IMG/VR virus record: IMGVR_UViG_3300047550_002546 | Coordinates: 1-64,000 of that record | Length of the DNA: 64,000 nt | Source: a virus | Direction: 5' to 3' (one strand) | Shown here: positions 1-64,000 of the stretch, in pieces | How positions within the stretch are numbered: position 1 is the stretch's first letter | Layout of the letters: the number at the start of each line of letters is the position of its first letter | The notes under the pieces: model-generated | Databases searched by the model: none | What the model saw: only the letters and a program-made list of their open reading frames with translations | Told to the model about the DNA's origin: nothing | Made by a program: the position numbers and the translations under genes

Positions 1-1658
1 GTTTAGCAACAAAGCCGAAAAACACCGCAGAGGCTGATGAAAAGATCGCGTCTCAAAAAATGGCCTCCGACTTTCTTCAGGAGTCCAGAGATGAAAAAGA
101 ACAAGCGAAAAGAAAAGAGCGAGTGAGTCAATGGAGAAGCGGCTTCACTGGATCTCCAAAGGAGAATAACGCATCCGGAGATATCGCTCGCCACGACTGG
201 GAAAAGGCACTGCAAAACGGAGTATCCCCAAAACGACTTTCCGAGATGGTCGATAGTGCCGTTCAGGCTGGCGCTCTCGACGCTGGCGTTGGAAAGCATC
301 TAAAGTCTCGGTTTTCTATCGAAGATCAGTACCCGAGCCTGAAGGGGTTCTCGGATCACCAAAATCTCAAGCCCATGTACGCCCCAAGCGACGAAAAGAC
401 CAAGGCGGGCGAGGAGTACCGCACCGCACTTGCCGGAGCCGGTAAATTCCACGCATCCAGAGTTGCGGCAGCGGAAGCAGGCGTTAAGGCTGGTCACACA
501 CTCGACGAAATGCTGCAAGACCTGAAGGACGAAGGCGTCCACGAATTCGACGCGAAGCGGATCATCGGAGACGCATTCAACAAGGCCGGAAAGCCAGTAA
601 CTCGAAGCGACCAGCCGAAGCCGAGGCCATCCGACGATGACTGGAAACCAGAGAACCACGTCAAGATCGCAGCGGATGACATCAGCAAACTACGAAAGCA
701 AGACGTTCACCGACTCATGGAGAACGCCACGGGCGACCGCCGCGCCAAGATGGCCGACTACATCCGGCAGAACCGCCCAGAACTCGCAGGAGAGGTTCAG
801 GACTCGCTTGACGACTTGGGTGGAGATTCATCCGCATCTAAGGACTCCCCGTCTGTGTACGAGATTCGAGTGAAAGGCCAAGACGGAAACCCGACAACTA
901 AACATGCTGTGGCAATGCGAGGTAAGCCGGGTTTTGGAGATAGCGTATTTAACTCGCGAGAGGAAGCCGAATCTCACATCAAAAAGACGGGCGAGATAAA
1001 CAGACTTAATGCTGAATATCAGGCTAAACAAGACGTGATTCGTAAAACGGAACAGGAAAAGGAACACGCCGAAAAGACGGAGCGTGAAAGCATCGACGGG
1101 TTTGCCAACGACAGGTCACCAAGAGACAAGGCCAATATCATCAAGACACTGAATGCGAAAGCGTCATTCGATGGTAAGGTTATGTCGGTTAAAGATAAAG
1201 TAAGGGATCTTGTCGCGAATGGAGAATCGCTGTCGGCTGACGAGGAAAACAAAATCAAGCCTATGACGCGAACTCAATTCAACAGGGCGGATGGTCGCGA
1301 ACAGGACGCCCACGAAAAAAGAATGCGTGAAGGCGGCAAGAAAACCGTGTATCGCATTGGCGGGTATGATCTCGGGAAGACTGCATACGACTACGCCAAG
1401 CATCTGCTCTCGCAAGGAAAGAAAGAGTTCTCCCGCCGCGCACCACACGAAGAACTAATCCATCATCTCCACGAAGCAATGAACCACGACGGAAAATGCT
1501 GCTACGAAAAAGAGGAAGGGGAAGACGACATCGCGGATCACGTTCCAGCCGATCACCGCCACATGGACAAATCCGTCCACGAACTCTGCCGACATCTCGG
1601 AGCATCGCACCCGGAATTGCAGGCGGCATACGAAAACTACACCGCCGCAGTAGAATAG
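1..1658 (+). CDS. Carboxy-terminal part of a large unknown protein (5' cut by window edge)
   Basis: The frame is open from the first bases of the window, upstream of the first ATG at 60, so this is most likely the end of a longer gene. The visible 550 or so residues are very charged and helical, with Lys/Glu/Arg-rich stretches and a His/Cys-rich end (HH, CCYEKEE, HRHMD). I do not recognise the family. A long soluble phage protein of this kind could be an internal virion or polyprotein-like component, but nothing in the sequence proves this. A promoter/operator element follows directly after its stop. Confidence 0.8.
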   Translation, partial: LATKPKNTAEADEKIASQKMASDFLQESRDEKEQAKRKERVSQWRSGFTGSPKENNASGDIARHDWEKALQNGVSPKRLSEMVDSAVQAGALDAGVGKHLKSRFSIEDQYPSLKGFSDHQNLKPMYAPSDEKTKAGEEYRTALAGAGKFHASRVAAAEAGVKAGHTLDEMLQDLKDEGVHEFDAKRIIGDAFNKAGKPVTRSDQPKPRPSDDDWKPENHVKIAADDISKLRKQDVHRLMENATGDRRAKMADYIRQNRPELAGEVQDSLDDLGGDSSASKDSPSVYEIRVKGQDGNPTTKHAVAMRGKPGFGDSVFNSREEAESHIKKTGEINRLNAEYQAKQDVIRKTEQEKEHAEKTERESIDGFANDRSPRDKANIIKTLNAKASFDGKVMSVKDKVRDLVANGESLSADEENKIKPMTRTQFNRADGREQDAHEKRMREGGKKTVYRIGGYDLGKTAYDYAKHLLSQGKKEFSRRAPHEELIHHLHEAMNHDGKCCYEKEEGEDDIADHVPADHRHMDKSVHELCRHLGASHPELQAAYENYTAAVE

Positions 1659-1691
1659 TTGACATTTCAGCAGAAGTTTCTAACATACTTC
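1659..1691 (+). promoter_or_regulatory. Promoter with 19-bp dyad element (copy 1)
   Basis: TTGACA (1659-1664), 16-nt spacer, TAACAT (1681-1686). The dyad GAAGTT-TCTAACA-TACTTC lies at 1673-1691 and covers the -10 box. It precedes the small-gene run that starts at 1750. This is the copy with the clearest sigma70-type promoter. Confidence 0.75.
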
Positions 1692-1749
1692 CAGTGATAG
1701 AAATCGCCGTCCAATACGGTCGGCGTCTTGCTATTTCGGGAGTTCTGAG

Positions 1750-1923
1750 ATGTTCGAATACTGGTTTTCACGGTGGGTGAACACCGACGACGGCAGCAGG
1801 ATGAGAAATCCGCGTGGCTCCGCGATGTACCCCAAGCACATCATCCGCCAGATGCTGGAATCCGCGTTTAACGCCGGGGCAGCAATGAAAGAGGCGGAAC
1901 TGGCTGCGGGGGCGACGGCATGA
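1750..1923 (+). CDS. Small hypothetical protein (57 aa)
   Basis: The ATG at 1750 opens the first gene behind dyad copy 1. It has aromatic residues near the start (MFEYWFSRW) and an Ala/Glu-rich helical end. Its stop overlaps the next start (ATGA at 1920-1923), which supports it as a real coupled gene. Function unknown. Confidence 0.7.
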   Translation: MFEYWFSRWVNTDDGSRMRNPRGSAMYPKHIIRQMLESAFNAGAAMKEAELAAGATA

Positions 1924-2159
1924 AAGTTGAGAGCCTGATAAAGATCACGATCGGCGAAACCGCCCACGAGATCACGATGGATGAGGCCAGATCCCTGTTC
2001 GCGGAACTCCAGAAGCTGTTCCTGTCTAGCCCGCCAAATGACGGGCTTCGGGACGCGATTCAAGACGCTTTAGGCTACAGGCGATGGCGTCCGTCAGTGA
2101 TCCCGCTTCGCGTCTATCCGGGTACTTTGGAGGCTGCGGAAGATGGGTCACCCGTTTGA
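1920..2159 (+). CDS. Hypothetical protein (79 aa)
   Basis: Coupled to the previous gene by ATGA and overlapping the next by 17 nt. The first half (MKVESLIKITIGETAHEITMD) alternates hydrophobic residues like a short beta-sheet followed by a helix (EARSLFAELQKLF). No family recognised. Confidence 0.7.
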   Translation: MKVESLIKITIGETAHEITMDEARSLFAELQKLFLSSPPNDGLRDAIQDALGYRRWRPSVIPLRVYPGTLEAAEDGSPV

Positions 2160-2379
2160 AGAACACAAACCGCATTGTGGTCGTACAAATGCAGTTGTGC
2201 GGCAATGCCAGAAAACAAAGGAATACTGCACCGCCACGAACCCACGCGGCGGGCAGTGTGATTGCGAGTTTGTCCAGTTGAACGGCGCGAAAAGCTGGTC
2301 TTGCGTCGCAAAGTGGGGGCTGTTGATGAATGTGCTCTACGCACTGACAGGAAAACGAAGTACGGAGTTGATGCAATGA
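2143..2379 (+). CDS. Small Cys-rich protein, possible zinc binder (78 aa)
   Basis: The start at 2143 has GGAGG about ten bases upstream. There are Cys residues at roughly 13, 22, 28, 39, 41 and 53, plus early His residues, enough for a metal site, though not a standard zinc-ribbon spacing. It ends inside the start region of the cysteine peptidase gene (ATGATG). Function unknown. Confidence 0.6.
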   Translation: MGHPFEEHKPHCGRTNAVVRQCQKTKEYCTATNPRGGQCDCEFVQLNGAKSWSCVAKWGLLMNVLYALTGKRSTELMQ

Positions 2380-2705
2380 TGTTGGTGAAGCAAGTCGGCC
2401 CCACAACCTGCGGCCAAGCCTGTCTGGCGATGATCCACGGAGTCTCACTGGACGAGGCTATTCGTTACGTTGGTCACACCGGCGAGATCAGCGATATCGA
2501 TATGTTCACGATGAGCGGCACCGACTCCGGATTCGTTGACGGCCCGCCATCACCGGACATCGTGGCAATCCAGAAGCATCGCGACCCCAGCGGAGATCGT
2601 GAGCACTGGACAGTTAGTTTCAGGGGACAGCTTTTGGACCCGGCAGAGATCGGGGAAAAGATCTGGCCTGTCTACAAGCATTTTGCGGTCGATTGGATGT
2701 GCTGA
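2376..2705 (+). CDS. Papain-like (C39-like) cysteine peptidase
   Basis: From the start at 2376 the protein has 109 residues. Its beginning, QVGPTTCGQACLAMI, is the hallmark of C39-type and related papain-fold peptidases: Q6 for the oxyanion hole and C12 as nucleophile. REHWTVSF supplies the catalytic His (H77) and LLDP the Asp (D88), in the order C-H-D expected for the fold. The open frame runs further upstream, but the start after GGAG (2363-2367) agrees with the overlap with the previous gene. It is single-domain, with no transporter or cell-wall binding part. Processing of a virion or host protein is possible; the substrate is unknown. Confidence 0.8.
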   Translation: MMLVKQVGPTTCGQACLAMIHGVSLDEAIRYVGHTGEISDIDMFTMSGTDSGFVDGPPSPDIVAIQKHRDPSGDREHWTVSFRGQLLDPAEIGEKIWPVYKHFAVDWMC

Positions 2706-2706
2706 C

Positions 2707-2922
2707 GTGATCGAGGCTGACAGGGAAACAGAAGAACTCATCGACAAGTTTTGCATCAGATTAGACCAGTCCTGCCGAGAACGAGAGGGGCGACATGCTG
2801 ACAGCAGAATGCAAGCACGGCCACAGCTTCGATGCCAGAGGTCGATGCGACTGCGGGATGACGGAGGCGGAATACCATCTCAGCGACCGCAAGCCGCCAT
2901 GCGTGCAAACCGTCCCGGATAA
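2707..2922 (+). CDS. Doubtful short frame (GTG start)
   Basis: The GTG directly after the peptidase stop opens a 71-codon frame. The first 30 residues are acidic/helical and gene-like; the rest is Arg-rich and overlaps the better gene at 2795. It may be a coupled small gene or chance. It is listed because the 89 nt before 2795 would otherwise be empty in a very compact region. Confidence 0.25.
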   Translation: MIEADRETEELIDKFCIRLDQSCREREGRHADSRMQARPQLRCQRSMRLRDDGGGIPSQRPQAAMRANRPG

Positions 2923-2989
2923 CCACAGATCCCGGCAGAACTACTACGGTGTTTTCACGCTGTTTCACTCCCGCAACAGGGTTCGATGA
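2795..2989 (+). CDS. Small zinc-ribbon-like protein (64 aa)
   Basis: GAGAGGGG just upstream of the ATG is a good ribosome site. The amino end reads CKHGHSFDARGRCDCG: a Cys/His pair followed by CxC, typical of short phage zinc knuckles. It ends in an ATGA-type overlap with the next gene. DNA or protein binding is likely; partner unknown. Confidence 0.65.
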   Translation: MLTAECKHGHSFDARGRCDCGMTEAEYHLSDRKPPCVQTVPDNHRSRQNYYGVFTLFHSRNRVR

Positions 2990-3216
2990 TGGGCGAGATA
3001 TTCATTTGCGACGGATGCGGGAGAGACACAACGTCAACCAAGAGACTTTGCAGCCGATGCACGGGGCTGTCATCGAATAGCTACGACAATCGCGGCCTGA
3101 TCGGTCGCAAGTCGCCATCAATTGACGAATCGCGGCGAAACATCATTCGGGAATTAGTCCAGCGGTCTGAATCCACTGGATGGGCATATGACGACGGTGA
3201 CGAGGGAGACGAGTAG
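2986..3216 (+). CDS. Small zinc-ribbon protein (76 aa)
   Basis: CDGCGRDTTSTKRLCSRC gives a CxxC-CxxC ribbon within the first 30 residues, followed by a basic patch and an acidic tail (DDGDEGDE). Two ATGs in a row (2986, 2989) are both possible starts. Possibly a nucleic-acid or polymerase-binding factor. Confidence 0.7.
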   Translation: MMGEIFICDGCGRDTTSTKRLCSRCTGLSSNSYDNRGLIGRKSPSIDESRRNIIRELVQRSESTGWAYDDGDEGDE

Positions 3217-3218
3217 GC

Positions 3219-3404
3219 ATGTTTGACCTGACAACGATTCAACTGCGAAACGTGCGAGAACGAGCGCAGGCGGATATCAGAAACGCCATTGGCCGGAACG
3301 ATTTTTACGTGGGGACGCCAAGCGTCATCAACGCGCTGAAGATCGCGGCGAAGCAGTGCGACCAAACCCCGGTTGAGGTCTTGGACTACTGGAGCAAGCG
3401 ATGA
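3219..3404 (+). CDS. Hypothetical protein (61 aa)
   Basis: It has a ribosome site (GAGGGAGA) and a normal helical composition: an amphipathic Arg/Glu segment, then a compact alpha stretch ending DYWSKR. It is coupled to the next gene by ATGA. No family recognised. Confidence 0.65.
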   Translation: MFDLTTIQLRNVRERAQADIRNAIGRNDFYVGTPSVINALKIAAKQCDQTPVEVLDYWSKR

Positions 3405-3604
3405 CGGAACAAGCCAGTCCACTGAGCACGCCAATAACGCTACATCAAGCCATTATTTACGAAATCGGCGGATCGTGGTGGGCGTCATGGGTTGGATATC
3501 CACCGCTGCAAAGGATCGTCAGTAAATACTTTGCGTGGAAAGCATCTCGCAAGCTTGCACGTTACAAGTGGCTCTTGGGAACACCACGGGAGGCAAGGCG
3601 ATGA
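3401..3604 (+). CDS. Hypothetical protein (67 aa)
   Basis: Translation is coupled to the gene before (ATGA overlap). Rich in Trp/Tyr in the middle (GGSWWASWVGYPP), then basic. The residues look globular, not membrane-spanning. Function unknown. Confidence 0.6.
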   Translation: MTEQASPLSTPITLHQAIIYEIGGSWWASWVGYPPLQRIVSKYFAWKASRKLARYKWLLGTPREARR

Positions 3605-3626
3605 TGAAGCAACTCGCGGAGGAGCG

Positions 3627-3692
3627 ATGAACACCAGTCAGGCTATCGCTATTTCCGATAACACGTTGACAAAGTATTTGCGGGGCCGATAA
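3627..3692 (+). CDS. Possible 21-residue leader peptide
   Basis: A strong ribosome site (GGAGGAG) precedes an ATG at 3627. The frame ends TAATG with the next gene start at 3692. The peptide reads MNTSQAIAISDNTLTKYLRGR, here quoted in two parts: MNTSQAIAIS then DNTLTKYLRGR. It could serve only to couple translation. A still shorter frame (3601-3630) sits just before it. Confidence 0.35.
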   Translation: MNTSQAIAISDNTLTKYLRGR

Positions 3693-4231
3693 TGTCAGAA
3701 ACCGACGAAAACGAACCCTCTTCTGCTCGCCCGAATGAGGGGTTGGGAAGCGATCCGCTTCATGGCTTACTTCTTGACCCAAACAAGGTTAGGTCGGACA
3801 TCCGGATGCTGGCCCACGCCTTCAAGGGGAAAGGCCCGCCGTCGCATCACATTGAGGAGATCTGGAATCGGTTGATGCTCCACCTGCGGACCGATGCTGT
3901 CCGTGAGATCGACCCGGAAACCGGGATGAACATCGTCAACGAGAAGATGGGGGCGGACATCTCGATCAAGGCTGCTGGCATGCTTGGCCGCTTCCTTGAG
4001 ATGTTCGTGAAGGACGAGCAATTGGCGCTGGGGATGATGGAAAAGGAAGCCGCCAAGAGCACGACGATCAACATTGGCGCCATCGGTTCGATTTCGATGG
4101 GGCAGGAGCCACTGACGCCAACTGACGCCAAACTACAGGCGGAGGACATCTTGCAGCGGGTGTTGAGCCGGACGAAGCAGCCGGAGCCGGTGCGGGTTGA
4201 GAATAAATTGGACGATCTGAGTTCTATCTGA
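3692..4231 (+). CDS. Hypothetical helical protein, small-terminase candidate (179 aa)
   Basis: This acidic/helical protein has a central region (about 30-110) rich in amphipathic helices and a Gly/Ile-rich segment (NIGAIGSISMG) before a second helix. Size and composition would suit an oligomeric DNA-packaging subunit, but I see no clear HTH and it lies 8 kb from the large terminase, so this is a weak guess. Confidence 0.65.
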   Translation: MSETDENEPSSARPNEGLGSDPLHGLLLDPNKVRSDIRMLAHAFKGKGPPSHHIEEIWNRLMLHLRTDAVREIDPETGMNIVNEKMGADISIKAAGMLGRFLEMFVKDEQLALGMMEKEAAKSTTINIGAIGSISMGQEPLTPTDAKLQAEDILQRVLSRTKQPEPVRVENKLDDLSSI

Positions 4232-4241
4232 GGGGAGCTAG

Positions 4242-4499
4242 ATGGCGATCAGCGACTTTTTCAACGGAGAGCGTGCCGGTCGATCTACGGCGCAGCGAGC
4301 GAAAGCAAGCCTGTTTTCACACTCCTGCGACGTGATCGCACATATTGTCGACGCGGTGATTGAACTGGTGCCGCATGTTGTTACGTTCACTGTTGTCATG
4401 ATTGTTGTGGCCACGCTTCCCGTATCGGTCCCGGCTATCGCGTTTCTGAGACGCGGGCGGGATCGTGCGGAAGTCTCAAAAAACACGAAAGCCGATTGA
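4242..4499 (+). CDS. Small membrane protein (85 aa, one or two helices)
   Basis: GGGGAG precedes the ATG. Residues about 27-68 form a long hydrophobic stretch (VVTFTVVMIVVATLPVSVPAI), enough for one long or two short membrane segments, flanked by basic ends. A holin or anti-holin role is possible from shape alone; no lysin is adjacent. Confidence 0.6.
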   Translation: MAISDFFNGERAGRSTAQRAKASLFSHSCDVIAHIVDAVIELVPHVVTFTVVMIVVATLPVSVPAIAFLRRGRDRAEVSKNTKAD

Positions 4500-4529
4500 T
4501 ATGTGGAAGTTGAGGCGCAGTCCGGAGCA

Positions 4530-4838
4530 ATGACAGCCCTGTCCGTGGCGATTTCCCGCCGACTTGGCGTCCGTCTGTCGGACCATCAAGCATGGGAAAG
4601 CCAAATGAGGGCGATCGCCGAGTTCGGCACCCATCTTCCGTCTGCTCGATGGGCGAGGCTGGCAATGGCCATTGAGAAATGCGTTCCCCACCTTCAGGAA
4701 GAACTGCGGGAACTGGAGGCGTGGGTAGAGAAGGCGCAGTCATGCGACAACCCGCAAATGGGCAGCTACTGCGACGACTCGGTGTCTCAAAACACGGGGT
4801 TGAAAGAAACCGCCGATTCGTGCAATGCGAACGCCTGA
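4530..4838 (+). CDS. Hypothetical protein (102 aa)
   Basis: The frame can start at GTG 4503, but the ATG at 4530 has GGAG at the right distance. The body is helical (RWARLAMAIEKCVPHLQEELRELEAWVEKA), here interrupted only by single prolines, and the end is Asn/Ser/Cys-rich. Function unknown. Confidence 0.6.
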   Translation: MTALSVAISRRLGVRLSDHQAWESQMRAIAEFGTHLPSARWARLAMAIEKCVPHLQEELRELEAWVEKAQSCDNPQMGSYCDDSVSQNTGLKETADSCNANA

Positions 4839-4869
4839 AACGCCTTGCGTCAAAACTGCGAAATAACGC

Positions 4870-4888
4870 TAATTCCGGGAATTATCTA
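4870..4888. repeat. 19-bp repeated palindrome, copy A
   Basis: TAATTCCGGGAATTATCTA. It matches the copy at 9784-9802 in 18 of 19 bases and has a perfect AATTC/GAATT dyad. Here it ends on the A of the ATG of the gene at 4888, so a bound protein could cover the start of translation or a promoter. Confidence 0.6.
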
Positions 4889-5229
4889 TGGCTCGAAAAC
4901 TCGATTCAACGATCACCGTCACCTTGAGCTTCCCGGCGTTGCTGTCGATGCTGGCTTCGATTCGTGGCGGCGGACTCGCCCGGATCAACGGAGACCTTCC
5001 GTATCCACCCGACGGGGCGAAGCAAATCATTCTCCCGAAGATCGACATCGGTATCCCGCTCCCGGAAGGCTGCGAGGTCGTTTCGGCGAGCAGCAATGGC
5101 GACTACGTCAATGTAACGCTCTGGCATGAATCGTTTGCGGGAAATCACCGACAAATACCACTTACTGCGATTCGGCTGCTGTGCATTGACGTACAACGAC
5201 AGCGAGCCATCCCGGCGAGAATTACTTGA
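4888..5229 (+). CDS. Hypothetical protein (113 aa)
   Basis: The start lies at the edge of the repeated palindrome. The protein alternates beta-like segments (STITVTLSF, KQIILPKIDIGIP, YVNVTLWHESF) and looks like a small all-beta domain. No family recognised. Confidence 0.65.
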   Translation: MARKLDSTITVTLSFPALLSMLASIRGGGLARINGDLPYPPDGAKQIILPKIDIGIPLPEGCEVVSASSNGDYVNVTLWHESFAGNHRQIPLTAIRLLCIDVQRQRAIPARIT

Positions 5230-5259
5230 TGGATTGGAACGAACTTACCCAACTTCGAC

Positions 5260-5288
5260 TTGATTTGTGGAAGTTTCTGGTAAAATGC
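5260..5288 (+). promoter_or_regulatory. Promoter with dyad element (copy 2)
   Basis: The dyad is at 5270-5288: GAAGTT-TCTGGTA-AAATGC (left half perfect, right half 4 of 6). TAAAAT (5281-5286) is a good -10; TTGATT (5260-5265) is a possible -35 with a short 15-nt spacer. It lies 34 nt ahead of the gene at 5323. Confidence 0.6.
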
Positions 5289-5322
5289 CATCAAGATAGC
5301 GTCATTCGGGGGATGAAAAATA

Positions 5323-5922
5323 ATGGCTGACGTGAGTTCAATCCAAGTCAACATCGACGAGCACTACAAGCAATGCGTGATGGCGTTACAGCAGATCGCA
5401 CAACTCGCGGATACGGGAAGCAAAGCCCACAAGGAACGATTCTGCCCGAACGCAGAAGGCGATGGAATCGCCAATGGATGGCGCGTCGCTGAGGCGATGC
5501 GAGAGATCGCAAACGATGTTGTCGGTAGCATCAGCCTGCCTCGATCATTGTTTTGCGTGTACGACCGTGTTCGAGTGAAAGCCGGTCGCGATGCTGGCCA
5601 TTACGGGACAGTCACGCACGTCGGAGGGGATGACGGAACTTACTACGGCGTGAAACTGGACTGCCACGACAAGGAAATCGGATACAGCGAGTATGAATTG
5701 GAATATGCGAGGCTGGATGAACCAGCATGGGTGACGCGATTCGCAAAAGGAAATGCTGCGACCAGTCCGTTCACCGCAAAGGAAATCGCCGATCAGGTTC
5801 GAGAAATGCTGGTGTATAAGCGGGCTATGGAGTCGATGGCGCGTCAGTTCATTCATCCGAAAATGACGGCAATTGAGATGGCGGAAATGCAATTACGAGA
5901 CAGCGGTACAGGCGAGGGTTGA
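5323..5922 (+). CDS. KOW-like domain protein (199 aa)
   Basis: The middle (about 77-130) reads YDRVRVKAGRDAGHYGTVTHV followed by YYGVKLD and YELEYA: a KOW/SH3-like barrel with the Gly-x-Gly turn used by ribosomal and NusG-type factors to hold RNA or protein. Helical segments lie on both sides. A role with host ribosomes or polymerase is inference. It is the first gene after dyad copy 2. Confidence 0.75.
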   Translation: MADVSSIQVNIDEHYKQCVMALQQIAQLADTGSKAHKERFCPNAEGDGIANGWRVAEAMREIANDVVGSISLPRSLFCVYDRVRVKAGRDAGHYGTVTHVGGDDGTYYGVKLDCHDKEIGYSEYELEYARLDEPAWVTRFAKGNAATSPFTAKEIADQVREMLVYKRAMESMARQFIHPKMTAIEMAEMQLRDSGTGEG

Positions 5923-5925
5923 GTG

Positions 5926-6198
5926 ATGCGTCCTGAATCCTATTCTGATAAGCCTCTCGAAAGGTGTTGTAGTACCTGTCGATTCTCTCATCTCGTCGCC
6001 TACAAGCTCGATCTGCTGTGCTTTCATGGTGACAAAATCGAGATCACAGGAACGAGCGAATACCCAGTCACCGCGCATCACGTCATGCTGAATGGCAATG
6101 ATGATGTCGGAATGATGGAAGGTGATTCCTACGACAGAATCTGGGGGTCACGGTCAGTTGATGGGGAAGCGGTTTGCGACTTTTGGGAGCCAGAGTGA
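5926..6198 (+). CDS. Cys-rich small protein (90 aa)
   Basis: ERCCSTCRFSHL near the start, CFHGD in the middle and CDFWEPE at the end make a likely zinc site of four or more Cys, a pattern common in small phage proteins. The start at ATG 5926 follows GAGGG. The stop overlaps the RimI-like gene (ATGA). Function unknown. Confidence 0.65.
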   Translation: MRPESYSDKPLERCCSTCRFSHLVAYKLDLLCFHGDKIEITGTSEYPVTAHHVMLNGNDDVGMMEGDSYDRIWGSRSVDGEAVCDFWEPE

Positions 6199-6554
6199 TG
6201 ACAACGAAACAAGTCACCGAGGTTCAGATTCGCTGGATGATTCGTCGAGACATGCCAGAAGTCTTGGAAATCGAGAACCAGTCTTTCGAGTTCCCGTGGA
6301 GCGAGGAAGATTACATTTCGTGCCTGAGCCAGAGAAACTGCATCGGCATGGTCGCGGAGCACGATGAGCGTATCGCTGGCGTGATGCTGTACGAGTTGCT
6401 GAAGTCGAAGCTGCACGTTCTAAACTTCGCCGTCCATCCAGAATTCCAGCGTCAAGGTGCTGGCGGGGCCAAGAAGTGGCAAAAGTCAACTGACACCAGA
6501 TGCACGGCAGAGGCGAGAGCGGTGTGTCGCTCATACGGTGGCCGTTCTCGATAA
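6198..6554 (+). CDS. RimI-like acetyltransferase, amino-terminal piece
   Basis: Residues about 9-90 follow RimI (ribosomal protein S18 alanine N-acetyltransferase, GNAT fold) closely: IRRDMPEVLEIE, FEFPWSEEDY, RNCIGMVAEHDERI, LHVLNFAVHPEFQRQGAG. The last is the start of the acetyl-CoA motif (Q/R-x-x-G-x-A/G). Right after it the family sequence stops and 28 unrelated residues follow. Full RimI needs another 60 or so residues, so the product is probably not an active enzyme of the usual kind. The piece resembles planctomycete RimI as I recall it, which suggests capture of host DNA. It sits in frame and coupled within the operon. Confidence 0.75.
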   Translation: MTTKQVTEVQIRWMIRRDMPEVLEIENQSFEFPWSEEDYISCLSQRNCIGMVAEHDERIAGVMLYELLKSKLHVLNFAVHPEFQRQGAGGAKKWQKSTDTRCTAEARAVCRSYGGRSR

Positions 6555-6675
6555 GACGTATACGCCACTCGCCCTATCTCCCGGAATGACCGTTGAGCAT
6601 CACGCAAACTGCTCTCTGATCGACGATCAGTGCGATTACGAGGAATGCCAGATCGTCAGGGAAGACGCGGGTTGA
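6457..6675 (+). CDS. Overlapping hypothetical frame (start uncertain)
   Basis: From the point where the RimI similarity ends, a second frame opens and runs to 6675. Its end (HHANCSLIDDQCDYEEC) looks like a real protein with paired Cys. Possible starts are GTG 6457 or ATG 6586. It may be the gene into which the RimI fragment was joined. Confidence 0.45.
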   Translation: MLAGPRSGKSQLTPDARQRRERCVAHTVAVLDKTYTPLALSPGMTVEHHANCSLIDDQCDYEECQIVREDAG

Positions 6676-6678
6676 CCA

Positions 6679-6885
6679 ATGAACGGTTACGATCTTGGCA
6701 GTGCGGCGGCAAGGGGAATTCTCGCGTTGATCGTCGGCGCGATGATTTGCGGGGCGGCGATGATGGCCGTTGTGGTTTGGGTCGGAATGTCGATCCTGTC
6801 CCTAGCTTCGCGAACTATCCGGAAACTCCGGAAGGTTCAGCATGTACCGCCAGCCTTCGACGAGCCACATCACAAACGCGGCTGA
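6679..6885 (+). CDS. Small membrane protein (68 aa)
   Basis: Residues 8-45 are strongly hydrophobic (ILALIVGAMICGAAMMAVVVW), giving one or two membrane helices, followed by a basic tail (RTIRKLRKVQH). Its end overlaps the end of the opposing ATP-grasp gene by 84 nt, which is unusual in this window. Function unknown. Confidence 0.55.
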   Translation: MNGYDLGSAAARGILALIVGAMICGAAMMAVVVWVGMSILSLASRTIRKLRKVQHVPPAFDEPHHKRG

Positions 6886-7476
6886 ATCTTCGCCGTACCA
6901 TCCGCAGGCATATGGATGATGGCTTTCGACGAGAGCGATCTGCCCGGTTGAGAGTCGCCCGAAGTCAACGGCACCGCAGAAGCCTTTCGGCCAGTCGATG
7001 TTGAGTTCCGGGGCTGGTTCGAGTTCATCGTCACCGTCATACCATCCAGTTTCGAGAACGCAGCCATCAGCGACGTAGTATCGCCACTCCTGAGTGAACT
7101 CGACGACTTCGGACAGGTAGAGACAGCCCGGCGGATACTCTTGCGAATCTTCGACGATTTTCGCGGGGAACGCCTTGTATCGTTCGGCAGACTTCACGAA
7201 CCAATCGCCAAGGAATCTCGCCCCGCCGGTACGGATTCCCCACCGACGGTGCATCCAGTCATGAAGGAACACCGGGTAGAAATCAGGCGTCGGGTTGTAT
7301 CCCAGACAGTCTTCGCAGTAGTCGACGCTACCGACCGGAGTCTTCCCGATTGTCGTTTCCGGGTTCCCCCAGCCGACTTGATAGCCGAGCTTCCGTGCGC
7401 CTTCGATCGCCTTGACGGCTTCGCGGCTCGATCCGTAGCCAGTCTCAAGCCAGAGTGTCGTCATGTTCAGGTCCAT
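6802..7476 (-). CDS. ATP-grasp protein of the R2K type (DUF4343-like)
   Basis: The carboxy half carries the ATP-grasp pattern of the R2K clade: DWFVKSAERYKAF (nucleotide-binding Lys), LYLSEVVEFTQEWRYYVADG, then AVDFGRL and IALVESHHPYACGWYG with the metal-binding Glu/His region. R2K members occur in phages and mobile elements; they are thought to ligate amino acids or peptides, but substrates are unknown. ATG 7464 is an alternative start. It is the last gene of the - run that begins at 9713. Confidence 0.75.
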   Translation of the reverse strand: MDLNMTTLWLETGYGSSREAVKAIEGARKLGYQVGWGNPETTIGKTPVGSVDYCEDCLGYNPTPDFYPVFLHDWMHRRWGIRTGGARFLGDWFVKSAERYKAFPAKIVEDSQEYPPGCLYLSEVVEFTQEWRYYVADGCVLETGWYDGDDELEPAPELNIDWPKGFCGAVDFGRLSTGQIALVESHHPYACGWYGEDSAAFVMWLVEGWRYMLNLPEFPDSSRS

Positions 7477-7594
7477 GCCAGAAGTTTTCCATCGCAGATT
7501 GCTGGATCGCGAAATACCGTGCCGCGCCTGTTTGGTCTCGCCATGCCAACCATTCGATGCACCATTCCTCGTACTGGTAATCCAGTGTCGTCAC
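7445..7594 (-). CDS. Small hypothetical protein (49 aa, GTG start)
   Basis: The GTG at 7594 overlaps the stop of the upstream gene (GTGA). The protein is Trp-rich (EEWCIEWLAWRDQTG). The reading overlaps the start of the ATP-grasp gene. No family recognised. Confidence 0.55.
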   Translation of the reverse strand: MTTLDYQYEEWCIEWLAWRDQTGAARYFAIQQSAMENFWHGPEHDDTLA

Positions 7595-7932
7595 TTCATT
7601 TCCTCCACCCATCGAACCAGCATCTGCGGACTGAACCGGCACGGATGATCGGGATACGCTTCCCGAAGCATTTCAGACGCCCGGTACGGTTTGATAGATC
7701 CATCTGCAATCCTCGCCAGCATCGCCACGGCTTCCGCTGGTGGCTTCTTTCGCGGTCGTCCGGAGTTTCCCTTGGCGGCGAGTCCCGCCCGGCTGCGGTT
7801 CGCCTGTAGCGTTTCCAGATTGGCGCGGAGATCCAGCAGGAGAGAGCGGAGTTCACCCCGGATGGAATTTCCGAGCTTGTCCACCTTGGTAATGGCGGAG
7901 TCGATGCGAGCGATCAGTGGATGTGGTTTCAT
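7591..7932 (-). CDS. Hypothetical basic protein (113 aa)
   Basis: The ATG at 7932 has GGGGAGG upstream and an ATGA overlap with the gene before. A helical first half (LIARIDSAITKVDKLGNSIRG) is followed by GNSGRPRKKPPAE, an AT-hook-like GRPRK motif, and a short helical end. DNA binding is plausible. Confidence 0.65.
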   Translation of the reverse strand: MKPHPLIARIDSAITKVDKLGNSIRGELRSLLLDLRANLETLQANRSRAGLAAKGNSGRPRKKPPAEAVAMLARIADGSIKPYRASEMLREAYPDHPCRFSPQMLVRWVEEMK

Positions 7933-8090
7933 TTCACCTCCCCGGATTCCGGAATTGGCTGCTGTTTCCACTCACGACCGACGAGCTTGAATGAGGCGAC
8001 GTCATCTTCGTCGGAATAAATCTCGATCCTCAGCGATCCATCCCGGTCGTCAATGCAGAGAAACACACCGTTCGGCCTCATGAATGTCAT
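7929..8090 (-). CDS. Small hypothetical protein (53 aa)
   Basis: The ATG at 8090 overlaps the stop of the upstream gene, and its own stop overlaps the next start (both ATGA). Beta-like acidic sequence (GVFLCIDDRDGSLRIEIYSDE). Function unknown. Confidence 0.6.
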   Translation of the reverse strand: MTFMRPNGVFLCIDDRDGSLRIEIYSDEDDVASFKLVGREWKQQPIPESGEVK

Positions 8091-8302
8091 AGTTCGATGT
8101 TCTCGTCCTCATCCGCGATGATCTCGTCGATCTGCCGTTTCGCTTCCTCAAAGCTCGGGGCTGTCCCGCATCGTTCATCCGGAGGCCCATCGTAGTCGAC
8201 GTGAGCGAACTGGTAGTCCCATGCTCGCGTCGGTACTGGTGGCGGATCGTAGCTGATTTTGTAGTCGCGATAGACTTCAGGGACTCGGTGAAATTCTGTC
8301 AT
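8087..8302 (-). CDS. Hypothetical protein (71 aa)
   Basis: Part of the tightly coupled - run. It has a Tyr/Pro-rich start and an acidic helical end (EEAKRQIDEIIADEDENIEL). No known motif. Confidence 0.6.
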   Translation of the reverse strand: MTEFHRVPEVYRDYKISYDPPPVPTRAWDYQFAHVDYDGPPDERCGTAPSFEEAKRQIDEIIADEDENIEL

Positions 8303-8538
8303 TGCGATTCCTTTTCATCCATAACCTTGACGGACCATGCGGAGACATCTCCGGGAAGATGCGACTCCGCTTCCTTTTGTGCGGCCTCGATTGACGGCCT
8401 ACGGATGCGACCATTCAGGACAAATCCGTTCAGTGAAAGCGTCCAGTTGTAGCCAGTCTGCTTGCTGCGGCGAATTCGGATTGCATAGACATCCGCACCG
8501 GCTCCGGTTTCGAGTTCAGGGTTTTCCGTGTCGTTCAT
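8299..8538 (-). CDS. Hypothetical protein (79 aa)
   Basis: The frame is open further upstream, but the ATG at 8538 overlaps the stop of the preceding gene and fits the pattern of the run. A beta stretch (DVYAIRIRRSKQTGYNWTLSL) is followed by a helix (IEAAQKEAESHL). It resembles small double-strand-RNA-like or Arc-like folds only in shape; no assignment. Confidence 0.6.
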   Translation of the reverse strand: MNDTENPELETGAGADVYAIRIRRSKQTGYNWTLSLNGFVLNGRIRRPSIEAAQKEAESHLPGDVSAWSVKVMDEKESQ

Positions 8539-8738
8539 GGCGAAACCTTTTCGAGTTTGTGGTAGATCGCTTCTGGGATGCAAATCCGCGCCCCGCGATA
8601 GATGTAGAAGTAGACGGAACCGACGCCGTGTTTCTTGTCGCCGATGTGTGCGTTCACTTCGCGACCGTCGGACAATTTGACGCGGCCCCGGCGGCGGATG
8701 TTTTTCAGGCGGATCGTGAGGATAATTTCGTCTGTCAT
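8535..8738 (-). CDS. Small beta-rich protein (67 aa)
   Basis: It has alternating hydrophobics and basic residues (IILTIRLKNIRRRGRVKL) and a YFYIYRG stretch. It is coupled to both neighbours. Possibly nucleic-acid binding from charge; not recognised. Confidence 0.6.
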   Translation of the reverse strand: MTDEIILTIRLKNIRRRGRVKLSDGREVNAHIGDKKHGVGSVYFYIYRGARICIPEAIYHKLEKVSP

Positions 8739-8962
8739 TTCGCCACCAATTCAACTTCAATTCCACCCGGAAACCGAACTCGCCCACCCCAGTCAAGGTC
8801 GAGGGCGATCACCCCGGTCGCATCGCCGGGTTCGTCAGCAACTCGCCTGTATGTGTGGCAAGGACCGCACATACCACGAGCAATAAATTCATCACCTTGA
8901 GCGAGTTCACTAGCCTTCATCATCATCTCCTTGTCGCGGGTGCCTGTTGCCTTCATCGTCAT
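8735..8962 (-). CDS. Hypothetical protein (75 aa)
   Basis: The ATG at 8962 overlaps the upstream stop. A second choice is the ATG cluster about 35 nt downstream, behind AAGGAG. The core (QGDEFIARGMCGPCHTYRRV then DLDWGGRVRFPGG) holds a CxxC pair and a beta end. Function unknown. Confidence 0.6.
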   Translation of the reverse strand: MTMKATGTRDKEMMMKASELAQGDEFIARGMCGPCHTYRRVADEPGDATGVIALDLDWGGRVRFPGGIEVELVAK

Positions 8963-9456
8963 TCTCCGTTCGTTTCTTCGAGATCCCGGCAGTCGCTGCA
9001 CACGAGGCCGGTTTCCCTTTCCTCTTGGTTGATGTATCCCGCTGACCCGTCCTTGCGGACATACTCGCCCGTTCGGTTGCGGCTGAACTTCCCGCACTTC
9101 GAACAGTGACGGAGGCTGGCGGCTGGTTTCTTTTTCGATTTCAGACTGTTCGATCGTTGGGGCATGCCGAGTTGCATGCGACGCGCCCGGTCTGCGGCGA
9201 ATGTCCCGATCTTTTCCCATCGTTCGTCAGGGAACTCGATTCGCAGTCGGTCGTAAAGCTCGTAAATCGCCCGGTCGTAGTCATCGTTCGTTCCGGGAAG
9301 AGGCAGTTCAAACCCGCTACTCCGCGCGAATCCGACCATCTCGGGCCGCGTTACGCGATAGGATGGAGCAACATCCAGCACAGACTTCGATGGCGTCCGG
9401 CTGCGAAACCTGCGATCCGTTTCATCGACAATCATTTTGATTTGGTCTGGTGTCAT
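8959..9456 (-). CDS. Zinc-ribbon protein (165 aa)
   Basis: The helical amino part is followed by a carboxy-terminal ribbon: HCSKCGKFSRNR near 118 and CSDCRDLEE near 153. Two CxxC knuckles about 32 residues apart suit one zinc ion. A basic linker (SKKKPAASLR) precedes it. Likely DNA or protein binding; family unknown. Confidence 0.65.
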   Translation of the reverse strand: MTPDQIKMIVDETDRRFRSRTPSKSVLDVAPSYRVTRPEMVGFARSSGFELPLPGTNDDYDRAIYELYDRLRIEFPDERWEKIGTFAADRARRMQLGMPQRSNSLKSKKKPAASLRHCSKCGKFSRNRTGEYVRKDGSAGYINQEERETGLVCSDCRDLEETNGE

Positions 9457-9713
9457 TTCGGATTCCGTTCGTCGACAATCTTCTGAAAGTTGGAATCGAC
9501 GGCTGCGATGCAGTTGCCGGTTGCGCCCACCAGTTCAATCAGGGCGGAGCGGAGGCTTCCGTACTGACACCGCTTGTCGGACTTCGCCAGCGAGACGCCG
9601 TGAACCGCTGAAGCGATTTGCTGACGCAGGATCGCGGCACGGGGACCGTAAATTGCGTCCATGTATCGCTGCCCGTTCGTGGCGGAAGATTTCAGGATCT
9701 CGATTGCCTTCAT
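9453..9713 (-). CDS. First gene of the - run, hypothetical (86 aa)
   Basis: The ATG at 9713 has GAGAGGAAT upstream; the ATG 42 nt further up would pass through the ribosome site. A helical protein (MKAIEILKSSATNG, LRSALIELVGATGNC). It is the promoter-proximal gene of the nine-gene run ending with the ATP-grasp enzyme. Confidence 0.65.
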   Translation of the reverse strand: MKAIEILKSSATNGQRYMDAIYGPRAAILRQQIASAVHGVSLAKSDKRCQYGSLRSALIELVGATGNCIAAVDSNFQKIVDERNPK

Positions 9714-9751
9714 CGTAATTCCTCTCCATGTTGAGTGACTGAACAACAGGA

Positions 9752-9780
9752 ACAATATCGACCTGTCCCGCTCGCGTCAA
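9752..9780 (-). promoter_or_regulatory. Sigma70-type promoter for the 9713-6802 run
   Basis: On the - strand: TTGACG (9780-9775), 17-nt spacer, TATTGT (9757-9752). No dyad element lies within it, so this run seems to be read differently from the dyad-controlled units. The repeated palindrome at 9784 lies immediately upstream. Confidence 0.65.
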
Positions 9781-9783
9781 CAG

Positions 9784-9802
9784 TAATTCCGAGAATTATC
9801 TA
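9784..9802. repeat. 19-bp repeated palindrome, copy B
   Basis: TAATTCCGAGAATTATCTA, one base different from 4870-4888. It sits just upstream of the -35 box of the - promoter, a usual place for an activator or repressor site. Confidence 0.6.
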
Positions 9803-9885
9803 CAGGCTGACCACCGGCTTGATTGCCTTGACGAGCTTCCGCTACTGTTTACGCTCAAAAAACTCTCCAGATCACCAAAATGCGA

Positions 9886-9904
9886 GAATTTTCTGAAAAA
9901 CTTC
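9886..9904 (+). promoter_or_regulatory. Dyad element (copy 3) between divergent units
   Basis: GAATTT-TCTGAAA-AACTTC; the right half is perfect. TAGAAT at 9907-9912 follows directly as a -10-like box. It precedes the + gene at 9977 by 72 nt. Confidence 0.65.
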
Positions 9905-9976
9905 CGTAGAATGTGATCCGACGCGGCTTGCGAGCGTATCAATGGGCGGGTGATGTTCCGCAAACGGGAGAGCTAA

Positions 9977-10405
9977 ATGGACCTGAAAGAGCGAGTCGAA
10001 CTGATGCGGCAGACATTGGACGCACTTGAACGAATCGAGGCGAACGGCGGAAAAGTGCCGGATGGGTTTGTGCTGGAATGTACTGACCGTGGAGAGCATT
10101 GGGGCCGATCTGCCTATGTGAACGTAGCCGACAAAACAGTTAGACAAACTGATGCTGGAGTGTATTACCGACTCCGCAGCACAACCCCGCGACTGGTTCC
10201 GCTCGGGCCGGAAGACGTGCCGCCGGGAAGTGTCGTTCGTCTCGCAAAAGTCGGATGGCTCGCAGTCTCAGAATGCGCAGATGAAGGATTGATCGTCAAC
10301 TCGCTCGCTCCCGACGACATTTCATGGAGCAGGCTTATGGATGATGGATGGGAAATCAAACGCCCCGGCGAAGACTGGGCACCGTGCAGTAAGGAGTCGA
10401 AGTGA
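9977..10405 (+). CDS. Hypothetical protein (142 aa)
   Basis: GGGAGAG precedes the ATG. A helical start (ERVELMRQTLDALERIE) is followed by a mixed beta region (GSVVRLAKVGWLAV). A lone + gene between a divergent promoter region and a two-way terminator. Not recognised. Confidence 0.7.
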   Translation: MDLKERVELMRQTLDALERIEANGGKVPDGFVLECTDRGEHWGRSAYVNVADKTVRQTDAGVYYRLRSTTPRLVPLGPEDVPPGSVVRLAKVGWLAVSECADEGLIVNSLAPDDISWSRLMDDGWEIKRPGEDWAPCSKESK

Positions 10406-10470
10406 TTATCGTTGCGAGTTCCCATTCAGGGGCTTGTGAGACTCCGTAGAGCTTGGAGCCACGGAGCAGG

Positions 10471-10503
10471 TCAGACGCCGCGTCACTTCGATTCGGCGTC
10501 TGA
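10471..10503. terminator. Two-way terminator hairpin
   Basis: TCAGACGCCG and CGGCGTCTGA form a perfect 10-bp stem with a 13-nt loop, between two convergent genes (ends 10405 and 10509). T runs are short, so it may need help or act mainly as an mRNA end. Confidence 0.65.
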
Positions 10504-10508
10504 TTTCG

Positions 10509-11090
10509 TTAGTAGAGAAAGAATGATTTCGACCTGCCGTCTTCGTTGGTGATCGTGAGATTCTCCGAAACGGACTGCTTTGACAGAAACGCCGTCATGG
10601 CCGTCGACAGCGGCCCCTCAACATCGAATGGGCTGAACATCTTCTGGAGCATGGGCCACGCCTTGGACATCCTGCCAGACTTCCTGACGTAAGGGTGCAT
10701 CCACGCCCATTGCATCGCCCAGTATTTGCTTGGGGACGTGTTTGGATACTGCCGAAACCGAAAGCAGCAAGCGCCAACTGCAACCGGCTTTTCTGGCATG
10801 GAGTCGAGAAATAGGACAGCAATCGTGCCATCATCGCGAGCGGCCTCGACCGCAGAGTATTGGAGAAGGTCGTATCCGAATTCACGGCGAAAATATTTTG
10901 CCAAAGTCTCGACAGCATTGAGCGACGACTTTCGGCTACGGCGGTGGACAAGCCTCGTCTCTACGGGTTGCTCAACGCCAGCGACAATGTCTGGTCTCGT
11001 AGTTATTTCGCGGAGGCTCTCGAATCTCTCGACCGATGGAAGAATGATGTCGTATTTGCTGCTCACTTCCGTGGCCTCCCTTTCGGCCAT
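10509..11090 (-). CDS. GNAT-like protein (193 aa)
   Basis: The central part (VAVGACCFRFRQY, AMQWAWMHPYVRKSGR, AWPMLQKMF) resembles the beta4-beta5 and acyl-CoA region of GNAT acetyltransferases, including the WxWxHPxxR pattern after the core strand. A GTG further in (VSSKYD) behind AGGGAGG is an alternative start. The target is unknown. It overlaps the upstream HTH gene by 28 nt, so the two are probably co-expressed. Confidence 0.6.
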   Translation of the reverse strand: MAEREATEVSSKYDIILPSVERFESLREITTRPDIVAGVEQPVETRLVHRRSRKSSLNAVETLAKYFRREFGYDLLQYSAVEAARDDGTIAVLFLDSMPEKPVAVGACCFRFRQYPNTSPSKYWAMQWAWMHPYVRKSGRMSKAWPMLQKMFSPFDVEGPLSTAMTAFLSKQSVSENLTITNEDGRSKSFFLY

Positions 11091-11329
11091 CCCCCGCCAT
11101 TGTTCGACCCTTCCCCGAGCTTCGGATTTCCGGGGCTGCGAAGGATCACGGCGCGGAGCTTCGGAATGTCGGTGTCAGTGAACGCCAGTGCTCGCCCCAC
11201 GGTCTGGCCGATGTTGTGATTTCGCGCCGCACGCTGGACGGACCGGCTGTGGCATCCGAGGGATTCGGCGACTTCCGTAGAGGTGTAGAGCTTGCCGAGT
11301 TCCGGTGGCTTCGGTTTCTTCTTTTTCAT
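11063..11329 (-). CDS. Excisionase/MerR-like HTH protein (88 aa)
   Basis: LYTSTEVAESLGCHSRSVQRAARNHNI is a classic 'TxxEVAxxLGxSxxTVxRxA' winged helix-turn-helix, with a basic start (MKKKKPKPP) and an AT-hook-like end (WPKGRPRK). In phages such proteins act as excisionases or regulators. It is one of three candidates in the window for binding the repeated dyad. Confidence 0.75.
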   Translation of the reverse strand: MKKKKPKPPELGKLYTSTEVAESLGCHSRSVQRAARNHNIGQTVGRALAFTDTDIPKLRAVILRSPGNPKLGEGSNNGGGWPKGRPRK

Positions 11330-11517
11330 TTCGCTTTTCTTTCCAATCTCAACTCTTCTGGCGTCAACCGTCGACCGAAGTCAACGAAAAACGTGCATCC
11401 GCATTCATGGCATCTCGGCACGCCGCGACTCGGTGTCGTGAACTTGCTTCCAGACACGAACGCAACATTCTGCGCCCCGCAGAACGGACAAAACGCAACT
11501 TTTGGATTCTTCTCCAT
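11326..11517 (-). CDS. Small zinc-ribbon protein (63 aa)
   Basis: CPFCGAQN and CHECGCTF form a two-knuckle ribbon like those of transcription factors and phage 'Lar-type' restriction-alleviation proteins (CPFCG...C..CG). Family membership in Lar is likely by pattern, not proven. It is coupled to the HTH gene by ATGA. Confidence 0.7.
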   Translation of the reverse strand: MEKNPKVAFCPFCGAQNVAFVSGSKFTTPSRGVPRCHECGCTFFVDFGRRLTPEELRLERKAK

Positions 11518-11561
11518 GCGGAAATTATTGTCGCGACGGCGGCGATGGTCAAGACTTCCGC

Positions 11562-11609
11562 TTGATTTCTGATTTCGCGCCGCTAAACTGGAAGTTGGTC
11601 GGAAACTTC
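11562..11609 (+). promoter_or_regulatory. Promoter plus perfect dyad (copy 4) for the packaging operon
   Basis: TTGATT (11562-11567), 16-nt spacer, TAAACT (11584-11589), then the perfect dyad GAAGTT-GGTCGGA-AACTTC at 11591-11609 over the expected start of transcription: a repressor-operator layout. Confidence 0.7.
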
Positions 11610-11636
11610 TACGGAAAATCGGAGAGGAGCGGAGGG

Positions 11637-11942
11637 ATGATGATTGTTGTCGACATTTTCATTGGATTCGCTGCCGGATGCACAGTGATGGGGCTTGCCT
11701 TCGGTCTCTACGGCAATCCACGAGCGGACCAGCTTGAGGCGGAGTTGGCTGGCGTCCGGGATGCGATTCACGAAGAGTTCGAAGACGAACTCAGGTTCAT
11801 GAGGCTTCGCAACACCAAGTTACAAGAGCGACTCTCGTCTTGCCTTGATGCGTTGATTTCGTGGGAAAAATGGGCAGGTATCGCCATGCGAGAGATGCCG
11901 AGAGTTGAAAACCACACTGAAGACGAATGGTCCGCAGGATGA
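11637..11942 (+). CDS. Membrane-anchored coiled-coil protein (101 aa)
   Basis: The ATG at 11637 follows GGAGGG. One membrane helix (IVVDIFIGFAAGCTVMGLAFG) is followed by a long charged helix (ADQLEAELAGVRDAIHEEFEDEL). This is the shape of an inner-membrane spanin (Rz-like) or of an anchored structural helper. No lysis neighbours support spanin, so left open. Confidence 0.65.
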   Translation: MMIVVDIFIGFAAGCTVMGLAFGLYGNPRADQLEAELAGVRDAIHEEFEDELRFMRLRNTKLQERLSSCLDALISWEKWAGIAMREMPRVENHTEDEWSAG

Positions 11943-12538
11943 CGAACGATTTCCCCGGAACGAAGCTACCGGATCTGTCGAAGCTCCCGGCGACTGATCG
12001 CGAAAAGCAGATCGCAGCGGAGTATTCGCGAATCTCAACCGAGGATACGGTCCCGATTCTTGTCGTCGGGCGGCAATCATTCCAACTCGGTGGATTGACC
12101 GGACTCGGCGACGATCAAGCGAATTGGACGTGCTGGATGCTCGCCAAGGCCATCAAGAAGATTGAGGACGCGGTTTACGACAAGGCTATCGAAAAGATCA
12201 ACGACATGGCCTCTGCGGCGTCCGGAAAGTCTGATTCGATTGCGAACATATTGAATCTTCTGGAGTGCTACCGACTCTCGAAGCAGGGAAAAACCGGCGA
12301 CGATGCTAAGGTTCGGGATGAAGTCGGATCGCCACCGATGCGGAAGTTTCGCGGCGAGGCTTACGCGGCAACATGCTATGGGACCGCGCCGGTTGAATTT
12401 GAGTTCGAGGTTCCCGCAACTGCGACCGTCGAAGAAATTGAATCCGCCGCAAATATGGCTGCGATGGACGAGGTGCAGGTTAGCTGGAGTGAGGTACATC
12501 CGCCAAAACCACGAAAGAAGAAAGTCAAAACCGACTGA
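11939..12538 (+). CDS. Hypothetical protein next to the terminase, small-subunit candidate (199 aa)
   Basis: The start at ATG 11939 overlaps the stop before it; its own stop overlaps the terminase start (TGATGG). The middle is helical (WMLAKAIKKIEDAVYDKAIEKIND) and the end very basic (KPRKKKVKTD). By position it is the best candidate for the small terminase subunit, but no HTH is obvious and it could be a helper. Confidence 0.7.
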   Translation: MTNDFPGTKLPDLSKLPATDREKQIAAEYSRISTEDTVPILVVGRQSFQLGGLTGLGDDQANWTCWMLAKAIKKIEDAVYDKAIEKINDMASAASGKSDSIANILNLLECYRLSKQGKTGDDAKVRDEVGSPPMRKFRGEAYAATCYGTAPVEFEFEVPATATVEEIESAANMAAMDEVQVSWSEVHPPKPRKKKVKTD

Positions 12539-14208
12539 TGGTCCCGGCCCCGAAGACTGTTGAGTCCTGCGAAGAATTCGCCCGATCACAAGAGTTGATT
12601 CCGGAACTGGACGCTCTACTTTCGAATTGGGACCATCTCACGCAAGCGGAGCGAGACTTTGCCCTGAAGTACGCGAAGTACGTCGATCGAGGCTACCGTA
12701 TCACGCCATACATGATGCGAGCTTGCCCGAATCCGTACCCGAAGCAACAGCAGTTCATAAGTCTCAATGATTTAGAGGCTTACACAGGGGGAAGTACGGG
12801 CGGCGGAAAATCGAATGCCTTACTTCTGGCTGCTCTCCAATTCGTGGATATCCCCACATACTCGGCTTGCGTGTTTCGCGCCACGTACACCAACCTTTCG
12901 AAATCTGGCGCGATAATGGACCGTGCGAAGTCGTGGCTGATCTACGACGGCTCCGACGTCCACTGGAACGCCAATGATTGCGTTTTCACGTTCCCCAGCG
13001 GCGCGAAGCTCTCGTTCGCCTACATGCAGTCACAGAAGCACGCCGACAATCATCGGTCAGCCGAATACACTTTCTTGGCATACGATGAAGTGACTGAGAT
13101 CCCGGAGGAGTGCTATCGGTTCCTGTTCTCTCGTCTTCGCAGAAATAAGACCGGCTTCAATATCCCGCTGCGGTGCCGATCGGCGTCGAATCCGGGGGGC
13201 GAGCACTCCGAGTGGGTTAAAAATCGGTTCATCCCGAAAGGATACTTGGAATGCAAGGACAACGAATTCCGGTTCAACAGGCTGTGGAAGAAGGGGGAGG
13301 TTTGCTCTGACTGCGAGGGAACAGGGAAGCTCGACAAGGAGCCTTGTTTCTATTGCGATGGGGTCGGGTACACGACAAGGACATTTGTCCCGTCCCGAAT
13401 TCAAGACAACCCCGCGATGGACGCAAACGAATACCGCAAGGCGCTGTCAAAGCTGACATTCGTCGAGAGACAGCAGGCGGAGCATGGCGACTGGAACATC
13501 ACTGCCGAAGGTGGCGTGTTTCGTTTGGCATGGTTCCGTTACTACACCATGAATGGCGACTACCTGAAGCTGCCTCGATTCGACGAGCACAACAGGCCGC
13601 TTTCGACGCTGGCGATCAGCAAAAAGGATTGCGTCATATTCGTCACTGCGGACACGGCCACGAAGGAAAAGACGACGGCAGACTTCAGCGTGATCTGCAC
13701 ATGGGCCTACCATCGACAATCTGGATCTCTTGTCTTGCTCGATGTCATCCGCAAGAAGGTGGACACGCCGGAACTTCTGCCGCTTCTGTCTGGAGCCTGC
13801 CTGCAATCGCACGCCCAATTCGTTCTTATCGAAGAGGCGTCATCCGGAGTTGAATTATTGCAGTCGCTGCGAAAGAACAACGCTTGTATCGGCGGAATTC
13901 CCGTCAAAGCGTTTCTGACGGGTTCGAAAGACAAGGTTTCTCGTTCGGCACCTGCGCAGATTCGCATGGAATCCGGGATGATCTATTTCCCCGCAGAAGA
14001 GACGGAGTGGAAGTCAGCTTGCCAAGCGGAGTTACTTTCGTTTGGCTCCGCCACAGCCCCCCACGACGATTTCGTCGACAACGTCAGCATGGCGGCGTGG
14101 TACGCAGAGAATCACAACACGATCCACATCGGCGGTGGCGAGAACGCGGCCCCGGTGGAGATCGCGGCTGGCCCTTCGCTACCCGGTAGGCGGATGCAAT
14201 TCGGATGA
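12538..14208 (+). CDS. terL: Terminase large subunit with inserted zinc finger
   Basis: This is the DNA-packaging motor and end-cutting nuclease. Walker A GGSTGGGKS (84-92), Walker B FLAYDE (179-184) and the coupling region SASNPGG make up the ATPase. The RNase-H-like nuclease has VTADTATKEKTTADFS (Asp372), IEEASSG (431-437) and HDDFVD (509-514). Between the two domains lies CSDCEGTG...CFYCDGVG (256-277), two CxxCxGxG knuckles as in DnaJ, an uncommon insert for this family. The protein has 556 residues, normal size. The start overlaps the stop of the gene before. Confidence 0.95.
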   Translation: MVPAPKTVESCEEFARSQELIPELDALLSNWDHLTQAERDFALKYAKYVDRGYRITPYMMRACPNPYPKQQQFISLNDLEAYTGGSTGGGKSNALLLAALQFVDIPTYSACVFRATYTNLSKSGAIMDRAKSWLIYDGSDVHWNANDCVFTFPSGAKLSFAYMQSQKHADNHRSAEYTFLAYDEVTEIPEECYRFLFSRLRRNKTGFNIPLRCRSASNPGGEHSEWVKNRFIPKGYLECKDNEFRFNRLWKKGEVCSDCEGTGKLDKEPCFYCDGVGYTTRTFVPSRIQDNPAMDANEYRKALSKLTFVERQQAEHGDWNITAEGGVFRLAWFRYYTMNGDYLKLPRFDEHNRPLSTLAISKKDCVIFVTADTATKEKTTADFSVICTWAYHRQSGSLVLLDVIRKKVDTPELLPLLSGACLQSHAQFVLIEEASSGVELLQSLRKNNACIGGIPVKAFLTGSKDKVSRSAPAQIRMESGMIYFPAEETEWKSACQAELLSFGSATAPHDDFVDNVSMAAWYAENHNTIHIGGGENAAPVEIAAGPSLPGRRMQFG

Positions 14209-14214
14209 TGTCGG

Positions 14215-14233
14215 GAATTTTCCGATAAACTTG
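14215..14233 (+). promoter_or_regulatory. Dyad element (copy 5)
   Basis: GAATTT-TCCGATA-AACTTG. TAAACT (14226-14231) lies inside as a -10-like box. It is just past the terminase stop and 74 nt before the nucleotidyltransferase gene. Confidence 0.6.
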
Positions 14234-14306
14234 TGATCTGATCGGATTCTGGAACGTATCACAGGACGGGTTGTTATCACGGATCGAAGTTTATGGGGAT
14301 CGCGAT

Positions 14307-14783
14307 ATGAGATCAAAGAATCGTAGGCTTGCCTGCGGAACAGCAAAACGACTGATTGATGGTGTTGTTCGCCGGTGCGATGAAGTGAACGCCAGTGGAG
14401 AATTCATCGAATCCGTTGCGCGTGCGTGGCTATTTGGCTCCTGCGCTCGCGGCGAGCAGAGGCCGCACGACGTGGATATCTGCCTTCAGCTTGACCGGAG
14501 GCCACACGGCGTTTGCGGTCAAGAATGGGTGCAGACGTCGATTCGGTTCGCGGAGGAATCCGGCAGAGAATTCAGGTCATTCATGGACATGATCTACTGG
14601 CCGACGACATCCCTGTTGCGGAAAGTTCGCGGTGGATCGGTCGCGCTGTCGATTCACATTTACCACGATACGGAAAAAATCGTCTACGACCATCCAGAGA
14701 CGACGATGATTTACGAATGCGAAAACCTGAAGGGTATCGTTGCAGATCCTCTCGGGAAACCTTTCACGGGAGTATGGCAATGA
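14307..14783 (+). CDS. Pol-beta-type nucleotidyltransferase (MNT-like)
   Basis: WLFGSCARGEQRPHDVDICLQL is the catalytic signature (GS at 44-45, metal Asp55 and Asp57) of the minimal nucleotidyltransferase family that moves nucleotides onto proteins, drugs or RNA. In bacteria these often pair with a HEPN toxin; no HEPN partner is next to it here. Start ATG 14307 behind GGGGAT; the frame is open further up but would run into the operator. 158 residues, complete. Confidence 0.8.
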   Translation: MRSKNRRLACGTAKRLIDGVVRRCDEVNASGEFIESVARAWLFGSCARGEQRPHDVDICLQLDRRPHGVCGQEWVQTSIRFAEESGREFRSFMDMIYWPTTSLLRKVRGGSVALSIHIYHDTEKIVYDHPETTMIYECENLKGIVADPLGKPFTGVWQ

Positions 14784-15010
14784 AAGGGAAGCGACGCTCG
14801 AAGAATGAAAAAGACATCCAGCATGAAGGCGTCTCTGCCTTCGCTGCGGGTTCACAGGACACGGACTGCCCTTACAAATCGAACGGGAACGCAGCCGACG
14901 TGTCACAGAAGCGGATTTGGTGGATGAACGGCTACTGGGCCGCGCATGTTGTCGCGAATGTTCGCGGCGTCACCTTGAACGAAATGCTTGCGGAAAAGGA
15001 TGCGGAATGA
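14780..15010 (+). CDS. Ribosome modulation factor (Rmf)-like protein
   Basis: The pattern G-x-x-AF-x-AG...DTDCPY...RIWWMNGYWAA matches Rmf (GYxAG...CPY...RxxWLxGWREA): G24, C30-P31-Y32, R45, W48 and G51 all align. Rmf binds 30S subunits and drives ribosome hibernation. The phage copy is 76 residues with an extra basic start and tail. It is coupled by ATGA to the nucleotidyltransferase and to the next gene. A role in taking over host ribosomes is inference. Confidence 0.7.
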   Translation: MKGKRRSKNEKDIQHEGVSAFAAGSQDTDCPYKSNGNAADVSQKRIWWMNGYWAAHVVANVRGVTLNEMLAEKDAE

Positions 15011-15555
15011 AGATCGAGGAATTCAAGGCGTTGGCCAACGGAGCGAAGGTCGTTTGGACGGGATACAACGGCCCCGTCGATGGAGTGTTCACGAAAAACG
15101 GCGACGGATATCAGATTACGTGGAGCGATGGGAAGGTCGCTTACGGGGTGTTTCGCCAAGGAGGCTTCATGGAGGATAAATGGGTGGCGAACATCGCCGT
15201 CGCCGCAACTCAGTTTGCCGAAATCAAGATTCCGATTCCCGCAGGCTGGGTAGCAACCGGCGAATTCAGATTGCCATCGCCGCTGGTTGATTGCTATCTC
15301 CATCAGGACGGCGTCACCGTAATCGAGGCGAAGTGTGGCAACCAGCCCTGTCTCGGCCCTCGCGTCATCTTGAAGCGGATCGTTCCGAAAACTCTTGCCG
15401 ACAGGATTCGCGACTACACCAGAGTGATCGGCGAGGCTGTTGACGCCACCAACCCAGCCGATGAAGGAGCACTCCGTATCGTAATTCTGAGGGAGGTTCG
15501 CCGCGACTTGATCGAAATCCTCAAGGAATTTGACGGACCGGAATCAAAAGCGTAA
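15007..15555 (+). CDS. Hypothetical protein (182 aa)
   Basis: The ATG at 15007 overlaps the previous stop. The first part is beta-rich and Gly-rich (VVWTGYNGPVDGVFTKNGDGY) like a small SH3 or DUF-type fold. The second half is helical with paired charges (LREVRRDLIEILKEFD). Not recognised. Confidence 0.65.
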   Translation: MKIEEFKALANGAKVVWTGYNGPVDGVFTKNGDGYQITWSDGKVAYGVFRQGGFMEDKWVANIAVAATQFAEIKIPIPAGWVATGEFRLPSPLVDCYLHQDGVTVIEAKCGNQPCLGPRVILKRIVPKTLADRIRDYTRVIGEAVDATNPADEGALRIVILREVRRDLIEILKEFDGPESKA

Positions 15556-15571
15556 GATTCGCGGAAACTTC
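15553..15571 (+). promoter_or_regulatory. Dyad element (copy 6)
   Basis: TAAGAT-TCGCGGA-AACTTC; right half perfect, left half 4 of 6. It overlaps the stop of the gene before by three nt and ends 14 nt before the ATG at 15586, so the ribosome site CTGAAAGG follows directly. Confidence 0.55.
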
Positions 15572-15585
15572 CTGAAAGGTTCGAG

Positions 15586-15741
15586 ATGGTCAACATCGGC
15601 GCATGGCTACTACTGACGATTGAAGCCGCAAGCATGATCGCTGCGATACAGGATGGTCTTGCCGCTGTCGCGTCGGCTCACGGGCTAATCTCCGTGGCCG
15701 TGACGATTCTTCTTGCTTCGGATGGGGTGACACCGGCATGA
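15586..15741 (+). CDS. Small membrane protein (51 aa)
   Basis: AAAGG precedes the ATG. Nearly all residues are hydrophobic or small: WLLLTIEAASMIAAI and LISVAVTILLAS would make two short membrane helices. The stop overlaps the HAD gene start. Holin-like in size, but no lysin is adjacent. Confidence 0.65.
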   Translation: MVNIGAWLLLTIEAASMIAAIQDGLAAVASAHGLISVAVTILLASDGVTPA

Positions 15742-16031
15742 GTTTGACTTTCGCTATCGACTTCGACGACACGTTGACCGCCTGCCCGGAGATCTGGTGC
15801 AGGTTCATCGCAGACGCGGAGTCAAACGGCCATCGCGTATTTCTGGTGACCGCCCGCAGGGAGACAGAGGAAAACGTCGAGATCGTCCGTGAGTTCATGA
15901 AGGAACACGGAATATCTCTTCCCCGGCTGTTCACGAATCTCGGATCGAAGCTGAAGGCGGCAGAGCTTCGCGGCATCAAGGTTGATATCTGGATCGACGA
16001 CAACCCGGAGGCACTCGTTCATGGGCACTAA
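15738..16031 (+). CDS. HAD-family phosphatase
   Basis: DFDDTLT (Asp8 nucleophile, Asp10 acid) is motif I, VTARRE motif II and DIWIDDNPE motif IV of the haloacid dehalogenase superfamily. At 97 residues without a cap domain it matches small phage phosphatases of the polynucleotide or nucleotide 5'-phosphatase kind. The substrate is not known. Coupled by ATGA to the gene before. Confidence 0.8.
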   Translation: MSLTFAIDFDDTLTACPEIWCRFIADAESNGHRVFLVTARRETEENVEIVREFMKEHGISLPRLFTNLGSKLKAAELRGIKVDIWIDDNPEALVHGH

Positions 16032-16057
16032 TCAACCGACAAGACGGAGTTGATGGA

Positions 16058-16234
16058 ATGGAAATCCTGAAATGCAGTTGCGGCAACGAAATGTATCCAA
16101 GCCAGCAGAACAGCCGGGACCACACCGGCAAGAAGCTGGTGAAACCGATCTGCAAGGATTGTTTTGAGCGTGGGGTGCGATCGTCAGTGCTGACGAAACC
16201 ACGGATGGCAAGTTTAACTTCGGAGTCGCGGTGA
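16058..16234 (+). CDS. Small zinc-binding protein (58 aa)
   Basis: CSCGNEMYPS and ICKDCFERG provide two Cys pairs about 28 residues apart, the usual set for a small zinc ribbon. The ATG at 16058 is preceded by GGAG, and the stop overlaps the next ATG (GTGATG). Function unknown. Confidence 0.65.
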   Translation: MEILKCSCGNEMYPSQQNSRDHTGKKLVKPICKDCFERGVRSSVLTKPRMASLTSESR

Positions 16235-16440
16235 TGAGCGATCAAGACGACATGAGGAAGATTGCTGGCGAGTGGATGGAGGCTCGCGACATCATTGCTC
16301 AGGCTTTGCTGGACATGGGAGGCGTTCCGGGGGCCGTCGATCATAACGCCGCAGCGATCATTGCGAGGCTGGCTCACGCTGGCATCCTTCTGGAGAAGAC
16401 AGAAGAAGATGTTCAACAAATCGGAGTTCGTAATGAGTAG
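16234..16440 (+). CDS. Hypothetical helical protein (68 aa)
   Basis: Two or three predicted helices (EWMEARDIIAQALLDMGG, HNAAAIIARLAHAGILLEK). It overlaps the next gene by 8 nt. Not recognised. Confidence 0.6.
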   Translation: MSDQDDMRKIAGEWMEARDIIAQALLDMGGVPGAVDHNAAAIIARLAHAGILLEKTEEDVQQIGVRNE

Positions 16441-16645
16441 TCGAAAGAATCAATTCGTAGCCCCCAAGAAGGCTCCAGACGGAACGATGGGCGACCTGCG
16501 AAGGCATTGTGAGTTCTTCGCGATGCGGGCACTTGACGAGAAAGACATGCAGTTCCTGTCGCACCTGTACCGCACCATCTACATCAGCGGCGGAAAGGTC
16601 GCGATCTCGTCAAACGGGGATGAAAGCCAGACGTACAACTTCTGA
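16433..16645 (+). CDS. Hypothetical protein (70 aa)
   Basis: Last gene before a terminator. A basic start (SSRKNQFVAPKKAP) is followed by a helix-turn (MRALDEKDMQFLSHLYRTIY). Not recognised; the start ATG 16433 lies inside the end of the gene before. Confidence 0.6.
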   Translation: MSSRKNQFVAPKKAPDGTMGDLRRHCEFFAMRALDEKDMQFLSHLYRTIYISGGKVAISSNGDESQTYNF

Positions 16646-16672
16646 TATCGGTTCAACAACTCGGTGTTTCAC

Positions 16673-16713
16673 AGCCGCAACAGCGCCTAACGGTCCTGAC
16701 TGCGGCTTTTTTG
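16673..16713 (+). terminator. Rho-independent terminator
   Basis: AGCCGCA ... TGCGGCT with a 21-nt loop, followed by TTTTTTG. It closes the packaging/NTase operon before the gene at 16737. Confidence 0.75.
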
Positions 16714-16736
16714 TTTCCATCACAGGGGGTCAGATT

Positions 16737-17147
16737 ATGAGCAATGACAAGGGGCAGAAGCAGCCAACGGTTCAGGAACTCCAAGCGGAGGTGAAGCGAC
16801 TGAACGAACGGCTCGAAGGCGCGGCGGTGAAGTTCGAACTGAAAGAGAAACTGACGCGACTTATTCTCCGGACGATCCCGCGACACTCGCTCTACGGTGC
16901 TCGGTGGGAAATGGCGGAGACGTTCACGCTTCCGGAAATCGATGTCGTGATCGAATACATGAAATCGGTTCTGCCGGACGAACGAAACCTTCTCGACGCC
17001 TACCGCCCAGAGTTCATCGCCCATCGTGAGGCATTCGATGCCAAGGCGAAGCTCGACGCGGAATTGGCGGAGCAGAAAGCAAGCGAACCGGCGCCAATCA
17101 AGGCTCCGGTTCTGGATGTTCGGCCAGCGGTAATCGGCACGCCCTAA
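16737..17147 (+). CDS. Coiled-coil hypothetical protein (136 aa)
   Basis: GGGGG precedes the ATG. The amino part is a clear coiled coil (VQELQAEVKRLNERLEG), the middle helical, the end Ala/Pro/Lys-rich. It overlaps the opposing gene by 4 nt. Unknown role. Confidence 0.65.
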   Translation: MSNDKGQKQPTVQELQAEVKRLNERLEGAAVKFELKEKLTRLILRTIPRHSLYGARWEMAETFTLPEIDVVIEYMKSVLPDERNLLDAYRPEFIAHREAFDAKAKLDAELAEQKASEPAPIKAPVLDVRPAVIGTP

Positions 17148-17518
17148 AACACGGTTTCGATTATCGAACCGTTGAGATCGTCAACAACCGCCAGAACATC
17201 GTTTGTGATCCTTGCCGCCGTCTCGATGTGTTCGTGATCCGGGGCATCCTTGCCGGGGCACTGTAGCCGCTTTTCGAGGTCAAACAAACGGCGGATCGCT
17301 TGACGCAGGCGAACAGACATCAATCGCGATGTTTCCGATGTCGGTGTATGCGGCGACTTGTCATCAAACCGGTCAACGACTTGACCAGCGGAGACGTTTA
17401 TCGTTCGTCCCTCACCGAGAACTTCGATATTGAGGTTCTGAATACTGGCACATTGGACGGTTGATCCGGGGACAATTTTAACCTCGTCTCCAACTTTCGG
17501 CCAATCGTTGTTCGCCAT
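17144..17518 (-). CDS. Hypothetical protein (124 aa)
   Basis: Start ATG 17518 (GCGGAG upstream). A beta-rich first half (DEVKIVPGSTVQCASI, IEVLGEGRTINV) resembles a small barrel; the second half is helical. It is the last gene of the - regulatory cluster. Function unknown. Confidence 0.6.
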   Translation of the reverse strand: MANNDWPKVGDEVKIVPGSTVQCASIQNLNIEVLGEGRTINVSAGQVVDRFDDKSPHTPTSETSRLMSVRLRQAIRRLFDLEKRLQCPGKDAPDHEHIETAARITNDVLAVVDDLNGSIIETVF

Positions 17519-17541
17519 CGTCGCCGTTCTCCGCTTAAATC

Positions 17542-18072
17542 TCAATGAAAACCATACTGCTGTCGTGCATAGTGCATTCTTCGCAGTTCGTTCGACCATC
17601 GGTGTAGATTGTCCTGCCCGATCAGCTTTATGAATCCGATCTGAACGAGAAGCGATGCGTCAATCGCCGATTCCAGAATCCAGCAAGCGAACCGCGATTC
17701 TCCCAAAACTACCAACCGAACATTCATCGTTACCTGATTGTATTCCCTGCGATTCGGCCCCGGACCACTCATTGGATCGTCGAACTCGCTGGATGGAAGG
17801 ATCACTGAAAGATTCAGCCACGGGCGATTCGTTTTCGTTGGATCTACATCAACGTAACCGACAAGCGTCATGTCACTCAGACGAACATCGAACAGATTGC
17901 GGATGGTTTTCTCGATGCGACCAAGCCCCACTGGACGCAGCCAATACTCGTCATCTTTCGTGTAGGTGACGAACTTGCTGCGGGAAACCGGCGGATGCCA
18001 TGTTTCGTCAAACAGCCCGTGGGTTTGCATTGGCTTAATGGCTGCTGGACGTGCTGATACTGATGTCGTCAT
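17542..18072 (-). CDS. Hypothetical protein paired with an XRE regulator (176 aa)
   Basis: Its ATG overlaps the stop of the XRE gene upstream (ATGA), so the two form a translational pair. Mixed alpha/beta with a Trp-rich middle (YWLRPVGLGRIEKTI). No toxin motif is visible. Pairing with an HTH gene recalls toxin-antitoxin or repressor-effector pairs, but this is context only. Confidence 0.6.
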   Translation of the reverse strand: MTTSVSARPAAIKPMQTHGLFDETWHPPVSRSKFVTYTKDDEYWLRPVGLGRIEKTIRNLFDVRLSDMTLVGYVDVDPTKTNRPWLNLSVILPSSEFDDPMSGPGPNRREYNQVTMNVRLVVLGESRFACWILESAIDASLLVQIGFIKLIGQDNLHRWSNELRRMHYARQQYGFH

Positions 18073-18317
18073 TGTTCGGCCAGTTTTTCAAACGTGACTC
18101 GATACCCCATCGCTTCCGCCAGAGACAGGACTGTTGTTACATGAAGGTTGTCGCGGCTTCGCTTCAAGAATCGGTAAACACTGGCGTTGTCGACTCCAGC
18201 GCCCTCGCAGATCTCCGGGATGCTACGATCGTCCGCTTCGAAGAGTTTGTAGAGGTCTTCCCGCAGATCTTCGATCAATGGGGTGGCAGTTGTCATAATC
18301 AGGTCGGATGCACTCAT
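18069..18317 (-). CDS. XRE-type HTH regulator (82 aa)
   Basis: SIPEICEGAGVDNASVYRFLKRSRDNLHVTTVLSLAEAMGY, here over residues 32-73, is a lambda-repressor-like DNA-binding domain: the recognition helix runs through NASVYRFL, followed by the 'LxxLAxALG' helix. GGTGAGGG precedes the ATG. Single-domain repressors of this kind bind short palindromes as dimers, so it is a good candidate for the 19-bp dyad. Confidence 0.75.
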   Translation of the reverse strand: MSASDLIMTTATPLIEDLREDLYKLFEADDRSIPEICEGAGVDNASVYRFLKRSRDNLHVTTVLSLAEAMGYRVTFEKLAEQ

Positions 18318-18328
18318 GCTGCCCTCAC

Positions 18329-18568
18329 CTAGTTTACTGGTTCAAGAAAATCAAATGTCACACGGCGGACAATTCGATGGCGATCCAAATCGACGATGCG
18401 AGATTGACAGACATGGCCCCGGTTTCGTCTCGCCACATCAAGACAATCCGATGACAAGTCTGGACAATCCACCCACACGCCCATGTCATTTCGCTTCTGC
18501 ACAATCCACCGCACGGAGCACGCAGACAGCTTTTCTACGCTTGAAACGTCCATCTCAGCCTCACCCAT
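18329..18568 (-). CDS. Hypothetical protein (79 aa)
   Basis: Overlaps the end of the DUF1580-like gene by 8 nt. Cys/Asp-rich middle (WVDCPDLSSDCLDVARR) and a basic beta end (RHRIVRRVTFDF). ATG 18553 is an alternative start. Not recognised. Confidence 0.55.
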   Translation of the reverse strand: MGEAEMDVSSVEKLSACSVRWIVQKRNDMGVWVDCPDLSSDCLDVARRNRGHVCQSRIVDLDRHRIVRRVTFDFLEPVN

Positions 18569-18830
18569 TTGTTGCGTCCGAAAACCGCTTCACTGCCTCG
18601 ACCGTCGTGTAAACCTTGCCGCCCTGCCTGTACCATTCCAGATAGGCCCGGCCACCGTTGACGTCTCTGGCCCCTCGCTGACGCCAGTTGTAGATGTCGG
18701 ACATCGAAGCCGGGACGGCAAACAGCTTCCCGGCGTTCTTCAGAAGGACTGGCGTTTCAGTCCGAACCTGATCGGGCGTCAGGATGTTGCTTTTCTTCGC
18801 CAGTTTCTTGACAACACGCTTTTTCTTCAT
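18561..18830 (-). CDS. DUF1580-like HTH protein (89 aa)
   Basis: The end reads IYNWRQRGARDVNGGRAYLEWYRQGGKVYTTVEAVKRF (residues 46-83), matching the DUF1580 pattern (W..RG..G..LE..R.GG..YT..EA..RF) that is typical of Rhodopirellula and other planctomycetes. The fold is a MerR-like winged helix. The amino end is very basic. This is one of the better hints to the host group. Confidence 0.65.
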   Translation of the reverse strand: MKKKRVVKKLAKKSNILTPDQVRTETPVLLKNAGKLFAVPASMSDIYNWRQRGARDVNGGRAYLEWYRQGGKVYTTVEAVKRFSDATNG

Positions 18831-18832
18831 AG

Positions 18833-18985
18833 TTAAAACTTCGCATAGGGATGAGCGACTGGACATCGCACGGAGTTGTCGGGCTGCATCTGGACGAAGC
18901 ATTCCCATGCCAACGTCGGAATCCCCCAAGTGTGCGGCGGGTTCGTTTGAAGCCACGCCGATACGTCACTGAATGGGTTGATCAT
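18833..18985 (-). CDS. Small hypothetical protein (50 aa)
   Basis: ATG 18985 lies in the end of the gene upstream. Trp/Pro-rich short sequence (AWLQTNPPHTWGIPTLAWE). It may be a real accessory peptide; only position and composition support it. Confidence 0.5.
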   Translation of the reverse strand: MINPFSDVSAWLQTNPPHTWGIPTLAWECFVQMQPDNSVRCPVAHPYAKF

Positions 18986-19250
18986 TGCTTGCCGCTTCCT
19001 TGTGTTTCCCAATGTCGCGAAGTTTCTCGGCAACAAAGTTCATAACGTCATCCGCCATGAATGGAAGTGCGTTCGGCTCAACTTGGATCTTGCGGACGGA
19101 AATAAAGAGGCTCAGCATGGCATATACCAGCGACAGCAACTCAACCGGGGCAGATCCGTCGAATTCGACAGCGTCAATCACATCAATCGCCCGCTGCTTG
19201 GCAAGATTGTGAGTCTCCACATACCTTTTGAGCATCGCGTCGTCCATCAT
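18966..19250 (-). CDS. Hypothetical helical protein (94 aa)
   Basis: ATG 19250 overlaps the upstream stop and has GGGGG nearby. Mostly helical: KRYVETHNLAKQRAIDVIDAVE and LLSLVYAMLSLFISV (possibly membrane-associated). Not recognised. Confidence 0.6.
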   Translation of the reverse strand: MMDDAMLKRYVETHNLAKQRAIDVIDAVEFDGSAPVELLSLVYAMLSLFISVRKIQVEPNALPFMADDVMNFVAEKLRDIGKHKEAASNDQPIQ

Positions 19251-19432
19251 CAAGCCCCCTTCGGCATCAAATACACAGAAACACCAGACACTGACGAAAC
19301 CCGGTGATCGCTCAGGTTCCACAATTCTTTTCGGCGAGGTTCGAGAATGTCGCAGAACACGCTAACCAGCCGTGTCCCAGACACCTTTTCAGGGAAAACC
19401 CCGGTCGACAGGCTCCACTCTTCCAGTTTCAT
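19250..19432 (-). CDS. Hypothetical protein (60 aa)
   Basis: Coupled on both sides by ATGA overlaps. Short mixed sequence with VSGTRLVSVFCDIL. No family. Confidence 0.55.
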   Translation of the reverse strand: MKLEEWSLSTGVFPEKVSGTRLVSVFCDILEPRRKELWNLSDHRVSSVSGVSVYLMPKGA

Positions 19433-19662
19433 CCCATCCTCGCTTTTAGCATCTCGTCAGCCATGTCGTATGCCTGATTGGCGATTTCATCAAAAAACAA
19501 ACACTCACCATCGCGACACGGGCGAGCCATCTCCCCCTGCATGAACTTCGCTGCGAAGTAGTCGCGAATCGTGATTCCGAGTTCGAATCCTTTCGCGTCA
19601 TTGGGGCAAGGAAACGCCGGTAATTCTCCGGCCAATACGTGTTCTTGTGGCGACTCACTCAC
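19429..19662 (-). CDS. Conserved small phage protein (77 aa, GTG start)
   Basis: AAAGGAGAG lies 7-8 nt before GTG 19662, a better start than ATG 19716. GITIRDYFAAKFMQGEMA ... YDMADEMLKAR follows a pattern seen in many phage proteins of unknown function ('GxTxRxYFAxxAMQGxxA ... AYxxADxMLxxR'). First gene of the - regulatory cluster. Confidence 0.7.
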   Translation of the reverse strand: MSESPQEHVLAGELPAFPCPNDAKGFELGITIRDYFAAKFMQGEMARPCRDGECLFFDEIANQAYDMADEMLKARMG

Positions 19663-19818
19663 GATGAAGCTCTCCTTTGTTCGACTCAAACCCTGATGAC
19701 CGTGGATCGGGGCCAACCATCAGGTGTTGGCGAAATGAACCTGTTTCCCATCGCTCTCACGGATCACGAACGGAATTGGCTACTCACATGAATTTTCGCC
19801 GGGAATCCGCGTCCCCGA

Positions 19819-19837
19819 GAAGATTCTAGTAAACTTC
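19819..19837 (+). promoter_or_regulatory. Dyad element (copy 7)
   Basis: GAAGAT-TCTAGTA-AACTTC; TAAACT (19830-19835) is a -10-like box inside. It starts the head operon; leader to ATG 19924 is 86 nt. Confidence 0.65.
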
Positions 19838-19923
19838 CTAAGGGTAGTCAATTCAAGCAAAACTCGTAATCTCCCACAATCTTCTGATTGTTCACGTCGC
19901 GGGGTTTCACATCTTCGCGGACG

Positions 19924-21318
19924 ATGACCGACATGAAGGTCACCAAAGACATCATTCGAGCAGCCGAGTATCGACCGAATCCGCACAACCGCGATTTCGT
20001 CGTGCCGGTAACCGTTGAGACGCTCGACCATTGGGCCGACACCTTCAACAAGATGAAAGAGGCTGGCATCGGGGTTCCCGTCCCTTGGGAGCACCCACCG
20101 GCAACTGATCCTCACACCAATCCAATCGAGTGGAGTAAGCGGCGCGATGGCGATCCGCGAAACAACGCCGGTTGGGTTGAAAGCATCTACCGGGATGGCG
20201 ACACGCTGATGGCGGTGCTCGACGTTCCTGATGAGTGCGGTAAATCGCTGGTCGAGCGTGGTTGTTATGTCTCCCCGAAATTTGGCGGGACATGGAACGA
20301 CAGTCTTGACCGGAAATGGGTGAACCCAATCCATCACATCGCACTGACGACGAAGCCAGTGGCGGTAAATCAATCCCGAGAATTCAAGCCGGTCGACGCG
20401 ACGTTAGCGTTCTCCCGAGCCATGTGTTTTTCAACGACCGCGTGGGACGAAAGTTCCGAATGGTCGCAACCCGGAGACGACGAAATGCCGGATACCCCAG
20501 AAGTCAGCGAAGCCATTCAACGATTGCTTGAGAATCCTGACGTCCTCGCTGCTGCTGCCGAAAAACTGCGAATGACTCACGAATTCTCGGCGACGTTTGC
20601 ACCAAACCCCGGCGCGCCCGGCGGAATCCCGAACGCTCAACCTGATCCATACGCCGCCGCTCCAGAACAGGAGCCAGATGGCGACGAAGGCAACGATACA
20701 AACGCACTGGCGATCTGTATGCAGGTCTTGCATGCGGTGAATCAGGCGTCCGCAGAAGGCATGAAGGCTCTTGCCAAAATGCACGGCGTCAATGTCGGTG
20801 ACGATGATGACGGCGATGACGACAGCCAGTATGCCCCGCCACCATCGGCCCCCGCCGCTCCGGTTACGGCAACTCCAGCCGTTGTCAGTATGAGCCGCGA
20901 TGGCGATTACGAACACGAGTTCAGCCGCGAAGAGTTTGACCACCTCCGAGTTCTCAATGCTGCAATGGCAAACAAGCTGACGCGACTTGAGCAGGCCGGA
21001 CTGGTTGGACGTGCGGAAGCCCTGTTTGATTCCGGTCGATGCACTCGACCAGAAGTCGATGCCATTAAGGATCGGATCGGCAAGTATGAGTTCAGCCGAC
21101 AGTCCGAACCCGACAACGTCCTGTTGGTTCGCGAACTGGAGATCTACGAAAAGCTCCCCGAAGGAGCCGCTGTCAAGTCCCCAGAATCCACGACACAGTT
21201 TAGCCGACCGGCGACATCCAGCCGAGACGAGTCATTCCTGAGCGGCAGCGACATCAGCGACGAGCGTGCCGACCAGATCCTCGCCGAAGAATACCGATTG
21301 CCGAAAAAGACGGCCTGA
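19924..21318 (+). CDS. Prohead protease/scaffold fusion (Mu I-like)
   Basis: Residues about 1-165 match Mu I-type head maturation proteases: FVVPVTVETLDHWA, VPVPWEHP, GWVESIYRDGDTL, CYVSPKFGG and INPIHHIALTTKPVAVNQ-like text (here VNPIHHIALTTKPVA). The later part is acidic, Pro/Ala-rich and helical, as expected for a scaffold that is removed. Located just before the decoration and capsid genes. An upstream TTG (19888) keeps the frame open, but ATG 19924 (or 19933) is more likely. Confidence 0.8.
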   Translation: MTDMKVTKDIIRAAEYRPNPHNRDFVVPVTVETLDHWADTFNKMKEAGIGVPVPWEHPPATDPHTNPIEWSKRRDGDPRNNAGWVESIYRDGDTLMAVLDVPDECGKSLVERGCYVSPKFGGTWNDSLDRKWVNPIHHIALTTKPVAVNQSREFKPVDATLAFSRAMCFSTTAWDESSEWSQPGDDEMPDTPEVSEAIQRLLENPDVLAAAAEKLRMTHEFSATFAPNPGAPGGIPNAQPDPYAAAPEQEPDGDEGNDTNALAICMQVLHAVNQASAEGMKALAKMHGVNVGDDDDGDDDSQYAPPPSAPAAPVTATPAVVSMSRDGDYEHEFSREEFDHLRVLNAAMANKLTRLEQAGLVGRAEALFDSGRCTRPEVDAIKDRIGKYEFSRQSEPDNVLLVRELEIYEKLPEGAAVKSPESTTQFSRPATSSRDESFLSGSDISDERADQILAEEYRLPKKTA

Positions 21319-21324
21319 GTTCAC

Positions 21325-21343
21325 GAAGTTTCCAGACACATTC
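21325..21343 (+). promoter_or_regulatory. Dyad element (copy 8)
   Basis: GAAGTT-TCCAGAC-ACATTC, 29 nt before the decoration protein gene. Left half perfect, right half 4 of 6. Confidence 0.55.
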
Positions 21344-21372
21344 CAGTTTTGATATCCGCATAGGAGTTAGTG

Positions 21373-22188
21373 ATGACTTATCCCGGCTTTTCGACCAGCA
21401 CCCCCGGCAACACCGACGCGAGATTCAGTCTGGAAAACGATAGCTTTTTCCAGAGCAATTACCTGAATGATCCGATTTACGATCCTTTGGGCCAGATCGA
21501 CTCCACCGCAGTTGACAGCACCCATACCAGCTACACGGCACAGCTTCGCGTCGGTCTGGTCATGGCTCGCCTGACGAGCGGCGGAAACTGGGTTGACTAC
21601 GATCCGACCGCGAATGATGGTAGCCAGATCGCTGCCGGTATTCTCGCCAAGGAAGTCATCCTCACCGATCCGACCACGGGAAGCTCGCAGACTCGCCAAG
21701 GCATCATCGCCGTCAGTGGGAAAGTGAAATCCGCCACCGGCAAACTGATCGGCTTGGATCAGATGGCTCGCATGCAGTTGCGACAGGCCGGATTCATTTT
21801 CGACGACGCCTCGACGAACCCAGCCCCAGTCGAACCATTCGTGGGAACGCGAACCGTCACCGGCGACACCACACTGACCTCTGCTGATTACGGAAAGCTC
21901 GTTGTCGCCAACGGCTCCGGCTCCACAAACCTGACCCTGCCAGCACTCGCAAACGGCGCCGTAATCGAAGCCCTGAACGCGGTGAACCAGAACATGGTCA
22001 TCACGTCCGCCGAAGGCACGAACATCGTTGTTGTGAACAGTCTGGCAGCTTCCAGCCTGACGTTCTCGACGTCTAGCATGAAGATCGGCGCCCGTGTGAA
22101 GCTGGTCGGAATGTACGTCGGAAGCACCCTGAAGTGGGTTGCCTCATTCCCCGGAACCGGCGGCACGCAAACCTGCACCGTTGCCTGA
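21373..22188 (+). CDS. Head decoration protein with added beta domain
   Basis: Residues about 45-120 resemble lambda gpD-type decoration proteins (LRVGLVMARLTSGGNWVDYD, GILAKEVIL). The last 110 residues (TVTGDTTLTSADYGKLVVANG onward, LTLPALANGAVIEALN) form a separate beta-sandwich seen in many phage fibres and capsid decorations. ATG 21373 follows GGAG. Probably displayed on the capsid surface. Confidence 0.75.
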   Translation: MTYPGFSTSTPGNTDARFSLENDSFFQSNYLNDPIYDPLGQIDSTAVDSTHTSYTAQLRVGLVMARLTSGGNWVDYDPTANDGSQIAAGILAKEVILTDPTTGSSQTRQGIIAVSGKVKSATGKLIGLDQMARMQLRQAGFIFDDASTNPAPVEPFVGTRTVTGDTTLTSADYGKLVVANGSGSTNLTLPALANGAVIEALNAVNQNMVITSAEGTNIVVVNSLAASSLTFSTSSMKIGARVKLVGMYVGSTLKWVASFPGTGGTQTCTVA

Positions 22189-22214
22189 TTTTTGTTTTGA
22201 TTTCACAAAAAGTG

Positions 22215-22233
22215 GAAGTTGGGTTGCAACTTC
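22215..22233 (+). promoter_or_regulatory. Perfect dyad element (copy 9) before the capsid gene
   Basis: GAAGTT-GGGTTGC-AACTTC, 23 nt before the major capsid ATG; CTCAGGAG ribosome site follows. Suggests a separate strong transcript for capsid, closed by the terminator at 23439. Confidence 0.75.
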
Positions 22234-22256
22234 CAAAGTTACTCAGGAGTTGATAA

Positions 22257-23414
22257 ATGACTGACGCTTCATTGGCCGAACTGCTCTCAACGAAAATGAC
22301 CGCTCGCGCGGTGACGCAAGTTGCGGCCACCACGTCAGAGTTGCTCAATTTCTTCGGGTTCCAAGGGAACGATTCCAAGACGGATGGACGCAATGTCCGC
22401 CGCGTTGGACACCGAACCGTCGGATACGACATCTTCAACGATGCTCGTACCGTTGGCTCCGGTCGCGCCCCCGGAACCTCCGCTGGAACGATCCGCCGGA
22501 ACCCGGTTGGTCGCGTCGAAGTCACGTTCCCTCGCATGTACGAAAAGCTGCCGCTGCTCCACGATGAGTTGCACAACTTCCGTAAGATCGGCGGACCGTC
22601 GAACGAATACGACGAAGCTGGCAAAGACTACATCATGAAGCAGCAGCGGTATCTCGGCCAGCGTGCCGCGAACTTCCGGTTGCTGCTGGTTGCCGGGATG
22701 ATGCGAGGCGGTGCCCTGTACGGTCACGTCAGCGGTGATGACATCTATTACGACTTCACGTCGAGTGGTGCCGCATTCACCGTGGACTGGAAGATGCCAG
22801 CCGGAAACAAGACGAATCTGAACATGACGGGCAGCGGGGCGATCATCGACACCCTCTGGTCCGATGCTTCGGCGGATATCCCACTGCACTTGGCGAAGAT
22901 CAACGCCGCATTCCAGTATCTGGCTGGAACGAGCTTGAAGAACATCATCATCAACTCGACGACTTGGCAGTACATCATCAACAACACGAAGGTCCAGAAG
23001 CAAGCCGGTACTTCGGCAACGCCATTCGAAACCTTCAAGCGAGATGTCGGCATGGGTGCCAATGGTCGGCCACTGACCGTTCAGCACGCAACGCTGCGAG
23101 CCTGCCCATTCTTCGACTTCATGATTACGGACGCGGTGATCGAAGTCGGCCCACTCGGCAATACCTCGACGGTAAAGCTGGTGCCAGATGGATACGCTTG
23201 GTTCGGTCCTGAACCAGACAGCAACATTTGCGAAATGCTGCTCGGTTCGGAGCCTGTCAACGAAGGCTACGGCAAAAACACCAGCGTCCAGTACGGTGCC
23301 TACGCTTGGACGAAGGAAGTTGACGATCCCGCCGGGGTCTTCATGTATAGCCTCGATAACGCCCTTCCGGCGTGGTACATCCCGAACGCTTCGGCGTGGG
23401 GAACGATCGCCTGA
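22257..23414 (+). CDS. Major capsid protein
   Basis: 385 residues, HK97-fold type by length, position and pattern: helical start (AELLSTKMTARAVTQVAATTSELLN), E-loop-like charged stretch, long mid helix (DYIMKQQRYLGQRAANFRLLLVAGMMRGG), and a domain with NIIINSTTWQYIINN typical of P-domain turns in the lambda E / Mu T groups. It is the only gene between its own dyad promoter and a strong terminator, fitting a highly expressed protein. Confidence 0.85.
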   Translation: MTDASLAELLSTKMTARAVTQVAATTSELLNFFGFQGNDSKTDGRNVRRVGHRTVGYDIFNDARTVGSGRAPGTSAGTIRRNPVGRVEVTFPRMYEKLPLLHDELHNFRKIGGPSNEYDEAGKDYIMKQQRYLGQRAANFRLLLVAGMMRGGALYGHVSGDDIYYDFTSSGAAFTVDWKMPAGNKTNLNMTGSGAIIDTLWSDASADIPLHLAKINAAFQYLAGTSLKNIIINSTTWQYIINNTKVQKQAGTSATPFETFKRDVGMGANGRPLTVQHATLRACPFFDFMITDAVIEVGPLGNTSTVKLVPDGYAWFGPEPDSNICEMLLGSEPVNEGYGKNTSVQYGAYAWTKEVDDPAGVFMYSLDNALPAWYIPNASAWGTIA

Positions 23415-23438
23415 TGCGGCCTGAATGACTGATGCCCG

Positions 23439-23474
23439 AGCGGGGCGGGTTCCACAGCCCGTCCCGCTTTTTGT
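23439..23474 (+). terminator. Strong Rho-independent terminator after capsid
   Basis: AGCGGGGCGGG and CCCGTCCCGCT form an 11-bp stem (one G-T pair) with an 8-nt loop, followed by TTTTTG. Confidence 0.85.
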
Positions 23475-23494
23475 TTCAACACGGGGAGAATGGG

Positions 23495-23827
23495 ATGCTG
23501 GGGCAGATCGGACAGATTGACAATTTGGATGACCGGAAGCAAATCAAGATTCTGCTGGACAATCTGACGGAAACTCAACGTCTGGCTTGGCTTCAACAAT
23601 GTTTGAACCTGTCACCAGTGAATATCGCGAATCCGGGGTCGGTGACGGTGAGCAGGACCGGGAAGATCGGGAAGTATGACACCAATCAGTTCCCGTGGGG
23701 TTCCGTTGAGCAAGTCTATTTCGATTTCGCTTCGGCGGTGACCGGGTTTGGTGTGCCGCTGAAGAAATGCTTGGAAAACCTTGAACTGATGGTGAGCCGT
23801 ATCGGTCGGAAAAAGGTGCTGGTGTGA
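23495..23827 (+). CDS. Hypothetical head protein (110 aa)
   Basis: GGGGAGAA precedes ATG 23495. A helical start (IDNLDDRKQIKILLDNLTETQRLAWL) is followed by a beta segment and a helical end. Between capsid and head-tail connector genes; a head-completion role is likely from position only. Confidence 0.65.
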   Translation: MLGQIGQIDNLDDRKQIKILLDNLTETQRLAWLQQCLNLSPVNIANPGSVTVSRTGKIGKYDTNQFPWGSVEQVYFDFASAVTGFGVPLKKCLENLELMVSRIGRKKVLV

Positions 23828-24336
23828 CGAATCCGTATTGTTCGGCCACTGATGTCACGACGTATATCGGTTCATGTGCGATGCCGCAGGTGACAACCGG
23901 CGATCCGACATCCGTGACCACGGACACCGCATTCATCGCCTACGCAATCAACGCTGCCGACGCAGAAATCGATTCGCATCTGGTTCATCAATACGATTTA
24001 GAAGTTACCCATGCACTGCATCCTGACTGGCTGCGACACACCAGTGCCATCATCGCGGCGGTCTGGATCTTTCGCAGCGGCCAGAACGGGACCATTCCGC
24101 CGGGCCTTCAGGCGTGGTTTGACGAGCGCATGCAGGCGTTGCAGTCGATCGGAGAAGGGAAACGGCAGATTCCGGGCGTCAACGTGAAAGCAGATCCGGG
24201 GGTTTCGATGTCGAACCTCCGCCACGATCAGCGACCAGCCGACAAGAAGATCAGAACAATGCCTTGGCTCAACACCGGGGATCAGAACAGCACACAAGTC
24301 CGTAGCATCGACCTCAATCCACCGTTTGCACTATGA
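23824..24336 (+). CDS. Head-tail joining protein (Mu gp36/DUF1320-like)
   Basis: The start 'NPYCSATDVTTYIG' and the helices after it (AFIAYAINAADAEIDSHL, WLRHTSAIIAAVWIFR) match the gp36/DUF1320 connector family. GTG 23824 overlaps the stop before it. 170 residues. Confidence 0.75.
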   Translation: MTNPYCSATDVTTYIGSCAMPQVTTGDPTSVTTDTAFIAYAINAADAEIDSHLVHQYDLEVTHALHPDWLRHTSAIIAAVWIFRSGQNGTIPPGLQAWFDERMQALQSIGEGKRQIPGVNVKADPGVSMSNLRHDQRPADKKIRTMPWLNTGDQNSTQVRSIDLNPPFAL

Positions 24337-24896
24337 GTCAGTTAGCACTACGCGCCGCGATCAGAGACGCAATCAGGACGGAATACAGCCTGAAGGATTG
24401 CCAGTGCATGGTCATGGATGCCGACGGACAGCCTCCGCAGAGTGCATCGCCACTGTTCGTTGCCGTGCATCCGGGGGCTTGGCGGCGAGCATCGCAGTGG
24501 AAAGGCGGTCCGCTGTTTGATGAGGAACTCGGATTCCGGGTAACAGTCAGTGTCCAGAACTCTGGGGTTCAGCCTCAGAATTATGGGGAATGGTATCTGC
24601 AAAACGCAGTGCCACTTGGAACATGCGGGGCCGGTCTGGAGTCGTTTTGCCGTGCCATTGCGGTGTTCCTGCATGACAACGACAGCATTATGTGCGGACT
24701 CGAAACGGCGACGGGAAACGAAGGCCAGTATTCCGGCGGTGTTTTTTTTCAAGACGGCGGGATGGCAGTTGAAAGAACTGCGGATTGGTGGAGAAGTAAT
24801 CCCGCCAGCAAGACCAGTAACCCACCGATCGGATTGTCTCAGACGATGACGTTTGACGGTGTAAGACGAACTCAGTTATCAGGAACGGCGACATGA
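24333..24896 (+). CDS. Tail-completion protein, copy 1 (187 aa)
   Basis: Directly after the connector gene, in the place of Mu gp37/tail-terminator proteins. Its sequence (VAVHPGAWRRASQWKGGPLFDEE, CGAGLESFCRAIAVFLHDN, GLSQTMTFDG) recurs, clearly related, as the last 190 residues of the repeat fibre at 30508-32757. Ring-forming tail terminator is the working idea. Confidence 0.7.
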   Translation: MSQLALRAAIRDAIRTEYSLKDCQCMVMDADGQPPQSASPLFVAVHPGAWRRASQWKGGPLFDEELGFRVTVSVQNSGVQPQNYGEWYLQNAVPLGTCGAGLESFCRAIAVFLHDNDSIMCGLETATGNEGQYSGGVFFQDGGMAVERTADWWRSNPASKTSNPPIGLSQTMTFDGVRRTQLSGTAT

Positions 24897-25225
24897 TCAA
24901 TCAAACCCCTCGAAAAGTATTCGTTCATTTGCAGGTCGCCAATCCAGATGGTGCCGTGAAATCGGAATTCATGAACTACCATGTCGCCTGCGATCCGAAA
25001 TCATCGATCCCGGAAAGCTGGTCTCCCGTCGCGTCCGTTGTGACGTGCCCGCTATGTCTGGAGTCCGCAGATTACGCGGAGATCGTCGCGGAGCAGTCTC
25101 ACGCTTCATCCGCTGACCGCAAGGCTCACGAGCACGCCGCCGCGAAAACAGCCAAGGCGGCAGAACCCGCCAAGGAACCAGAAACGGTTCCAGAACCAGA
25201 AGAAACCAAACCTCCCGCAGAATAA
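24893..25225 (+). CDS. Hypothetical protein with acidic tail (110 aa)
   Basis: A small domain with CDPK...VVTCPLCLES (possible zinc pair) is followed by 40 residues of Lys/Ala/Glu/Pro (AAKTAKAAEPAKEPE), a flexible tail. ATGA coupling to the gene before. Role unknown, in the head-tail block. Confidence 0.65.
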   Translation: MINQTPRKVFVHLQVANPDGAVKSEFMNYHVACDPKSSIPESWSPVASVVTCPLCLESADYAEIVAEQSHASSADRKAHEHAAAKTAKAAEPAKEPETVPEPEETKPPAE

Positions 25226-25236
25226 GGAACTCCACT

Positions 25237-25728
25237 ATGGGTCTTGCCGCTACGTTTCAGTCCGGACGATATTCCGGGACGTGGAATTCATCCTCGCTGG
25301 GGGTGATTTCTGATGCTTTTCGAATTCGCCAGACGATGGAAGCCCAGCAGGTCCGCGCCGACTTCTGGGGTGACTCCGTCATTGATCTCGTCTACCGTGG
25401 CGGGAATGCGTTTTGCGTGTTCGAGGGATTGAGTTGGACATCAGTTGCCGCTGTTGTCGGTGGAGCCACCGCTATCGGAACGATGGGCATCGCCAACGTC
25501 GGTTGCTTGTTCAGTAAAGCGGCCTTGTCAAAGGCACTTGTCCTCACCGCAGTTGGAGCCGGAGATTGTGCGCCAGCCCCGACGTCGATCACCGCTGCTG
25601 CCGCGAATCTCGCCGAAGGATTCGACGTCGAGTATGCACTGGCGAATCAGTTGCGAACGCTGCCGATCATGATGCGTTTGCTGCCGACGCTGATTAGCTC
25701 TGAAGTCTACTGGTATGTGATGGCCTGA
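25237..25728 (+). CDS. Probable tail tube protein (163 aa)
   Basis: AAGGAA precedes the ATG. Begins GLAATFQSGRYSGTWNSSSLGVI, beta-rich, with Gly/Ala-rich middle and a helical/loop end, as in short major tail proteins. Position after head-completion genes and before fibres supports this. The family is not certain. Confidence 0.6.
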   Translation: MGLAATFQSGRYSGTWNSSSLGVISDAFRIRQTMEAQQVRADFWGDSVIDLVYRGGNAFCVFEGLSWTSVAAVVGGATAIGTMGIANVGCLFSKAALSKALVLTAVGAGDCAPAPTSITAAAANLAEGFDVEYALANQLRTLPIMMRLLPTLISSEVYWYVMA

Positions 25729-27554
25729 TGACTCCGTATCCTCCACCAGCGACAAGCAGTTATCCCGGAGTGGTGCAACTACCATCCGGGATGACTGCAC
25801 TTAGCGACTGGCTGGATCAGGCATTGAAGTCGGCATCGGATCCATCATTCGCAAGCGTCACCGCAATCGCGGCGGCGACTCAGGACGCGGTCAAGCTGTC
25901 CCCCAGAGCGGGAGGAACCAGTAGTTTCGTCTCATCGATCACCACGACCACACTGACTGCCAATCGAGTCATCACATTGCCAGATGCCACCGGGACGGTC
26001 GTTCTTGGTGGGGGGACGTGTTCCGGCACTTCTTCAGGAACGAACACCGGAGATCAAACGAGCGTCAGTGGCAACGCTGGGACTGCGACAACACTTCAAA
26101 CAGCGCGAAACATCTACGGAAACAGTTTCGATGGCTCCGCAGATCTGGCTCAGATTATCGCGTCGACTTATGGCGGCACTGGAAATGGATTTACGAAATT
26201 CACGGGGCCGCTGACGACCGAAAAAACCAAGACGCTTCGCAACGCCAACGATACGATTCTGGAGTTAGGCGGGTCGTACACTCCCAGCGGGACTTGGACG
26301 AGCATGACGCTCGTCACACCAGCCCTTGGAACGCCTGTATCTGGCATTCTTACGAACTGCACTGGACTTCCGATTGGATCAGGCGTGAGCGGCCTTGGCA
26401 CTGGTATCGCTACTGCTCTTGGCGTAGCAGTTGGTTCTGCCGGTGCTCCCGTTATTAACGGCGGTGCTCTCGGTACTCCTTCCAGTGGGACTGTCACTAA
26501 CCTGACCGGCACGGCAAGCATCAACATCAACGGGACAGTTGGTGCGACTACACCAAATACCGGGGTATTCACTGACTTGACAATCAATGGCAACATGACC
26601 ATTGGTAATGCGTCTGGTGATACAATCACACAGAATTCGATGACTCGTACATTGCCGAACGGCGAGAACATTACCCGAACTGCTGCTGCTGCGACAGCGG
26701 AAACAATCCAGTCATGGAAGGTGAGCGATGATGCTTCAAGCTCACTGGCTTTAGTGAATGGGACATCAAACGCAAATGAGTTCGCGCCGAAGTTTCAGGG
26801 TGTTCAGTCCGGAACCAACGTCGCGCTGAACTTTAATGCGCAGGGAACGACGGACAGCGGGACGAACCCGGTGCTGTTGTTCATGGCTCAGATTGGTAAC
26901 ACCAACGTCGGGACTCGCCCGGCGATTTCATTCTGGAATCTGCTCACCTCGATCGCCGAATTCTCGGCGGCGTACAATTTCCAACTCAAAGGCGGGTCAA
27001 CATCCCCGGCATTAGCATCTGCCGTGGCCGACACTATTTCGATGGTCGGTGTTGATGCTGTTGCTGGCGACCGCCAGCTTTATGCTCGAACAGAGGCTGG
27101 CCAAGCCAACCGACTGACTGGTCTTAGCTGTCGGGCATCGAGTGGGTTCACAAAAACGAGCGACACTACACTAGCTAACATCACGGGACTGACAAGGAAC
27201 GTACTTGCGGGGGAAATCTACTCGTTCCGGGCCGTGCTTTTTACGACGACAAACACATCGGGAGGCGTCAAATTCGCCATTGGCGGCACAGCGACGGCGA
27301 CGGCGATAACAGCTTATGCCTACGTTACCGACGCGGGAGTGCTGAAAGTGCCGGGAACATCCAAGGTGACGGTGCTGGGATCGACCTTGGGTGATATCAC
27401 CGCAGTAGCAAATGCTACCGCCATCATTGAGGGGCAGATTGTGGTAAATGCGGGCGGGACTCTTACTGTTCAGTTCGCCCAGAACGCCAGTTTCGGGACC
27501 GGATCAACAGTCAACGCCGGTAGTTATTTTGAACTCATTTCAATTGGATCTTGA
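25728..27554 (+). CDS. Tail fibre protein
   Basis: 608 residues, Gly/Thr/Ser-rich. Contains TLQTARNIYGNSFDGSADLAQI followed by STYGGTGNGFTKF, the collar/fibre repeat found in many phage tail fibres, and later ASININGTVGATTPNTGVFT, a short beta-repeat of metagenomic fibres. The last 150 residues form a separate beta domain, likely the receptor tip. Start overlaps the stop of the gene before. Confidence 0.8.
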   Translation: MTPYPPPATSSYPGVVQLPSGMTALSDWLDQALKSASDPSFASVTAIAAATQDAVKLSPRAGGTSSFVSSITTTTLTANRVITLPDATGTVVLGGGTCSGTSSGTNTGDQTSVSGNAGTATTLQTARNIYGNSFDGSADLAQIIASTYGGTGNGFTKFTGPLTTEKTKTLRNANDTILELGGSYTPSGTWTSMTLVTPALGTPVSGILTNCTGLPIGSGVSGLGTGIATALGVAVGSAGAPVINGGALGTPSSGTVTNLTGTASININGTVGATTPNTGVFTDLTINGNMTIGNASGDTITQNSMTRTLPNGENITRTAAAATAETIQSWKVSDDASSSLALVNGTSNANEFAPKFQGVQSGTNVALNFNAQGTTDSGTNPVLLFMAQIGNTNVGTRPAISFWNLLTSIAEFSAAYNFQLKGGSTSPALASAVADTISMVGVDAVAGDRQLYARTEAGQANRLTGLSCRASSGFTKTSDTTLANITGLTRNVLAGEIYSFRAVLFTTTNTSGGVKFAIGGTATATAITAYAYVTDAGVLKVPGTSKVTVLGSTLGDITAVANATAIIEGQIVVNAGGTLTVQFAQNASFGTGSTVNAGSYFELISIGS

Positions 27555-27558
27555 AGAT

Positions 27559-28056
27559 ATGGAAACGCCAGAAGGCTTCGTGCCGCAGGAACAACACGAT
27601 TCCGCAATGCTCGCCCTGCGAGCGGAATTGAGCGAGGCGATCAACGCCAAGCAAGAGGAAATCGATTTACTGAAGACGCAACTCGCGTCACTTGCCGAAG
27701 AGGCCAGCGGTTATCAACAGCAGATCACGCAACTCCAAAACAAGATCAAAGAGGAACAGGAGTCGTCGTCGGCTTTGCTGCAACAGGCCGAGCAAAAGCG
27801 TGTTTCCGATCTGTCGAATGCTAACGGCGAGTTTTCCGCACAGTTGAACGATATCGCCACGAAGGCACAGGAAACCGTCAACCAGTTGTCGAGAATGAAC
27901 AAGGCTCTCGACGAGCGATGGCAGGCCCAAAACAACTACGTCATCGCTCTGGAAAACCAGTCAGTAGGGGACGTTCGAGCCGCGCTGATCGCTTTCCGAG
28001 ACGCAGAGACGCGAGTGCAGATCGAGTCGCTGACCGCAAAGCTCAACAATGGATAA
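27559..28056 (+). CDS. Coiled-coil protein (165 aa)
   Basis: Nearly the whole protein is a heptad coiled coil (KQEEIDLLKTQLASLAEEASG, QITQLQNKIKEEQESS). ATG 27559 lies four nt after the fibre stop. It may act as a fibre trimer core or chaperone. Confidence 0.7.
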   Translation: METPEGFVPQEQHDSAMLALRAELSEAINAKQEEIDLLKTQLASLAEEASGYQQQITQLQNKIKEEQESSSALLQQAEQKRVSDLSNANGEFSAQLNDIATKAQETVNQLSRMNKALDERWQAQNNYVIALENQSVGDVRAALIAFRDAETRVQIESLTAKLNNG

Positions 28057-28156
28057 AATCGGCATTTTCGCAAAAAGTTCCCGAAAATACTGAACCAAAA
28101 CAATCCGGTTACGTTGACTGTATTGGAGTCAAACACACAACCGGAGGATTGATAAA

Positions 28157-29320
28157 ATGAAATCGCTGCTGTTTTTATTGTGCCTGTTTTCCGTGAACCC
28201 CAAGGACTTTGGGGCACTGGGCGATGGCGTTTCGGATGACACTGCCGCAATTCAGTCCGCTGCGGATGCGTGCAAATCGAAGCTCCAGTCGATTCAGCCA
28301 ACTGGCGGAAGCTACATGGGAAGCTGCCCGGAACTCTTTTTCCCGGCTGGAAAATATAGGATCTCTCGGTCGATCCGGCTTTGTCCGTACCAGACCGTGC
28401 GAGGCGAGGACTCGATTCTGATTCAGGCTGATCCGAATTCCGGGATTTTCGAGTTTAATGGTGGATATCAGAATCGCGTTATCGGCATGCAGTTCGTCGG
28501 CGGATCGTCTCAAATCGTGTTTGGAAACGCCAATGTAGACTCCAGCTTTCTGACGTTCAGGGATTGCGCGTTTCAGTCGTGGTCCGGGTACTCCGTTGTT
28601 GCCGATGGAACCGTCGATGACCGCCATTTATCCGCAACCCTATCGTTCCATCGTTGCCGGTGGGACGGTGCTCGCGCTGTTTATACCCACTGCGATACCA
28701 CTCAATTCAGCGACTGTGAGGCCCATTTCAGAGGGAAAAATATCCCGCAGGATGGTGCGTGGATCACAAATGCCGGATTCATGCGCCCGAATGGCATCTA
28801 CAGCTACGGCGGGACTCTCGGACTTTACAATGTCACGCTTGTTCCAGCGGCCCCAATCGTTCCAGCGGAAGACGGATCGGCACCAAAGCAGGTCAACGCA
28901 TATTGGATCGACAATGGCGGCTCCGTCGTTGCCGAACGGGTGAGGTTCAGTGGAGAAGGCGCTGGAGTCTCTCCGATCCTGCATCGTGCCCCCGTCAATA
29001 CTCGCAGTCCGTATCGCGGGTCGAAAATTGCCATCCATGCCTGCCAAGTCTCCTGCGGTCAGGATGCTGACGTCAACGCAGCCGTTGTGACGCTGCGAGG
29101 CGGGTTTCCGCAATGCTTGAGGATCACGGCTTGCGATGGTCTTGTTTCGCTGTCGATACCGTGGATTCGAGTCTACCCCGGATACAACCTTTCGTCTGAC
29201 GTTACGGCCATCGGGAAATCGGCATCGTCATTGAGTCAATACACGATTACAATTCAGGGAAATCAAGCGTTTACGGCTCAACAGATTCCAACACCGCTTC
29301 AGCAATTCGTGGGAAAATAA
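28157..29320 (+). CDS. Tailspike with pectate-lyase-type beta-helix
   Basis: VNPKDFGALGDGVSDDTAAIQSA is the start of the Pectate_lyase_3 superfamily found in phage tailspikes; the rest has repeats of short beta runs with Cys and Gly turns. A hydrophobic start (MKSLLFLLCLFSV) looks like a signal peptide, which is odd for a cytoplasmically assembled virion part. GGAGG precedes the ATG. Probably degrades or binds a host surface sugar. Confidence 0.8.
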   Translation: MKSLLFLLCLFSVNPKDFGALGDGVSDDTAAIQSAADACKSKLQSIQPTGGSYMGSCPELFFPAGKYRISRSIRLCPYQTVRGEDSILIQADPNSGIFEFNGGYQNRVIGMQFVGGSSQIVFGNANVDSSFLTFRDCAFQSWSGYSVVADGTVDDRHLSATLSFHRCRWDGARAVYTHCDTTQFSDCEAHFRGKNIPQDGAWITNAGFMRPNGIYSYGGTLGLYNVTLVPAAPIVPAEDGSAPKQVNAYWIDNGGSVVAERVRFSGEGAGVSPILHRAPVNTRSPYRGSKIAIHACQVSCGQDADVNAAVVTLRGGFPQCLRITACDGLVSLSIPWIRVYPGYNLSSDVTAIGKSASSLSQYTITIQGNQAFTAQQIPTPLQQFVGK

Positions 29321-30004
29321 GTGGCAGGTGAAGTCCAGCTTGTCGTTCCGAGCAAACCATCGACCGCGTATTTTGTGGTCCGAAACGCAGTTGGACAGTA
29401 TTGGTACACCACAACACCGGCATGGGAAGCCTACAACGCTGCGCACTGGACAGCCTACGCAGTCTCGATGACCCAAGATGGAAGTTCCCAGAACTATGCC
29501 GGGACGTTTCCGGCGACGATCGCAGTCGGAGCCTACCAGCTTTCGGCCTACGCTCAGTCTGGAGGATCTCCAGCAGTCGGAGACGTGCTGATCGGAACAG
29601 ATTGCAGGTTCGACTGGACCGGCTCCGCAATTCTGGCGATGCCAGCAAGTCCGGCATCAACCACAAACATCACGTCAGCAACTGGCGTTGATGTCACCAA
29701 GATCAACGGCGACTCCACGGCGGCGGCAAACGCTGGCAAGTTCTGGACGGGTGCCGTTCTGGATTCCGGGACCGCGCAAGCCGGGGCATCGACAACGATT
29801 ACCCTGCGATCCGGGGCAAACGCCAACGACGACTACTACCTAAATGCTGTTGTCGTCATCACCTCCGGGACCGGCGCGGGGCAAAACCGCAGGATTACGG
29901 GCTACGTCGGCTCGACCAAAGTCGCCACGATCAGCGGTGACCGAAATTGGGTGACGGCCCCCGACAATACCAGCGTCTACACCATACTCGGAAACATCCC
30001 ATAG
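29321..30004 (+). CDS. Virion appendage protein (227 aa, GTG start)
   Basis: GTG 29321 follows the spike stop directly. Beta-rich, with a Thr/Ala linker and a carboxy domain (TITLRSGANANDDYYLNAVVVI, GQNRRITGYVG) widely seen in metagenomic phage and planctomycete proteins. Likely structural; family not named. Confidence 0.65.
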   Translation: MAGEVQLVVPSKPSTAYFVVRNAVGQYWYTTTPAWEAYNAAHWTAYAVSMTQDGSSQNYAGTFPATIAVGAYQLSAYAQSGGSPAVGDVLIGTDCRFDWTGSAILAMPASPASTTNITSATGVDVTKINGDSTAAANAGKFWTGAVLDSGTAQAGASTTITLRSGANANDDYYLNAVVVITSGTGAGQNRRITGYVGSTKVATISGDRNWVTAPDNTSVYTILGNIP

Positions 30005-30015
30005 CGACATTTATG

Positions 30016-30034
30016 GAAGTTGCGTAATATCTTC
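30016..30034 (+). promoter_or_regulatory. Dyad element (copy 10)
   Basis: GAAGTT-GCGTAAT-ATCTTC; TAATAT (30025-30030) is a near-perfect -10 inside it. 16 nt before the ATG at 30051. Confidence 0.7.
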
Positions 30035-30050
30035 CTGAAGGAGAATCACG

Positions 30051-30494
30051 ATGGCGAGCAAAACAGCATCAAACGCAGCAAACACCGTCTTCCCTAAATG
30101 CACATCGGGGTCGGAGACGGCAACGTATTTTGGCGTCGGCACAGCATCGTCAGGAACCGGGAAGTTATTGTTCCGGAAGGCGTTGGCGTCGAGCGTGGCG
30201 ATCTCGGCGAACATTCGGCCACAGTTTGATGCCGGGACACTGACGGTTACGACGAGTGGCGATATCGCCGATACATGGCAGAACGCAATTCTGTCGCTAC
30301 TGTTCAGCAACACCGCAATTGCTGGAATCGGCGACTCGACGGGGCTTCCCGGATCGGCGACCGACGGAAGTTTGTATATCAGCCTCCACACCGCAGATCC
30401 CGGCGCGGGTGGAAGTCAGACCACAAACGAATGCGCCTACACCCCATACGCTCGCGTCGCAATCTCTCGGACTTCCGGCTGGACAATTGCATGA
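30051..30494 (+). CDS. Fibre-associated protein with permuted domain order (147 aa)
   Basis: The second half, IAGIGDSTGLPGSATDGSLYISLHTADPG...YARVAISRTSGWT, is the start region of a common phage fibre-associated family. The first half, FPKCTSGSETATYFGVGTASSGTGKLLFRKAL, is the region that in the family follows SGWT. So the order is reversed, as in a circular permutation. CTGAAGGAG ribosome site; ends just after SGWTIA. Confidence 0.7.
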   Translation: MASKTASNAANTVFPKCTSGSETATYFGVGTASSGTGKLLFRKALASSVAISANIRPQFDAGTLTVTTSGDIADTWQNAILSLLFSNTAIAGIGDSTGLPGSATDGSLYISLHTADPGAGGSQTTNECAYTPYARVAISRTSGWTIA

Positions 30495-30507
30495 TCTGGG
30501 GTGATCC

Positions 30508-32757
30508 GTGCTCCAGTTCTATCTTATCCGCGTTTCGACGCCGATCCCGATCTCGATTTCGGGGTCGGCGTCTCAATCTTGGTCTGACTCCGGCACGCTG
30601 ACTGGTGGCGGCGTTGTCTCTGCTGATGCATCGCAATCATGGTCAGGCTCTGGTGACGCAGTTGGTTCTGGTGTTGGTTCTGGCGATGCGTCCGAATCGT
30701 GGTCAGCAACCGGAACAGTCGAATCCGGTGTTGTTATCGTTGGTTCCGCCAGTCAGTCGTGGACGGATTCCGGGGCAATCACCGGATTTGGTGTCGTCGC
30801 GTCATCAGCATCGGAATCATGGGGGGCGAATGAAGCACTCATTGGCGGGGCAGTCATCTCTGTCTCCGCGTCGCAGACTTGGACTGACGCGGGTGACGCT
30901 ACGGCTGGTGCCGTCATAACCGGCGATGCGTCAGAGTCGTGGGCTGGGTCAGGGTCGGTCGTTGCGTGTGGCCTCATTGTTGGTTCTGCAAATGATGCGT
31001 GGTCAGCAAGCGGGGATCTTCAGTCAGGTGTGGTCCTGTCTGGTTCCATGCTCGAATCGTGGTCCGCGTCCGGAGATGCGACGGGCGCGGGGGTAGCTTC
31101 TGGGGCGGCGTCGCAGACTTGGTCCGGTTCCGGAACCCTGATTTCTGGTGTCGCCATGAGCGGCACGGCATCCGAATCATGGACAGGTTCAGGAACTTTG
31201 TTCGCGACTGCGATCGTGTCCGGCGCTGCATCGGAATCGTGGTTGCCCTCTGGTGTTCTAGTGGCGGGGTTTCCAGTTTCCGGAGATGCCTCACAGTCAT
31301 GGACGGCAGCAGGATCAATTGTTGGCTCCGGTGTCGTTTCAGGCTCCGGATCTCAGTCCTTCACGGCAACCGGGGCGATTACTGGATACGGTCTGGTCTC
31401 AGGGTCCGCTAGTCAGGGATGGCAGGAGTCGGCCACGCTTGGGGCGACGGCTTTTGTGTCCGGCGCGGCGTCTCAGGCGTGGAGTGACTCTGGATCGATC
31501 ATGGCTGAAGCTCCGGTTTCCGGCGATATGTCTCAGGCGTGGGCAGCGTCAGGAGATTGTGTTGGAGTCGCTCCGGTATTGGGGGCGGCTTCTCAGTCCT
31601 ATGATATCGGAGCAGCATCGGCGATCGGTGTCGGGATCGTATCCGGATCGGCGGATGAGTCGTGGACGGTCGATTCCACGTTCTATGCTTCTGCGGTCGT
31701 TTCTGGGGCGGCAAGTGAATCGTGGGATGCAGCGGGAACCCTGTTTGCCGTGGCTCCCATTTCCGGGGACGCTTCTCAGTCATGGTCCGGGACCGGCTCG
31801 CCATTCGGTGCCGCTGTCGTCGCGGGGTCAGCTTCGCAGGCATGGGACACCACGGGAGACATCTTCGCGTCGGCTTTTGTCTCCGGTTCAGCCGAAGAGA
31901 CATGGACGGCATCTGGTGTTCCGACCGTTGTCGGCGTCGTGTCTGGATCTGCTGTTCAGACTTGGTCTGATTCTGGCAGCATCACAGGCTCCGCGTCAAT
32001 TTCCGGTGACGCATCGGAATCGTGGTCGATCTCCGCCGTGTTCTACGGAACGGCAGTTGTTTCGGCATCATGCACGGAGACATGGGCGACAACCGGCGCG
32101 ACAGTCGCAATCGGATTTGCATCTGGATCTGCCGAGGAACAGTGGCAGGCTTCCGGGCTGCTGATTCAGACCGTCGATGACGCCCCGGAACTGTCCAAGA
32201 ATCCTTCGCAGGCCATTCTAAGGGCACTTGTTCGTGATGCGATCATTGACCATTTCGGACTGTCTGAGTGCCAATGCGGCATCAACTTCAACGGACAGCC
32301 GCACCCGAACTCAGGCCCAGTCTATATCAGTGTGCATCCGGGAAAATGGCGACGAATCAGGAGATGGCGAAAAGGCCCGCTTTTGGATGAAGAATTCGGC
32401 TTCCAAGTCACCATCACCGTCAAGAACTCCGCAGTCCAGCCGAAGTTTTACGGGGAATGGTTTATGCAAAAGACAGCGGCGCTGAATTCCTGCGGAGCCG
32501 GTCTTGAATCTCTGTCCCGTGCGATCGCGGTCTACTTGCACGACAACGGCTCCATTATTTGTGAACTCGCCAAAAGAGCATCCGGACTGTCGCATTTCTC
32601 TGGTGGGATCTTCTGGGAGAACGGAAGCGTGCCGAAACAGAGAAGGGCGAAGTGGTGGCTCTGCCCGTATCAGACAGGAAACCCGTCTATTGGATTGTCT
32701 CAGACGTTGGTGTTTGGGGGACTGCGGCGGAGCCAGCCGACTGCGGATCGGTCGTAA
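30508..32757 (+). CDS. Repeat fibre fused to a second tail-completion domain (749 aa)
   Basis: GTG 30508. Residues about 15-555 are 27 tandem 20-residue repeats with the core [Q/E]-[S/T/A]-W-x-x-[S/T]-G followed by GxxVVSGxAS. The last 190 residues match the protein at 24333 (VHPGKWRRIRRWRKGPLLDEE, CGAGLESLSRAIAVYLHDN, GLSQTLVFGG). The repeats would form a long beta structure; the end domain could anchor it. Last gene of this + block. Confidence 0.8.
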   Translation: MLQFYLIRVSTPIPISISGSASQSWSDSGTLTGGGVVSADASQSWSGSGDAVGSGVGSGDASESWSATGTVESGVVIVGSASQSWTDSGAITGFGVVASSASESWGANEALIGGAVISVSASQTWTDAGDATAGAVITGDASESWAGSGSVVACGLIVGSANDAWSASGDLQSGVVLSGSMLESWSASGDATGAGVASGAASQTWSGSGTLISGVAMSGTASESWTGSGTLFATAIVSGAASESWLPSGVLVAGFPVSGDASQSWTAAGSIVGSGVVSGSGSQSFTATGAITGYGLVSGSASQGWQESATLGATAFVSGAASQAWSDSGSIMAEAPVSGDMSQAWAASGDCVGVAPVLGAASQSYDIGAASAIGVGIVSGSADESWTVDSTFYASAVVSGAASESWDAAGTLFAVAPISGDASQSWSGTGSPFGAAVVAGSASQAWDTTGDIFASAFVSGSAEETWTASGVPTVVGVVSGSAVQTWSDSGSITGSASISGDASESWSISAVFYGTAVVSASCTETWATTGATVAIGFASGSAEEQWQASGLLIQTVDDAPELSKNPSQAILRALVRDAIIDHFGLSECQCGINFNGQPHPNSGPVYISVHPGKWRRIRRWRKGPLLDEEFGFQVTITVKNSAVQPKFYGEWFMQKTAALNSCGAGLESLSRAIAVYLHDNGSIICELAKRASGLSHFSGGIFWENGSVPKQRRAKWWLCPYQTGNPSIGLSQTLVFGGLRRSQPTADRS
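30555..32160 (+). repeat. 27 tandem ~60-bp coding repeats
   Basis: Each unit encodes about 20 residues centred on S-x-S/T-W-x-x-S/T-G. Amino-acid conservation is higher than DNA identity, so the units are old and kept by selection on protein. Confidence 0.85.
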
Positions 32758-32761
32758 ACAG

Positions 32762-33448
32762 TCAATCCGAAGCTGGCTCAAACGCCCTCATGACTGATGG
32801 CTTTGAGTTTACATCGATATTCCGACGGAGCCACTGAACAATATGACGCCCAACACCCATGTTGGAGTTTGGGTCGCGATCCATTTCCATGTCTTTTATC
32901 ACTTTCGAAGACCGAATCGTGACTTTCCCGAAGAAAAACGACAGCATTGCCACGGATGCGCCGAGTTCCCATAGCGACTGATGCGACCATCCGCGAGAAA
33001 ATGAGTCTCTGTCGAAGGTATAAACACCATCGGACCTTCTGACTGCCATAGGGCAGTATCTCATTCGTGATCGCAGTTGTTTGATTGCCGACTTCAATTC
33101 CGCCTCTGTAGTGGTGTGACCTTCGTCGTCTTGCGGCAGATCTTTTTCGTTGCTCACGGCAGGTTTTTTACTCAACTCCAGATCTCTCGTCAGATTCTGG
33201 ATCAATTGATTCAAACGCCTATTTTCAGAGAGAGCGTCTTCCAGTTTCAGTTCCGCAGAGGCGGCGCGGCTTGTCGCGACTGCCTTGAGTTCAACGGCCT
33301 CCAGTTCGCGTTCTTCCGAGGACGACAGTCGCGTGCGAATCACGTTCACTGCATCCTTCAGTTTGCGAAGTTTATCAAGGCCAACCGTGTCTCTCCCAAG
33401 ATACGCAGCAAACTCTTCGAATTGTTTCTTCACCTGAGAAATGCTCAT
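32762..33448 (-). CDS. Coiled-coil protein paired with ParB-like gene (228 aa)
   Basis: ATG 33448 overlaps the ParB-like stop. The first 110 residues are charged helices (LDKLRKLKDAVNVIRTRL, ENRRLNQLIQNLTRDLEL); the end is globular (FSRGWSHQSLWELGASVAMLSFFFG). It runs against the surrounding tail genes. Function unknown. Confidence 0.65.
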   Translation of the reverse strand: MSISQVKKQFEEFAAYLGRDTVGLDKLRKLKDAVNVIRTRLSSSEERELEAVELKAVATSRAASAELKLEDALSENRRLNQLIQNLTRDLELSKKPAVSNEKDLPQDDEGHTTTEAELKSAIKQLRSRMRYCPMAVRRSDGVYTFDRDSFSRGWSHQSLWELGASVAMLSFFFGKVTIRSSKVIKDMEMDRDPNSNMGVGRHIVQWLRRNIDVNSKPSVMRAFEPASD

Positions 33449-34452
33449 TTTTGACTCCACATATCCGCTGGGACGCGGGCTTCTTGCGGCTTCTTGTTTG
33501 GGGCGATTGATTTCAGTTGCTTGGTGATGTCGGAAATGATCCTGAAAAACTCATCGACGTTTGGCACTCGATCTCCTCGCGTGATGATGCTGTCTAGGAC
33601 GGTTTGCGCTGTTTTTAGCGTCTTTAGCAGCACCACATCCTTGGGTAATTCCGTAGACTGCCGTCCGGTCACTCTTGATCGGATTTCCGGATCGTCGTGA
33701 ACAAGTTTAAGCCTCGACACATACGTTGCGTGTGGGTTTGACGATTTCGGGAGCGGAGAGAAAAAGTCGGAAATATAAGGAGCGGCGTCTGTCGCTGATA
33801 TTCTTGACTTCTTGATCGTTTGCAGAAAGCCAACGACCGGCTCCATCGCCTGCTCAATCACAGACGATCCGTGAATGTATGGCCGTAACTCCGCCAGCAT
33901 TGCGTCGGGAAGCTCCGGGCCTCCAACCAGACTGATTCGAGACTGAAGCTCTACCGCCTCCGCGATTCGCTTTACATCCGCAACTTTCCACCCGCCAATC
34001 TGGGCTACTTCAGCGGGACTCATCTTGCGATCAACGACGAGAACTTCCACTGCCCTGCGTCGCGTCCACTCCGCAGGCTCTGCACGTCCCTGCATTCTCG
34101 CATTGGCGAGAACCCTGATCATCGCCAACGCATCCTGAGAGTCGGTTTGAACGACATACGCGGAGACTCGCGTTATCTGGTTGAGTTCTGCGGCGGAAAG
34201 TCGCTGAACCCCATCAAGCACGCGAAGACCGACCTCGGATCGATACAAAATAGGGGCAGGCGCCGCAGATCCAGCATCCATCAGGGTTGCGTATTCGATA
34301 ACAGCATCTTCACGCACAGCAATCGGGCGACCAATGTTCTCTGAGTTCCATCCCGGAGCAAACTCAGTCGGCAGCATCAGCCCGTTGACATACTCGTATT
34401 TGACGCCGATCGACGTCAGGAAATTTTCCGTTCTACTGTCCGTTGTAAACAT
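33445..34452 (-). CDS. ParB/Srx-domain protein (335 aa)
   Basis: Residues about 45-130 follow the ParB amino domain: GRPIAVREDAVIEYATLM, APILYRSEVGLRVLDGVQRLSAAEL (the substrate/nucleotide loop, GVQRL for the usual G-E-R-R or GyHRl), then VSAYVV. Next comes an HTH-like region (MSPAEVAQIGGWKVADVKRIAEAV) similar to the ParB DNA reader. It could partition DNA or regulate genes. It is a candidate reader of the genome's dyads as well. Confidence 0.75.
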   Translation of the reverse strand: MFTTDSRTENFLTSIGVKYEYVNGLMLPTEFAPGWNSENIGRPIAVREDAVIEYATLMDAGSAAPAPILYRSEVGLRVLDGVQRLSAAELNQITRVSAYVVQTDSQDALAMIRVLANARMQGRAEPAEWTRRRAVEVLVVDRKMSPAEVAQIGGWKVADVKRIAEAVELQSRISLVGGPELPDAMLAELRPYIHGSSVIEQAMEPVVGFLQTIKKSRISATDAAPYISDFFSPLPKSSNPHATYVSRLKLVHDDPEIRSRVTGRQSTELPKDVVLLKTLKTAQTVLDSIITRGDRVPNVDEFFRIISDITKQLKSIAPNKKPQEARVPADMWSQK

Positions 34453-34490
34453 TGCAGACCTCCGAAGTCGTAATCCGTCCGTTTTTCATT

Positions 34491-34572
34491 TGCCTTGGCA
34501 GGATTCGAACCTGCGATGGTCGGACTATTGGTCCGCTGCGTTGCCGCTTCGTTGCCGCTTCGCCACAAGACA
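34491..34572 (-). tRNA. tRNA-like element with duplicated D-arm, probably not functional
   Basis: On the - strand the acceptor TGTCTTG (34572-34566) pairs with CAAGGCA (34497-34491), and GCAGG-TTCGAAT-CCTGC is a perfect T-arm. The D-arm contains an 11-nt tandem duplication (CGAAGCGGCAA twice), making 82 nt. The anticodon loop reads CCAATAG: position 33 is C, not T, and the nominal anticodon is AAT. No CCA is encoded. It sits just upstream of the ParB-like gene. Confidence 0.6.
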
Positions 34573-34636
34573 AGCCAACCACTTGTCATTTCTCAATCGC
34601 TTCCCTGAATACGGACGAATCATAGCATCGGATCAC

Positions 34637-34655
34637 GAATTTTCCAAGAAAATTC
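34637..34655 (+). promoter_or_regulatory. Dyad element (copy 11)
   Basis: GAATTT-TCCAAGA-AAATTC, one central mismatch per half, 43 nt before the tape-measure gene. Confidence 0.5.
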
Positions 34656-34698
34656 CAGTATTGACGGAAATCGCAGAATCGACCCACAATGAACCCAA

Positions 34699-36375
34699 AT
34701 GGCTAGACCATATGCTTTTGACGACGAAGACGAAGATTTCACGCAGTCCCAGCAGTCAGACGGGGACGCCGCGCTCAAGCCAATGGACATCCAGAAGCCT
34801 CGCGGTTTTGACGATGTCCGCGCCGGAGCCAATTCAGAGTTCCGGGCTTTCGGCGAATCCGCCAAAAAGCTGACCACCGCAGCAGATGCGATAAAGTCGG
34901 CAGTCGAATCCCTCAAGTCCGGGATTGAAGATGCGTTGAGTGATAAGGCTGGACTCCCGTCTGTCAAAACCGACACCACAGGGGCCACGCTGGACGATGT
35001 TGTCGACGCCATCAAAAACATCAAGCTGACCCCCGCTGATGACAAGTTCGACGGTCCGAAGTCATTGAAGCCAGACAGATCGGAACCGAAACTCCAGCAA
35101 GCGCAGACGCCACGCCCGGTCCCGATTCAGCCAAAAGAATTCCAGACTCCCGGATTGAAGCCGGTCGAGTCTCGCGAGTTCACTGGACCTGAATTGGTGA
35201 AGATGCAGTCGCGAGAGTTCACCGGGCCAAAACTGGCCGAAAAGGCTCCTGCCGAGAGAATTCCATTTCCGGAAAACACAAAGTCTGAACCAAAAGAATA
35301 CAAGGCGAAAGAGCCGCAGTTCGAGTCACACGGGCTGATTCCCGGACACGAAACGCAGGATCGGGTTAATGTCAAAGCCAAGTCGGGAGAATTCATTGTC
35401 CGCCCGGAAGCCGTTAAAGCGATCGGCGTCCGTCGGCTTGAGGAAATGAACAGCCTCAAGCAAAAGCCGCCTGAATTTCATGCCCGTGGCGGGATTGTTG
35501 GCAAGGACCGATCTCCGGAAGCATTCAAATCCCCGGACCGACAGCCGAAAGCCTACTCAGTGGGTGGTGCCGTCAAGTGGGTTGGCGGCGCATTCGCTGG
35601 TGTTGGCAAGCAGGCGTTTGAAAACACCGTCAACAAGGGGAAGGAGTATCTCGATAACGTCAAGGATGCGCAAAAGAGCAGCAAGGGGGATTTCAGTGGC
35701 GCGTTGTCAGTTGCCGCTACAGCACTGGGGCCGTTTGTGTCCGTTGGCGCAAAGGCGGCACTGGCGATCGGGAAGATATCCACAAACGCTGAGGAAGCCG
35801 CGAAGAGGCTGGGCAAGTTCAACGCAGGGATTGCCACAGCAAACGCCAAGGCAAACTATCGGCAGATCACCAGTGATGTGCAGCGAGCGGACTTCCTGTC
35901 TCCGCAACTGTCGCGATTCACTGATGTCAACTCGAAACTCAGCCAGAGCGGCCAGAATCTTGAAGCCCTGTTTTTGAAGTTCGGATTGCGGGCCGTCGTC
36001 CCAATCCTCGAAGCCATGCAGAAGGGTATCGAAACCTATGGCGGCGGCATTTCCGAGCACATCGCCAAGATGCTGGAAGGAATGGCCGCAATCGTCGAAG
36101 TCTTGGGCGGACTCCCCGCAATCGGCGGGTCGGCAACAGACGCAGCCAAAATGCTGGATGCAATGGCGGGCGATATCCGTGAGATGAACTTCCGTGGCAA
36201 GAACCCAGACATCAAGGGCGGCATGGACAAGTTCATGAAGGAGTTTCTTGGCGGACACGGCATGGACGACTCCAAGGATGCTTGGGGCGGACCGGCTGGT
36301 GGCGCCAATCAATTCCGTGTGGTCTCAGAAGATGACAACGCTGCGATTCGCGATTTAGCGAACAGGAGTTTCTGA
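34699..36375 (+). CDS. Tail tape-measure protein (558 aa)
   Basis: The middle has VNVKAKSGEFIVRPEAVKAIGVRRLEEMN, the motif (PGEFVVxxxAVxxxGxxxLxxMN) found in tape-measure and related tail proteins. Long helical and Ala/Gly-rich segments follow (GALSVAATALGPFVSVGAKAALAIG). The Pro/Lys-rich amino part holds imperfect repeats (SREFTGPEL/SREFTGPKL). 558 residues would suit a short to medium tail. Confidence 0.75.
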   Translation: MARPYAFDDEDEDFTQSQQSDGDAALKPMDIQKPRGFDDVRAGANSEFRAFGESAKKLTTAADAIKSAVESLKSGIEDALSDKAGLPSVKTDTTGATLDDVVDAIKNIKLTPADDKFDGPKSLKPDRSEPKLQQAQTPRPVPIQPKEFQTPGLKPVESREFTGPELVKMQSREFTGPKLAEKAPAERIPFPENTKSEPKEYKAKEPQFESHGLIPGHETQDRVNVKAKSGEFIVRPEAVKAIGVRRLEEMNSLKQKPPEFHARGGIVGKDRSPEAFKSPDRQPKAYSVGGAVKWVGGAFAGVGKQAFENTVNKGKEYLDNVKDAQKSSKGDFSGALSVAATALGPFVSVGAKAALAIGKISTNAEEAAKRLGKFNAGIATANAKANYRQITSDVQRADFLSPQLSRFTDVNSKLSQSGQNLEALFLKFGLRAVVPILEAMQKGIETYGGGISEHIAKMLEGMAAIVEVLGGLPAIGGSATDAAKMLDAMAGDIREMNFRGKNPDIKGGMDKFMKEFLGGHGMDDSKDAWGGPAGGANQFRVVSEDDNAAIRDLANRSF

Positions 36376-36376
36376 G

Positions 36377-38143
36377 ATGGCATCCCTCCCCGGCGTAGGA
36401 ACGATCTCATACAACGGCTTCGCCTTCGATGGCCCGATGGTATCGTCTCGCGCGTCGATTGAGAATGTTCGCGGGGACGATGATCGTGCGGTGATCTTCA
36501 GTGAAATCTCAGTTGAAGTCCACGCCACGATCGACTTGGAGAACTGCGGCATCCTTCAGGGCGATCTTCCCGATGGCTATATGTCCACGATCGACGATAT
36601 CGTGCGAGCACTCTCGCAGGACGGCAAGGCGTTTGTATTCACCGACAAGATATTTGAGAGACTGGCCGTCAATACCGGAGAAACCGGCGATTATGTCGAC
36701 GTCAACTACGGGCCAAGAGTCAAGGTCGTCTCTCTGGTTCCCGTTGTCGCAAATCGCGTGTTTGAGATCGTTTGGACAGCAAGAGTCTCTGTCGCGAAGT
36801 GCCCCGGAACCGATGTGATCCTGAGTGAAGGTGCTGTTCGGCAGTTCGTTTACGGCTGTCAGTGGAGCGGAGACAGTCGGGGCTATAGCACTCGCACGGT
36901 TTCCGGCTTCATCGAAATCGTCTCCGTTCCAGCGATGAGCGACGACCAGATCACGATCAGTGCGGATGACTACCGCGAGAAACTGACAGTAGCCATGCCG
37001 GAGGGCTATCGTCGAGTCCAAAATCATTGGCAACTCGAACCAAACAAAAGCCGAATTAACTTCGCCATCACCGACGAAGAAATCCCAAGCCCCAATGCGT
37101 ACCCGCCGGATGTTGTCGATATCGAGATCAGCCATCAGGTCAGCGTCGGACAATCCACCGCATTTTCGCAGGCCGTGTCAATTCTCAGTGGTCATTGCGA
37201 GGTAGCCAACGGTTTCACGTCGTCGGATGCTTGGGAGCGAGTCTTCCCGATTATTTCGGCACGAATTCAGCGGGCGAGAACTAACGTCGGCGCCATCATG
37301 CTGCTGGATATCTCGGTCACGGAATACCTGTATTCGCGGCGCATCGCATTCCAGATCACGTATCAGAAACTTGGGACGTCACCTTCCGGATTTATCAAGT
37401 CGTCGGGCCTGTTCTCTGCAACGGACGACACATGGAGCGAATACCGGGCTTCGATGTACGGTCCGGATGAAAACACGAACGATACCGATTTGCCGTGGTC
37501 ACGACGGTCAATGTCGAATCTGTCGTTCGAACCATCCGATGACAAGATTGTGACTCCATGCACCGAGCAGCCATTTGATGTTCTGGTTCACAACCAGAGA
37601 CTGACTCCGTTTTCAAATCCGTTGCAAAGCGTACTGTCGAACACCTGCCCGCCGCGAAACAAGAGTTACTCCATCTACGAGAGCCGTATGAAAACGGAGA
37701 CAGCCAGCGGGGCCACTTCCGTCTACGAAATGCCGACAGAATCAACGTCTTTCACGCCAGAATCCGCGAAAACAACAGATGGAGCCACAATTTCAGCCGG
37801 TCTTGACGCTGGTGAACAGCGGATTCGCACGTTTGACGCATCCGCAGTGTCACCAGACATGACGATGACGCTGATTGGACATGCGGCGAGGCTGGGATAT
37901 CCAGTTGAGATTCCGAAGATTGCGGAAACGTCTGGAATCACAGTGAAGCGAGTCCGTGGTGGCGACAAGATTGAGCAGAAGTCGTTCATGTACATGGGGT
38001 GCCGAATGTATATGGCGAAATGGAATATCAAATACAAGATCACGGAATCGGCGACAGACGCCGCCGCACGAATCGGAAATTCGTTTGATCTGCTGAATCA
38101 GACCACAGACTACCCATCTGGCGGGCAGATGGATGTCGTTTAA
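36377..38143 (+). CDS. Tail structural protein (588 aa)
   Basis: Follows the tape measure by one base. Beta-rich throughout; the start (LPGVGTISYNGFAFDG) looks like an exposed tail or distal-tail domain. No enzyme motif. Position supports tail-tip or baseplate. Confidence 0.65.
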   Translation: MASLPGVGTISYNGFAFDGPMVSSRASIENVRGDDDRAVIFSEISVEVHATIDLENCGILQGDLPDGYMSTIDDIVRALSQDGKAFVFTDKIFERLAVNTGETGDYVDVNYGPRVKVVSLVPVVANRVFEIVWTARVSVAKCPGTDVILSEGAVRQFVYGCQWSGDSRGYSTRTVSGFIEIVSVPAMSDDQITISADDYREKLTVAMPEGYRRVQNHWQLEPNKSRINFAITDEEIPSPNAYPPDVVDIEISHQVSVGQSTAFSQAVSILSGHCEVANGFTSSDAWERVFPIISARIQRARTNVGAIMLLDISVTEYLYSRRIAFQITYQKLGTSPSGFIKSSGLFSATDDTWSEYRASMYGPDENTNDTDLPWSRRSMSNLSFEPSDDKIVTPCTEQPFDVLVHNQRLTPFSNPLQSVLSNTCPPRNKSYSIYESRMKTETASGATSVYEMPTESTSFTPESAKTTDGATISAGLDAGEQRIRTFDASAVSPDMTMTLIGHAARLGYPVEIPKIAETSGITVKRVRGGDKIEQKSFMYMGCRMYMAKWNIKYKITESATDAAARIGNSFDLLNQTTDYPSGGQMDVV

Positions 38144-38160
38144 CTTGGGGGAGTTTTGAG

Positions 38161-38595
38161 ATGAGTGATGTGATTGATTTCGATGGTGATGAAGTCGTGA
38201 TCCGGGTTCGCGGTGTCGAAAAGACGCTATTCGCCTGCGACGAGATCGACAAGATCCGGGAGAAGATCCGCAAGGCCGACGAGTCGAATCCTCTGCCGCA
38301 GGAACTGGATCAGGAAACCGGGCTGATGGTTCCGGGGACACACGCCAAGGGGCAGGCGTTCGTTGACATCCTGACCACTCACTTCAAGGAAGTCGGGTTG
38401 GATGTCCGCGATAATGTCTCTTATGCAATCTGGAACGCACTGACCAAGAAGGCGGATGAGTACCGCGATTTTTTCGAGAATGGGCGGAGTTCTCCGTCAC
38501 CTTCGGATTCCCCCCGACAGGAGAGTTCCGCCGACGCAAAGCTCAGAGAGCGGCTCTCTACCACGCCCGACGAATCCGCGCCGCAGAACGACTGA
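38161..38595 (+). CDS. Tail assembly chaperone, short form (144 aa)
   Basis: GGGGGAG precedes the ATG. The body is a small acidic alpha/beta domain followed by helices (FVDILTTHFKEVGLDVRDNVS, WNALTKKADEYRDFF); the tail after the slip site is Ser/Pro-rich low-complexity (SSPSPSDSP). It corresponds to the gpG form of the lambda G/GT pair. In this genome it comes after, not before, the tape measure. Confidence 0.75.
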   Translation: MSDVIDFDGDEVVIRVRGVEKTLFACDEIDKIREKIRKADESNPLPQELDQETGLMVPGTHAKGQAFVDILTTHFKEVGLDVRDNVSYAIWNALTKKADEYRDFFENGRSSPSPSDSPRQESSADAKLRERLSTTPDESAPQND

Positions 38596-38711
38596 TAGAG
38601 CTTTATGACCGATGCGCCGACCCGATTGACATGGAAAAAGCCCTGATCATCGAGTCAACAGGTGATGTTGAACGTGCAGAGCGGACATGGAGGAAACGCA
38701 AGGCCGCTGAA
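38161..38711 (+). CDS. Tail assembly chaperone, -1 frameshift long form
   Basis: A -1 shift at 38469-38475 joins the frame ending at 38711. The added part is about 78 residues: EWAEFSVTFGFPPTGEF, RRRKAQRAALYHARRIRAAE, LIELYDRCADPIDMEKALII, then a basic end. It is open from a stop near 38457 with no ATG, GTG or TTG before 38631, yet reads as a well-formed helical protein. This is what lambda GT-type fusions look like. Not proven without protein data. Confidence 0.7.
38469..38475 (+). other. Probable -1 frameshift slip site TTTTTTC
   Basis: In the zero frame the codons are gaT-TTT-TTC, so the site has the classic X-XXY-YYZ form with both tRNAs able to re-pair after slipping back one base. It lies near the end of the folded part of the chaperone. 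Confidence 0.7.
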
Positions 38712-38746
38712 ATGGAGGCAAAGGTCATGAACGAAGGTAAGTAGCC

Positions 38747-39991
38747 ATGAACCAGCAGTTGACATCGCGAGAAATGTACGAAATCAAGTCGATCGGGTAC
38801 ACCCCGCCACCGGGGCATCGCGGTTCGATGATGGACATGGGGCTACCGGGCTTCACGCTGCGACAGGTGGAGCAGATGCGTCGCGATTCCCAAGTCAAAC
38901 TGGGAATGGCGATCAAAACGGCTCCGCTGATGCACGTCAAATTTGAGTGTACCGGACGACCAGACATCGTTCAGTTCGTCACCGGCCAGATGAAATCGAT
39001 ATGGGATGAAGCCATCACCAAGATTTCGTCAGCACTCTGGTACAAGGTCCACGCTTCGGAGCCAGTCTACCGAAAAAACCAGAGCACCGGACTGATGGAA
39101 ATCATCTCGCTGCGGGACTTCTACCCCGGAGACGTCGAATTCTTGGAGCAGTCGCAACAACTGATTGGGCTTCGAATCAGATCCTATCAGGGGTCGAGTG
39201 TCGACAATCCGAACGGCTATTTCGACCTGATGGGAATGAAGGGATTCCACTACATCCATCGGCAGGAATTCGGGGGCCGCAACGGAGTCAGCGAACTGGA
39301 GGCCGCATATCAGCCGTGGCTCGCCAAGGTCGGACCTGACGGCGCAATGGCAGTGAGAACGATGTGGTTTTACAAAAACGCCTACGACAGCGGAATCATC
39401 TTCCATCCCCCCGGAGTCTACGAATACAGAGCGGGCGAGAACATCGTCCAGATTCCGTATCGTGATCTTGCCCGGCAGGCTGTTGAGCGGGCAACATCCG
39501 GGGCGGTTTGGGCCTTCCCGCAATCCTACGACGAAAAGGGGAACCGGATGTGGGAGTTCGTCTCCCCGAAACTGAACGGCGACGGGAAATCCCTGATTGA
39601 TTACGTCGAGCAGTTGAATGTCGAAATTTTGCGCGGCATGGGAATTCCCGACGACATCATCTCACAGACCGGGGGAACCGGAAGCTACGCCGGTCGTTCG
39701 ATCCCGTTCCAAGCCTTCCTGACATCACAGAACGATACAGTCCGCGCCATCTTTCAGGCGATCGAAAAGCAGATTCTTGCCAACTTGGCGATGTGGAACT
39801 TCGGAAGCCGAGATTTTGAATTTCACGATGTTCAAGTCGATCGCGACAAACTTCTGCCATCGGATCAGCCACAACCACCCGCAGGAATGGCTCCGCCGGA
39901 AATGGGCGGAGATCCGTCGCAAGATCCAAACGCGATGGCGGCGGCACAAGCCGGTCAGCCAATGCAACCCGCTCCGGCGGCTGCCGCGTAA
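38747..39991 (+). CDS. Portal protein (Mu gp29/DUF935-like)
   Basis: 414 residues. The pattern GVSELEAAYQPW...WFYKNAYDSGIIFHPPG...YVEQLNVEILRGMGIPDDII...GGTGSYAGRSIPFQAFLTSQND fits portal proteins of the gp29/DUF935 type: the long wing helix and the GTGSYA turn are clear. The end is Pro/Ala-rich (QPMQPAPAAAA). It lies 24.5 kb from the terminase, after the tail genes, an unusual place. Confidence 0.85.
   Translation: MNQQLTSREMYEIKSIGYTPPPGHRGSMMDMGLPGFTLRQVEQMRRDSQVKLGMAIKTAPLMHVKFECTGRPDIVQFVTGQMKSIWDEAITKISSALWYKVHASEPVYRKNQSTGLMEIISLRDFYPGDVEFLEQSQQLIGLRIRSYQGSSVDNPNGYFDLMGMKGFHYIHRQEFGGRNGVSELEAAYQPWLAKVGPDGAMAVRTMWFYKNAYDSGIIFHPPGVYEYRAGENIVQIPYRDLARQAVERATSGAVWAFPQSYDEKGNRMWEFVSPKLNGDGKSLIDYVEQLNVEILRGMGIPDDIISQTGGTGSYAGRSIPFQAFLTSQNDTVRAIFQAIEKQILANLAMWNFGSRDFEFHDVQVDRDKLLPSDQPQPPAGMAPPEMGGDPSQDPNAMAAAQAGQPMQPAPAAAA
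39965..39990 (+). repeat. Direct repeat, left copy (portal gene end)
   Basis: CAACCCGCTCCGGC then GGCTGCCGCGTA. It matches 41473-41501 with one mismatch and a 3-nt insertion, and the two copies flank the 40-41.4 kb cassette. Confidence 0.55.
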
Positions 39992-39992
39992 C

Positions 39993-40024
39993 GAAAACGC
40001 CCGGATATTTCACCGGGCGTTTTC
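39993..40024. terminator. Two-way terminator after portal
   Basis: GAAAACGCCCGG / CCGGGCGTTTTC: perfect 12-bp stem with an 8-nt loop; A and T runs at both bases serve both strands. Confidence 0.9.
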
Positions 40025-40026
40025 CC

Positions 40027-40075
40027 TTGACATGGCATGACATGACTCAACACGACTCAACACGCCCCGCGTGGA
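40027..40075. repeat. Irregular GACATGACTCA-type repeats, block A
   Basis: GACATGACTCA, ACGACTCAACACG and near copies in tandem. Related blocks lie at 40679-40820 on the other side of the gene at 40100. The matches are 11-13 bp and do not encode protein. Confidence 0.5.
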
Positions 40076-40099
40076 CAAGTCTCGCGAAATTTCGCCCGG

Positions 40100-40657
40100 C
40101 TATGACCACTTTACATCAACAACTTCAAATCGACCGTAATACCCGTTGTTTCTTGGTCGGAACCTACCGATCCCGATAAACCTCCCAGCGTCTTCAAGAT
40201 GGGCGAGAAACACGTCTTCGTTGATCACCTCATCAAGAACAAGGAAGTCTACAACGCCAGACCATGATGGAATTACCGGGAACGTCTTTAGCACCCGAGT
40301 TGTGCCACCTCGCCTGCCGTCGCTTGGAACGTGGAGAGACTCTCCTTTCACATCACTGACATTCACGCCAAGAGATAGCGGGTCGCACACTAGCAACCCC
40401 GCCTCAAAATGTTTTGTGTAGGTAGACTTGCCTTTTCCCGGTATCTGGATCGACTTGTACTTTGCCGCCTCCGCAAGACAATTCTTAAATGACATTGGCG
40501 GGATGAATACGACACCATTCTCATCAGCATGCAGCCGCTCTCGCCATGTCCGTTGCTCAAATTCGTCGTGCGTTTCATCGCGAGACTTCTTTGACTGAAT
40601 AAACCTCGACTGGCTGTATGGACTAATCGACTTCAACGTAGCACTGGCTGTTCTCAT
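40100..40657 (-). CDS. Conserved phage protein of unknown function (185 aa)
   Basis: The pattern SPYSQSR...ETHDEFEQRTWRERL...VFIPPMSFKNCLAEAAKYK...IPGKGKSTYTKHFEAG...RFIGIGRFRPRNNGYYGRF is one I recall from other phages, without a known role. The GKGKSTYTKH and IGRFRPRNNG segments are the most conserved-looking. Complete, - strand, within the repeat-flanked cassette. Confidence 0.75.
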   Translation of the reverse strand: MRTASATLKSISPYSQSRFIQSKKSRDETHDEFEQRTWRERLHADENGVVFIPPMSFKNCLAEAAKYKSIQIPGKGKSTYTKHFEAGLLVCDPLSLGVNVSDVKGESLHVPSDGRRGGTTRVLKTFPVIPSWSGVVDFLVLDEVINEDVFLAHLEDAGRFIGIGRFRPRNNGYYGRFEVVDVKWS

Positions 40658-40678
40658 TCCGTTCCCCTAAACTGAAAA

Positions 40679-40820
40679 CATTGACACGACTCAACCCGCC
40701 TCGCCACAACTGGCCCCGGCTTGACCCGCCGAGCGACACACGATAAACAAACAATAAACCTTGACATGCTTGGCCTCGACCCGACATGACTCACCGCGAC
40801 ATGCCCCGACTAGACCTGAC
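40679..40820. repeat. Irregular GACATGACTCA-type repeats, blocks B and C
   Basis: ACGACTCAACCCG (12 of 13 with block A) and GACATGACTCA (identical to block A) among CGAC/TTGAC-rich sequence. It separates the two cassette genes; a regulatory or recombination role is possible. Confidence 0.5.
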
Positions 40821-40824
40821 CAAA

Positions 40825-41307
40825 TCATCCCCCGAATAACTTGAGCGTCTCGCCGATTGCGAGTGGTGAATCCCCTGTCACTTTCGACTCAATTTTCTTC
40901 GATGACTTACTGGACCCAAACAGCTTGATCGCCCCTAACTGCGCCGACTTGGTCAAATGCGATTTTCGAGACTCTGGTGACAACTCATCAAACTCAATGT
41001 TTTGCAGGATCTTCATCCCCTTGCTGGCGGCACGACGCGCCTTCCCGACGAAAGACCCACCGGCATTCACAGCGCCGTCTCCATCGAGACGCTTCAAGCC
41101 CTCGCCGAAAATCACATCAAAATGAATTTTCTCTTCGACTAGAGTCTTTCGGGCTGTCGCCAAGTTGCCGCGACAAAACTCCCTTACGTCCCTTCCTAGG
41201 ATTGTCGACAGTTCCGTATACGGAATGACGTCACCCGGAGACGTGTTTCTCAATCTGTTCTCAAGAATCGACGTGTCAGCCGACTTTTCTCGAATACCCT
41301 TGCTCAT
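40825..41307 (-). CDS. Conserved-looking cassette protein (160 aa)
   Basis: ATG 41307. DVIPYTELSTILGRDVREFCRGNLATARKTL suggests an HTH-like helical domain ('Y-x-x-L-x-x-x-L-G' with later R-x-x-L), followed by a basic stretch. Upstream gene of the - pair. Function unknown; DNA binding possible. Confidence 0.65.
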   Translation of the reverse strand: MSKGIREKSADTSILENRLRNTSPGDVIPYTELSTILGRDVREFCRGNLATARKTLVEEKIHFDVIFGEGLKRLDGDGAVNAGGSFVGKARRAASKGMKILQNIEFDELSPESRKSHLTKSAQLGAIKLFGSSKSSKKIESKVTGDSPLAIGETLKLFGG

Positions 41308-41421
41308 ACAAAACTCCTTGACTCGAATCGCCTGAACGAGCCTCGTCATGCCCAAACGCGACGCGACACAACTCGACAAATACAATACGACACCATTCAC
41401 ATCGCGGATCACAAGTATTTT

Positions 41422-41440
41422 GCAGTTTCTGGGAAAATTC
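41422..41440 (-). promoter_or_regulatory. Dyad element (copy 12), - strand unit
   Basis: Read on the - strand: GAATTT-TCCCAGA-AACTGC. It lies 114 nt upstream of the cassette gene at 41307. Confidence 0.5.
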
Positions 41441-41472
41441 CACTAACGCGGCTTCCGCTTCCGAATTCGGAT

Positions 41473-41501
41473 CAAGCCGCTCCGGCTGCGGCTGCCGCGT
41501 A
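41473..41501 (+). repeat. Direct repeat, right copy (portal-end duplicate)
   Basis: CAAGCCGCTCCGGC-TGC-GGCTGCCGCGTA followed by G, so it also ends in a stop (TAG) in the matching frame, like the true portal end. Confidence 0.55.
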
Positions 41502-41612
41502 GTTGCGTCAACCTTTCGGTGTTGGTAGCTTTTTGGCGTGATCTGCGCTGCCCAGACTGCGTTAAACAATGCAGTCCCACCGAATTATTGCAGTTAAATA
41601 CGGAGTGTTGAC

Positions 41613-41912
41613 ATGAATCGCATCAAGGCTTACGGAATGATTCTTCTTGGAGTACCAGCGGGGTACATCGCCAGTTACTTCATGCAGGCAAGCACATTGC
41701 GACTCTTCATGTCGCTGGGGCAGTACATCATGTCCGCTCACAAGATTCTGCTGCCGAATAAATTTGGGCAGATAATGCGAGACGGTGAGGCGGTTCAAGG
41801 TGCGTACATCACCGCGTTTGTCGGGATAGCCATTGGGGTGATTGCCTTTGGTGCCATCGCCTACGCATCTGAGGCGAAGCCCAAGAAGCACCCGGACGCT
41901 AAAATCTCCTGA
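41613..41912 (+). CDS. Two-helix membrane protein (99 aa)
   Basis: Membrane helices at about 6-25 (AYGMILLGVPAGYIASYFM) and 65-87 (AYITAFVGIAIGVIAFGAIAYA) with a basic end (KPKKHPDAK). ACGGAG precedes the ATG. Holin-like in size and layout; no endolysin recognised nearby. Confidence 0.65.
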   Translation: MNRIKAYGMILLGVPAGYIASYFMQASTLRLFMSLGQYIMSAHKILLPNKFGQIMRDGEAVQGAYITAFVGIAIGVIAFGAIAYASEAKPKKHPDAKIS

Positions 41913-41979
41913 TTGTTCTCAAAAATCTTCCGTTTCTACGGAATCCTCAGCACTGATCGCGATTTTCCTCGTTGTAATA

Positions 41980-41998
41980 GAAGTTGCCAATCAACTTC
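41980..41998 (+). promoter_or_regulatory. Perfect dyad element (copy 13)
   Basis: GAAGTT-GCCAATC-AACTTC, 56 nt before the gene at 42055. Confidence 0.7.
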
Positions 41999-42054
41999 CC
42001 ATCTTGTAGGGCACGCGATTGGCTTTGCAGTCTTCTGTTCACTGAGGGGATACC

Positions 42055-42387
42055 ATGCGTAACTTGATGCTTGCAGCGATTGTGGCTTTGGTGGCGAGTG
42101 CGGCGGACGCTGCCCCGAGGCTGGTGTTTATTAAAATGGCAGCAAAGGCTGGCGGAGATACGACGTATCGCCTTGAGGTCGGCGGTGATTCTTCGTACCG
42201 AGACCCAACCAGCCGAGTCGAGTATTACCAGAAGGCTGGCGTATGGACCCTGCGCAGCACGCTTGATGGTGACATTATCTGGACGAAGCCGACAGACCCG
42301 TTTGAGCTTGGCGGAGGCTTTACTATTCAGTCGAATACGTCAAAATTCGGTGCCCCTGCGATTACGATTGTGCAGACGGTTGACTGA
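42055..42387 (+). CDS. Secreted small protein (110 aa)
   Basis: MRNLMLAAIVALVASAADAAPR is a standard signal peptide with AxA-type cleavage near residue 19. The mature part is beta-rich (TYRLEVGGDSSYRD, GVWTLRSTLDGDIIWT). It would act outside the cytoplasm; possibly a superinfection or surface factor. Function unknown. Confidence 0.7.
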   Translation: MRNLMLAAIVALVASAADAAPRLVFIKMAAKAGGDTTYRLEVGGDSSYRDPTSRVEYYQKAGVWTLRSTLDGDIIWTKPTDPFELGGGFTIQSNTSKFGAPAITIVQTVD

Positions 42388-43660
42388 GTTGGGCCAGTTC
42401 CGATCTGTCTGGACACATGGAGCATGCCTGCGTCTTTCGCTGGACGCAGTACCGACTGATTGAGCATTCACCGTGAATCTCGCAGCCGTAGATCGGTTGC
42501 GGACCGCCTTGGCATGGTGGACGCTCGTCGGTCCGGGTTTGCGGTTGACGGTGCGCACATGGGAACTGGTCTGCCCTCGCAAGGTTCTTGCTTAGTGCTG
42601 TTGCGGCCTCAAATTCGCTTCTTGTCTTGATGAAAGTCTCGGCGAACTTCCGTTCTGTCATGCCGCTTTCAAGGAAGTGCCGTTTACATTCGCTGAACCA
42701 CTCCGAATCGTTACCGCCAGTGTCCAGCCACGTTATCAAATGCCCTCGCAATCGATCTTCTGGTGCCAATCCCGGTGGCTTCGTTCCGTCTGGGTTGCCG
42801 AACCGATGACACCATTTCAAAAACGGCAGGCAATAAACCTTTCCGCCGTTACGCCTGATTCGCTGGTGTAGATGCCATTCCTCTGGCCCGAACCCTCTGA
42901 GCAGTGGATGGAATCCCGGACATTGGTCGCGACGACACGCAAACAGCCCGCAGCCGTGCATCTGGATCTCAAATGGTTCGAGCGACGTATGAACCAGTGG
43001 ATTTACGCCCCATTGCCCGTGCATCAGCGAACCCCACCCCGGATTCATCTGCGTTCCAATAATGTCATCCAAACCGCCGTCACCGATCAATGGTCCGTGA
43101 ATCAAATCCTTGCAGTCGGATGGTTGCTGACGAATCCACCCCAAGAACAGATCGAGCGTGAGCGTCGGCAGCAAAACATGGCAATCGAGCACTAGCACCC
43201 AATCACCGCTAGCCAGATCGAATATCCGCCCTTTCGCCGCTGCCGTTCCAGCGACCTTAATGAAATGCTCGTACCGTGCGCCGATACGATTGCAAAGTCG
43301 TTTTGCCTTACCTGAATGGCTGTCCTCACTTGGGTCGTCTGGATTGCCAGCAGGATCGTTATCAACCACGACTATTTCGACGTGTTCCATTGCCGCCTGA
43401 TGATGCAGAAACAGACTCTGGATCGTCGCCCAGAGTCCCGGCCAATCGCGGTAGTACGCCATGCCGATCGTCAGAAGCGGATGTTTGTCGCTGAAGAATT
43501 CGCACGACTCACAGGAATGATGTGTCGCGATAAGACCGGGCTTGATCGCCTCGTACTGCGTGTCAAGTTGAACGCAGTTTTCATTGAACTTTGCGCATTG
43601 GTGAACTTCACCTGCAACCGGAGACTCGTATAACTTCCTGCCACGATGAACGCACGCCAT
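42362..43660 (-). CDS. Family 2-like glycosyltransferase with Cys-rich ends
   Basis: LLTIGMAYYRDWPGLWATIQSL and VEIVVVDNDP start the GT-A nucleotide-sugar fold; WVLVLDCHVLL stands at the DxD metal site (DxH variant); GFGPEEWHLHQRIRRNGGKV is the acceptor/catalytic helix region. Cys clusters at the start and end (YGCEIHGECS, ACSMC) look like zinc or disulfide sites seen in planctomycete transferases. ATG 43660 chosen over GTG 43678 to avoid overlap. It may glycosylate a virion protein or the host surface. Confidence 0.75.
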   Translation of the reverse strand: MACVHRGRKLYESPVAGEVHQCAKFNENCVQLDTQYEAIKPGLIATHHSCESCEFFSDKHPLLTIGMAYYRDWPGLWATIQSLFLHHQAAMEHVEIVVVDNDPAGNPDDPSEDSHSGKAKRLCNRIGARYEHFIKVAGTAAAKGRIFDLASGDWVLVLDCHVLLPTLTLDLFLGWIRQQPSDCKDLIHGPLIGDGGLDDIIGTQMNPGWGSLMHGQWGVNPLVHTSLEPFEIQMHGCGLFACRRDQCPGFHPLLRGFGPEEWHLHQRIRRNGGKVYCLPFLKWCHRFGNPDGTKPPGLAPEDRLRGHLITWLDTGGNDSEWFSECKRHFLESGMTERKFAETFIKTRSEFEAATALSKNLARADQFPCAHRQPQTRTDERPPCQGGPQPIYGCEIHGECSISRYCVQRKTQACSMCPDRSELAQLSQPSAQS

Positions 43661-43668
43661 TTGTTGCC

Positions 43669-46665
43669 CTATGTACACGCCACAGAGACGAAATCATCGT
43701 ATGTGGCGGGCCATCGACCGATGAACTCTGCGAGCGCCGCCACATCGCCGCTAAAACATGGTCCGCAACTTTCAGAACAACCGCTTCCACTGAACGACCA
43801 GTAAAAACCTGTCGGAGATCCAGCACCAGTTCCATGCCCAATGTAATTGCAGTTTCCAGTGCATGCCGCCGTCGTGCTGCTTGTCGAGCTTCCTGTTGTG
43901 GATGAACCCGTCGTCGAGTTAGTCGTCGAACCAGTCGAGCCTGTAGTCGAACTCGATGTGGTCGAGTTTGTAGTGCTGGATGTGCTAGAAAGCGTGGTGG
44001 TCGACGATGTGCTGGTGGTGGACGGGGTTGTGCTTGACGATGTGCTGCTACTACTAGTTGACGTCGTTGAGCAACTCGTCGTAGTGACCGACAGCGTTGA
44101 TGGAATCAGTCCCTCGAAGTAACCGTCCGTCAGGTCGCATGTCTTGCAGTCGCCCGGCAACGAATCGCCCGACGTGAAAACATTCGTCAGACTCGCTGTG
44201 AGTGACGACACACAATCAGGCATTGCCGACAGCGAATAAACTGCTGTGATGACCCTGCCGTAAGACTCCACCGTGTCGTGTAACGGGCCTCCAACCGATG
44301 TTCTCCACCCAATGGACCACTTCACGACAACCGTGCCTGTGGACATTTCTACGCTTTCACCGGCGGTGAACGTCCACGTATTGTCGCAGTTCCCATTGCC
44401 CTCTGTGACATCATTGAATATCTGGTTTCCGGGGTCATCGCTCGACCATGCACATGGGGCGGTATGTCCCATGTGCCTTGATCGCGTTGCGCTGCTGGTC
44501 CCGTCGCATCTAAGCGTCGGCAATCCACTGACCGTGTAGCAGCATGTTAGGTCGCACGGTGGATCGTAAACATCAGGAACATTGCAGCAGGTGACATACC
44601 GAAAGTCAGATGAGTAGTCTGACGTCAACGGATCAAAGTCCGCAGGGTCAGCGTCTGGCTCACTCAACCAGTCGGAGTTGAGTTCTGTCGGCGAGAACTT
44701 GTAATCGGTCGGGATTGTCGGCCTACCCTCGGTCGCTGTGTAGCAGCCTGAACACCGATTTTCGTCCAACTCCCAAATCGGCGTCCCGCTGGAATAGCCG
44801 ATCTTCCAAATTGCAAATCCGAATCGGGTGCATTCGCATGTTTCAAGACTTCCGTCCTCAAGCCGTCGTCCCGATGAAATAGCCTCCCATCGCCCATTGT
44901 TCCATTTGGCCCAGAATGTTTGGCCGCACTTGATCCTGAATAGATTCCCGACGCACGCGGTTTCCGCAGGCGACCAAACACAAAACGCCTCGCCGTCGAT
45001 TCGCTTGTAGTTTTTCGTGTTAAAGAAATTATTCTCTCGCCAGTCCGCTTGAAGCTCCAGCCGAGCGGCGCGACCAACGTATCCGTCGCGACTTCCCGTG
45101 CAATACTCACTGCCATCAGATGAGACCCTATCCCAGTCAGACAGCGCGACAAATAGACACGGCTCACCCGCTCCCGGCTGCTGGATAATGGGGACAGATT
45201 CCGGCATCAATCGCGGAAGCCTGCGATAAATGTCCGTGCGGATTCCACCGCCAAGATCAGACCAAACAACCTCAGAAATCGACTTTCCGGGAATATACTG
45301 ATTGCCGTCGCCCGCCCAAAACTTAACTCCCGCATAGGTGACGTGCATCGGTGCAAAGTCAAACAGACACCGATAAAGATCCCTTGCTATTTCTTTGGCG
45401 CGAACCAAGCAGTCGGAGTTGTTCGCTGGCTCCGTTTCCGCCACCGACAAGAATCTCGCCGTCATCGTCTCGTAGCGAAAGATTTCGGAGTTTGGATTGA
45501 AATCGGGGCGAATCATTCGCCCGTCGTCTCGACCAGCAGTTCCGCTTGGGTTTTCGTACCAGTCCGCTGCAATCGAGTTGTTCGGAAGTATGGTCCCGTC
45601 TGAAACCTTGACGGCAACGGGATACCATTTACCAAGTCCCCGTAATTCATCGGTGATCTGCGACGCGCCGTATTCAGTTGGGAACCAGACGACGACGTAT
45701 TCCGGCAGAGTGATGTTGCCCCACAGAATCTCATCGTCGGCAACCAGAGAGTCGCCGCCTGTTATTGGATCGCCGCCCCCATCAAGATCTGGCGTAAAAA
45801 CCGGACAGTCGCCGGATGTGTCGACCGTGTACTGGCCGCGATCCGTAGGCCCAGCAGAATATGACGCCCCGCAAAGTGAGTCGGAACCGCCCTGATTCCA
45901 CATCGGCGGATCGCACTCGACTCCACCCACACCTGAGTTGCCAAGTTTACCGAGCCGAATCAGGTAGAAATTGACGACACTGATGTTGTCGTGTACCACT
46001 GCGCAGCCGACACGAGCGACAACATCATTCAAGGCCGACCACGCAGAGACACCCTCGTACCGCAGATTTTCCGGAGTGCTGGCCAAGTCGCTGAGATCGA
46101 AGTCGGCTGGTCGCTTTTCGTAAGCCCCGATGATCGATGCGTCGCACGACCCCCAAAGATCCCGAATAATCTCTTCCCACGTCCACGGGACACCACTGTT
46201 CAGCGTTTCCGTGATGTATCCGTCAGCCGTGCTGCGAGGGACACGACAGTTGTATCGCTTATTGACTCGTTTCCGATTCAGTGCGTACCGGGAGTCAACC
46301 AACTCGACCAAATACAGGGCATCATCGGACTGCGAGGCGCCGGGAGCAATTCGCTCCGCCCGACGGATGTAGATCCCCTCCAGATCGACTGATTCTCCGG
46401 AGCTTCCGGAGCCAAGAACGAGCGTCAACGGTTCCGATGTCGAAAGTAGATTCAGCCGATTGCGAGCCATCAGCACGCATCCGGAACCGTAATCAAACCC
46501 AAGGGAGGTCCGGAACAGATTCGCCTTCCCGGCAAACCGAGACATCGACCAGCCCTGACCAGCCTTTTCAGCGAACGCCTTGATGGCAGATTGCGCCGAA
46601 ATAATCGGCTCGCCACCAAGACTGCCAAATGTATATTCTGCCGCACTGACGGAAGGAACGGTCAT
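43669..46665 (-). CDS. Large Cys-rich appendage protein with Ser/Thr linker (998 aa)
   Basis: The first 600 residues are beta-rich with many Cys (SGDCPVF, CGQTFWAKWNNGRWE). The next part has paired Cys (CCNVPDVYDPPCDLTCCY). Near 870-945 lies a stretch of almost only Ser/Thr (STTSTSSSSTSSS and similar), a mucin-like linker, then a short Cys-rich end (TGNCNYIGHG, CSESCGPCFSG). Such a layout suggests an exported or virion-surface fibre. The adjoining glycosyltransferase could modify the linker; this is inference. Confidence 0.7.
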   Translation of the reverse strand: MTVPSVSAAEYTFGSLGGEPIISAQSAIKAFAEKAGQGWSMSRFAGKANLFRTSLGFDYGSGCVLMARNRLNLLSTSEPLTLVLGSGSSGESVDLEGIYIRRAERIAPGASQSDDALYLVELVDSRYALNRKRVNKRYNCRVPRSTADGYITETLNSGVPWTWEEIIRDLWGSCDASIIGAYEKRPADFDLSDLASTPENLRYEGVSAWSALNDVVARVGCAVVHDNISVVNFYLIRLGKLGNSGVGGVECDPPMWNQGGSDSLCGASYSAGPTDRGQYTVDTSGDCPVFTPDLDGGGDPITGGDSLVADDEILWGNITLPEYVVVWFPTEYGASQITDELRGLGKWYPVAVKVSDGTILPNNSIAADWYENPSGTAGRDDGRMIRPDFNPNSEIFRYETMTARFLSVAETEPANNSDCLVRAKEIARDLYRCLFDFAPMHVTYAGVKFWAGDGNQYIPGKSISEVVWSDLGGGIRTDIYRRLPRLMPESVPIIQQPGAGEPCLFVALSDWDRVSSDGSEYCTGSRDGYVGRAARLELQADWRENNFFNTKNYKRIDGEAFCVWSPAETACVGNLFRIKCGQTFWAKWNNGRWEAISSGRRLEDGSLETCECTRFGFAIWKIGYSSGTPIWELDENRCSGCYTATEGRPTIPTDYKFSPTELNSDWLSEPDADPADFDPLTSDYSSDFRYVTCCNVPDVYDPPCDLTCCYTVSGLPTLRCDGTSSATRSRHMGHTAPCAWSSDDPGNQIFNDVTEGNGNCDNTWTFTAGESVEMSTGTVVVKWSIGWRTSVGGPLHDTVESYGRVITAVYSLSAMPDCVSSLTASLTNVFTSGDSLPGDCKTCDLTDGYFEGLIPSTLSVTTTSCSTTSTSSSSTSSSTTPSTTSTSSTTTLSSTSSTTNSTTSSSTTGSTGSTTNSTTGSSTTGSSTSSTTAACTGNCNYIGHGTGAGSPTGFYWSFSGSGCSESCGPCFSGDVAALAEFIGRWPATYDDFVSVACT

Positions 46666-47291
46666 CTGGACTCCCAAGGAAACTTGCGGATCGGGGATTC
46701 CGGGGGAGGCGGCGGAACGAACCGTGGATAGTCGGGATAATCCCCAAACTTCTTTTCCAGCTTCTCAACCGTCAAATGGTTTTCGTAGGGGCACCACGGA
46801 TAACTCGACCAATCATCCGGATGGTCTTTTGCCAGCCAGTTCGCCACTTTCTGGACGTGCGACCATCGAGCAATCTCTAGTTCCGTGTCCTTTGCTATAA
46901 CCCATGAAGTGAGATCAAGGTCGAAATTGAAGATATGGGTTTCCACGCATGTCAGCGCACAGCCGGAACCGTTGAACGACCGAGAATCCAGCGGTGTTGG
47001 CTTTTCGAATTCTCCCCAAGCATACGCCGGAAGACCGACATCGGGCCGCTTGTATCTTGGTATGCTCGATAGATCGATGATGCGAATCCGGCTGGCGACC
47101 CGCTGGCGTCGGGCCTCCCAGATCGCAAGTTCCGCTGACGGTCTCGACGCCCAGTCCCGAGTCAGTTCAGACTTCAGGATCTGCGATTCCCGGCTGCCGT
47201 CAATGAATACGAGCAACGGTCGTTTCGCGGCGACTTCGTCCACTTGGACGATCGGGGCGAGAAGCAGCAATAGCAGTGCCGCAGAATTCAT
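46662..47291 (-). CDS. Secreted protein (209 aa), first gene of the - unit
   Basis: MNSAALLLLLLAPIVQVDEVAA is a clear signal peptide. The rest is globular with Trp/Cys/Pro (WCPYENHLTVEKLEKKFGDYPDYP) and ends in a Pro run. The ATG lies only four nt from dyad copy 14, leaving no room for a ribosome site. Function unknown. Confidence 0.7.
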   Translation of the reverse strand: MNSAALLLLLLAPIVQVDEVAAKRPLLVFIDGSRESQILKSELTRDWASRPSAELAIWEARRQRVASRIRIIDLSSIPRYKRPDVGLPAYAWGEFEKPTPLDSRSFNGSGCALTCVETHIFNFDLDLTSWVIAKDTELEIARWSHVQKVANWLAKDHPDDWSSYPWCPYENHLTVEKLEKKFGDYPDYPRFVPPPPPESPIRKFPWESR

Positions 47292-47295
47292 GCAG

Positions 47296-47314
47296 GAAGT
47301 TTCGCAACAACTTC
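47296..47314 (-). promoter_or_regulatory. Perfect dyad element (copy 14), - strand
   Basis: GAAGTT-GTTGCGA-AACTTC on the - strand. TTGACT, 17 nt, GAAACT form a promoter whose predicted start falls on the ATG at 47291, so the mRNA may be leaderless. Confidence 0.65.
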
Positions 47315-47336
47315 CACAAAAGTCAAGGGGCGGGAA

Positions 47337-47543
47337 TCAGAGCGGAGGCGGCGTGTTTTCCCGGACCGCCATCCGCTCTGTGTGAAGCTGCCACTCCAGC
47401 CATTCAATCCGCTCGTTTTTCTGGATCAGGAGATCGACCAATCCGTCGATCCGCTCCTTTTGCGAGCGGATAATGGCTTCCTGTTCGGCGTGAAGCCGGT
47501 TCATGCGGGAGACGTCGGAACGAGTGGAGGGCAGGATTCGCAT
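47337..47543 (-). CDS. Small coiled-coil protein (68 aa)
   Basis: AEQEAIIRSQKERIDGLVDLLIQKNERIEWLEWQL (residues about 20-55) is a clean heptad helix. ATG 47543; ATG further in (MNRLH) is an option. It could be a helper of the appendage proteins downstream. Confidence 0.5.
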   Translation of the reverse strand: MRILPSTRSDVSRMNRLHAEQEAIIRSQKERIDGLVDLLIQKNERIEWLEWQLHTERMAVRENTPPPL

Positions 47544-47620
47544 ATGAATGATTACGTGAAATCGGAGACTGAGGATCACAGTTGCTGTTGAAGTTTGCGC
47601 ACTTTAGACGTTACGATGTG

Positions 47621-47639
47621 GAAGTTACCAAGAAACTTC
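47621..47639 (+). promoter_or_regulatory. Perfect dyad element (copy 15)
   Basis: GAAGTT-ACCAAGA-AACTTC, 21 nt before GTG 47661. A lone left half (GAAGTT) also lies at 47590. Confidence 0.7.
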
Positions 47640-47660
47640 CGCCAGAAACAGGGAACGATC

Positions 47661-48737
47661 GTGACTAAAAATGGTTTGTCGAAAACAGCGCAAATGGTCG
47701 TCCCGTCAGCTAGATTCGGAAAATTGACGGTAATTGGATATGGCCCAAACCGCAGCGACGTAGCAGTAACTTGCGACTGTGGAACAGAGAAGACCGTGAA
47801 AACCAGCAATCTCATGAACGGATCAGCCAGATCGTGTGGATGCGTGAAAAAGCTGCAAACAAAGAAGTCGAGAGATAGATTCATGGCGATGCTCGGCGAG
47901 CGATTTGGCCGATGGGTTGTCACTGAGGTCTTCAAGGATGGATACAACTTCAAGTGTCGAGTAACGTGCGACTGCGGAAAACAGAGAGTGAGACACGCAC
48001 GATCACTGCTTAATGGCGACTCAACATCTTGCCGCTGTGCAAGAATCCAAAAAGACAAGGAGGCCGCGATTGCCAGATGGAGCCATCTCATTGGGCAGAG
48101 ATTCGGAAGGCTTGTTGTGGAGGCAATCGAGGCGAATGGAAGTAATTCAGACGCTGTTGTTCTGTGTGACTGCGGGCAACGGAAACTCCGTCAAGTCCAC
48201 GCCATGCTACATGGCCCCGCAAGCCAGTCGTGCGGATGTTGGGTCGCAGAATTGACATCAGCCAGAGAAGGAACCCACAGGCTGTCTGGAACTCCGGAAT
48301 TTGCGAGTTATATCGCAATGAAGCACAGGTGTCTGAACGAGAGCAGAGAAAACTACAGCAGATACGGAGGAGCGGGGGTCACGATCTGTGAAAGACTCAT
48401 GGACCCGCTGCTATTCGTGGAGACACTTGGAAACAGACCTCCGGGAACGTCAATCGATCGAATCGACTCAACGAAAGGGTACTGGTGCGGAGAATGCGAG
48501 GAATGCCAAAGTAAAGGCAGGGTCAACAATGTGCGATGGGCGACCGCTATCACGCAGGCCAACAATAACAGCAGGAATGTTAGAATTGAGGCGAGAGGCG
48601 AGTCGCACACAACAGCCGAGTGGTCAAGGATATCCGGGGTGAAGAGAGAAACGATCGCAAATCGAGTCAAGCGAGGATGGCCCCCAGAAGAAGCCATTTT
48701 CAAGACGCCACTGAAGCCGGGCCAGTACCGCACGTAA
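47661..48737 (+). CDS. HNH-type DNA-binding protein with three zinc repeats
   Basis: The amino part has three repeats of about 55-60 residues: [RF]GKLTV...VTCDCG...NGSARSCGC, FGRWVV...VTCDCG...CRC, FGRLVV...VLCDCG...CGC, each a likely zinc-binding DNA reader. The end (YIAMKHRCLN, YSRYGGAGVTICERL, GTSIDRIDSTKGYW, NNVRWAT...NNN) matches the HNH/AP2-type endonucleases of phages. Upstream ATGs would put the operator inside the gene, so GTG 47661 is preferred. A free-standing homing nuclease is likely. Confidence 0.75.
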   Translation: MTKNGLSKTAQMVVPSARFGKLTVIGYGPNRSDVAVTCDCGTEKTVKTSNLMNGSARSCGCVKKLQTKKSRDRFMAMLGERFGRWVVTEVFKDGYNFKCRVTCDCGKQRVRHARSLLNGDSTSCRCARIQKDKEAAIARWSHLIGQRFGRLVVEAIEANGSNSDAVVLCDCGQRKLRQVHAMLHGPASQSCGCWVAELTSAREGTHRLSGTPEFASYIAMKHRCLNESRENYSRYGGAGVTICERLMDPLLFVETLGNRPPGTSIDRIDSTKGYWCGECEECQSKGRVNNVRWATAITQANNNSRNVRIEARGESHTTAEWSRISGVKRETIANRVKRGWPPEEAIFKTPLKPGQYRT

Positions 48738-48738
48738 G

Positions 48739-49164
48739 TCACCACTTCTTTAGCGGACATTCCGCATTTTCGTGGGCAACGCGAAGCATCCACTTCATGC
48801 GACCTTCCTTGTTGCAACTGCAACCGCAAATCCGACACGACAGATCGGCATACTGGTCGCAATCCCTGCACACAGCTAACCTCTCCTCGATAGATGCGTC
48901 ATCGAGAAGCCCCGGCTGAAGCGTGACATACCTCCAGATTGTCTTGGCGGAAACGGCAACAAAACTCGCGATCTTCTCCGTTGTCGTGTATGGAGCGGGG
49001 ACTTCCGGAGGGGCAAGTTCATGCGGACCATCCCCCGGCAACTGAGTCAGTGCAGGCTTGCCCCATAACGCCCGACGGTGATTGCATTGCGTGAGAGTCA
49101 TCCCCGCCCGCGTGCATTCGCAGATGTCTCTCACATTTGGGTTTACGTCGTCGCATTCGCTCAT
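48739..49164 (-). CDS. Cys-rich phage protein (141 aa)
   Basis: The end (ERLAVCRDCDQYADLSCRICGCSCNKEGRMKWMLRVAHENAECPLKKW, residues 92-141) carries the C-x-x-C ... C-x-x-CGC ... CP-x-x-W pattern of small metal-binding proteins found in many phages next to replication or structural genes. An HTH-like stretch (TTEKIASFVAVSAKTIWRYVT) precedes it. Role unknown. Confidence 0.7.
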   Translation of the reverse strand: MSECDDVNPNVRDICECTRAGMTLTQCNHRRALWGKPALTQLPGDGPHELAPPEVPAPYTTTEKIASFVAVSAKTIWRYVTLQPGLLDDASIEERLAVCRDCDQYADLSCRICGCSCNKEGRMKWMLRVAHENAECPLKKW

Positions 49165-49190
49165 GATTCCAGAATTATCAACATTTTGCG

Positions 49191-49209
49191 GAATTTTCGC
49201 AATAACTTC
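49191..49209 (+). promoter_or_regulatory. Dyad element (copy 16)
   Basis: GAATTT-TCGCAAT-AACTTC, 70 nt before the gene at 49280. Confidence 0.6.
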
Positions 49210-49279
49210 TGATCTGATTGGCTTGGGATGCGTAACATTGGTGGCGGAGTTTTGTTTTCAGCACTTTCGGAGGTGAATC

Positions 49280-49639
49280 ATGGCTTCATGGGATTTTCAC
49301 GACGGCGTCACGATCGAAGAACTGGACGACAGCAAGTTGCCTGAGTCCATTCGTGGCCTTGGCATCGACAACATTGATTTCGTAATACACTGCACCGGCT
49401 ACTACCAGCCCGCCAGCATGTACGGCGGTCCTGACCATCTTGGCTGGCCCGCAGAAGGCGATGATGAGCGAGAGATCGTCTCAATGAGGGTGTTCAACGC
49501 TGATGGCGTCCTGATTTTACTGTCGCCGCAGCAGATGGCCGATATCAGGGCATTTCCGGATTTCCTCAAGGCCATCGAATCCGCCGACCTCGACTGGCCA
49601 GACCACGACGCTGACCGCGAATACGCACAAGGGGACTGA
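49280..49639 (+). CDS. Hypothetical acidic protein (119 aa)
   Basis: CGGAGG precedes the ATG. Acidic throughout with a beta middle (REIVSMRVFNADGVLILLS). First gene of the + replication-gene block. Not recognised. Confidence 0.65.
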   Translation: MASWDFHDGVTIEELDDSKLPESIRGLGIDNIDFVIHCTGYYQPASMYGGPDHLGWPAEGDDEREIVSMRVFNADGVLILLSPQQMADIRAFPDFLKAIESADLDWPDHDADREYAQGD

Positions 49640-49640
49640 C

Positions 49641-49859
49641 ATGATCACGATTCAGTGCATTTGTCAGTGGCTCGTCGTTGGATTGTTGCTTCTGGATTTC
49701 TCCAAAAACACCACAACCGACTTCAAAACGGCAGAACAAAAGGGCAGCGAGGCTGGTATGTCCGAGTTCTGCCTGACTGTGCTGGCTGCGATTGCCGTAG
49801 CTATTGTTTTCTATGGCGCCGGGGCGTTTACCGTCCTGTTTGGCGACCGTTCATTTTGA
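49641..49859 (+). CDS. Two-helix membrane protein (72 aa)
   Basis: Hydrophobic segments at 6-20 (CICQWLVVGLLLLDF) and 45-66 (LTVLAAIAVAIVFYGAGAFTV). Starts one base after the previous stop. Unknown role. Confidence 0.6.
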   Translation: MITIQCICQWLVVGLLLLDFSKNTTTDFKTAEQKGSEAGMSEFCLTVLAAIAVAIVFYGAGAFTVLFGDRSF

Positions 49860-49872
49860 AAGGAATTTATTG

Positions 49873-50397
49873 ATGCTGAATTGGATCATGCACGAGCTTG
49901 GTTATGCCCCGATCGTCCTTTTGGAGTCGGAGCGAACCTATGCCGCAAATCGCGACAAGGAAGTTGCCCGTCTCTCCGGGACAATCGAGGATCTGGAGGA
50001 CAAGATTTCATCCTATGTGGCAGAGGTTACTCGGTTGAAGCGAGAAACGGTCGTTGCCCGATCAGAGGCCGATGGAGACGACTACGCCCGCAATCTGTTC
50101 GAGGATTGCTTCCCCGGAATCCCGGTCCCCGACAAACTCGACGAAGTCATGGCGAAACTCCACAACTTCATGACGGCGCAGGCCACGGAAATTCGCGACG
50201 TGCAGCAGAAATGCCTGTCGTTCATCGAATTCGCTGGCGACATCAAGGAGATCCTGAACCATCTCCGCCGATTGTCTGGTATGCCGAGTCCACCGCTCTG
50301 CTACCCGCTGCCGCCGAACCCGAATTGGATGCAAAATCGAGTTCCGTCCCTTCCAATTTCCGATTGTGCTGCTACTATTCCGACTCAAACGGAATAA
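49873..50397 (+). CDS. Coiled-coil hypothetical protein (174 aa)
   Basis: AAAGGAA precedes ATG 49873. Central coiled coil (VARLSGTIEDLEDKISSYVAEVTRL), then helices and a Pro-rich end (CYPLPPNPNW). Not recognised. Confidence 0.65.
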   Translation: MLNWIMHELGYAPIVLLESERTYAANRDKEVARLSGTIEDLEDKISSYVAEVTRLKRETVVARSEADGDDYARNLFEDCFPGIPVPDKLDEVMAKLHNFMTAQATEIRDVQQKCLSFIEFAGDIKEILNHLRRLSGMPSPPLCYPLPPNPNWMQNRVPSLPISDCAATIPTQTE

Positions 50398-50402
50398 CAA
50401 TA

Positions 50403-50421
50403 GAAGTTTCTTACAAACTCC
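50403..50421 (+). promoter_or_regulatory. Dyad element (copy 17) before the clamp gene
   Basis: GAAGTT-TCTTACA-AACTCC, 16 nt before the ATG at 50438; CTGAAAGGA ribosome site follows. Confidence 0.65.
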
Positions 50422-50437
50422 CTGAAAGGATTGCAGA

Positions 50438-51568
50438 ATGCGAGCAGTGTTCCCAACGGACAAGCTGAAGGCTGCTGTATCAGCCATTTCCCCGGTCGTT
50501 CCAAGCAGGACACCGATGGACGTTCTCAAAAACATCAAGATCGTAGTCGGTCATGATTCTTGCGAGATCTCAGCCAGAGACGCCGAAATGTCAGCCGTGA
50601 TTTTCGTTCGCGGCGTCGAATGCGGATTGCCGGGGGAGATCCTGTTGCCGTGCGATCGGTTCTCCCAGATTCTTCGCGAAGCATCAGGCGATGTTGTGAA
50701 AATCGACTGCGATGACGGAATCGCCAACGTGACGATTGGGCGGTCAAAGTTCAGGATTCCAACAGAAGATCCGACAACGCTGGAGGTTTTTTGCGATTTT
50801 CCAGAAACGGGATATCGGACGGTTGCTGCAACAGACATGAAGCGGATCGCCGCAAGGTGCTGCATCGTATCCAACGAAGAAAAAAACTCAGCGTTCGGCG
50901 GTGTTCACTTCGAATTCATCGACGGACTCAACTGTATTTCTTCGGACGGTAAATGCCTGTCGATGGTGACGTGCGTGTGCGGATCGGAAGGGGACGTTCC
51001 AGCGACTGAGATCGTAGTCGATAAGAGGGGGTTTCCTTCAGAAAAGAGCCAAAAGATCGTCTCAAAGCGAGCACTAAAGGTTCTCCAATCTTGCCTTGGA
51101 TCTGAGGGGAATGTCGACATCGCCACCACAGCCGACACGATCACGTTGCGGCACGGAGACGTCACGATACGGTCCCAACTGATTCACGGGATTTACCCGA
51201 ACTGGCGACGAGTGTTCCCGTCCTCCTGTCAGCACAATATTGAGCTTTCGTCACCGCATCTCGCCAACGCAATCCGGCAGTCGATGATTACGACCGAGGC
51301 CGAATCCGCTTGCGTTGACTTCGTGTTCGCTGATGGCGTCCTGACTCTGAAGTCTCACGGCAAAGGTGATTCCACCGTCGAGTTGCCGATTTCATTCGAC
51401 GGAAAGTACCAGTTCCTGATGGACCCAAAATTCGTTCTGACCGCGATTTCACTGGCAGATCGCAATGGATCAATCACCATCGGGATCAACTCTCCAGAGA
51501 AGCCGATTCTGATTACCTCAAATGACGGTCTTCGGTTTATTGCCGCCACCACAACGCGGGGGGAATGA
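50438..51568 (+). CDS. dnaN: DNA polymerase III beta sliding clamp
   Basis: 376 residues, the normal bacterial length, with the three-domain clamp pattern: start MRAVFPTDKLKAAVSAISPVV, the ISARDAEMSAV and ISSDGKCLSMV strands, the QLIHGIYPNWRRVFP loop that corresponds to the family's G-x-YPdy linker, and LxITSNDGLRFI at the end. It would give the phage its own processivity factor for the host-type replicase. Closest kind is bacterial DnaN rather than T4 gp45. Confidence 0.85.
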   Translation: MRAVFPTDKLKAAVSAISPVVPSRTPMDVLKNIKIVVGHDSCEISARDAEMSAVIFVRGVECGLPGEILLPCDRFSQILREASGDVVKIDCDDGIANVTIGRSKFRIPTEDPTTLEVFCDFPETGYRTVAATDMKRIAARCCIVSNEEKNSAFGGVHFEFIDGLNCISSDGKCLSMVTCVCGSEGDVPATEIVVDKRGFPSEKSQKIVSKRALKVLQSCLGSEGNVDIATTADTITLRHGDVTIRSQLIHGIYPNWRRVFPSSCQHNIELSSPHLANAIRQSMITTEAESACVDFVFADGVLTLKSHGKGDSTVELPISFDGKYQFLMDPKFVLTAISLADRNGSITIGINSPEKPILITSNDGLRFIAATTTRGE

Positions 51569-51903
51569 TGGATAAGTTCCTACGGAAAAACATCACAGAC
51601 ATCGTGAACTCACGACCAGATGGAGTCACCATTCGCGACATTGCATCAGAACTGAACATGCTCGACGACACCAGAACGCGAACGCCCGGACCATTCGATC
51701 GTGGCGACGAATTCGAGTATCCATTCGATGCGACGCCTGCGACAGTTGGCAGGATCGCAAGTCGCCTGTGCCGTGATGGCGACATTTCGTGCCTTGGGCC
51801 AATCGGCGACCATTTCGGCAACGTCGTGCTGTCATCAATCCTGATGCCGCGACTGACCGGACTTCCGCCAATCGACCGGACTGAACTGGAGGTGTTCGCG
51901 TGA
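51565..51903 (+). CDS. Winged-helix-like hypothetical protein (112 aa)
   Basis: FLRKNITDIVNSRPDGVTIRDIASELNML and TVGRIASRLCRDGDISCLG fit a winged helix with the wing at the end. ATG overlaps the clamp stop; it lies directly before the helicase. DNA binding is likely. Not a known regulator. Confidence 0.65.
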   Translation: MMDKFLRKNITDIVNSRPDGVTIRDIASELNMLDDTRTRTPGPFDRGDEFEYPFDATPATVGRIASRLCRDGDISCLGPIGDHFGNVVLSSILMPRLTGLPPIDRTELEVFA

Positions 51904-53291
51904 TTGATGACTACCATCGCTTCTTAGCGAAAAAGTCGCAGGTGTCCCATTCGGTCGGTTTTGAACCGACGTTCATGCCGGATTACCTGTTTGATTTCCA
52001 AAGTCACTTGCTGTCGTGGTCAATCAGGAAGGGGCGGTCGCTTCTCGCAGAGGACTGTGGACTCGGAAAGACGATTCAACTTCTGGTGTATGCCGAGAAT
52101 TGTGTTCGCCGAGAAAACAAACCTGTTTTAATCACGACCCCGCTGGCCGTAGCGGACCAGATTGTTCGCGAGGCAGAAAAATTCGGTATCGAAGCCGCAA
52201 AATCAAGAGATGGAAAACCAGCGAAAAACATCACGGTGACGAACTATGAATCGCTGCATAAGTTTGACGAATCCGACTATTGCGCGATTGGGTGTGATGA
52301 AATAAGCTGCATCAAGGCTTTCGACGGTAAGCGACGAAAGCAAGTCACGCGATTCATGTCCAAGATGAAATACCGTCTCGGTGCCACTGCAACGGCTGCT
52401 CCGAATGACTTCGTCGAATTGGGGACGATATCCGAAGCACTCGGAGAGATGACGCAATCCGACATGATCGGGATGTTTTTCCGATCCAGCGATAAGAAGC
52501 GTCACTCACTATTCAAGGAGGGCGACTTCTGGAATCGTGCAAAGTATTTCTTCCGTGCTCATTCCGAAGTCCCATTCTGGCGATGGGTTTGTTCGTGGGC
52601 GAGGGCGATTCGCTCACCATCGGACCTTGGTTTCGACGGCTCTCGGTTCATCCTCCCCGAACTAGAACTAAACCAGCACGTTGTTGACACAGAGTTCACC
52701 TACCCCGGAGAGTTGTTTCCGCGAATCGCCAGAACGCTCGCAGAACAGCGGATGGAGCGGAAGAGGTCATTGGAGGAGCGGTGTGCGGATGTCGCCAAGC
52801 TCGTCGATCATGACGAACCGGCTTTGGTGTGGTGCCAGTACAACCAAGAGGGCGACTTGCTGGAAAAGATGATTCCGGGCGCAGTTCAAGTAGCTGGGTG
52901 CAATTCCGACGATGAAAAATCTGAGCGACTGAACGGATTTGCTACTGGTCAATTCCGGGTCTTGATCACAAAGCCGAAAATCGGAGCCTTCGGCATGAAC
53001 TACCAGCATTGCGGTCATCACACGATGTTCCCGAGTCATAGCTTCGAGCAGTTCTATCAGTGCATCCGGCGATCACTTCGATTCGGTCGAGTCGGTAAGG
53101 TTCGCGTCGATATTGTCGCGACCGAAGGTGAGGCTGGAGTCACAGAAAACCTGCAACACAAGCAGGAAAAAGCGAACGAAATGTTCGCAAAACTCGTTCA
53201 GTACATGAATGAGTCTCAACGTGTCGAAATTGCTAACAACCACAACCAGAAAATGGAGTCACCATCGTGGCTATCGCCGATCAAGAGTTGA
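51900..53291 (+). CDS. SNF2/DEAD-like helicase
   Basis: GTG 51900. Motif I EDCGLGKTIQ (51-60), motif Ia LITTPLAVADQ, motif II CDEIS (132-136, DEIS instead of DEAH), motif III GATATAAPND (161-170), and in the second half LITKPKIGAFGMNYQ and QFYQCIRRSLRFGR (motifs V-VI). Single-chain superfamily II enzyme, 463 residues. It overlaps the methyltransferase gene by 25 nt; such pairs occur in many phages. Confidence 0.85.
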   Translation: MIDDYHRFLAKKSQVSHSVGFEPTFMPDYLFDFQSHLLSWSIRKGRSLLAEDCGLGKTIQLLVYAENCVRRENKPVLITTPLAVADQIVREAEKFGIEAAKSRDGKPAKNITVTNYESLHKFDESDYCAIGCDEISCIKAFDGKRRKQVTRFMSKMKYRLGATATAAPNDFVELGTISEALGEMTQSDMIGMFFRSSDKKRHSLFKEGDFWNRAKYFFRAHSEVPFWRWVCSWARAIRSPSDLGFDGSRFILPELELNQHVVDTEFTYPGELFPRIARTLAEQRMERKRSLEERCADVAKLVDHDEPALVWCQYNQEGDLLEKMIPGAVQVAGCNSDDEKSERLNGFATGQFRVLITKPKIGAFGMNYQHCGHHTMFPSHSFEQFYQCIRRSLRFGRVGKVRVDIVATEGEAGVTENLQHKQEKANEMFAKLVQYMNESQRVEIANNHNQKMESPSWLSPIKS

Positions 53292-54289
53292 CAGATCAAT
53301 ACGCAATCTACAACGCAGACTGCATGGAGGTACTGACCGGATTGCAGTCGGAAACTGTAGGTTTTTCCGTGTACTCTCCGCCATTTCCGGAACTATACCA
53401 GTACAGTAATGACCCTCGCGACATGAGTAATTGCGTCAAATACGAAGAGGGAATCGACCAGTATCGGTTCATTGTCAAGCAGATCGCAAGACTCACGAAG
53501 CCGGGCCGACTCACATGCGTTCACTGCATGGACCTGAAACGCGGAAGCTATTTCCAGAGAGACTTTCCCGGTGACATCGTTCGCGTCCACGAAGAGGCCG
53601 GGTTCAATTTCGTTTGCCGCGTCACCATCTGGAAAGATCCGTGGCTAATCGCACGTCGAACCCGCATGAAGTCGCTTCGACACAAGAACATCTGCGAAGA
53701 TTCCGCCACGGTCAGGATCGGCCCAGCGGATTACGTCTTGGTGTTCAAAAAGGGGTGGGCGAACGAAGAAAAGATTACCCACCCCGAGGGGCTGAAAACA
53801 TACGCCGGGCAAACAGAAATACCGCCAGAGCTTGTGGCAAGATTCAAGGATTACAAGGGGGACCAGAAGAAAAACCTCCTGTCTCACTGGATCTGGCGGA
53901 GATACGCATCGCCAGTATGGATGGACATCCGAACGGGAAGGTTGTTGCCGTTCAATGAATCGAAAGAAAACGAAGAGGAGCAGCATGTTTGCCCATTGCA
54001 ACTCGATGTTATCGAACGGTGCCTGACGCTATACAGCAATCCAGACGATGTTGTGCTTACTCCATTCATGGGGGTCGGGAGTGAGGTTTACCAGTCGGTT
54101 TCAATGGGAAGGAAGGCCATCGGGATCGAACTGAAGCCAAGCTATTACCGGCAGGCGAAGCGAAACCTCGAAACAATTGGATCAGGTGAGCAGTACATCA
54201 CCAATTCCATCGTTGACATTGAAGACGATGGTGATATGGATGGTGATGGCGATGACGAAACACTGGCTGACGACGGAGAGTTCGCATGA
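53267..54289 (+). CDS. N4/N6-type DNA methyltransferase
   Basis: GTG 53267 behind GGAG. Catalytic motif IV SPPF (37-40) comes before the SAM motif FMGVGS (267-272) and the following strand (GRKAIGIELKPSYYRQAKRNL), which is the beta-class order. SPPF is more usual for N4-cytosine than N6-adenine enzymes, but either is possible. The end is a run of Asp/Gly. No restriction enzyme is adjacent; protection of phage DNA or joint work with the helicase is likely. Confidence 0.85.
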   Translation: MAIADQELTDQYAIYNADCMEVLTGLQSETVGFSVYSPPFPELYQYSNDPRDMSNCVKYEEGIDQYRFIVKQIARLTKPGRLTCVHCMDLKRGSYFQRDFPGDIVRVHEEAGFNFVCRVTIWKDPWLIARRTRMKSLRHKNICEDSATVRIGPADYVLVFKKGWANEEKITHPEGLKTYAGQTEIPPELVARFKDYKGDQKKNLLSHWIWRRYASPVWMDIRTGRLLPFNESKENEEEQHVCPLQLDVIERCLTLYSNPDDVVLTPFMGVGSEVYQSVSMGRKAIGIELKPSYYRQAKRNLETIGSGEQYITNSIVDIEDDGDMDGDGDDETLADDGEFA

Positions 54290-54660
54290 AGGAGCGTCTC
54301 GTCAAAAAGTGGTTTTGCGAGCACTGCAAGAAATCCGGCGGACGGCGGGACATCATCGAGCGTCACGAATCGGCATGCACCGGGAATCCGAATCGGTCAT
54401 GCCGCTGCTGTCTCATGGCGGGACAAAAGCAGGCGAGCATCCGAGAACTGCTGACAGCACTGGCGAAGGATATCGACCGTGAACAGACGATTTTCTCCGG
54501 GGTCGAGTTGACATCACTTCGCGCCATCACCAACGGTTGCCCGGCCTGTATTCTGACGGCGATTCGAAACTCTCCGCAACCAGTATGGGCCGATTTCACA
54601 TTCGCTGACGAGATGGCGGCTTGGCTCGAAATTCACGGGACACAAAGGGGCGACGAGTGA
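54286..54660 (+). CDS. Zinc-finger protein (124 aa)
   Basis: WFCEHCKKSGGRRDIIERHESAC is a C2HC-type finger, followed by CRCCLM. The rest is helical (ASIRELLTALAKDID). Coupled by ATGA to the methyltransferase; perhaps its DNA-binding helper. Confidence 0.7.
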   Translation: MKERLVKKWFCEHCKKSGGRRDIIERHESACTGNPNRSCRCCLMAGQKQASIRELLTALAKDIDREQTIFSGVELTSLRAITNGCPACILTAIRNSPQPVWADFTFADEMAAWLEIHGTQRGDE

Positions 54661-55229
54661 CGCCAGACCTGTTCAGCGAACCAGCCGAATCACTGCACAA
54701 CTACCCGTCAACGGACGTCAGACGGTGGATCGGCTGTTCTCTTTCCGGGGCGGTGTTTGACGAAACCGAAAAATACCGATTCAGCCTATGGAGGCGATGG
54801 ATTGAAGAATGCCCTGTTTCGCGAATGGTGGCGTTCTGCGGCCTCAACCCGAGCACGGCGAATGCTGAGAAGCTCGACAACACAACAAAGAAATGCGTGA
54901 AGCTGTCGCGGTCATGGGGCTATGACGGCTTCATCATGCTCAATCTGTTCGCGTGGCGCGACACCGATCCGTTTGCCATGAAGGCGGTCCCGGAACCAAT
55001 CGGCTACGAGAATGACGTCGTTCTGGCGACAGTAGCCCGGTCATGCGGCCTGTTCGTCTGTGCTTGGGGAACCCACGGGACACATCTGGACAGAAACACC
55101 AGCGTTCGCAATCTGATTGCTGGTAATCATGTCCAAGCCCATTGCTTGGCCGTCACGAAAGACGGTCACCCGAAACATCCGCTTTATTGCCCAGACTCAT
55201 CGCGGCCGATTCCCTACTCATTGCAGTAG
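54657..55229 (+). CDS. DUF1643 protein
   Basis: FCGLNPSTANAEKLDNTTKKCVKLSRSWGYDGFIMLNLFAWRDTDP (residues 60-105) is the DUF1643 signature (LNPSTA ... D.T...c......GY....v.NLfa.r.t.P). GTG 54657 overlaps the stop before it. DUF1643 proteins are common in phages and plasmids; function unknown. Confidence 0.8.
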   Translation: MTPDLFSEPAESLHNYPSTDVRRWIGCSLSGAVFDETEKYRFSLWRRWIEECPVSRMVAFCGLNPSTANAEKLDNTTKKCVKLSRSWGYDGFIMLNLFAWRDTDPFAMKAVPEPIGYENDVVLATVARSCGLFVCAWGTHGTHLDRNTSVRNLIAGNHVQAHCLAVTKDGHPKHPLYCPDSSRPIPYSLQ

Positions 55230-55550
55230 GATCTTTTCGTGCAGGTCCGCGATTGAATTCAGGATCACCATTTGATCGCCCATGTCCAATGATTCGCAGG
55301 ATTGAACCTTGCGGCGCAGTTCGGCAAACGCGGCCTCGAATTCGTTCCGGGGCTGGATGAGACGAATCAGGTCTCGCGTCATTTCCGATTTTAGTGCAGC
55401 GGCGTTTTTCTCAAATTCAGCCGTCCCCCTGCCGAGTGCGTGACGAGATACCTTGCGATTGATGGCAACCACGAGCTTCGCCGACACCAGTGTTGACCCA
55501 CTGGACTGATCGTCGCGACTGGTGAATGTGATCTTATCGGCGATCTTCAT
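55218..55550 (-). CDS. Hypothetical helical protein (110 aa)
   Basis: Last gene of the long - replication run; overlaps the opposing DUF1643 gene by 12 nt. Mostly charged helices (NEFEAAFAELRRKVQSCES). Not recognised. Confidence 0.65.
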   Translation of the reverse strand: MKIADKITFTSRDDQSSGSTLVSAKLVVAINRKVSRHALGRGTAEFEKNAAALKSEMTRDLIRLIQPRNEFEAAFAELRRKVQSCESLDMGDQMVILNSIADLHEKILLQ

Positions 55551-56062
55551 TTCGGACTACCGCCACTTGCAAGCTCAGCAGCAATGACTTCTGGCGTTCG
55601 CTTGTGCTGATACCACTTTTCCCGCTCGCCATAGTCGCACCGTTCATTATCCGTGTACGCCTTGCAGGACGCATGCAGTTTCCGCAGTGCATCCATTGCC
55701 GACAGGCTTTCCGATTCCCTGAATAACGCCAATGCGTCACACAGAACGAGATGCGTATCGAGCCACATTGACGAAAATGTCTCCAGTTCCGTGGCGTCAT
55801 AAAACTGGAGTTCCACTTCCTTCCACAGAGTCTTAAGTAAACCCATGTGTGGATGGCTTGACTTGTGAATCTCATCGGAATGCTCCGCCATCGTCCGAAG
55901 CAGCCTGTCTCGCATGTCGGAAAGTGCGTTACGGCTTTCTCGTTCCTGTTGCTCCAACAACTTGATGCGAGCAGTCAGTTTTTCCCTGTCGCAAACGTGC
56001 CGATGCGCATTGTCGAGGTCATTCATTAACGATTCGCCGCACAGATCGCATGCAAGAAACAT
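55547..56062 (-). CDS. Coiled-coil protein with zinc finger start (171 aa)
   Basis: ATG 56062 overlaps the upstream stop (TAATG). FLACDLCGESLMNDLDNAHRHVC has a CxxC-HxxxC finger; then a coiled coil (LTARIKLLEQQERESRNALSDMRDRLL). Unknown role in the replication run. Confidence 0.65.
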   Translation of the reverse strand: MFLACDLCGESLMNDLDNAHRHVCDREKLTARIKLLEQQERESRNALSDMRDRLLRTMAEHSDEIHKSSHPHMGLLKTLWKEVELQFYDATELETFSSMWLDTHLVLCDALALFRESESLSAMDALRKLHASCKAYTDNERCDYGEREKWYQHKRTPEVIAAELASGGSPK

Positions 56063-56325
56063 TACTCTTCCCCATTCCTGAACAACCGATCCATCAACCA
56101 CTGACCGTGACAGGCTTCGCACACAAACATTCGGTCGCTGTCATCAATCCTGTCGTCCGCCGGGATCAGGGCCGCTGACGATACGGTGTGTGTTGTCAGT
56201 TCCCCGCCAAGATCCTCGATGTGGCATATCTTCCGTCCGCATCGTTCACACCCCACTAAGACTCGCATTTCGCGGTCACGTCGCATCTGGCCTGCCGCGT
56301 CATCTGGGGCGGAATCGAGGCTCAT
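56062..56325 (-). CDS. Small zinc-ribbon protein (87 aa)
   Basis: CERCGRKIC at about 26 and VCEACHGQW near 68 make a two-knuckle ribbon. The gene is coupled on both sides. Unknown role. Confidence 0.65.
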   Translation of the reverse strand: MSLDSAPDDAAGQMRRDREMRVLVGCERCGRKICHIEDLGGELTTHTVSSAALIPADDRIDDSDRMFVCEACHGQWLMDRLFRNGEE

Positions 56326-56516
56326 GTCTCGCCTTTCGTTCGATAGCAGCGGACCGCGTTTGATGCGGCTGAGGCGAAATTGCCACCCTCGCCGAGATAG
56401 GATCTGCCGTCGGCGTGAATCATCACCCGGTAGGTGTCGCCACGAGGGTCACAGTCGAACGGTTTCAGCGTCGACATCAGAGCTTTGTGTGCGGTCAGTA
56501 TCTCGTTGTCGGTCAC
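56322..56516 (-). CDS. Hypothetical protein (64 aa)
   Basis: Helix then beta (YRVMIHADGRSYLGEGGNFASAASNAVRCY), like small conserved phage proteins with a RNase-H-inhibitor-like shape, not assigned. Coupled by ATGA on both sides. Confidence 0.6.
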   Translation of the reverse strand: MTDNEILTAHKALMSTLKPFDCDPRGDTYRVMIHADGRSYLGEGGNFASAASNAVRCYRTKGET

Positions 56517-56866
56517 TTGGTTTCCTCGATATAGATGACGACACGAGGATTCGCTTTGTCCGGGGCGGTGATCTCGACGGGCTTGTAAGTTAGCGCCGAA
56601 TCGTTCGCGACGACACCAGCATCAGCCAGACCATCAAAAACCGCCTTGAGGGAAGAAAGGAGGTTGTCTCTATCCCGGCTTCGCTTGTCCTTGAACGTGA
56701 ACACGCAAAGCACGCTGGCTGCTTTCCACATCGGCTTTCCGTGAACAATCGCAGCCGCAAAAGCATTCTCCCTTGCCGCCTTTGTAGCCTTCGCCTTGAC
56801 TCTCCAGTGAACGCGAGCGTTTGGACTGAGTTCCTTGGCCGGAAGCGGAACAGAAATGCTGATCAC
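56513..56866 (-). CDS. rusA: RusA-type Holliday junction resolvase
   Basis: LPAKELSPNARVHWRVKAKATKAAREN (residues 8-34) and the catalytic segment SRDRDNLLSSLKAVFDGLADAGVVANDS (Asp residues within DxDN and the later D) match RusA. 117 residues is the normal length. It would resolve recombination or replication junctions before packaging. Confidence 0.9.
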   Translation of the reverse strand: MISISVPLPAKELSPNARVHWRVKAKATKAARENAFAAAIVHGKPMWKAASVLCVFTFKDKRSRDRDNLLSSLKAVFDGLADAGVVANDSALTYKPVEITAPDKANPRVVIYIEETK

Positions 56867-57285
56867 GGAAACGCCCCTCTAAGCTGTTCGAGATATGGCT
56901 GAACCCAATCAATCGTCGCATCGGCACAGAGAATCCCGGCAATGAACTTCCCGGATGCCTGTTTGACCTCAGCTTCGTCAAGCTCGCCTTTTTTCCACTT
57001 AATCCACAGCGACAAAATCCTTCCGTCGATGAGGTGTTCGTGAAAGAACTGGTGATGCGCACGAGCACTGAGATTGATCAGATTCGAAAGAAGATCGGGG
57101 CGACGACCGACCGAAAAGATATGATTCACTTCAGACGCCCGGACAGGCAACCCGGAGAGTTCTGGAATCCATTTCCTAAACTCGCAATCCGGGTTTGCCG
57201 CGCGGTACGAATCCCGCAACGCTCGATCCTCACTGGGGCGGGAGTTTGTCGGGCTGCGGTGTCGGAGTCGTCCGGTTCGCTTCAT
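56863..57285 (-). CDS. HNH nuclease-like protein (140 aa)
   Basis: SEVNHIFSVGRRPDLLSNLINLSARAHHQFFHEH (residues 51-84) has the H-N-H order of HNH nucleases, as in phage NinG-like proteins that sit next to rusA. The usual Cys pairs are missing, though NPDCEF precedes. The ATG lies one base from dyad copy 18. Confidence 0.75.
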   Translation of the reverse strand: MKRTGRLRHRSPTNSRPSEDRALRDSYRAANPDCEFRKWIPELSGLPVRASEVNHIFSVGRRPDLLSNLINLSARAHHQFFHEHLIDGRILSLWIKWKKGELDEAEVKQASGKFIAGILCADATIDWVQPYLEQLRGAFP

Positions 57286-57286
57286 G

Positions 57287-57305
57287 GAAGTATATTAGAA
57301 ACTTC
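57287..57305 (-). promoter_or_regulatory. Dyad element (copy 18), - strand
   Basis: On the - strand GAAGTT-TCTAATA-TACTTC. TTGCCT, 17 nt, TAATAT: a good promoter whose start would fall at the ATG at 57285. A leaderless transcript is likely. Confidence 0.75.
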
Positions 57306-57311
57306 CCATTC

Positions 57312-58604
57312 TCAAGGCAAGGCGAGGGCGTCGTCGATTCTTTTTCCAATCCAGCGGACAACTGGAATCGCCCATGAATTCCCGATGGCTTTGTATCGCG
57401 GCCCATCTGGACACTCCGATTCAGGCTTTCCTCTCCATGGAATGCGGGTCCAGTTATCAGGGAACCCCTGAAGCCGCTCCGTCTCAACTGGAGTCAATCG
57501 GCGAACTCGCATTTTTGTGTCACGGACGCACGGGGCGGAACCGGACGCGGAACCGCCATTCGTTCCAAGTGTCCCTGAAATATCGCCAACAGAAAGATTG
57601 GTTCCCCGCGTCTGAAACACGACAACCTGAGCATTCGGGTCCGATGATTGAGTTATCGCACCAACCGCATCGCCAGTTTCGTAGCAGCCAGAATTTCCTG
57701 TCGTCCTGAATGCAATCGCAACCTGACCGCCGCCATTGGCGTGGGAACCGTCGTGATTCATGGATCTCAGCGTCGGGCTGATGTCGCCAGCATCTGAACC
57801 GGAGTCCTTGCATGAAAACGCGATGTAAGTTTCCAGCGTATGATCGTGAGCCGAGTTGCCTTTTGCGCGAAGACAGTTCGCTACTGAATCATCGCCAGCA
57901 ACGCTGCCTTCAGGTGTTCGGGGATCTTGCTGCCTCGCTTCTCTGCTCTGCGGAGAATCCCGGCGCACGCCATCGAACTCAAATAATACTTGGGCGGGAT
58001 CGATTCCGTCGGTTCGAGAACTTGCGACAACGAACACACGCTTGCGTCGTTGGGCCAGTCCGCAATATTGGGCATCAAGAACCCTCCACGCGACGATTCT
58101 CTGGGGTCCAACAACAACACCAGCGTTCGGCCACCTTCCCCCTGCTGCGACGAGTTCGCAAACCTCCCCAGACAGTTTTCCAAGAAAGCAACCGAATGCG
58201 TTGTCGCTTGTTCGCAGGACTCCGGGGACGTTTTCCCAGAAGACAACACAGGGTCGACTTCCTCGAACAAGTCTCGCTGAATCAATGGCATCGGCAATCT
58301 CGCAAAACGTGAGTGACAATTGGCCGCGAGGATCGGAAAGTGAACCATGAAGCCCCGCGACAGAAAACCCTTGGCATGGAGTTCCGCCACAGAACACATC
58401 CGGCGAGTTGATCTTGCCTGTATGCAGCATTTCCGGGATTGCTCGCATGTCGCCAAGGTTCTTGACAGACGGGAACCGATGAGCAAGCAACGCCGAAGGG
58501 AACTTCTCAATCTCGGCAAACCACGATGCACGCCACCCTAAAGGCTCCCATGCAACAGAAGCCGCCTCAATTCCGCTGCACACAGAACCAAATGTAATCG
58601 TCAC
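57312..58604 (-). CDS. C5-cytosine DNA methyltransferase
   Basis: All main motifs are present: I FGSVCSGIEAA (5-15), IV GGTPCQGFS with catalytic Cys77, VI WENVPG (123-128), VIII QRRKRVFVV, and X GNSWAIPVV near the end. A 430-residue enzyme with a Ser/Gly/Asp-rich target-recognition region. No matching restriction gene follows, so it is likely for self-protection. The target sequence cannot be read from the protein. Confidence 0.9.
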   Translation of the reverse strand: MTITFGSVCSGIEAASVAWEPLGWRASWFAEIEKFPSALLAHRFPSVKNLGDMRAIPEMLHTGKINSPDVFCGGTPCQGFSVAGLHGSLSDPRGQLSLTFCEIADAIDSARLVRGSRPCVVFWENVPGVLRTSDNAFGCFLGKLSGEVCELVAAGGRWPNAGVVVGPQRIVAWRVLDAQYCGLAQRRKRVFVVASSRTDGIDPAQVLFEFDGVRRDSPQSREARQQDPRTPEGSVAGDDSVANCLRAKGNSAHDHTLETYIAFSCKDSGSDAGDISPTLRSMNHDGSHANGGGQVAIAFRTTGNSGCYETGDAVGAITQSSDPNAQVVVFQTRGTNLSVGDISGTLGTNGGSASGSAPCVRDTKMRVRRLTPVETERLQGFPDNWTRIPWRGKPESECPDGPRYKAIGNSWAIPVVRWIGKRIDDALALP

Positions 58605-58885
58605 GTTGCCCGCCGTCGCTCGTACTCTTCCTCACACGCCACGCAAACCGAGTATTTCGGCCTGTCGTGAACATCCGCACGTTCCAGAATCGCAACCTCA
58701 AACGTCACTCGCGGCATGATGTCGCTCACATCACGACCGCAGAGTGATTTCCCGTTGTGATCGGCTTCGATTCGCACCGCGCCGTCGTCGCCAAGCTTCT
58801 TTTCACTGAGAATCGCCGGAACCGCATGAACTGGAGCAGACAAACGATCTGACGTGTACCCGGAAATGAACGCAAAATGTGACAT
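58601..58885 (-). CDS. Hypothetical protein (94 aa)
   Basis: ATGA overlap with the methyltransferase. A CxxC pair at the end (YSVCVACEEEYERRR). Not recognised. Confidence 0.6.
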   Translation of the reverse strand: MSHFAFISGYTSDRLSAPVHAVPAILSEKKLGDDGAVRIEADHNGKSLCGRDVSDIMPRVTFEVAILERADVHDRPKYSVCVACEEEYERRRAT

Positions 58886-58894
58886 TGGAGCCTT

Positions 58895-59332
58895 TCAGGG
58901 TTGACAGTCCGCAAGGACTGGCATTGCCAGTGCTTCAGAAAACGACCGCGCGAAGTGGATATCCGGGAGCCAGCAAAAGATATTCTCACGATGCCCGACG
59001 ACCATGACCTCGCGAAGCAGTCCATATGCCATCCCGAGTTCCACATGACGACCGCCGCGAGAATACGGACTGTTTTCGGGTTCCGTGAACGCAATCAGCA
59101 GATCGCAGGCGGATACATCCTCTGCATCTTCCTCTGCGAACCTCTGTCGGTTTTTAATTGCCTCTTCGCTCATTTCACCGTTGTCGCCATCGGGAGGTGA
59201 ATCCGATCCACCGATGGTGTGATCTCCGGTCAACCATCGGCTGGTGACGACGTGGCCAAGGCTTTCGAGCTTGTCACGGTATCCGCAAAGCTCGACACGT
59301 CGCCCGTATCTGGACGCCAAATAAATCTTCAC
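58895..59332 (-). CDS. Nucleoside 2-deoxyribosyltransferase-like protein
   Basis: KIYLASRYGRRVELCGYRDKLESLGHVVTSRWL (residues 2-34), then DVSACDLLIAFTEPENSPYSRGGRHVELGMAYGL, match the DRT-like/DUF4406 fold with the conserved Glu (HVELG) as nucleophile candidate. GTG 59332 is behind GGAGA. It may exchange bases in nucleosides or remodel nucleotide pools for the phage. Confidence 0.75.
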   Translation of the reverse strand: MKIYLASRYGRRVELCGYRDKLESLGHVVTSRWLTGDHTIGGSDSPPDGDNGEMSEEAIKNRQRFAEEDAEDVSACDLLIAFTEPENSPYSRGGRHVELGMAYGLLREVMVVGHRENIFCWLPDIHFARSFSEALAMPVLADCQP

Positions 59333-59348
59333 TGACAGTTCTCCTGAA

Positions 59349-59669
59349 TTAGTCACACCCAAGGGCAGGCCACATATTTTTCAGCCACCGATACGCAGCG
59401 GCGACCGACTTGCATGGGGTCAAACTCGACCTACAAGCCACCGAATCGACTGTCGTGTGAAATCGGCTGAGTTCGGCGACGAGTTCGCCTTTTGCGGTGT
59501 AAAACACGTTTGCCGTTCCCAATTCACCAGAGACGGTGATTGACTTCTTTTTGTAGAGCCACCTCACAGCGTCAGTTCTACTGCGAACGTGGATAGCCCT
59601 GACGACGCTCCTCGCGCCCGGCAATCCCTTCAGCCTCACGAACTGAGGCGGCTTGACAGTAGCTTTCAT
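59349..59669 (-). CDS. Hypothetical protein (106 aa)
   Basis: Basic, mixed fold; ribosome site AGGGGGAG before the ATG. A helix near residue 32 (RTDAVRWLYKKKSITV) and a beta segment. Not recognised. Confidence 0.65.
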   Translation of the reverse strand: MKATVKPPQFVRLKGLPGARSVVRAIHVRSRTDAVRWLYKKKSITVSGELGTANVFYTAKGELVAELSRFHTTVDSVACRSSLTPCKSVAAAYRWLKNMWPALGCD

Positions 59670-59682
59670 CGCTCCCCCTTTC

Positions 59683-60006
59683 TCATTCAGACAACGGCAA
59701 CGGCATGTGAGATTTAATCAACGCCAAAACCTCTCCCGCCAAGGCCGACACTCGGCTTCCGACCAGAAGCCCGATTTCCTTGCCGCACTTACTCACCGCT
59801 GTTTTTGGCTGTAGCTGCCGCAAGGTGTACGAATCTGTCGTTACTGATGCCGTATTCTCGCCAATTGAGAACGTCGCAAGCCCCAACGAGTATTCGCGGT
59901 TAATACCTACGACTGCTTCCCATTTCTTGAGAAGCTCCAGCAGCTTTGCGGACTGAACAATGTCTTCTTCGGTAACGCTGATTTTCATTTTGGTTTCCAT
60001 AGCCAT
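59683..60006 (-). CDS. Hypothetical protein (107 aa)
   Basis: Starts at ATG 60006 (GGGAG upstream); GTG 60018 is possible. Helical start (VTEEDIVQSAKLLELLKKWEAVVG), beta middle (LGLATFSIGENTASVTTDSY). First gene after dyad copy 19. Confidence 0.6.
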   Translation of the reverse strand: MAMETKMKISVTEEDIVQSAKLLELLKKWEAVVGINREYSLGLATFSIGENTASVTTDSYTLRQLQPKTAVSKCGKEIGLLVGSRVSALAGEVLALIKSHMPLPLSE

Positions 60007-60052
60007 GTGACCATCCACTCCCCAGTTTACGCACGCCAGACGATTCAGATCA

Positions 60053-60071
60053 GAAGTTTTTTAGAAACTTC
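60053..60071 (-). promoter_or_regulatory. Perfect dyad element (copy 19), - strand
   Basis: GAAGTT-TCTAAAA-AACTTC on the - strand. It touches the stop of dnaB (60072) and lies 46 nt before ATG 60006, so a new unit starts here. Confidence 0.7.
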
Positions 60072-61448
60072 TCAAAATTGTTGCGAATTTGATTCGTCAG
60101 CAGGTTTCTGGTCTTCAAACCGCATCGTTTCTTTTCGCCACTGCAAATTGACGATGCCAACTGGCCCGGAGCGATGCTTGGCAATGATGATCTCCGCCAA
60201 TCCGGGTCGGTCTTCTGGATCGTAGGCATCTGGGCGGTGAAGAAACATGACGATATCCGCATCCTGTTCAATGGCCCCGCTCTCTCGCAAATCAGCGAGG
60301 CGAGGTCGCTTGTCGTCGCGAGTCTCAACGCCGCGATTCAATTGACTCAGGCAAATCACGGGCACATCCAAGTCTTTGGACAGTGCTTTCAGCCTTCTAG
60401 AAATCGCCGCCACCTGATTTTCGCGAGTCGCCTTCTTGTCTTCTGGCTCAATCAATTGCAGATAGTCGATGATGATGATTCCAAGCCCATGCTTTCGCTT
60501 AATCCTGCGGGCAATCGCCTTGATCTGAGCTACCGATCTTGACGCGGTGTCGTCAATCCACATGTTCCCTTGCTGCGAAAGTTCGCTGGACGCCTCCAAG
60601 ATTGCGTGCCTGTCGGCTGGTGCGATATTACCCTTCCGAATCGCGTGGCCATCCACCTTCGATCGAATCGCAAGAAACCTTTCCGCCAACTCCAGCTTCG
60701 ACTGCTCCAGACTAAACATGAGAGTTGACACACCGCTGGAAATGAACCAGTCCGCCAAATTGCAGACGAATGCGGTCTTGCCCATTGACGGGCGTGCGGC
60801 CAGAATCGTAAGAGTCGTCTTGTGAAACCCATTTGTCATCAGGTCGACGTCAGTGAAACCACTCGAAACACCGGCTACAGCGGTCGGATTCTTGGATCTG
60901 TGATCAATCGCAGCGATCGTCTCCACGAGGATATCGCCAATCGACATTTCCTGATTCGATGACTTCTGCTGGTCCGCAAGCGCAAACAACGCTCGTTCAT
61001 GCTCCTCAAGAACGTCGTCTCCGTCAGCACGAATCGACCGAAGGGAGTCTTGGCAAATGCCTTGAAGCGAACGCAAAGACCATTTTTCTACAACAATTCC
61101 GGCGTAGTGCGCCGCATGTCCGGAGTGAGGAACGGACTCCAGCAATTGCAGGATGAACGGAACTCCACCGACTTCACTCAGAACTCCGGTCGCATCCAGT
61201 TTCTCGGCTACCGTCACGGCATCGGCGGGCTTTCCGTTGTCAATCAGGGCACTGATGATTTTGTAAACCGAACAGTGAACATCGCTGTAGAAGTGCTCAG
61301 GCTTCACCAACTCGCAGATGTCGTCATAGACTCGATTGTCGAGCAAAAGTGAGCCGATAAGTGCTCGTTCCGATTCAAGATGCTGCGGCGGGACATCAAG
61401 GTCGTTGATTGATTTGGTTCGCGGTTTCGATGGGGATTGGACTGTCAT
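60072..61448 (-). CDS. dnaB: Replicative DNA helicase (DnaB)
   Basis: 458 residues. DnaB amino domain (LDVPPQHLESERALIGSLLLD, EHFYSDVHCSVYKIISALID) and RecA-like core: Walker A ARPSMGKTA (218-226), SLEQSKLEL, Walker B IIIIDYLQLI, and the end SGAIEQDADIVMFLHRP...IIAKHRSGPVG. ATG 61448 chosen because the frame upstream runs into the gene before. Unwinds phage DNA ahead of the replicase. Confidence 0.95.
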   Translation of the reverse strand: MTVQSPSKPRTKSINDLDVPPQHLESERALIGSLLLDNRVYDDICELVKPEHFYSDVHCSVYKIISALIDNGKPADAVTVAEKLDATGVLSEVGGVPFILQLLESVPHSGHAAHYAGIVVEKWSLRSLQGICQDSLRSIRADGDDVLEEHERALFALADQQKSSNQEMSIGDILVETIAAIDHRSKNPTAVAGVSSGFTDVDLMTNGFHKTTLTILAARPSMGKTAFVCNLADWFISSGVSTLMFSLEQSKLELAERFLAIRSKVDGHAIRKGNIAPADRHAILEASSELSQQGNMWIDDTASRSVAQIKAIARRIKRKHGLGIIIIDYLQLIEPEDKKATRENQVAAISRRLKALSKDLDVPVICLSQLNRGVETRDDKRPRLADLRESGAIEQDADIVMFLHRPDAYDPEDRPGLAEIIIAKHRSGPVGIVNLQWRKETMRFEDQKPADESNSQQF

Positions 61449-61461
61449 TGCAAAACTCCAT

Positions 61462-62358
61462 TCATGTGGATTGGTCAGGTGATTGAAACATCGCCGCCAG
61501 CCCAAGTGGATCTCCGGTTGACCGATTGGCGCGGCTCCATGTGATATGACGCAGCTTCCCGCGATCACGGTCAGCATCGGTAATCACTCGCCACAGCCCG
61601 TCTCGCACAATCGAAACGAAGTAGGCCACGCGACTCTCGACAGGCTCGCCGCCAAGTGCATCAACGGACAGTGCACGCTCCGCCGCCGCGATAACCTTGA
61701 GTTCGTTTTCGTGACACGGCTCAACGAGCTTCGTGTGGTTCAGCCAGTCGACGAGCTTCTGGGTGTCTTTCAGATCCGAATCTTTCAAATCCCATTTTCC
61801 GAAGTTTTCGGGGGCCGCAATGGGTTCAGGAATGGGATTAGGTGTTTTAGGATTAGGTATAAGAGTGTATTGCTTTCCGCACGTTTGCGGTATTGGTTCC
61901 GGCGCGGTTGCTGCATTAGTTTCCGCATGGTTGCTGCATTGGTTTCCGCATGGTTGCTGTATTACTGGTGATACACAATCTTCAGGTTCAGTAGGGTAGT
62001 GCTCTCTCACAAAGCCAATCTCGGAGTCCTCGATGTCCCTCGCATGCTGCGGGATCGTGATCCAATATTTACCCGGAACACCCTTCTTGCCATGCTCATA
62101 ATGCAGCCAGCCGCTTTTCACGGCCTTGTCTCTCGCTCTCGCAAGTGTTTGCCTGTCGCTAAACCCTGCCACTGGGACAAGTTGCTCGTCATACCATGTG
62201 ATCGGCCTCCGGTATCTGGCGGAGTCCTCAGTCTGGCCAATCACAACCAACAGGCTAAACGCGCCGTGGCCGATCTCGTTGATGAGGCATGTTCGCATCA
62301 TCAGTCTCATCGCCTTGTGTGCGAAGAATGGCTCTCGCTTCGGATACTCCGCCTTCAT
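61462..62358 (-). CDS. Replication organiser-like protein with HTH (298 aa)
   Basis: Residues about 10-110 (FFAHKAMRLMMRTCLINEIGHGAFSLLVVIG, SDRQTLARARDKAVKSGWLHYEHGKKGVPGKYWI) fit a winged-helix initiator domain like phage O/DnaD-type replisome organisers. A Pro/Asn linker (IPNPKTPNPIPEPI) and a second helical domain follow. It lies just before dnaB, so it probably loads the helicase at the phage origin; no origin was identified. Confidence 0.75.
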   Translation of the reverse strand: MKAEYPKREPFFAHKAMRLMMRTCLINEIGHGAFSLLVVIGQTEDSARYRRPITWYDEQLVPVAGFSDRQTLARARDKAVKSGWLHYEHGKKGVPGKYWITIPQHARDIEDSEIGFVREHYPTEPEDCVSPVIQQPCGNQCSNHAETNAATAPEPIPQTCGKQYTLIPNPKTPNPIPEPIAAPENFGKWDLKDSDLKDTQKLVDWLNHTKLVEPCHENELKVIAAAERALSVDALGGEPVESRVAYFVSIVRDGLWRVITDADRDRGKLRHITWSRANRSTGDPLGLAAMFQSPDQST

Positions 62359-62792
62359 TTCGCCCCCTTCGCGGCCTCTCGCCGTCGCTTCATGAGATCC
62401 ATCAACGTCAGGTGTGGAGGTGCTGTGCTTTCCGTAACCTCTTTCCACCCGCTTCGTTTCTGCGGTTCCGCTTTCTTGCCTCGCTTCAGGTTTTTCGCCT
62501 CAGTTCGGCGCCGGAGCCTCGCCAACGTCTTTTCCGATTTCGGTGTCTGTGCTGGCCCCGGAGGAATCAGAGAGTTGATCAGAAGCCGGTCCAGCGTCTT
62601 GAAGTAGAGCAGTCGTTTCCGGAGAACTCCGCGAGAACTGGCGTGCAATCGTCTCTGAACGCCGTCTGGCATCCGAATGTCGATGTACCACGTCAGGTGT
62701 CGTCTCCCGTCGCGTTTCCAGAGTTTGTTGTGGCTTCGCACCTCGCCGATGATTTCCGGGGGTGGAAGCAGTCGTTTTTCGTCAGGCGTCAA
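62355..62792 (-). CDS. Basic hypothetical protein (145 aa, start uncertain)
   Basis: The frame is open to 62975, but this would overlap the nuclease gene by 194 nt. TTG 62792 overlaps that gene's end and has GAGGG upstream. Very basic (ARLRRRTEAKNLKRGKKAEPQKRSG), so it may bind nucleic acid. Confidence 0.5.
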   Translation of the reverse strand: MTPDEKRLLPPPEIIGEVRSHNKLWKRDGRRHLTWYIDIRMPDGVQRRLHASSRGVLRKRLLYFKTLDRLLINSLIPPGPAQTPKSEKTLARLRRRTEAKNLKRGKKAEPQKRSGWKEVTESTAPPHLTLMDLMKRRREAAKGAK

Positions 62793-63537
62793 CGCTGGCC
62801 CTCGCTTCTTCCAGAATTTGCTTGTAGACGTCGGGATGCTGTGCCGGGAATCTGAGATTCGGCCCGGCAATCCACTCCCCTCTTTTTTCAGGATGTGGGG
62901 ACACCCATTCCATTTGGCGCCATCGTCGCGGGTCGCATCCGATATCACCCATTCGCTTTGAGCGGATACTGCCATTGATCTCGATTTCGGCGCAGATTCT
63001 CAGGGCTGAAATCTTCCATTCCGTGAGCCGAATCGGGGATGATGCCCCCGCAGGGACGTCTGGGATGTATTCCGGAAGCGGATGACGCGCAGCCGGGTTC
63101 CAGTACCTGTTTTCAAGAAAGTCTCGATTCACAAGCTCAAGTGCCGTGAACGTGACCGGAGGATCGTTCAGCCATGCCTTGATCTGTTCTCTGGTCAACC
63201 CAGATGGGGTGATGTAATTCGGCTCCGGCTTCAGGAGAATTACACCGATACTGGATAAGACGTGATCCCAATCCTGATCCGCCACCGGAACGAGCACGGC
63301 GCGAAAATCCGGCCCCGGTTGCTCGAACTCATATCGAGACGGCAGCACTTGCTTCATTACGGCGGCGTTGAGCCGCATCTTGGCCTGAACACCGACTTGA
63401 ACTCCGTCCGGATTCACCAAGAGTATGTCCCACCCGCAGGTTTCCGCATAAGGAACCCATCCTAGCTTCTTGGCTTCCGCGATAAATGCGGCACAGAGTT
63501 GTGTTTCCGTCTTGTACGGCGGCTTCCACGGCTTCAT
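62782..63537 (-). CDS. PD-(D/E)xK-like nuclease domain protein (251 aa)
   Basis: ETQLCAAFIAEAKKLGW followed by CGWDILLVNPDGVQVGVQAKMRLN (residues 34-57) has the D...QxK core of restriction-like (PD-(D/E)xK) nucleases. The rest is mixed with Trp-rich loops. ATG 63537 has GGGGAG upstream. Possibly a recombination or DNA-end enzyme. Confidence 0.7.
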   Translation of the reverse strand: MKPWKPPYKTETQLCAAFIAEAKKLGWVPYAETCGWDILLVNPDGVQVGVQAKMRLNAAVMKQVLPSRYEFEQPGPDFRAVLVPVADQDWDHVLSSIGVILLKPEPNYITPSGLTREQIKAWLNDPPVTFTALELVNRDFLENRYWNPAARHPLPEYIPDVPAGASSPIRLTEWKISALRICAEIEINGSIRSKRMGDIGCDPRRWRQMEWVSPHPEKRGEWIAGPNLRFPAQHPDVYKQILEEARASVDA

Positions 63538-63658
63538 TCGGCTCCCCAAAAACAAAACGCCGACATTGCAAGCTGTAACCATGCAATGCGGCGCGTAATC
63601 CGCCTAAGCGGTTGATTCCTGTTCTGATGTGTGGCTACAGCTTTTCATTGCAACGATC

Positions 63659-63928
63659 CTACGTGGCTTCCGATTCGGCGTCAAGAAGTTTACGGGAAAC
63701 TTCCTGTTGTGGATCGGCGCCAGTTCTTTTCCAGTACCAAGCCCCGTCAACAAACGTCGGTTCTCCGTCCGCTCCGAACGGACACTTCCAGCTGATGAAC
63801 ATCGGGCCGCGACCACGTTCACGATATAGTCTCCGCTCGTTGTACCAGTATTCAGGGCCGCGATTTTGGAAGTCGATTTGAAACGGCTTCATGTCGGGCT
63901 GCGGTTCGATTCTGACGAGATCACTCAT
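63659..63928 (-). CDS. Hypothetical protein (89 aa)
   Basis: Aromatic and Arg-rich (FQNRGPEYWYNERRLYRERGRG). Its last codons contain dyad copy 20. ATG overlaps the stop of the gene cut by the window edge. Confidence 0.65.
   Translation of the reverse strand: MSDLVRIEPQPDMKPFQIDFQNRGPEYWYNERRLYRERGRGPMFISWKCPFGADGEPTFVDGAWYWKRTGADPQQEVSRKLLDAESEAT
63685..63703 (-). promoter_or_regulatory. Perfect dyad element (copy 20), inside a gene end
   Basis: GAAGTT-TCCCGTA-AACTTC on the - strand. It lies within the last 15 codons of the gene at 63659 and 147 nt before the next gene's ATG (63537), the only copy mainly in coding DNA. Confidence 0.65.
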
Positions 63929-64000
63929 TGTGGCAAGCTCGCTTCCCTGTGTTCTGGGCGTTTAATTTCCGGTTCGTCGTGGTGTCGCACAAACCATCGA
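63925..64000 (-). CDS. End of a gene running off the window
   Basis: A frame enters from beyond 64000 and stops with TGA at 63925, overlapping the next ATG (ATGA). Only about 24 residues are visible (WFVRHHDEPEIKRPEHRE), too few to name. Confidence 0.45.
   Translation of the reverse strand, partial: RWFVRHHDEPEIKRPEHREASLPQ

Follow-up and report, generated by a model that had tools for sequence, protein, structure and literature searches.

In Streptomyces phage phiC31, near-identical palindromes are dispersed before early and late genes and are served by one phage repressor. The large temperate phage P1 has dispersed asymmetric operators for its C1 repressor. Small ribbon-helix-helix (RHH) proteins are also known as viral regulators: Arc of P22 recognizes a 21-bp dyad that overlies a promoter, and F55 of the archaeal virus SSV1 acts at several promoters. 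In mycobacteriophage L5 and other cluster A phages, more than 20 sites are distributed genome-wide in short intergenic spaces and in one orientation relative to transcription; the sites and the repressor co-diverge between relatives, and each site is an asymmetric 13-bp sequence bound by a monomer (PMC9283540, PMC6550527).

Here we analyze a dyad, GAAGTT-N7-AACTTC, that recurs throughout a window of 64,000 nucleotides (positions 1 to 64,000 of the IMG/VR virus record IMGVR_UViG_3300047550_002546). One regulator very probably controls almost the whole virus, as in a few temperate phages described earlier, and the closest comparison is with the dispersed-operator phages phiC31, P1 and L5. The phage resembles phiC31 in its many dispersed near-identical palindromes at gene fronts, but the site sequence differs, no homologous repressor was found, and the phiC31 repressor is not an RHH protein. 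It shares with P1 a large genome and dispersed operators attributed to one repressor, whereas the P1 operators are asymmetric and C1 has no known resemblance to any protein of this phage. As in L5, more than 20 sites lie in short intergenic gaps across the genome, and the likeness may extend to co-divergence, which is seen here for the sites, at fixed positions, and would involve a regulator that is a candidate. Unlike the asymmetric 13-bp sites of L5, the dyads are near-symmetric and 19-21 bp long, and many lie on promoters. The candidate regulator is, like Arc and F55, a small putative RHH protein; however, its match to that family is weak, and about thirty sites are present here instead of one or a few promoters.

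Sequence and distribution of the dyad

At spacer 7, the window contains seven perfect, seven one-mismatch and 11 two-mismatch matches to the dyad, compared with no perfect and 0-2 one-mismatch matches at spacers 0-6 and 8-15. An earlier sequence-only reading had listed 20 copies with a constant spacer of 7, seven of them perfect, and all of these were recovered. With up to three mismatches, 57 matches were found against 24.8 expected, a count reached in 0 of 100 shuffles, and when all 6-mer dyads with spacers of 0-19 were scanned blind, this one ranked first. A weight matrix yielded 21 matches in the window, 20 of which are intergenic by our own gene calls (83% coding; binomial p 6e-15), and an independent ORF-mask test placed 17 of 19 sites between genes. 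The density in coding or shuffled sequence is thus not equal to that between genes, and the earlier description of nearly all copies as intergenic holds. All seven one-mismatch copies and six of the seven perfect ones are intergenic. The sole exception among the matrix matches, a perfect copy at 47621..47639 (+), lies in the 5'-terminal part of an ORF called as an HNH endonuclease, the start codon of which is doubtful. Two-mismatch matches within genes at 24001, 38486, 42632, 43574 and 50143 look like chance matches. The extended consensus in the sense of the gene is GGAAGTTTCTRRNAAACTTCC, and the dyad is slightly polar with transcription, the gene's sense scoring better at 13 of 17 sites.

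The neighboring contig G018 overlaps the window contig by 127 bp of exact end sequence inside one ORF. The tetranucleotide correlation between the two is 0.876 (next best 0.704), and both have homologues in G001, a distant relative of 112.9 kb (terminase 70% and capsid 59% identical). On these grounds we assign both contigs to one phage genome, about 106 kb together, with a join that rests on assembly overlap and not on reads. G018 had also been considered as a separate, unrelated phage that shares the regulon, which would point to a host factor; this reading was dropped because of the end overlap. A matrix scan beyond the window was a check set beforehand, and the window-trained matrix found 12 sites on G018 out of sample, against 0.5 in shuffles (maximum 2). 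Seven of the 12 are intergenic, and three more have a called start no more than 90 bp away. The window, with 21 sites, and G018, with 12, thus give a total of about 33, distributed over the early, late and accessory modules.

The GAAGTT-N7-AACTTC dyad is absent from G001, which has its own related dyad, GAANYGTC-N2-GACRNTTC versus GAAGTTTC-N3-GAAACTTC in this phage, with 26 matches against one in a reversed control. Junctions with sites in both phages are those after the terminase, before the capsid, before the decoration protein and after the helicase. At gene ends, six of six orthologues with a site in this phage are accompanied by a site in G001 as well (Fisher p 1e-4), several of them at nearly equal distances from the gene end (+16/+14, +16/+14, +36/+38 and +58/+58, this phage/G001). 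Site positions at gene starts gave no significant result (p 0.36), partly because start codons are uncertain. In this comparison of the two sequences, site position is kept and site sequence has co-diverged. A third contig, L002, has a site after its terminase gene too. Pattern scans of IMG/VR returned many single chance matches and no third phage with the regulon, and no relative of the host emerged when genome collections were scanned.

Promoters at the sites

Many of the dyads overlap sigma70-like promoters (mean best score 8.4 versus 6.5 in shuffled sequence), and about ten copies overlie recognizable ones at varying positions. At 1673..1691 (+), the dyad GAAGTTTCTAACATACTTC overlaps a TTGACA-N16-TAACAT promoter, with the upstream gene ending 15 bp before it and a G001 equivalent at 99666. 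The dyad at 5270..5288 (+) is centered at about -14 of TTGATT-N15-TAAAAT, and that at 15553..15571 (+) at about -3 of TTGACG-N17-TAAGAT. A perfect copy at 11591..11609 (+) lies directly 3' of TTGATT-N16-TAAACT, which is the position of a start-site operator. On the leftward strand, the perfect copy at 47296..47314 (-) is found with TTGACT-N17-GAAACT and a start codon 4 bp on, the copy at 57287..57305 (-) with TTGCCT-N17-TAATAT and a start codon about 1 bp past the dyad end, and the perfect copy at 63685..63703 (-) abuts TTGACG-N17-TAGGAT.

Several sites are given without strand. The dyad at 19819..19837 separates the leftward HTH/DUF1580 operon (TTGACT-N17-TAGAAT, dyad center at -12) from the rightward head operon and corresponds to 7567 in G001. 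That at 34637..34655 lies between a ParB-like gene (leftward TTGGAA-N17-TATGAT) and rightward tail genes (TTGACG-N18-CACAAT), and its G001 counterpart at 19154 is also beside a ParB-like gene. A further dyad occupies the divergent intergenic region at 41422..41440, and a perfect copy lies at 41980..41998 (+). Head genes are preceded by the dyads at 21325..21343 (+; decoration gene; G001 9053) and 22215..22233 (+; perfect; major capsid gene; G001 9955), the latter pair both centered 33 bp 5' of the start codon. The sequence-only reading had missed the dyad GCATTTTCGCAAAAAGTTC at 28062..28080 (+; 17.3 bits), which is intergenic and precedes a pectate-lyase-like tail gene. At 30016..30034 (+), the dyad contains TAATAT and a start codon follows 16 bp downstream; at 50403..50421 (+), it precedes a gene that reads as a DNA polymerase beta clamp and has a G001 homologue.

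A composite promoter, TGATCY-N17-TAWMAT, recurs directly downstream of a subset of dyads. Six are present in the window against 0.24 expected, five of them adjoining a dyad, and all three on G018 adjoin a dyad or half dyad; dyad-linked promoters of the form TGATCY-N14-RCGTA number at least eight, five in the window and three on G018. The dyad at 9886..9904 (no strand) is flanked by two divergent composite promoters, TGATCC-N17-TATCAA (9914..9942, +) and TGATCT-N17-TAAACA (9846..9874, -). The dyad at 14215..14233 (+), directly 3' of the terminase gene, abuts TGATCT-N17-TATCAC (14234..14262, +), and its equivalents at 111816 in G001 and about 3307 in L002 both follow terminase genes. The remaining two are TGATCT-N17-TAACAT (49210..49238, +), abutted by the dyad at 49191..49209 (+), and TGATCT-N17-TAAACT (60024..60052, -), abutted by the perfect dyad at 60053..60071 (-), which lies directly 3' of the DnaB helicase gene; the G001 site at 51700 also follows the helicase gene there. 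Thus, the earlier suggestion of a dedicated promoter class applies to this subset of at least eight, while elsewhere the promoters are ordinary sigma70-like ones at varying positions; likewise, the -10-like hexamer ascribed to many copies is present at about half of the sites.

Regulator and mode of action

Together, the unequal density, the same sites on G018 and the co-diverged sites at the same G001 junctions support well the proposal, already made in the sequence-only reading, of one regulator over nearly the whole phage. We consider it probable that the dyads are dispersed operators of such a regulator, acting on nearly all transcription units of the ~106-kb phage; we infer that it is dimeric, and it is probably phage-encoded. 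The dimer would occupy both half-sites and stop RNA polymerase where the dyad covers the -35, the -10 or the start. Where the dyad immediately precedes one of the weak TGATCY-N17-TAWMAT promoters, the dimer may instead activate or modulate, as lambda CI activates at PRM. The sequence-only reading contrasted the regulon with a simple lysis/lysogeny switch; given the tyrosine integrase encoded on G018, it is quite possible that the regulator is an immunity repressor with dispersed operators.

The leading candidate, put forward tentatively, is a 63-residue putative RHH protein (G018:17586-17777) with its own dyad copy upstream and a counterpart in G001. The predicted base-contact strands of the two proteins are RTHTHVTFN and RQSTQVVFL, and they differ at the three positions with which Arc makes its base contacts. 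A model derived from these two proteins themselves was used to search 15 virus records and one plasmid, and it found the protein only in the two dyad-bearing phages. Its Pfam match is weak (TacA1, E 8e-4, 19.8 bits, below the cut-off of 21), as are matches to a NikA-like family (0.011) and the CopG-family chain 7ak7 (E 0.36). Because the assembly does not close the genome at its other end, away from the join, an unseen regulator could be encoded there. Of the binders proposed earlier, only the DUF1580 protein (18561..18956, -) survives as the putative second candidate behind the RHH protein; it too occurs in both phages (39% identical). The small HTH protein of the same operon (18069..18317, -), without homologues in G001 or in a viral contig search covering close relatives, and the 11063 protein, without a G001 homologue, are weakened because G001 has an equivalent regulon. 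The ParB-like protein 33445 is excluded in practice, since 14 phage contigs encode it with 65-74% conservation, yet among them G001 alone shares with this phage the possession of such dyads; the others have neither the dyad nor its variants. A LexA identity was considered as a further possibility; for planctomycete LexA, all that is reported is that it does not use the motif of E. coli (PMC3108266).

Alternatively, the dyads could belong to a regulator encoded by the host, or to a promoter element specific to that host, and be carried by the phage because its host uses them; G001 would then have the form used by its own host. The regulator gene is only at the candidate stage, and the GC contents (61% in G001, 54-55% here) indicate that the hosts probably differ, which could equally explain the changed site; a regulator differing between two hosts would yield an identical pattern. 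Against this, neither dyad version rose above control in other phages or three planctomycete plasmid sequences, a weak argument as the hosts are not the same, and we regard a host factor as unlikely. A similarly low chance is given to stoperators, as in L5, where the bound protein would block elongation in short intergenic gaps and not initiation: the conserved short distances from gene ends and the weak orientation with transcription would fit, but the near-symmetry of the dyad and the promoters under about ten copies do not.

It is more doubtful that the dyads serve a single promoter class through a dedicated activator, as do the late promoters of P2-type phages. At eight promoters a gap of 0 or 9-11 bp (one helical turn) separates the dyad or half dyad from the non-consensus -35 TGATCY downstream of it; however, the gap is 5 bp, out of phase, at two promoters, and an activator makes little sense at the many sites where the dyad covers a near-consensus promoter such as TTGACA-N16-TAACAT. 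Chance, composition or RNA hairpins can practically be dismissed. Motif and gaps are both A+T-rich, but the out-of-sample scan of G018 refutes chance, spacer specificity and the positions conserved with G001 also oppose it, and hairpins were rejected because stem mismatches (e.g., GAATTT versus AACTTC) are uncompensated.

Within the preferred reading of dispersed operators, it is tempting, if rather speculative, to picture the RHH protein as master regulator of the whole 106-kb phage. It would repress strong promoters where covered, activate the weak-(-35) class from a dyad abutting or one helical turn upstream, and have had its specificity rewired between relatives by a few strand residues, with about thirty sites in step.

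To our knowledge, genome-wide operators have been described in few phage groups only, with studied hosts. This regulon adds a case, validated in a second genome, from an environmental phage lineage that has been little studied and is probably Planctomycetota-associated. Comparing the two genomes amounts to a natural experiment on how a regulator and dozens of sites change specificity together, and the sites translate directly into a list of predicted promoters in a host group where few have been mapped.

Distribution of the dyad in the window and on an adjoining contig

All 20 GAAGTT-N7-AACTTC dyads that the sequence-only reading had set at the fronts of transcription units were found where it placed them, and its constant 7-base spacer and seven copies with both halves perfect were borne out by a full count. 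At a spacer of 7, the window holds seven perfect dyads, another seven with one mismatch and 11 with two; no other spacer between 0 and 15 gave a perfect dyad or more than two with one mismatch. In a blind scan, GAAGTT-N7-AACTTC was the top word among all six-base dyads. A symmetric weight matrix yielded 21 window matches above 13 bits, of which 20 are intergenic by our own gene calls (p = 6e-15), and a match at 28062 adds a dyad absent from the earlier list. The gene-sense consensus, GGAAGTTTCTRRNAAACTTCC, has a slight polarity. Elsewhere in the window, 196 bases are duplicated in two structural-region genes (24507-24702 and 32374-32569, 72% identical), and the phage carries an R2K-type ATP-grasp gene (6802-7476).

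The window covers most of its 64,751-base source record. A pattern scan of IMG/VR led to G018, a contig of 41,547 bases in which five dyads matched with one mismatch or fewer and the control matched nowhere. The ends of G018 and of the window's record share an exact 127-base overlap (100%) inside one reading frame, resembling that of neighbouring assembly contigs and ruling out a different phage. Tetranucleotide usage agrees between G018 and the window (r 0.876, versus 0.846 between the window's own halves), and a related phage, G001, has homologues of genes from both. Thus, we take G018 to be the next ~41 kb of the same phage, which makes it an out-of-sample test for the window-trained matrix: 12 sites were found, whereas shuffled sequences averaged 0.5 and never gave more than 2. 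G018 encodes a tyrosine integrase, CsrA, a sigma-like gene, an ERF recombinase and a putative ribbon-helix-helix gene. A dyad lies directly in front of the csrA gene (33232-33456); the Planctopirus limnophila plasmid-prophage pPLIM01 also has a CsrA gene.

Predicted promoters at the sites

Promoters were scored with E. coli sigma70 weights. The host is probably, though not certainly, a planctomycete, since the window encodes a DUF1580 protein, a family we take to be typical of Planctomycetota, and the gene content of pPLIM01 is similar. Near the sites, the best promoter scored 8.4 on average versus 6.5 in shuffles, exceeding the shuffled 90th percentile at 11 of 33 sites, and the dyad covers the -35, -10 or start at about ten. 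Examples are the predicted promoters at 1673 (TTGACA-N16-TAACAT), 11591 (TTGATT-N16-TAAACT) and, leftward, from 19819 (TTGACT-N17-TAGAAT). A second recurrent layout places 0 or 9-11 bases between the dyad and [CT]GATC[CT]-N14-[AG]CG-TAWMA; this element occurs six times in the window versus 0.24 expected, five adjoining a dyad, and all three copies on G018 adjoin a dyad or half dyad. The site at 63685 shares the layout but with TTGACG in place of the GATC hexamer, and two sites have a third, dyad-5 bp-TTGACG-N18-CACAAT. Because dyad positions relative to these predicted promoters are mixed, we favour a repressor overall; activation is possible in the layout that places the dyad upstream.

Corresponding sites in a diverged relative

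G001 (112,930 bases) is 70% identical to this phage in the terminase and 59% in the capsid protein. No excess of the window's dyad was found in G001, but a scan of gaps for dyads with iterative refinement reached a dyad of its own, with 26 sites versus 1 in reversed sequence. In G001 the half-site reads GAANYGTC around a 2-base centre, versus GAAGTTTC around a centre of 3 bases in this phage, and a generic search confirmed each phage's own spacer. Sites follow the stop of the terminase by 16 bases here and 14 in G001, the protease-like gene by 16 and 14, the decoration gene by 36 and 38 and the helicase by 10 and 19; the offset is identical before the capsid gene (-33) and after another gene (+58). 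For all six orthologues with a gene-end site in this phage, G001 too has a site at the gene end (Fisher p 1e-4); a table based on gene starts was not significant (p 0.36). Such kept places with altered sequence are strong evidence, by comparison of the two genomes, that the sites are functional and that the regulator changed along with them. The G001-type dyad also follows the terminase of a third contig, L002, where, at about 799-1908, an apparent intein ending ...MIPTHNS breaks the terminase gene at its Walker A motif.

Candidate regulators

Among the binders proposed earlier, the ParB-like protein at 33445 is 65-74% identical across 14 contigs, and in these phages, G001 excepted, neither dyad was found; it is therefore excluded in practice. 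No counterpart of the HTH proteins at 18069 and 11063 was found in G001. Two small DNA-binding candidates are common to both phages. The DUF1580 protein (18561) is 38-39% identical, and in each phage its gene is preceded by a site. The putative ribbon-helix-helix protein (G018 17586-17777) is 48-51% identical, with sites upstream in both phages (17900 on G018; 89667 and 89785 in G001). By analogy with Arc, its base-contacting strand residues are presumably H, T and N here and Q, V and L in G001, and the flanking helices are better conserved than these predicted contacts. On these grounds it ranks first, with somewhat less than an even chance of being the regulator; a host factor or a gene outside the known sequence are serious alternatives, and this ranking is an inference.

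The ParB-like gene (33445-34452) and its neighbour (32762-33448), both on the minus strand, form a striking pair that is either mobile or under strong selection: the neighbour is 35-40% conserved elsewhere, and phages with the pair have no structural genes in common with this phage. Other repeats were seen in the compared records. The 37-kb pPLIM01 carries eight dispersed copies of TGATTTCYNNRGAAATCA, seven perfect (2620, 8990, 12902, 18249, 21384, 25164, 32399 and 36364), about half within genes; they are perhaps parS-like sites of its ParB. Contig G013 has five tandem TTCCAC-N3-GTGGAA dyads at 20-base spacing within an open frame (37041-37135), ~4.7 kb from its ParB-like gene; could these be centromere or origin iterons? 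Contigs G014 and G015 share a palindromic dispersed repeat of ~33 bases, GTCATGCCTCTGCAGAGGCTTCATTTCTGCAGA, of a REP- or MITE-like kind that is unusual in phages. In G038, a GGATCC-centred repeat recurs about 20 times outside ORFs and may form a repeat array.

Together, the sequence comparisons indicate that the dyads are a real, phage-wide operator regulon, for which the regulator's identity and the sign of regulation are only proposed. The kind of regulon is already known; the lineage is new, and the co-divergence in a relative is unusually clear.

Follow-up and report, generated by a model that had tools for sequence, protein, structure and literature searches.

Does a short gene in the tail cluster of an uncultured phage encode two proteins, the second reached by a backward shift of one base during translation, and, if so, do the two products serve tail assembly in the manner of the G and GT proteins of phage lambda? 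The gene lies within a 64,000-nt stretch of viral DNA (IMG/VR record IMGVR_UViG_3300047550_002546), referred to below as the window, in which a first-pass annotation had proposed both from the letters alone. The features discussed are collected in Table 1.

Table 1. Features of the window bearing on the predicted frameshift and its surroundings
Feature	Coordinates	Strand	Remarks
Probable major tail (tube) protein	25237..25728	+	65% to L003:1489-1974
Probable tape measure protein	34699..36375	+	homologous to a 550-aa protein of L003 (29%, 2.6e-28)
588-aa tail-cluster protein	36377..38143	+	also the adjacent upstream tail gene in relatives, as ORFs of 585-804 codons
Zero-frame gene (G-like)	38161..38595	+	144 aa: 105-residue folded part, then 39-residue Ser/Pro-rich tail
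Weak internal Shine-Dalgarno-like sequence AGAAGGCGGA	38447..38456	+	5' of slip site; suggestive only
Slippery heptamer T TTT TTC	38469..38475	+	same in L002, L003, L004, L012
Predicted -1 frame extension (T-like)	38475..38744	+	89 codons + TAG; predicted fusion 194 aa
Candidate stimulatory hairpin	38483..38532	+	13-bp stem, 38483-38495 with 38520-38532, 7 nt 3' of heptamer
Mu-type portal protein	38747..39991	+	PF06074 5.9e-10; phrog_113 4.3e-13

The slip site and its two reading frames

Checked against the codons of the zero-frame ORF, the heptamer falls in the X XXY YYZ register that had been assigned to it (GAT TTT TTC GAG, codon 103 of the ORF beginning at 38467). The -1 frame is shut 5' of the heptamer by a TGA at 38457-38459, where its opening had been anticipated, and the expectation that it would run for more than 150 nt without a usual start is borne out, the first ATG, GTG or TTG being the ATG at 38631, 171 nt past the frame opening. 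Only the length had been understated: the frame does not end at 38711 after about 78 residues but is open through 38741 and stops at the TAG at 38742-38744, which gives 89 residues. The folded part of the zero-frame protein extends to the slip site, beyond which the chain turns, as first noticed, into the Ser/Pro-rich tail (ENGRSSPSPSDSPRQESSADAK...). The predicted extension reads REWAEFSVTFGFPP...AKVMNEGK, and the junction of the predicted fusion protein is DEYRDFFREWAEF.

Selection on the overlap among close relatives

Conservation of the slip site and of the -1 frame in relatives had been set beforehand as a test of the frameshift. Close relatives came from IMG/VR (L001/L002, L003 and L004), and in L002, L003 and L004 the heptamer TTTTTTC is identical and at the same place; the preceding codon is AGT instead of GAT in L003 and L004, with retention of the final T that forms base 1 of the heptamer. 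The -1 frame is open and conserved, with no stops. Identity to L002/L003/L004 is 60-65% for the -1 extension versus 40-42% for the zero-frame protein, and 60-62% for the portal protein.

The pattern of substitution distinguishes the two frames. In pairs that include the window, the overlap read in the -1 frame gives pS of 0.64-0.72 and pN of 0.18-0.21, and read in the zero frame gives pN of 0.35-0.37, exceeding pS of 0.21-0.26. Because pS is higher than pN in the -1 frame only, selection acts mainly on that frame, with the zero-frame tail largely passive; the substitutions indicate purifying selection on the -1 frame of the overlap and none on the zero frame. Between L003 and L004, a close pair, every change past the zero-frame stop (3/3) falls on a third position of the -1 frame. 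The first half of the extension, REWAEF..FGFPP, does not vary in four loci.

Conservation across distant relatives

More distant members were reached through other genes of the cluster: L008 was found by a search with the upstream tail protein (27% identity), and L010-L012 and L015-L031 by portal searches. Two proteins of L008 are clear homologues of those of the window, the portal at 28% identity (4.7e-41) and the upstream tail protein at 27% (5.5e-38), and L008 shares the gene order. Two scans of genome contigs yielded no relatives, and no match was found among INPHARED phages and PLSDB plasmids searched with the short protein, or among INPHARED phages searched with the extension, the tube protein and the 588-aa protein. 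In all, 19 loci including the window were scrutinised, without separate counting of duplicate contigs or of L027, L029 and L030, whose scores are identical to those of L028.

Each of the 19 loci carries a short gene with a slip heptamer, located between a large (~600-aa) tail protein and the portal, which is the next gene downstream in 19/19. The -1 extensions run to 80-101 codons and end closely upstream of the portal. Arrangement and place in the 15 distant loci are thus as in the window, mostly with other heptamers. TTTTTTC occurs in the window, L002, L003, L004 and L012; AAAAAAA in L008 and L018-L023; AAAAAAC in L024, L026, L028 and L031; GGGAAAC, with a zero-frame stop immediately after it, in L015 and L017; and the looser CAAAAAG in L010. 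The four strict heptamers are rare in frame (17 per 57,315 codons in the long ORFs of these loci), yet 18 of the 19 family members have one at the slip position and the -1 frame is the conserved and purified one in the overlap, which places the site beyond chance.

The extensions are related among themselves. A motif around T-G-D near the C-terminus is common to them, the version in the window being LIIESTGDVERAE. When each group was omitted in turn and an HMM of the remaining extensions was run against all six-frame ORFs of the omitted locus, the -1 ORF was the top match in 13/13 groups, with E between 9.8e-12 and 4.1e-24 in 12. With the clade of the window held out, the -1 ORF came first of 1780 window ORFs at E 0.0036, a value that marks the link of this clade's extension sequence to the rest as weaker, but the portal and tail protein on either side have their clear homologues in L008, in unchanged gene order. 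The zero-frame domain gave no cross-clade profile match, being too diverged.

These loci also bear on other routes by which a second frame might be reached. The extension might be a separate gene, started internally or expressed through reinitiation once the zero frame has terminated, as would suit the window, where the ATG at 38631 is 36 nt past the zero-frame stop, and L012, where stop and ATG overlap. That said, the conserved REWAEF..FGFPP half precedes any start in the window and in L002, and four loci (L020, L021, L026 and L031) have a -1 frame that is open only from the heptamer onwards, with no start for at least 80 nt, so that in these four it can be expressed by a shift only; a separate gene is accordingly very improbable.

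RNA polymerase, rather than the ribosome, might instead slip on a run of T or A, and ten relatives do have a run of at least 8 A at the site. Against this, the window has only six T followed by C, the strict sites all share the tandem X XXY YYZ pattern, and GGGAAAC in L015 and L017 has a longest run of three. The absence of a long run in GGGAAAC makes transcriptional slippage unlikely as a general mechanism, and we give it very little credence.

Since the contig derives from a metagenome, one might also suspect that the two frames are really one ORF, broken by an error in sequencing or assembly or by decay of the gene. The relation between the frames is the same in 19 loci, on many separate contigs and with different heptamers; this conservation rules the suspicion out, and its probability is negligible.

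By sequence comparison, then, the site, its register, an open and purified -1 frame and the arrangement are conserved in 19 loci, and from this we infer that the slip occurs, as well as its efficiency and the role of the pair. Taken together, the heptamer, the conserved -1 frame and the held-out profiles make a programmed -1 frameshift at 38469-38475, as first proposed, near certain.

Possible stimulatory signals

The earlier suggestion to look for a downstream stem led to a divided result. The window does have a 13-bp hairpin 7 nt past the heptamer (-25.8 kcal/mol, z -2.28, with 2/200 shuffles equally good), but it is not conserved, and a search for a conserved stimulatory structure across relatives found none. 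Strong structures are present in certain relatives (L017, L028) and absent in others. On the 5' side, the duplex of AGAAGGCGGA, at -7.2 kcal/mol, lies between the 5% and 10% background quantiles, and upstream Shine-Dalgarno-like sequences exceed background in only some relatives. The slip site gave no Rfam match.

Gene neighbourhood

The gene at 34699-36375 is probably the tape measure, a call that rests on PHROG tape-measure matches within the family: the gene of L024 in the tape-measure slot matches many tape-measure families (best 1.9e-5), and the 550-aa homologue in L003 matches phrog_10030 at 2.3e-4. The tube protein is likewise probable, by position and by weak matches of the tube-slot genes of distant members to phrog_885 (major tail protein) and PF25681 (tail tube); for the putative tube protein itself, AF2 gave an uninformative model (pLDDT 31). 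The location first given for the frameshift gene, after the tape measure, is upheld, one 588-aa tail gene standing between the two. This 588-aa protein is conserved in relatives, yet has no Pfam, PHROG or PDB family match, and PDB profile searches with it and with the short protein gave chance-level matches only.

The slot just before the tape measure commonly serves to find and annotate tail chaperone pairs. In L003, L008, L010, L024, L026 and L031 the tube-like gene adjoins the tape-measure-like gene with none between them, which leaves the usual chaperone slot of relatives vacant; in the window, other inserted genes separate the two. The frameshift pair is thus displaced, and this fits a lambda-type G/GT that has moved. 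In all loci with the tape-measure slot in view, the frameshift gene comes two genes after the tape measure and before the portal.

Several other features of the region deserve mention. The sole portal gene found (38747-39991) is 3' of the tail genes, as it is across the group, and far upstream of it lie terminase (12538), decoration and capsid genes (21370, 22257) and a connector (23824). A two-gene cassette on the minus strand (32762-34452 in the window, 5713-7499 in L003) encodes a protein of 335/353 aa, ParB-like by eye and 73% identical between the two, together with a coiled-coil-like protein. In the window it precedes the tape measure. In L003 it comes immediately ahead of the frameshift gene and has a 28-bp direct repeat on either side (5645-5672, 7552-7579), whereas in L002 and L004 no such cassette precedes that gene; the cassette may be mobile. 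A 1002-aa gene on the minus strand (43669-46677), whose product terminates in a long Ser/Thr-rich stretch, has homologues in L002, L003 and L004 (42-47% identity) on the plus strand right after the portal, and in the window represents a local inversion or relocation. Lastly, 30508-32757 encodes a 749-aa protein with many SGSASQSWSDSG-like repeats and a second copy of a ~184-aa protein that is also encoded at 24333-24896, an unusual fusion of repeat and connector type in which the second copy is 44% to L003.

Identity and likely role of the two products

Neither domain of the frameshift pair has a Pfam or PHROG match, and a scan of 18 members (extension against PHROGs only) gave none either. 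Residues 1-105 were modelled by AF2 at pLDDT 82, and Foldseek with the short-protein model returned nothing significant except one uncharacterised phage protein, A0A6J5RH87 (uncultured Caudovirales phage, BFVD), a 144-aa protein of no assigned function that is 92% identical to the zero-frame product over the 105 residues compared.

In the mechanism that we favour, some ribosomes translating the 38161-38595 gene would slip back one base at T TTT TTC, probably aided by the hairpin downstream, and would then read the -1 frame to the TAG at 38742-38744, yielding the fusion protein alongside the abundant 144-aa product. The most likely role of the short protein, as of lambda gpG in its partnership with gpGT, would be to coat the tape measure protein, and the C-terminal domain of the minority fusion would recruit the tail tube protein. 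If the frameshift is granted, a tail-chaperone role has a high probability, and frameshift and lambda gpG/gpGT-like role taken jointly are likely.

Frameshifts in capsid genes are known in other phages. They count, along with the portal's place next to the pair at every locus and the lack of a fold or family link between the pair and known tail chaperones, towards a reading in which the frameshift is real but the products serve portal, neck or head assembly, as a chaperone or scaffold for the portal or connector, rather than tail-length control. The genes upstream are nevertheless tail genes (tube, tape measure and the ~600-aa tail protein), no other gene fills the usual chaperone slot in relatives, and two products from a -1 shift are a hallmark of tail chaperones (PMC5009743); we consider this reading unlikely. 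There is also a rather small chance that the two conserved products have no kinship with the known tail chaperones and tie the building of the tail to the portal or neck; if true, this would make them assembly factors of a new, frameshift-controlled class, present in a large group of uncultured phages with rearranged late genes.

Comparison with known systems

The model for lambda has G bound to the tape measure and T to the tube protein, at a ratio of 30:1 (PMC5009743, which cites Levin 1993 and Xu 2004, 2013, 2014 for the primary work). As the lambda genes are summarised there, they and the window share a small tail-cluster gene with an X XXY YYZ heptamer near its 3' end, a short product that stops soon after the site, and a -1 extension. 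The pair thus resembles G/GT in its anatomy, with two products from one small tail-cluster gene by a predicted -1 shift, and this part of the original lambda G/GT assignment stands. The rest is less secure, in that no family or fold match accompanies the chaperone label and the position is not canonical. Set against the lambda pair as summarised in the same source, that of the window has no detectable sequence or fold relation, its heptamer is TTTTTTC (with others in relatives), and it lies two genes past the tape measure and before the portal, whereas lambda-type pairs lie between the major tail protein and the tape measure.

Chaperone pairs of actinobacteriophages (e.g. Omega gp32/gp33, PMC3706429) are, like the pair in the window, two-product frameshift genes in a late cluster. 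The canonical order there is portal, protease, capsid, connectors, major tail, chaperones, tape measure (PMC3706429), whereas here it is capsid, connectors, tube, tape measure, tail protein, frameshift gene, portal. The literature searched, to which most papers in subscription journals did not belong, contained no report of a chaperone pair after the tape measure.

The products form an undescribed protein family, missing from Pfam and PHROGs, and the arrangement is a familiar device, here in a displaced version. This group of uncultured phages has kept the frameshift despite divergence beyond recognition, five heptamers and an altered gene order, which suggests that what selection keeps is two products in a set ratio, and not their sequence or place.
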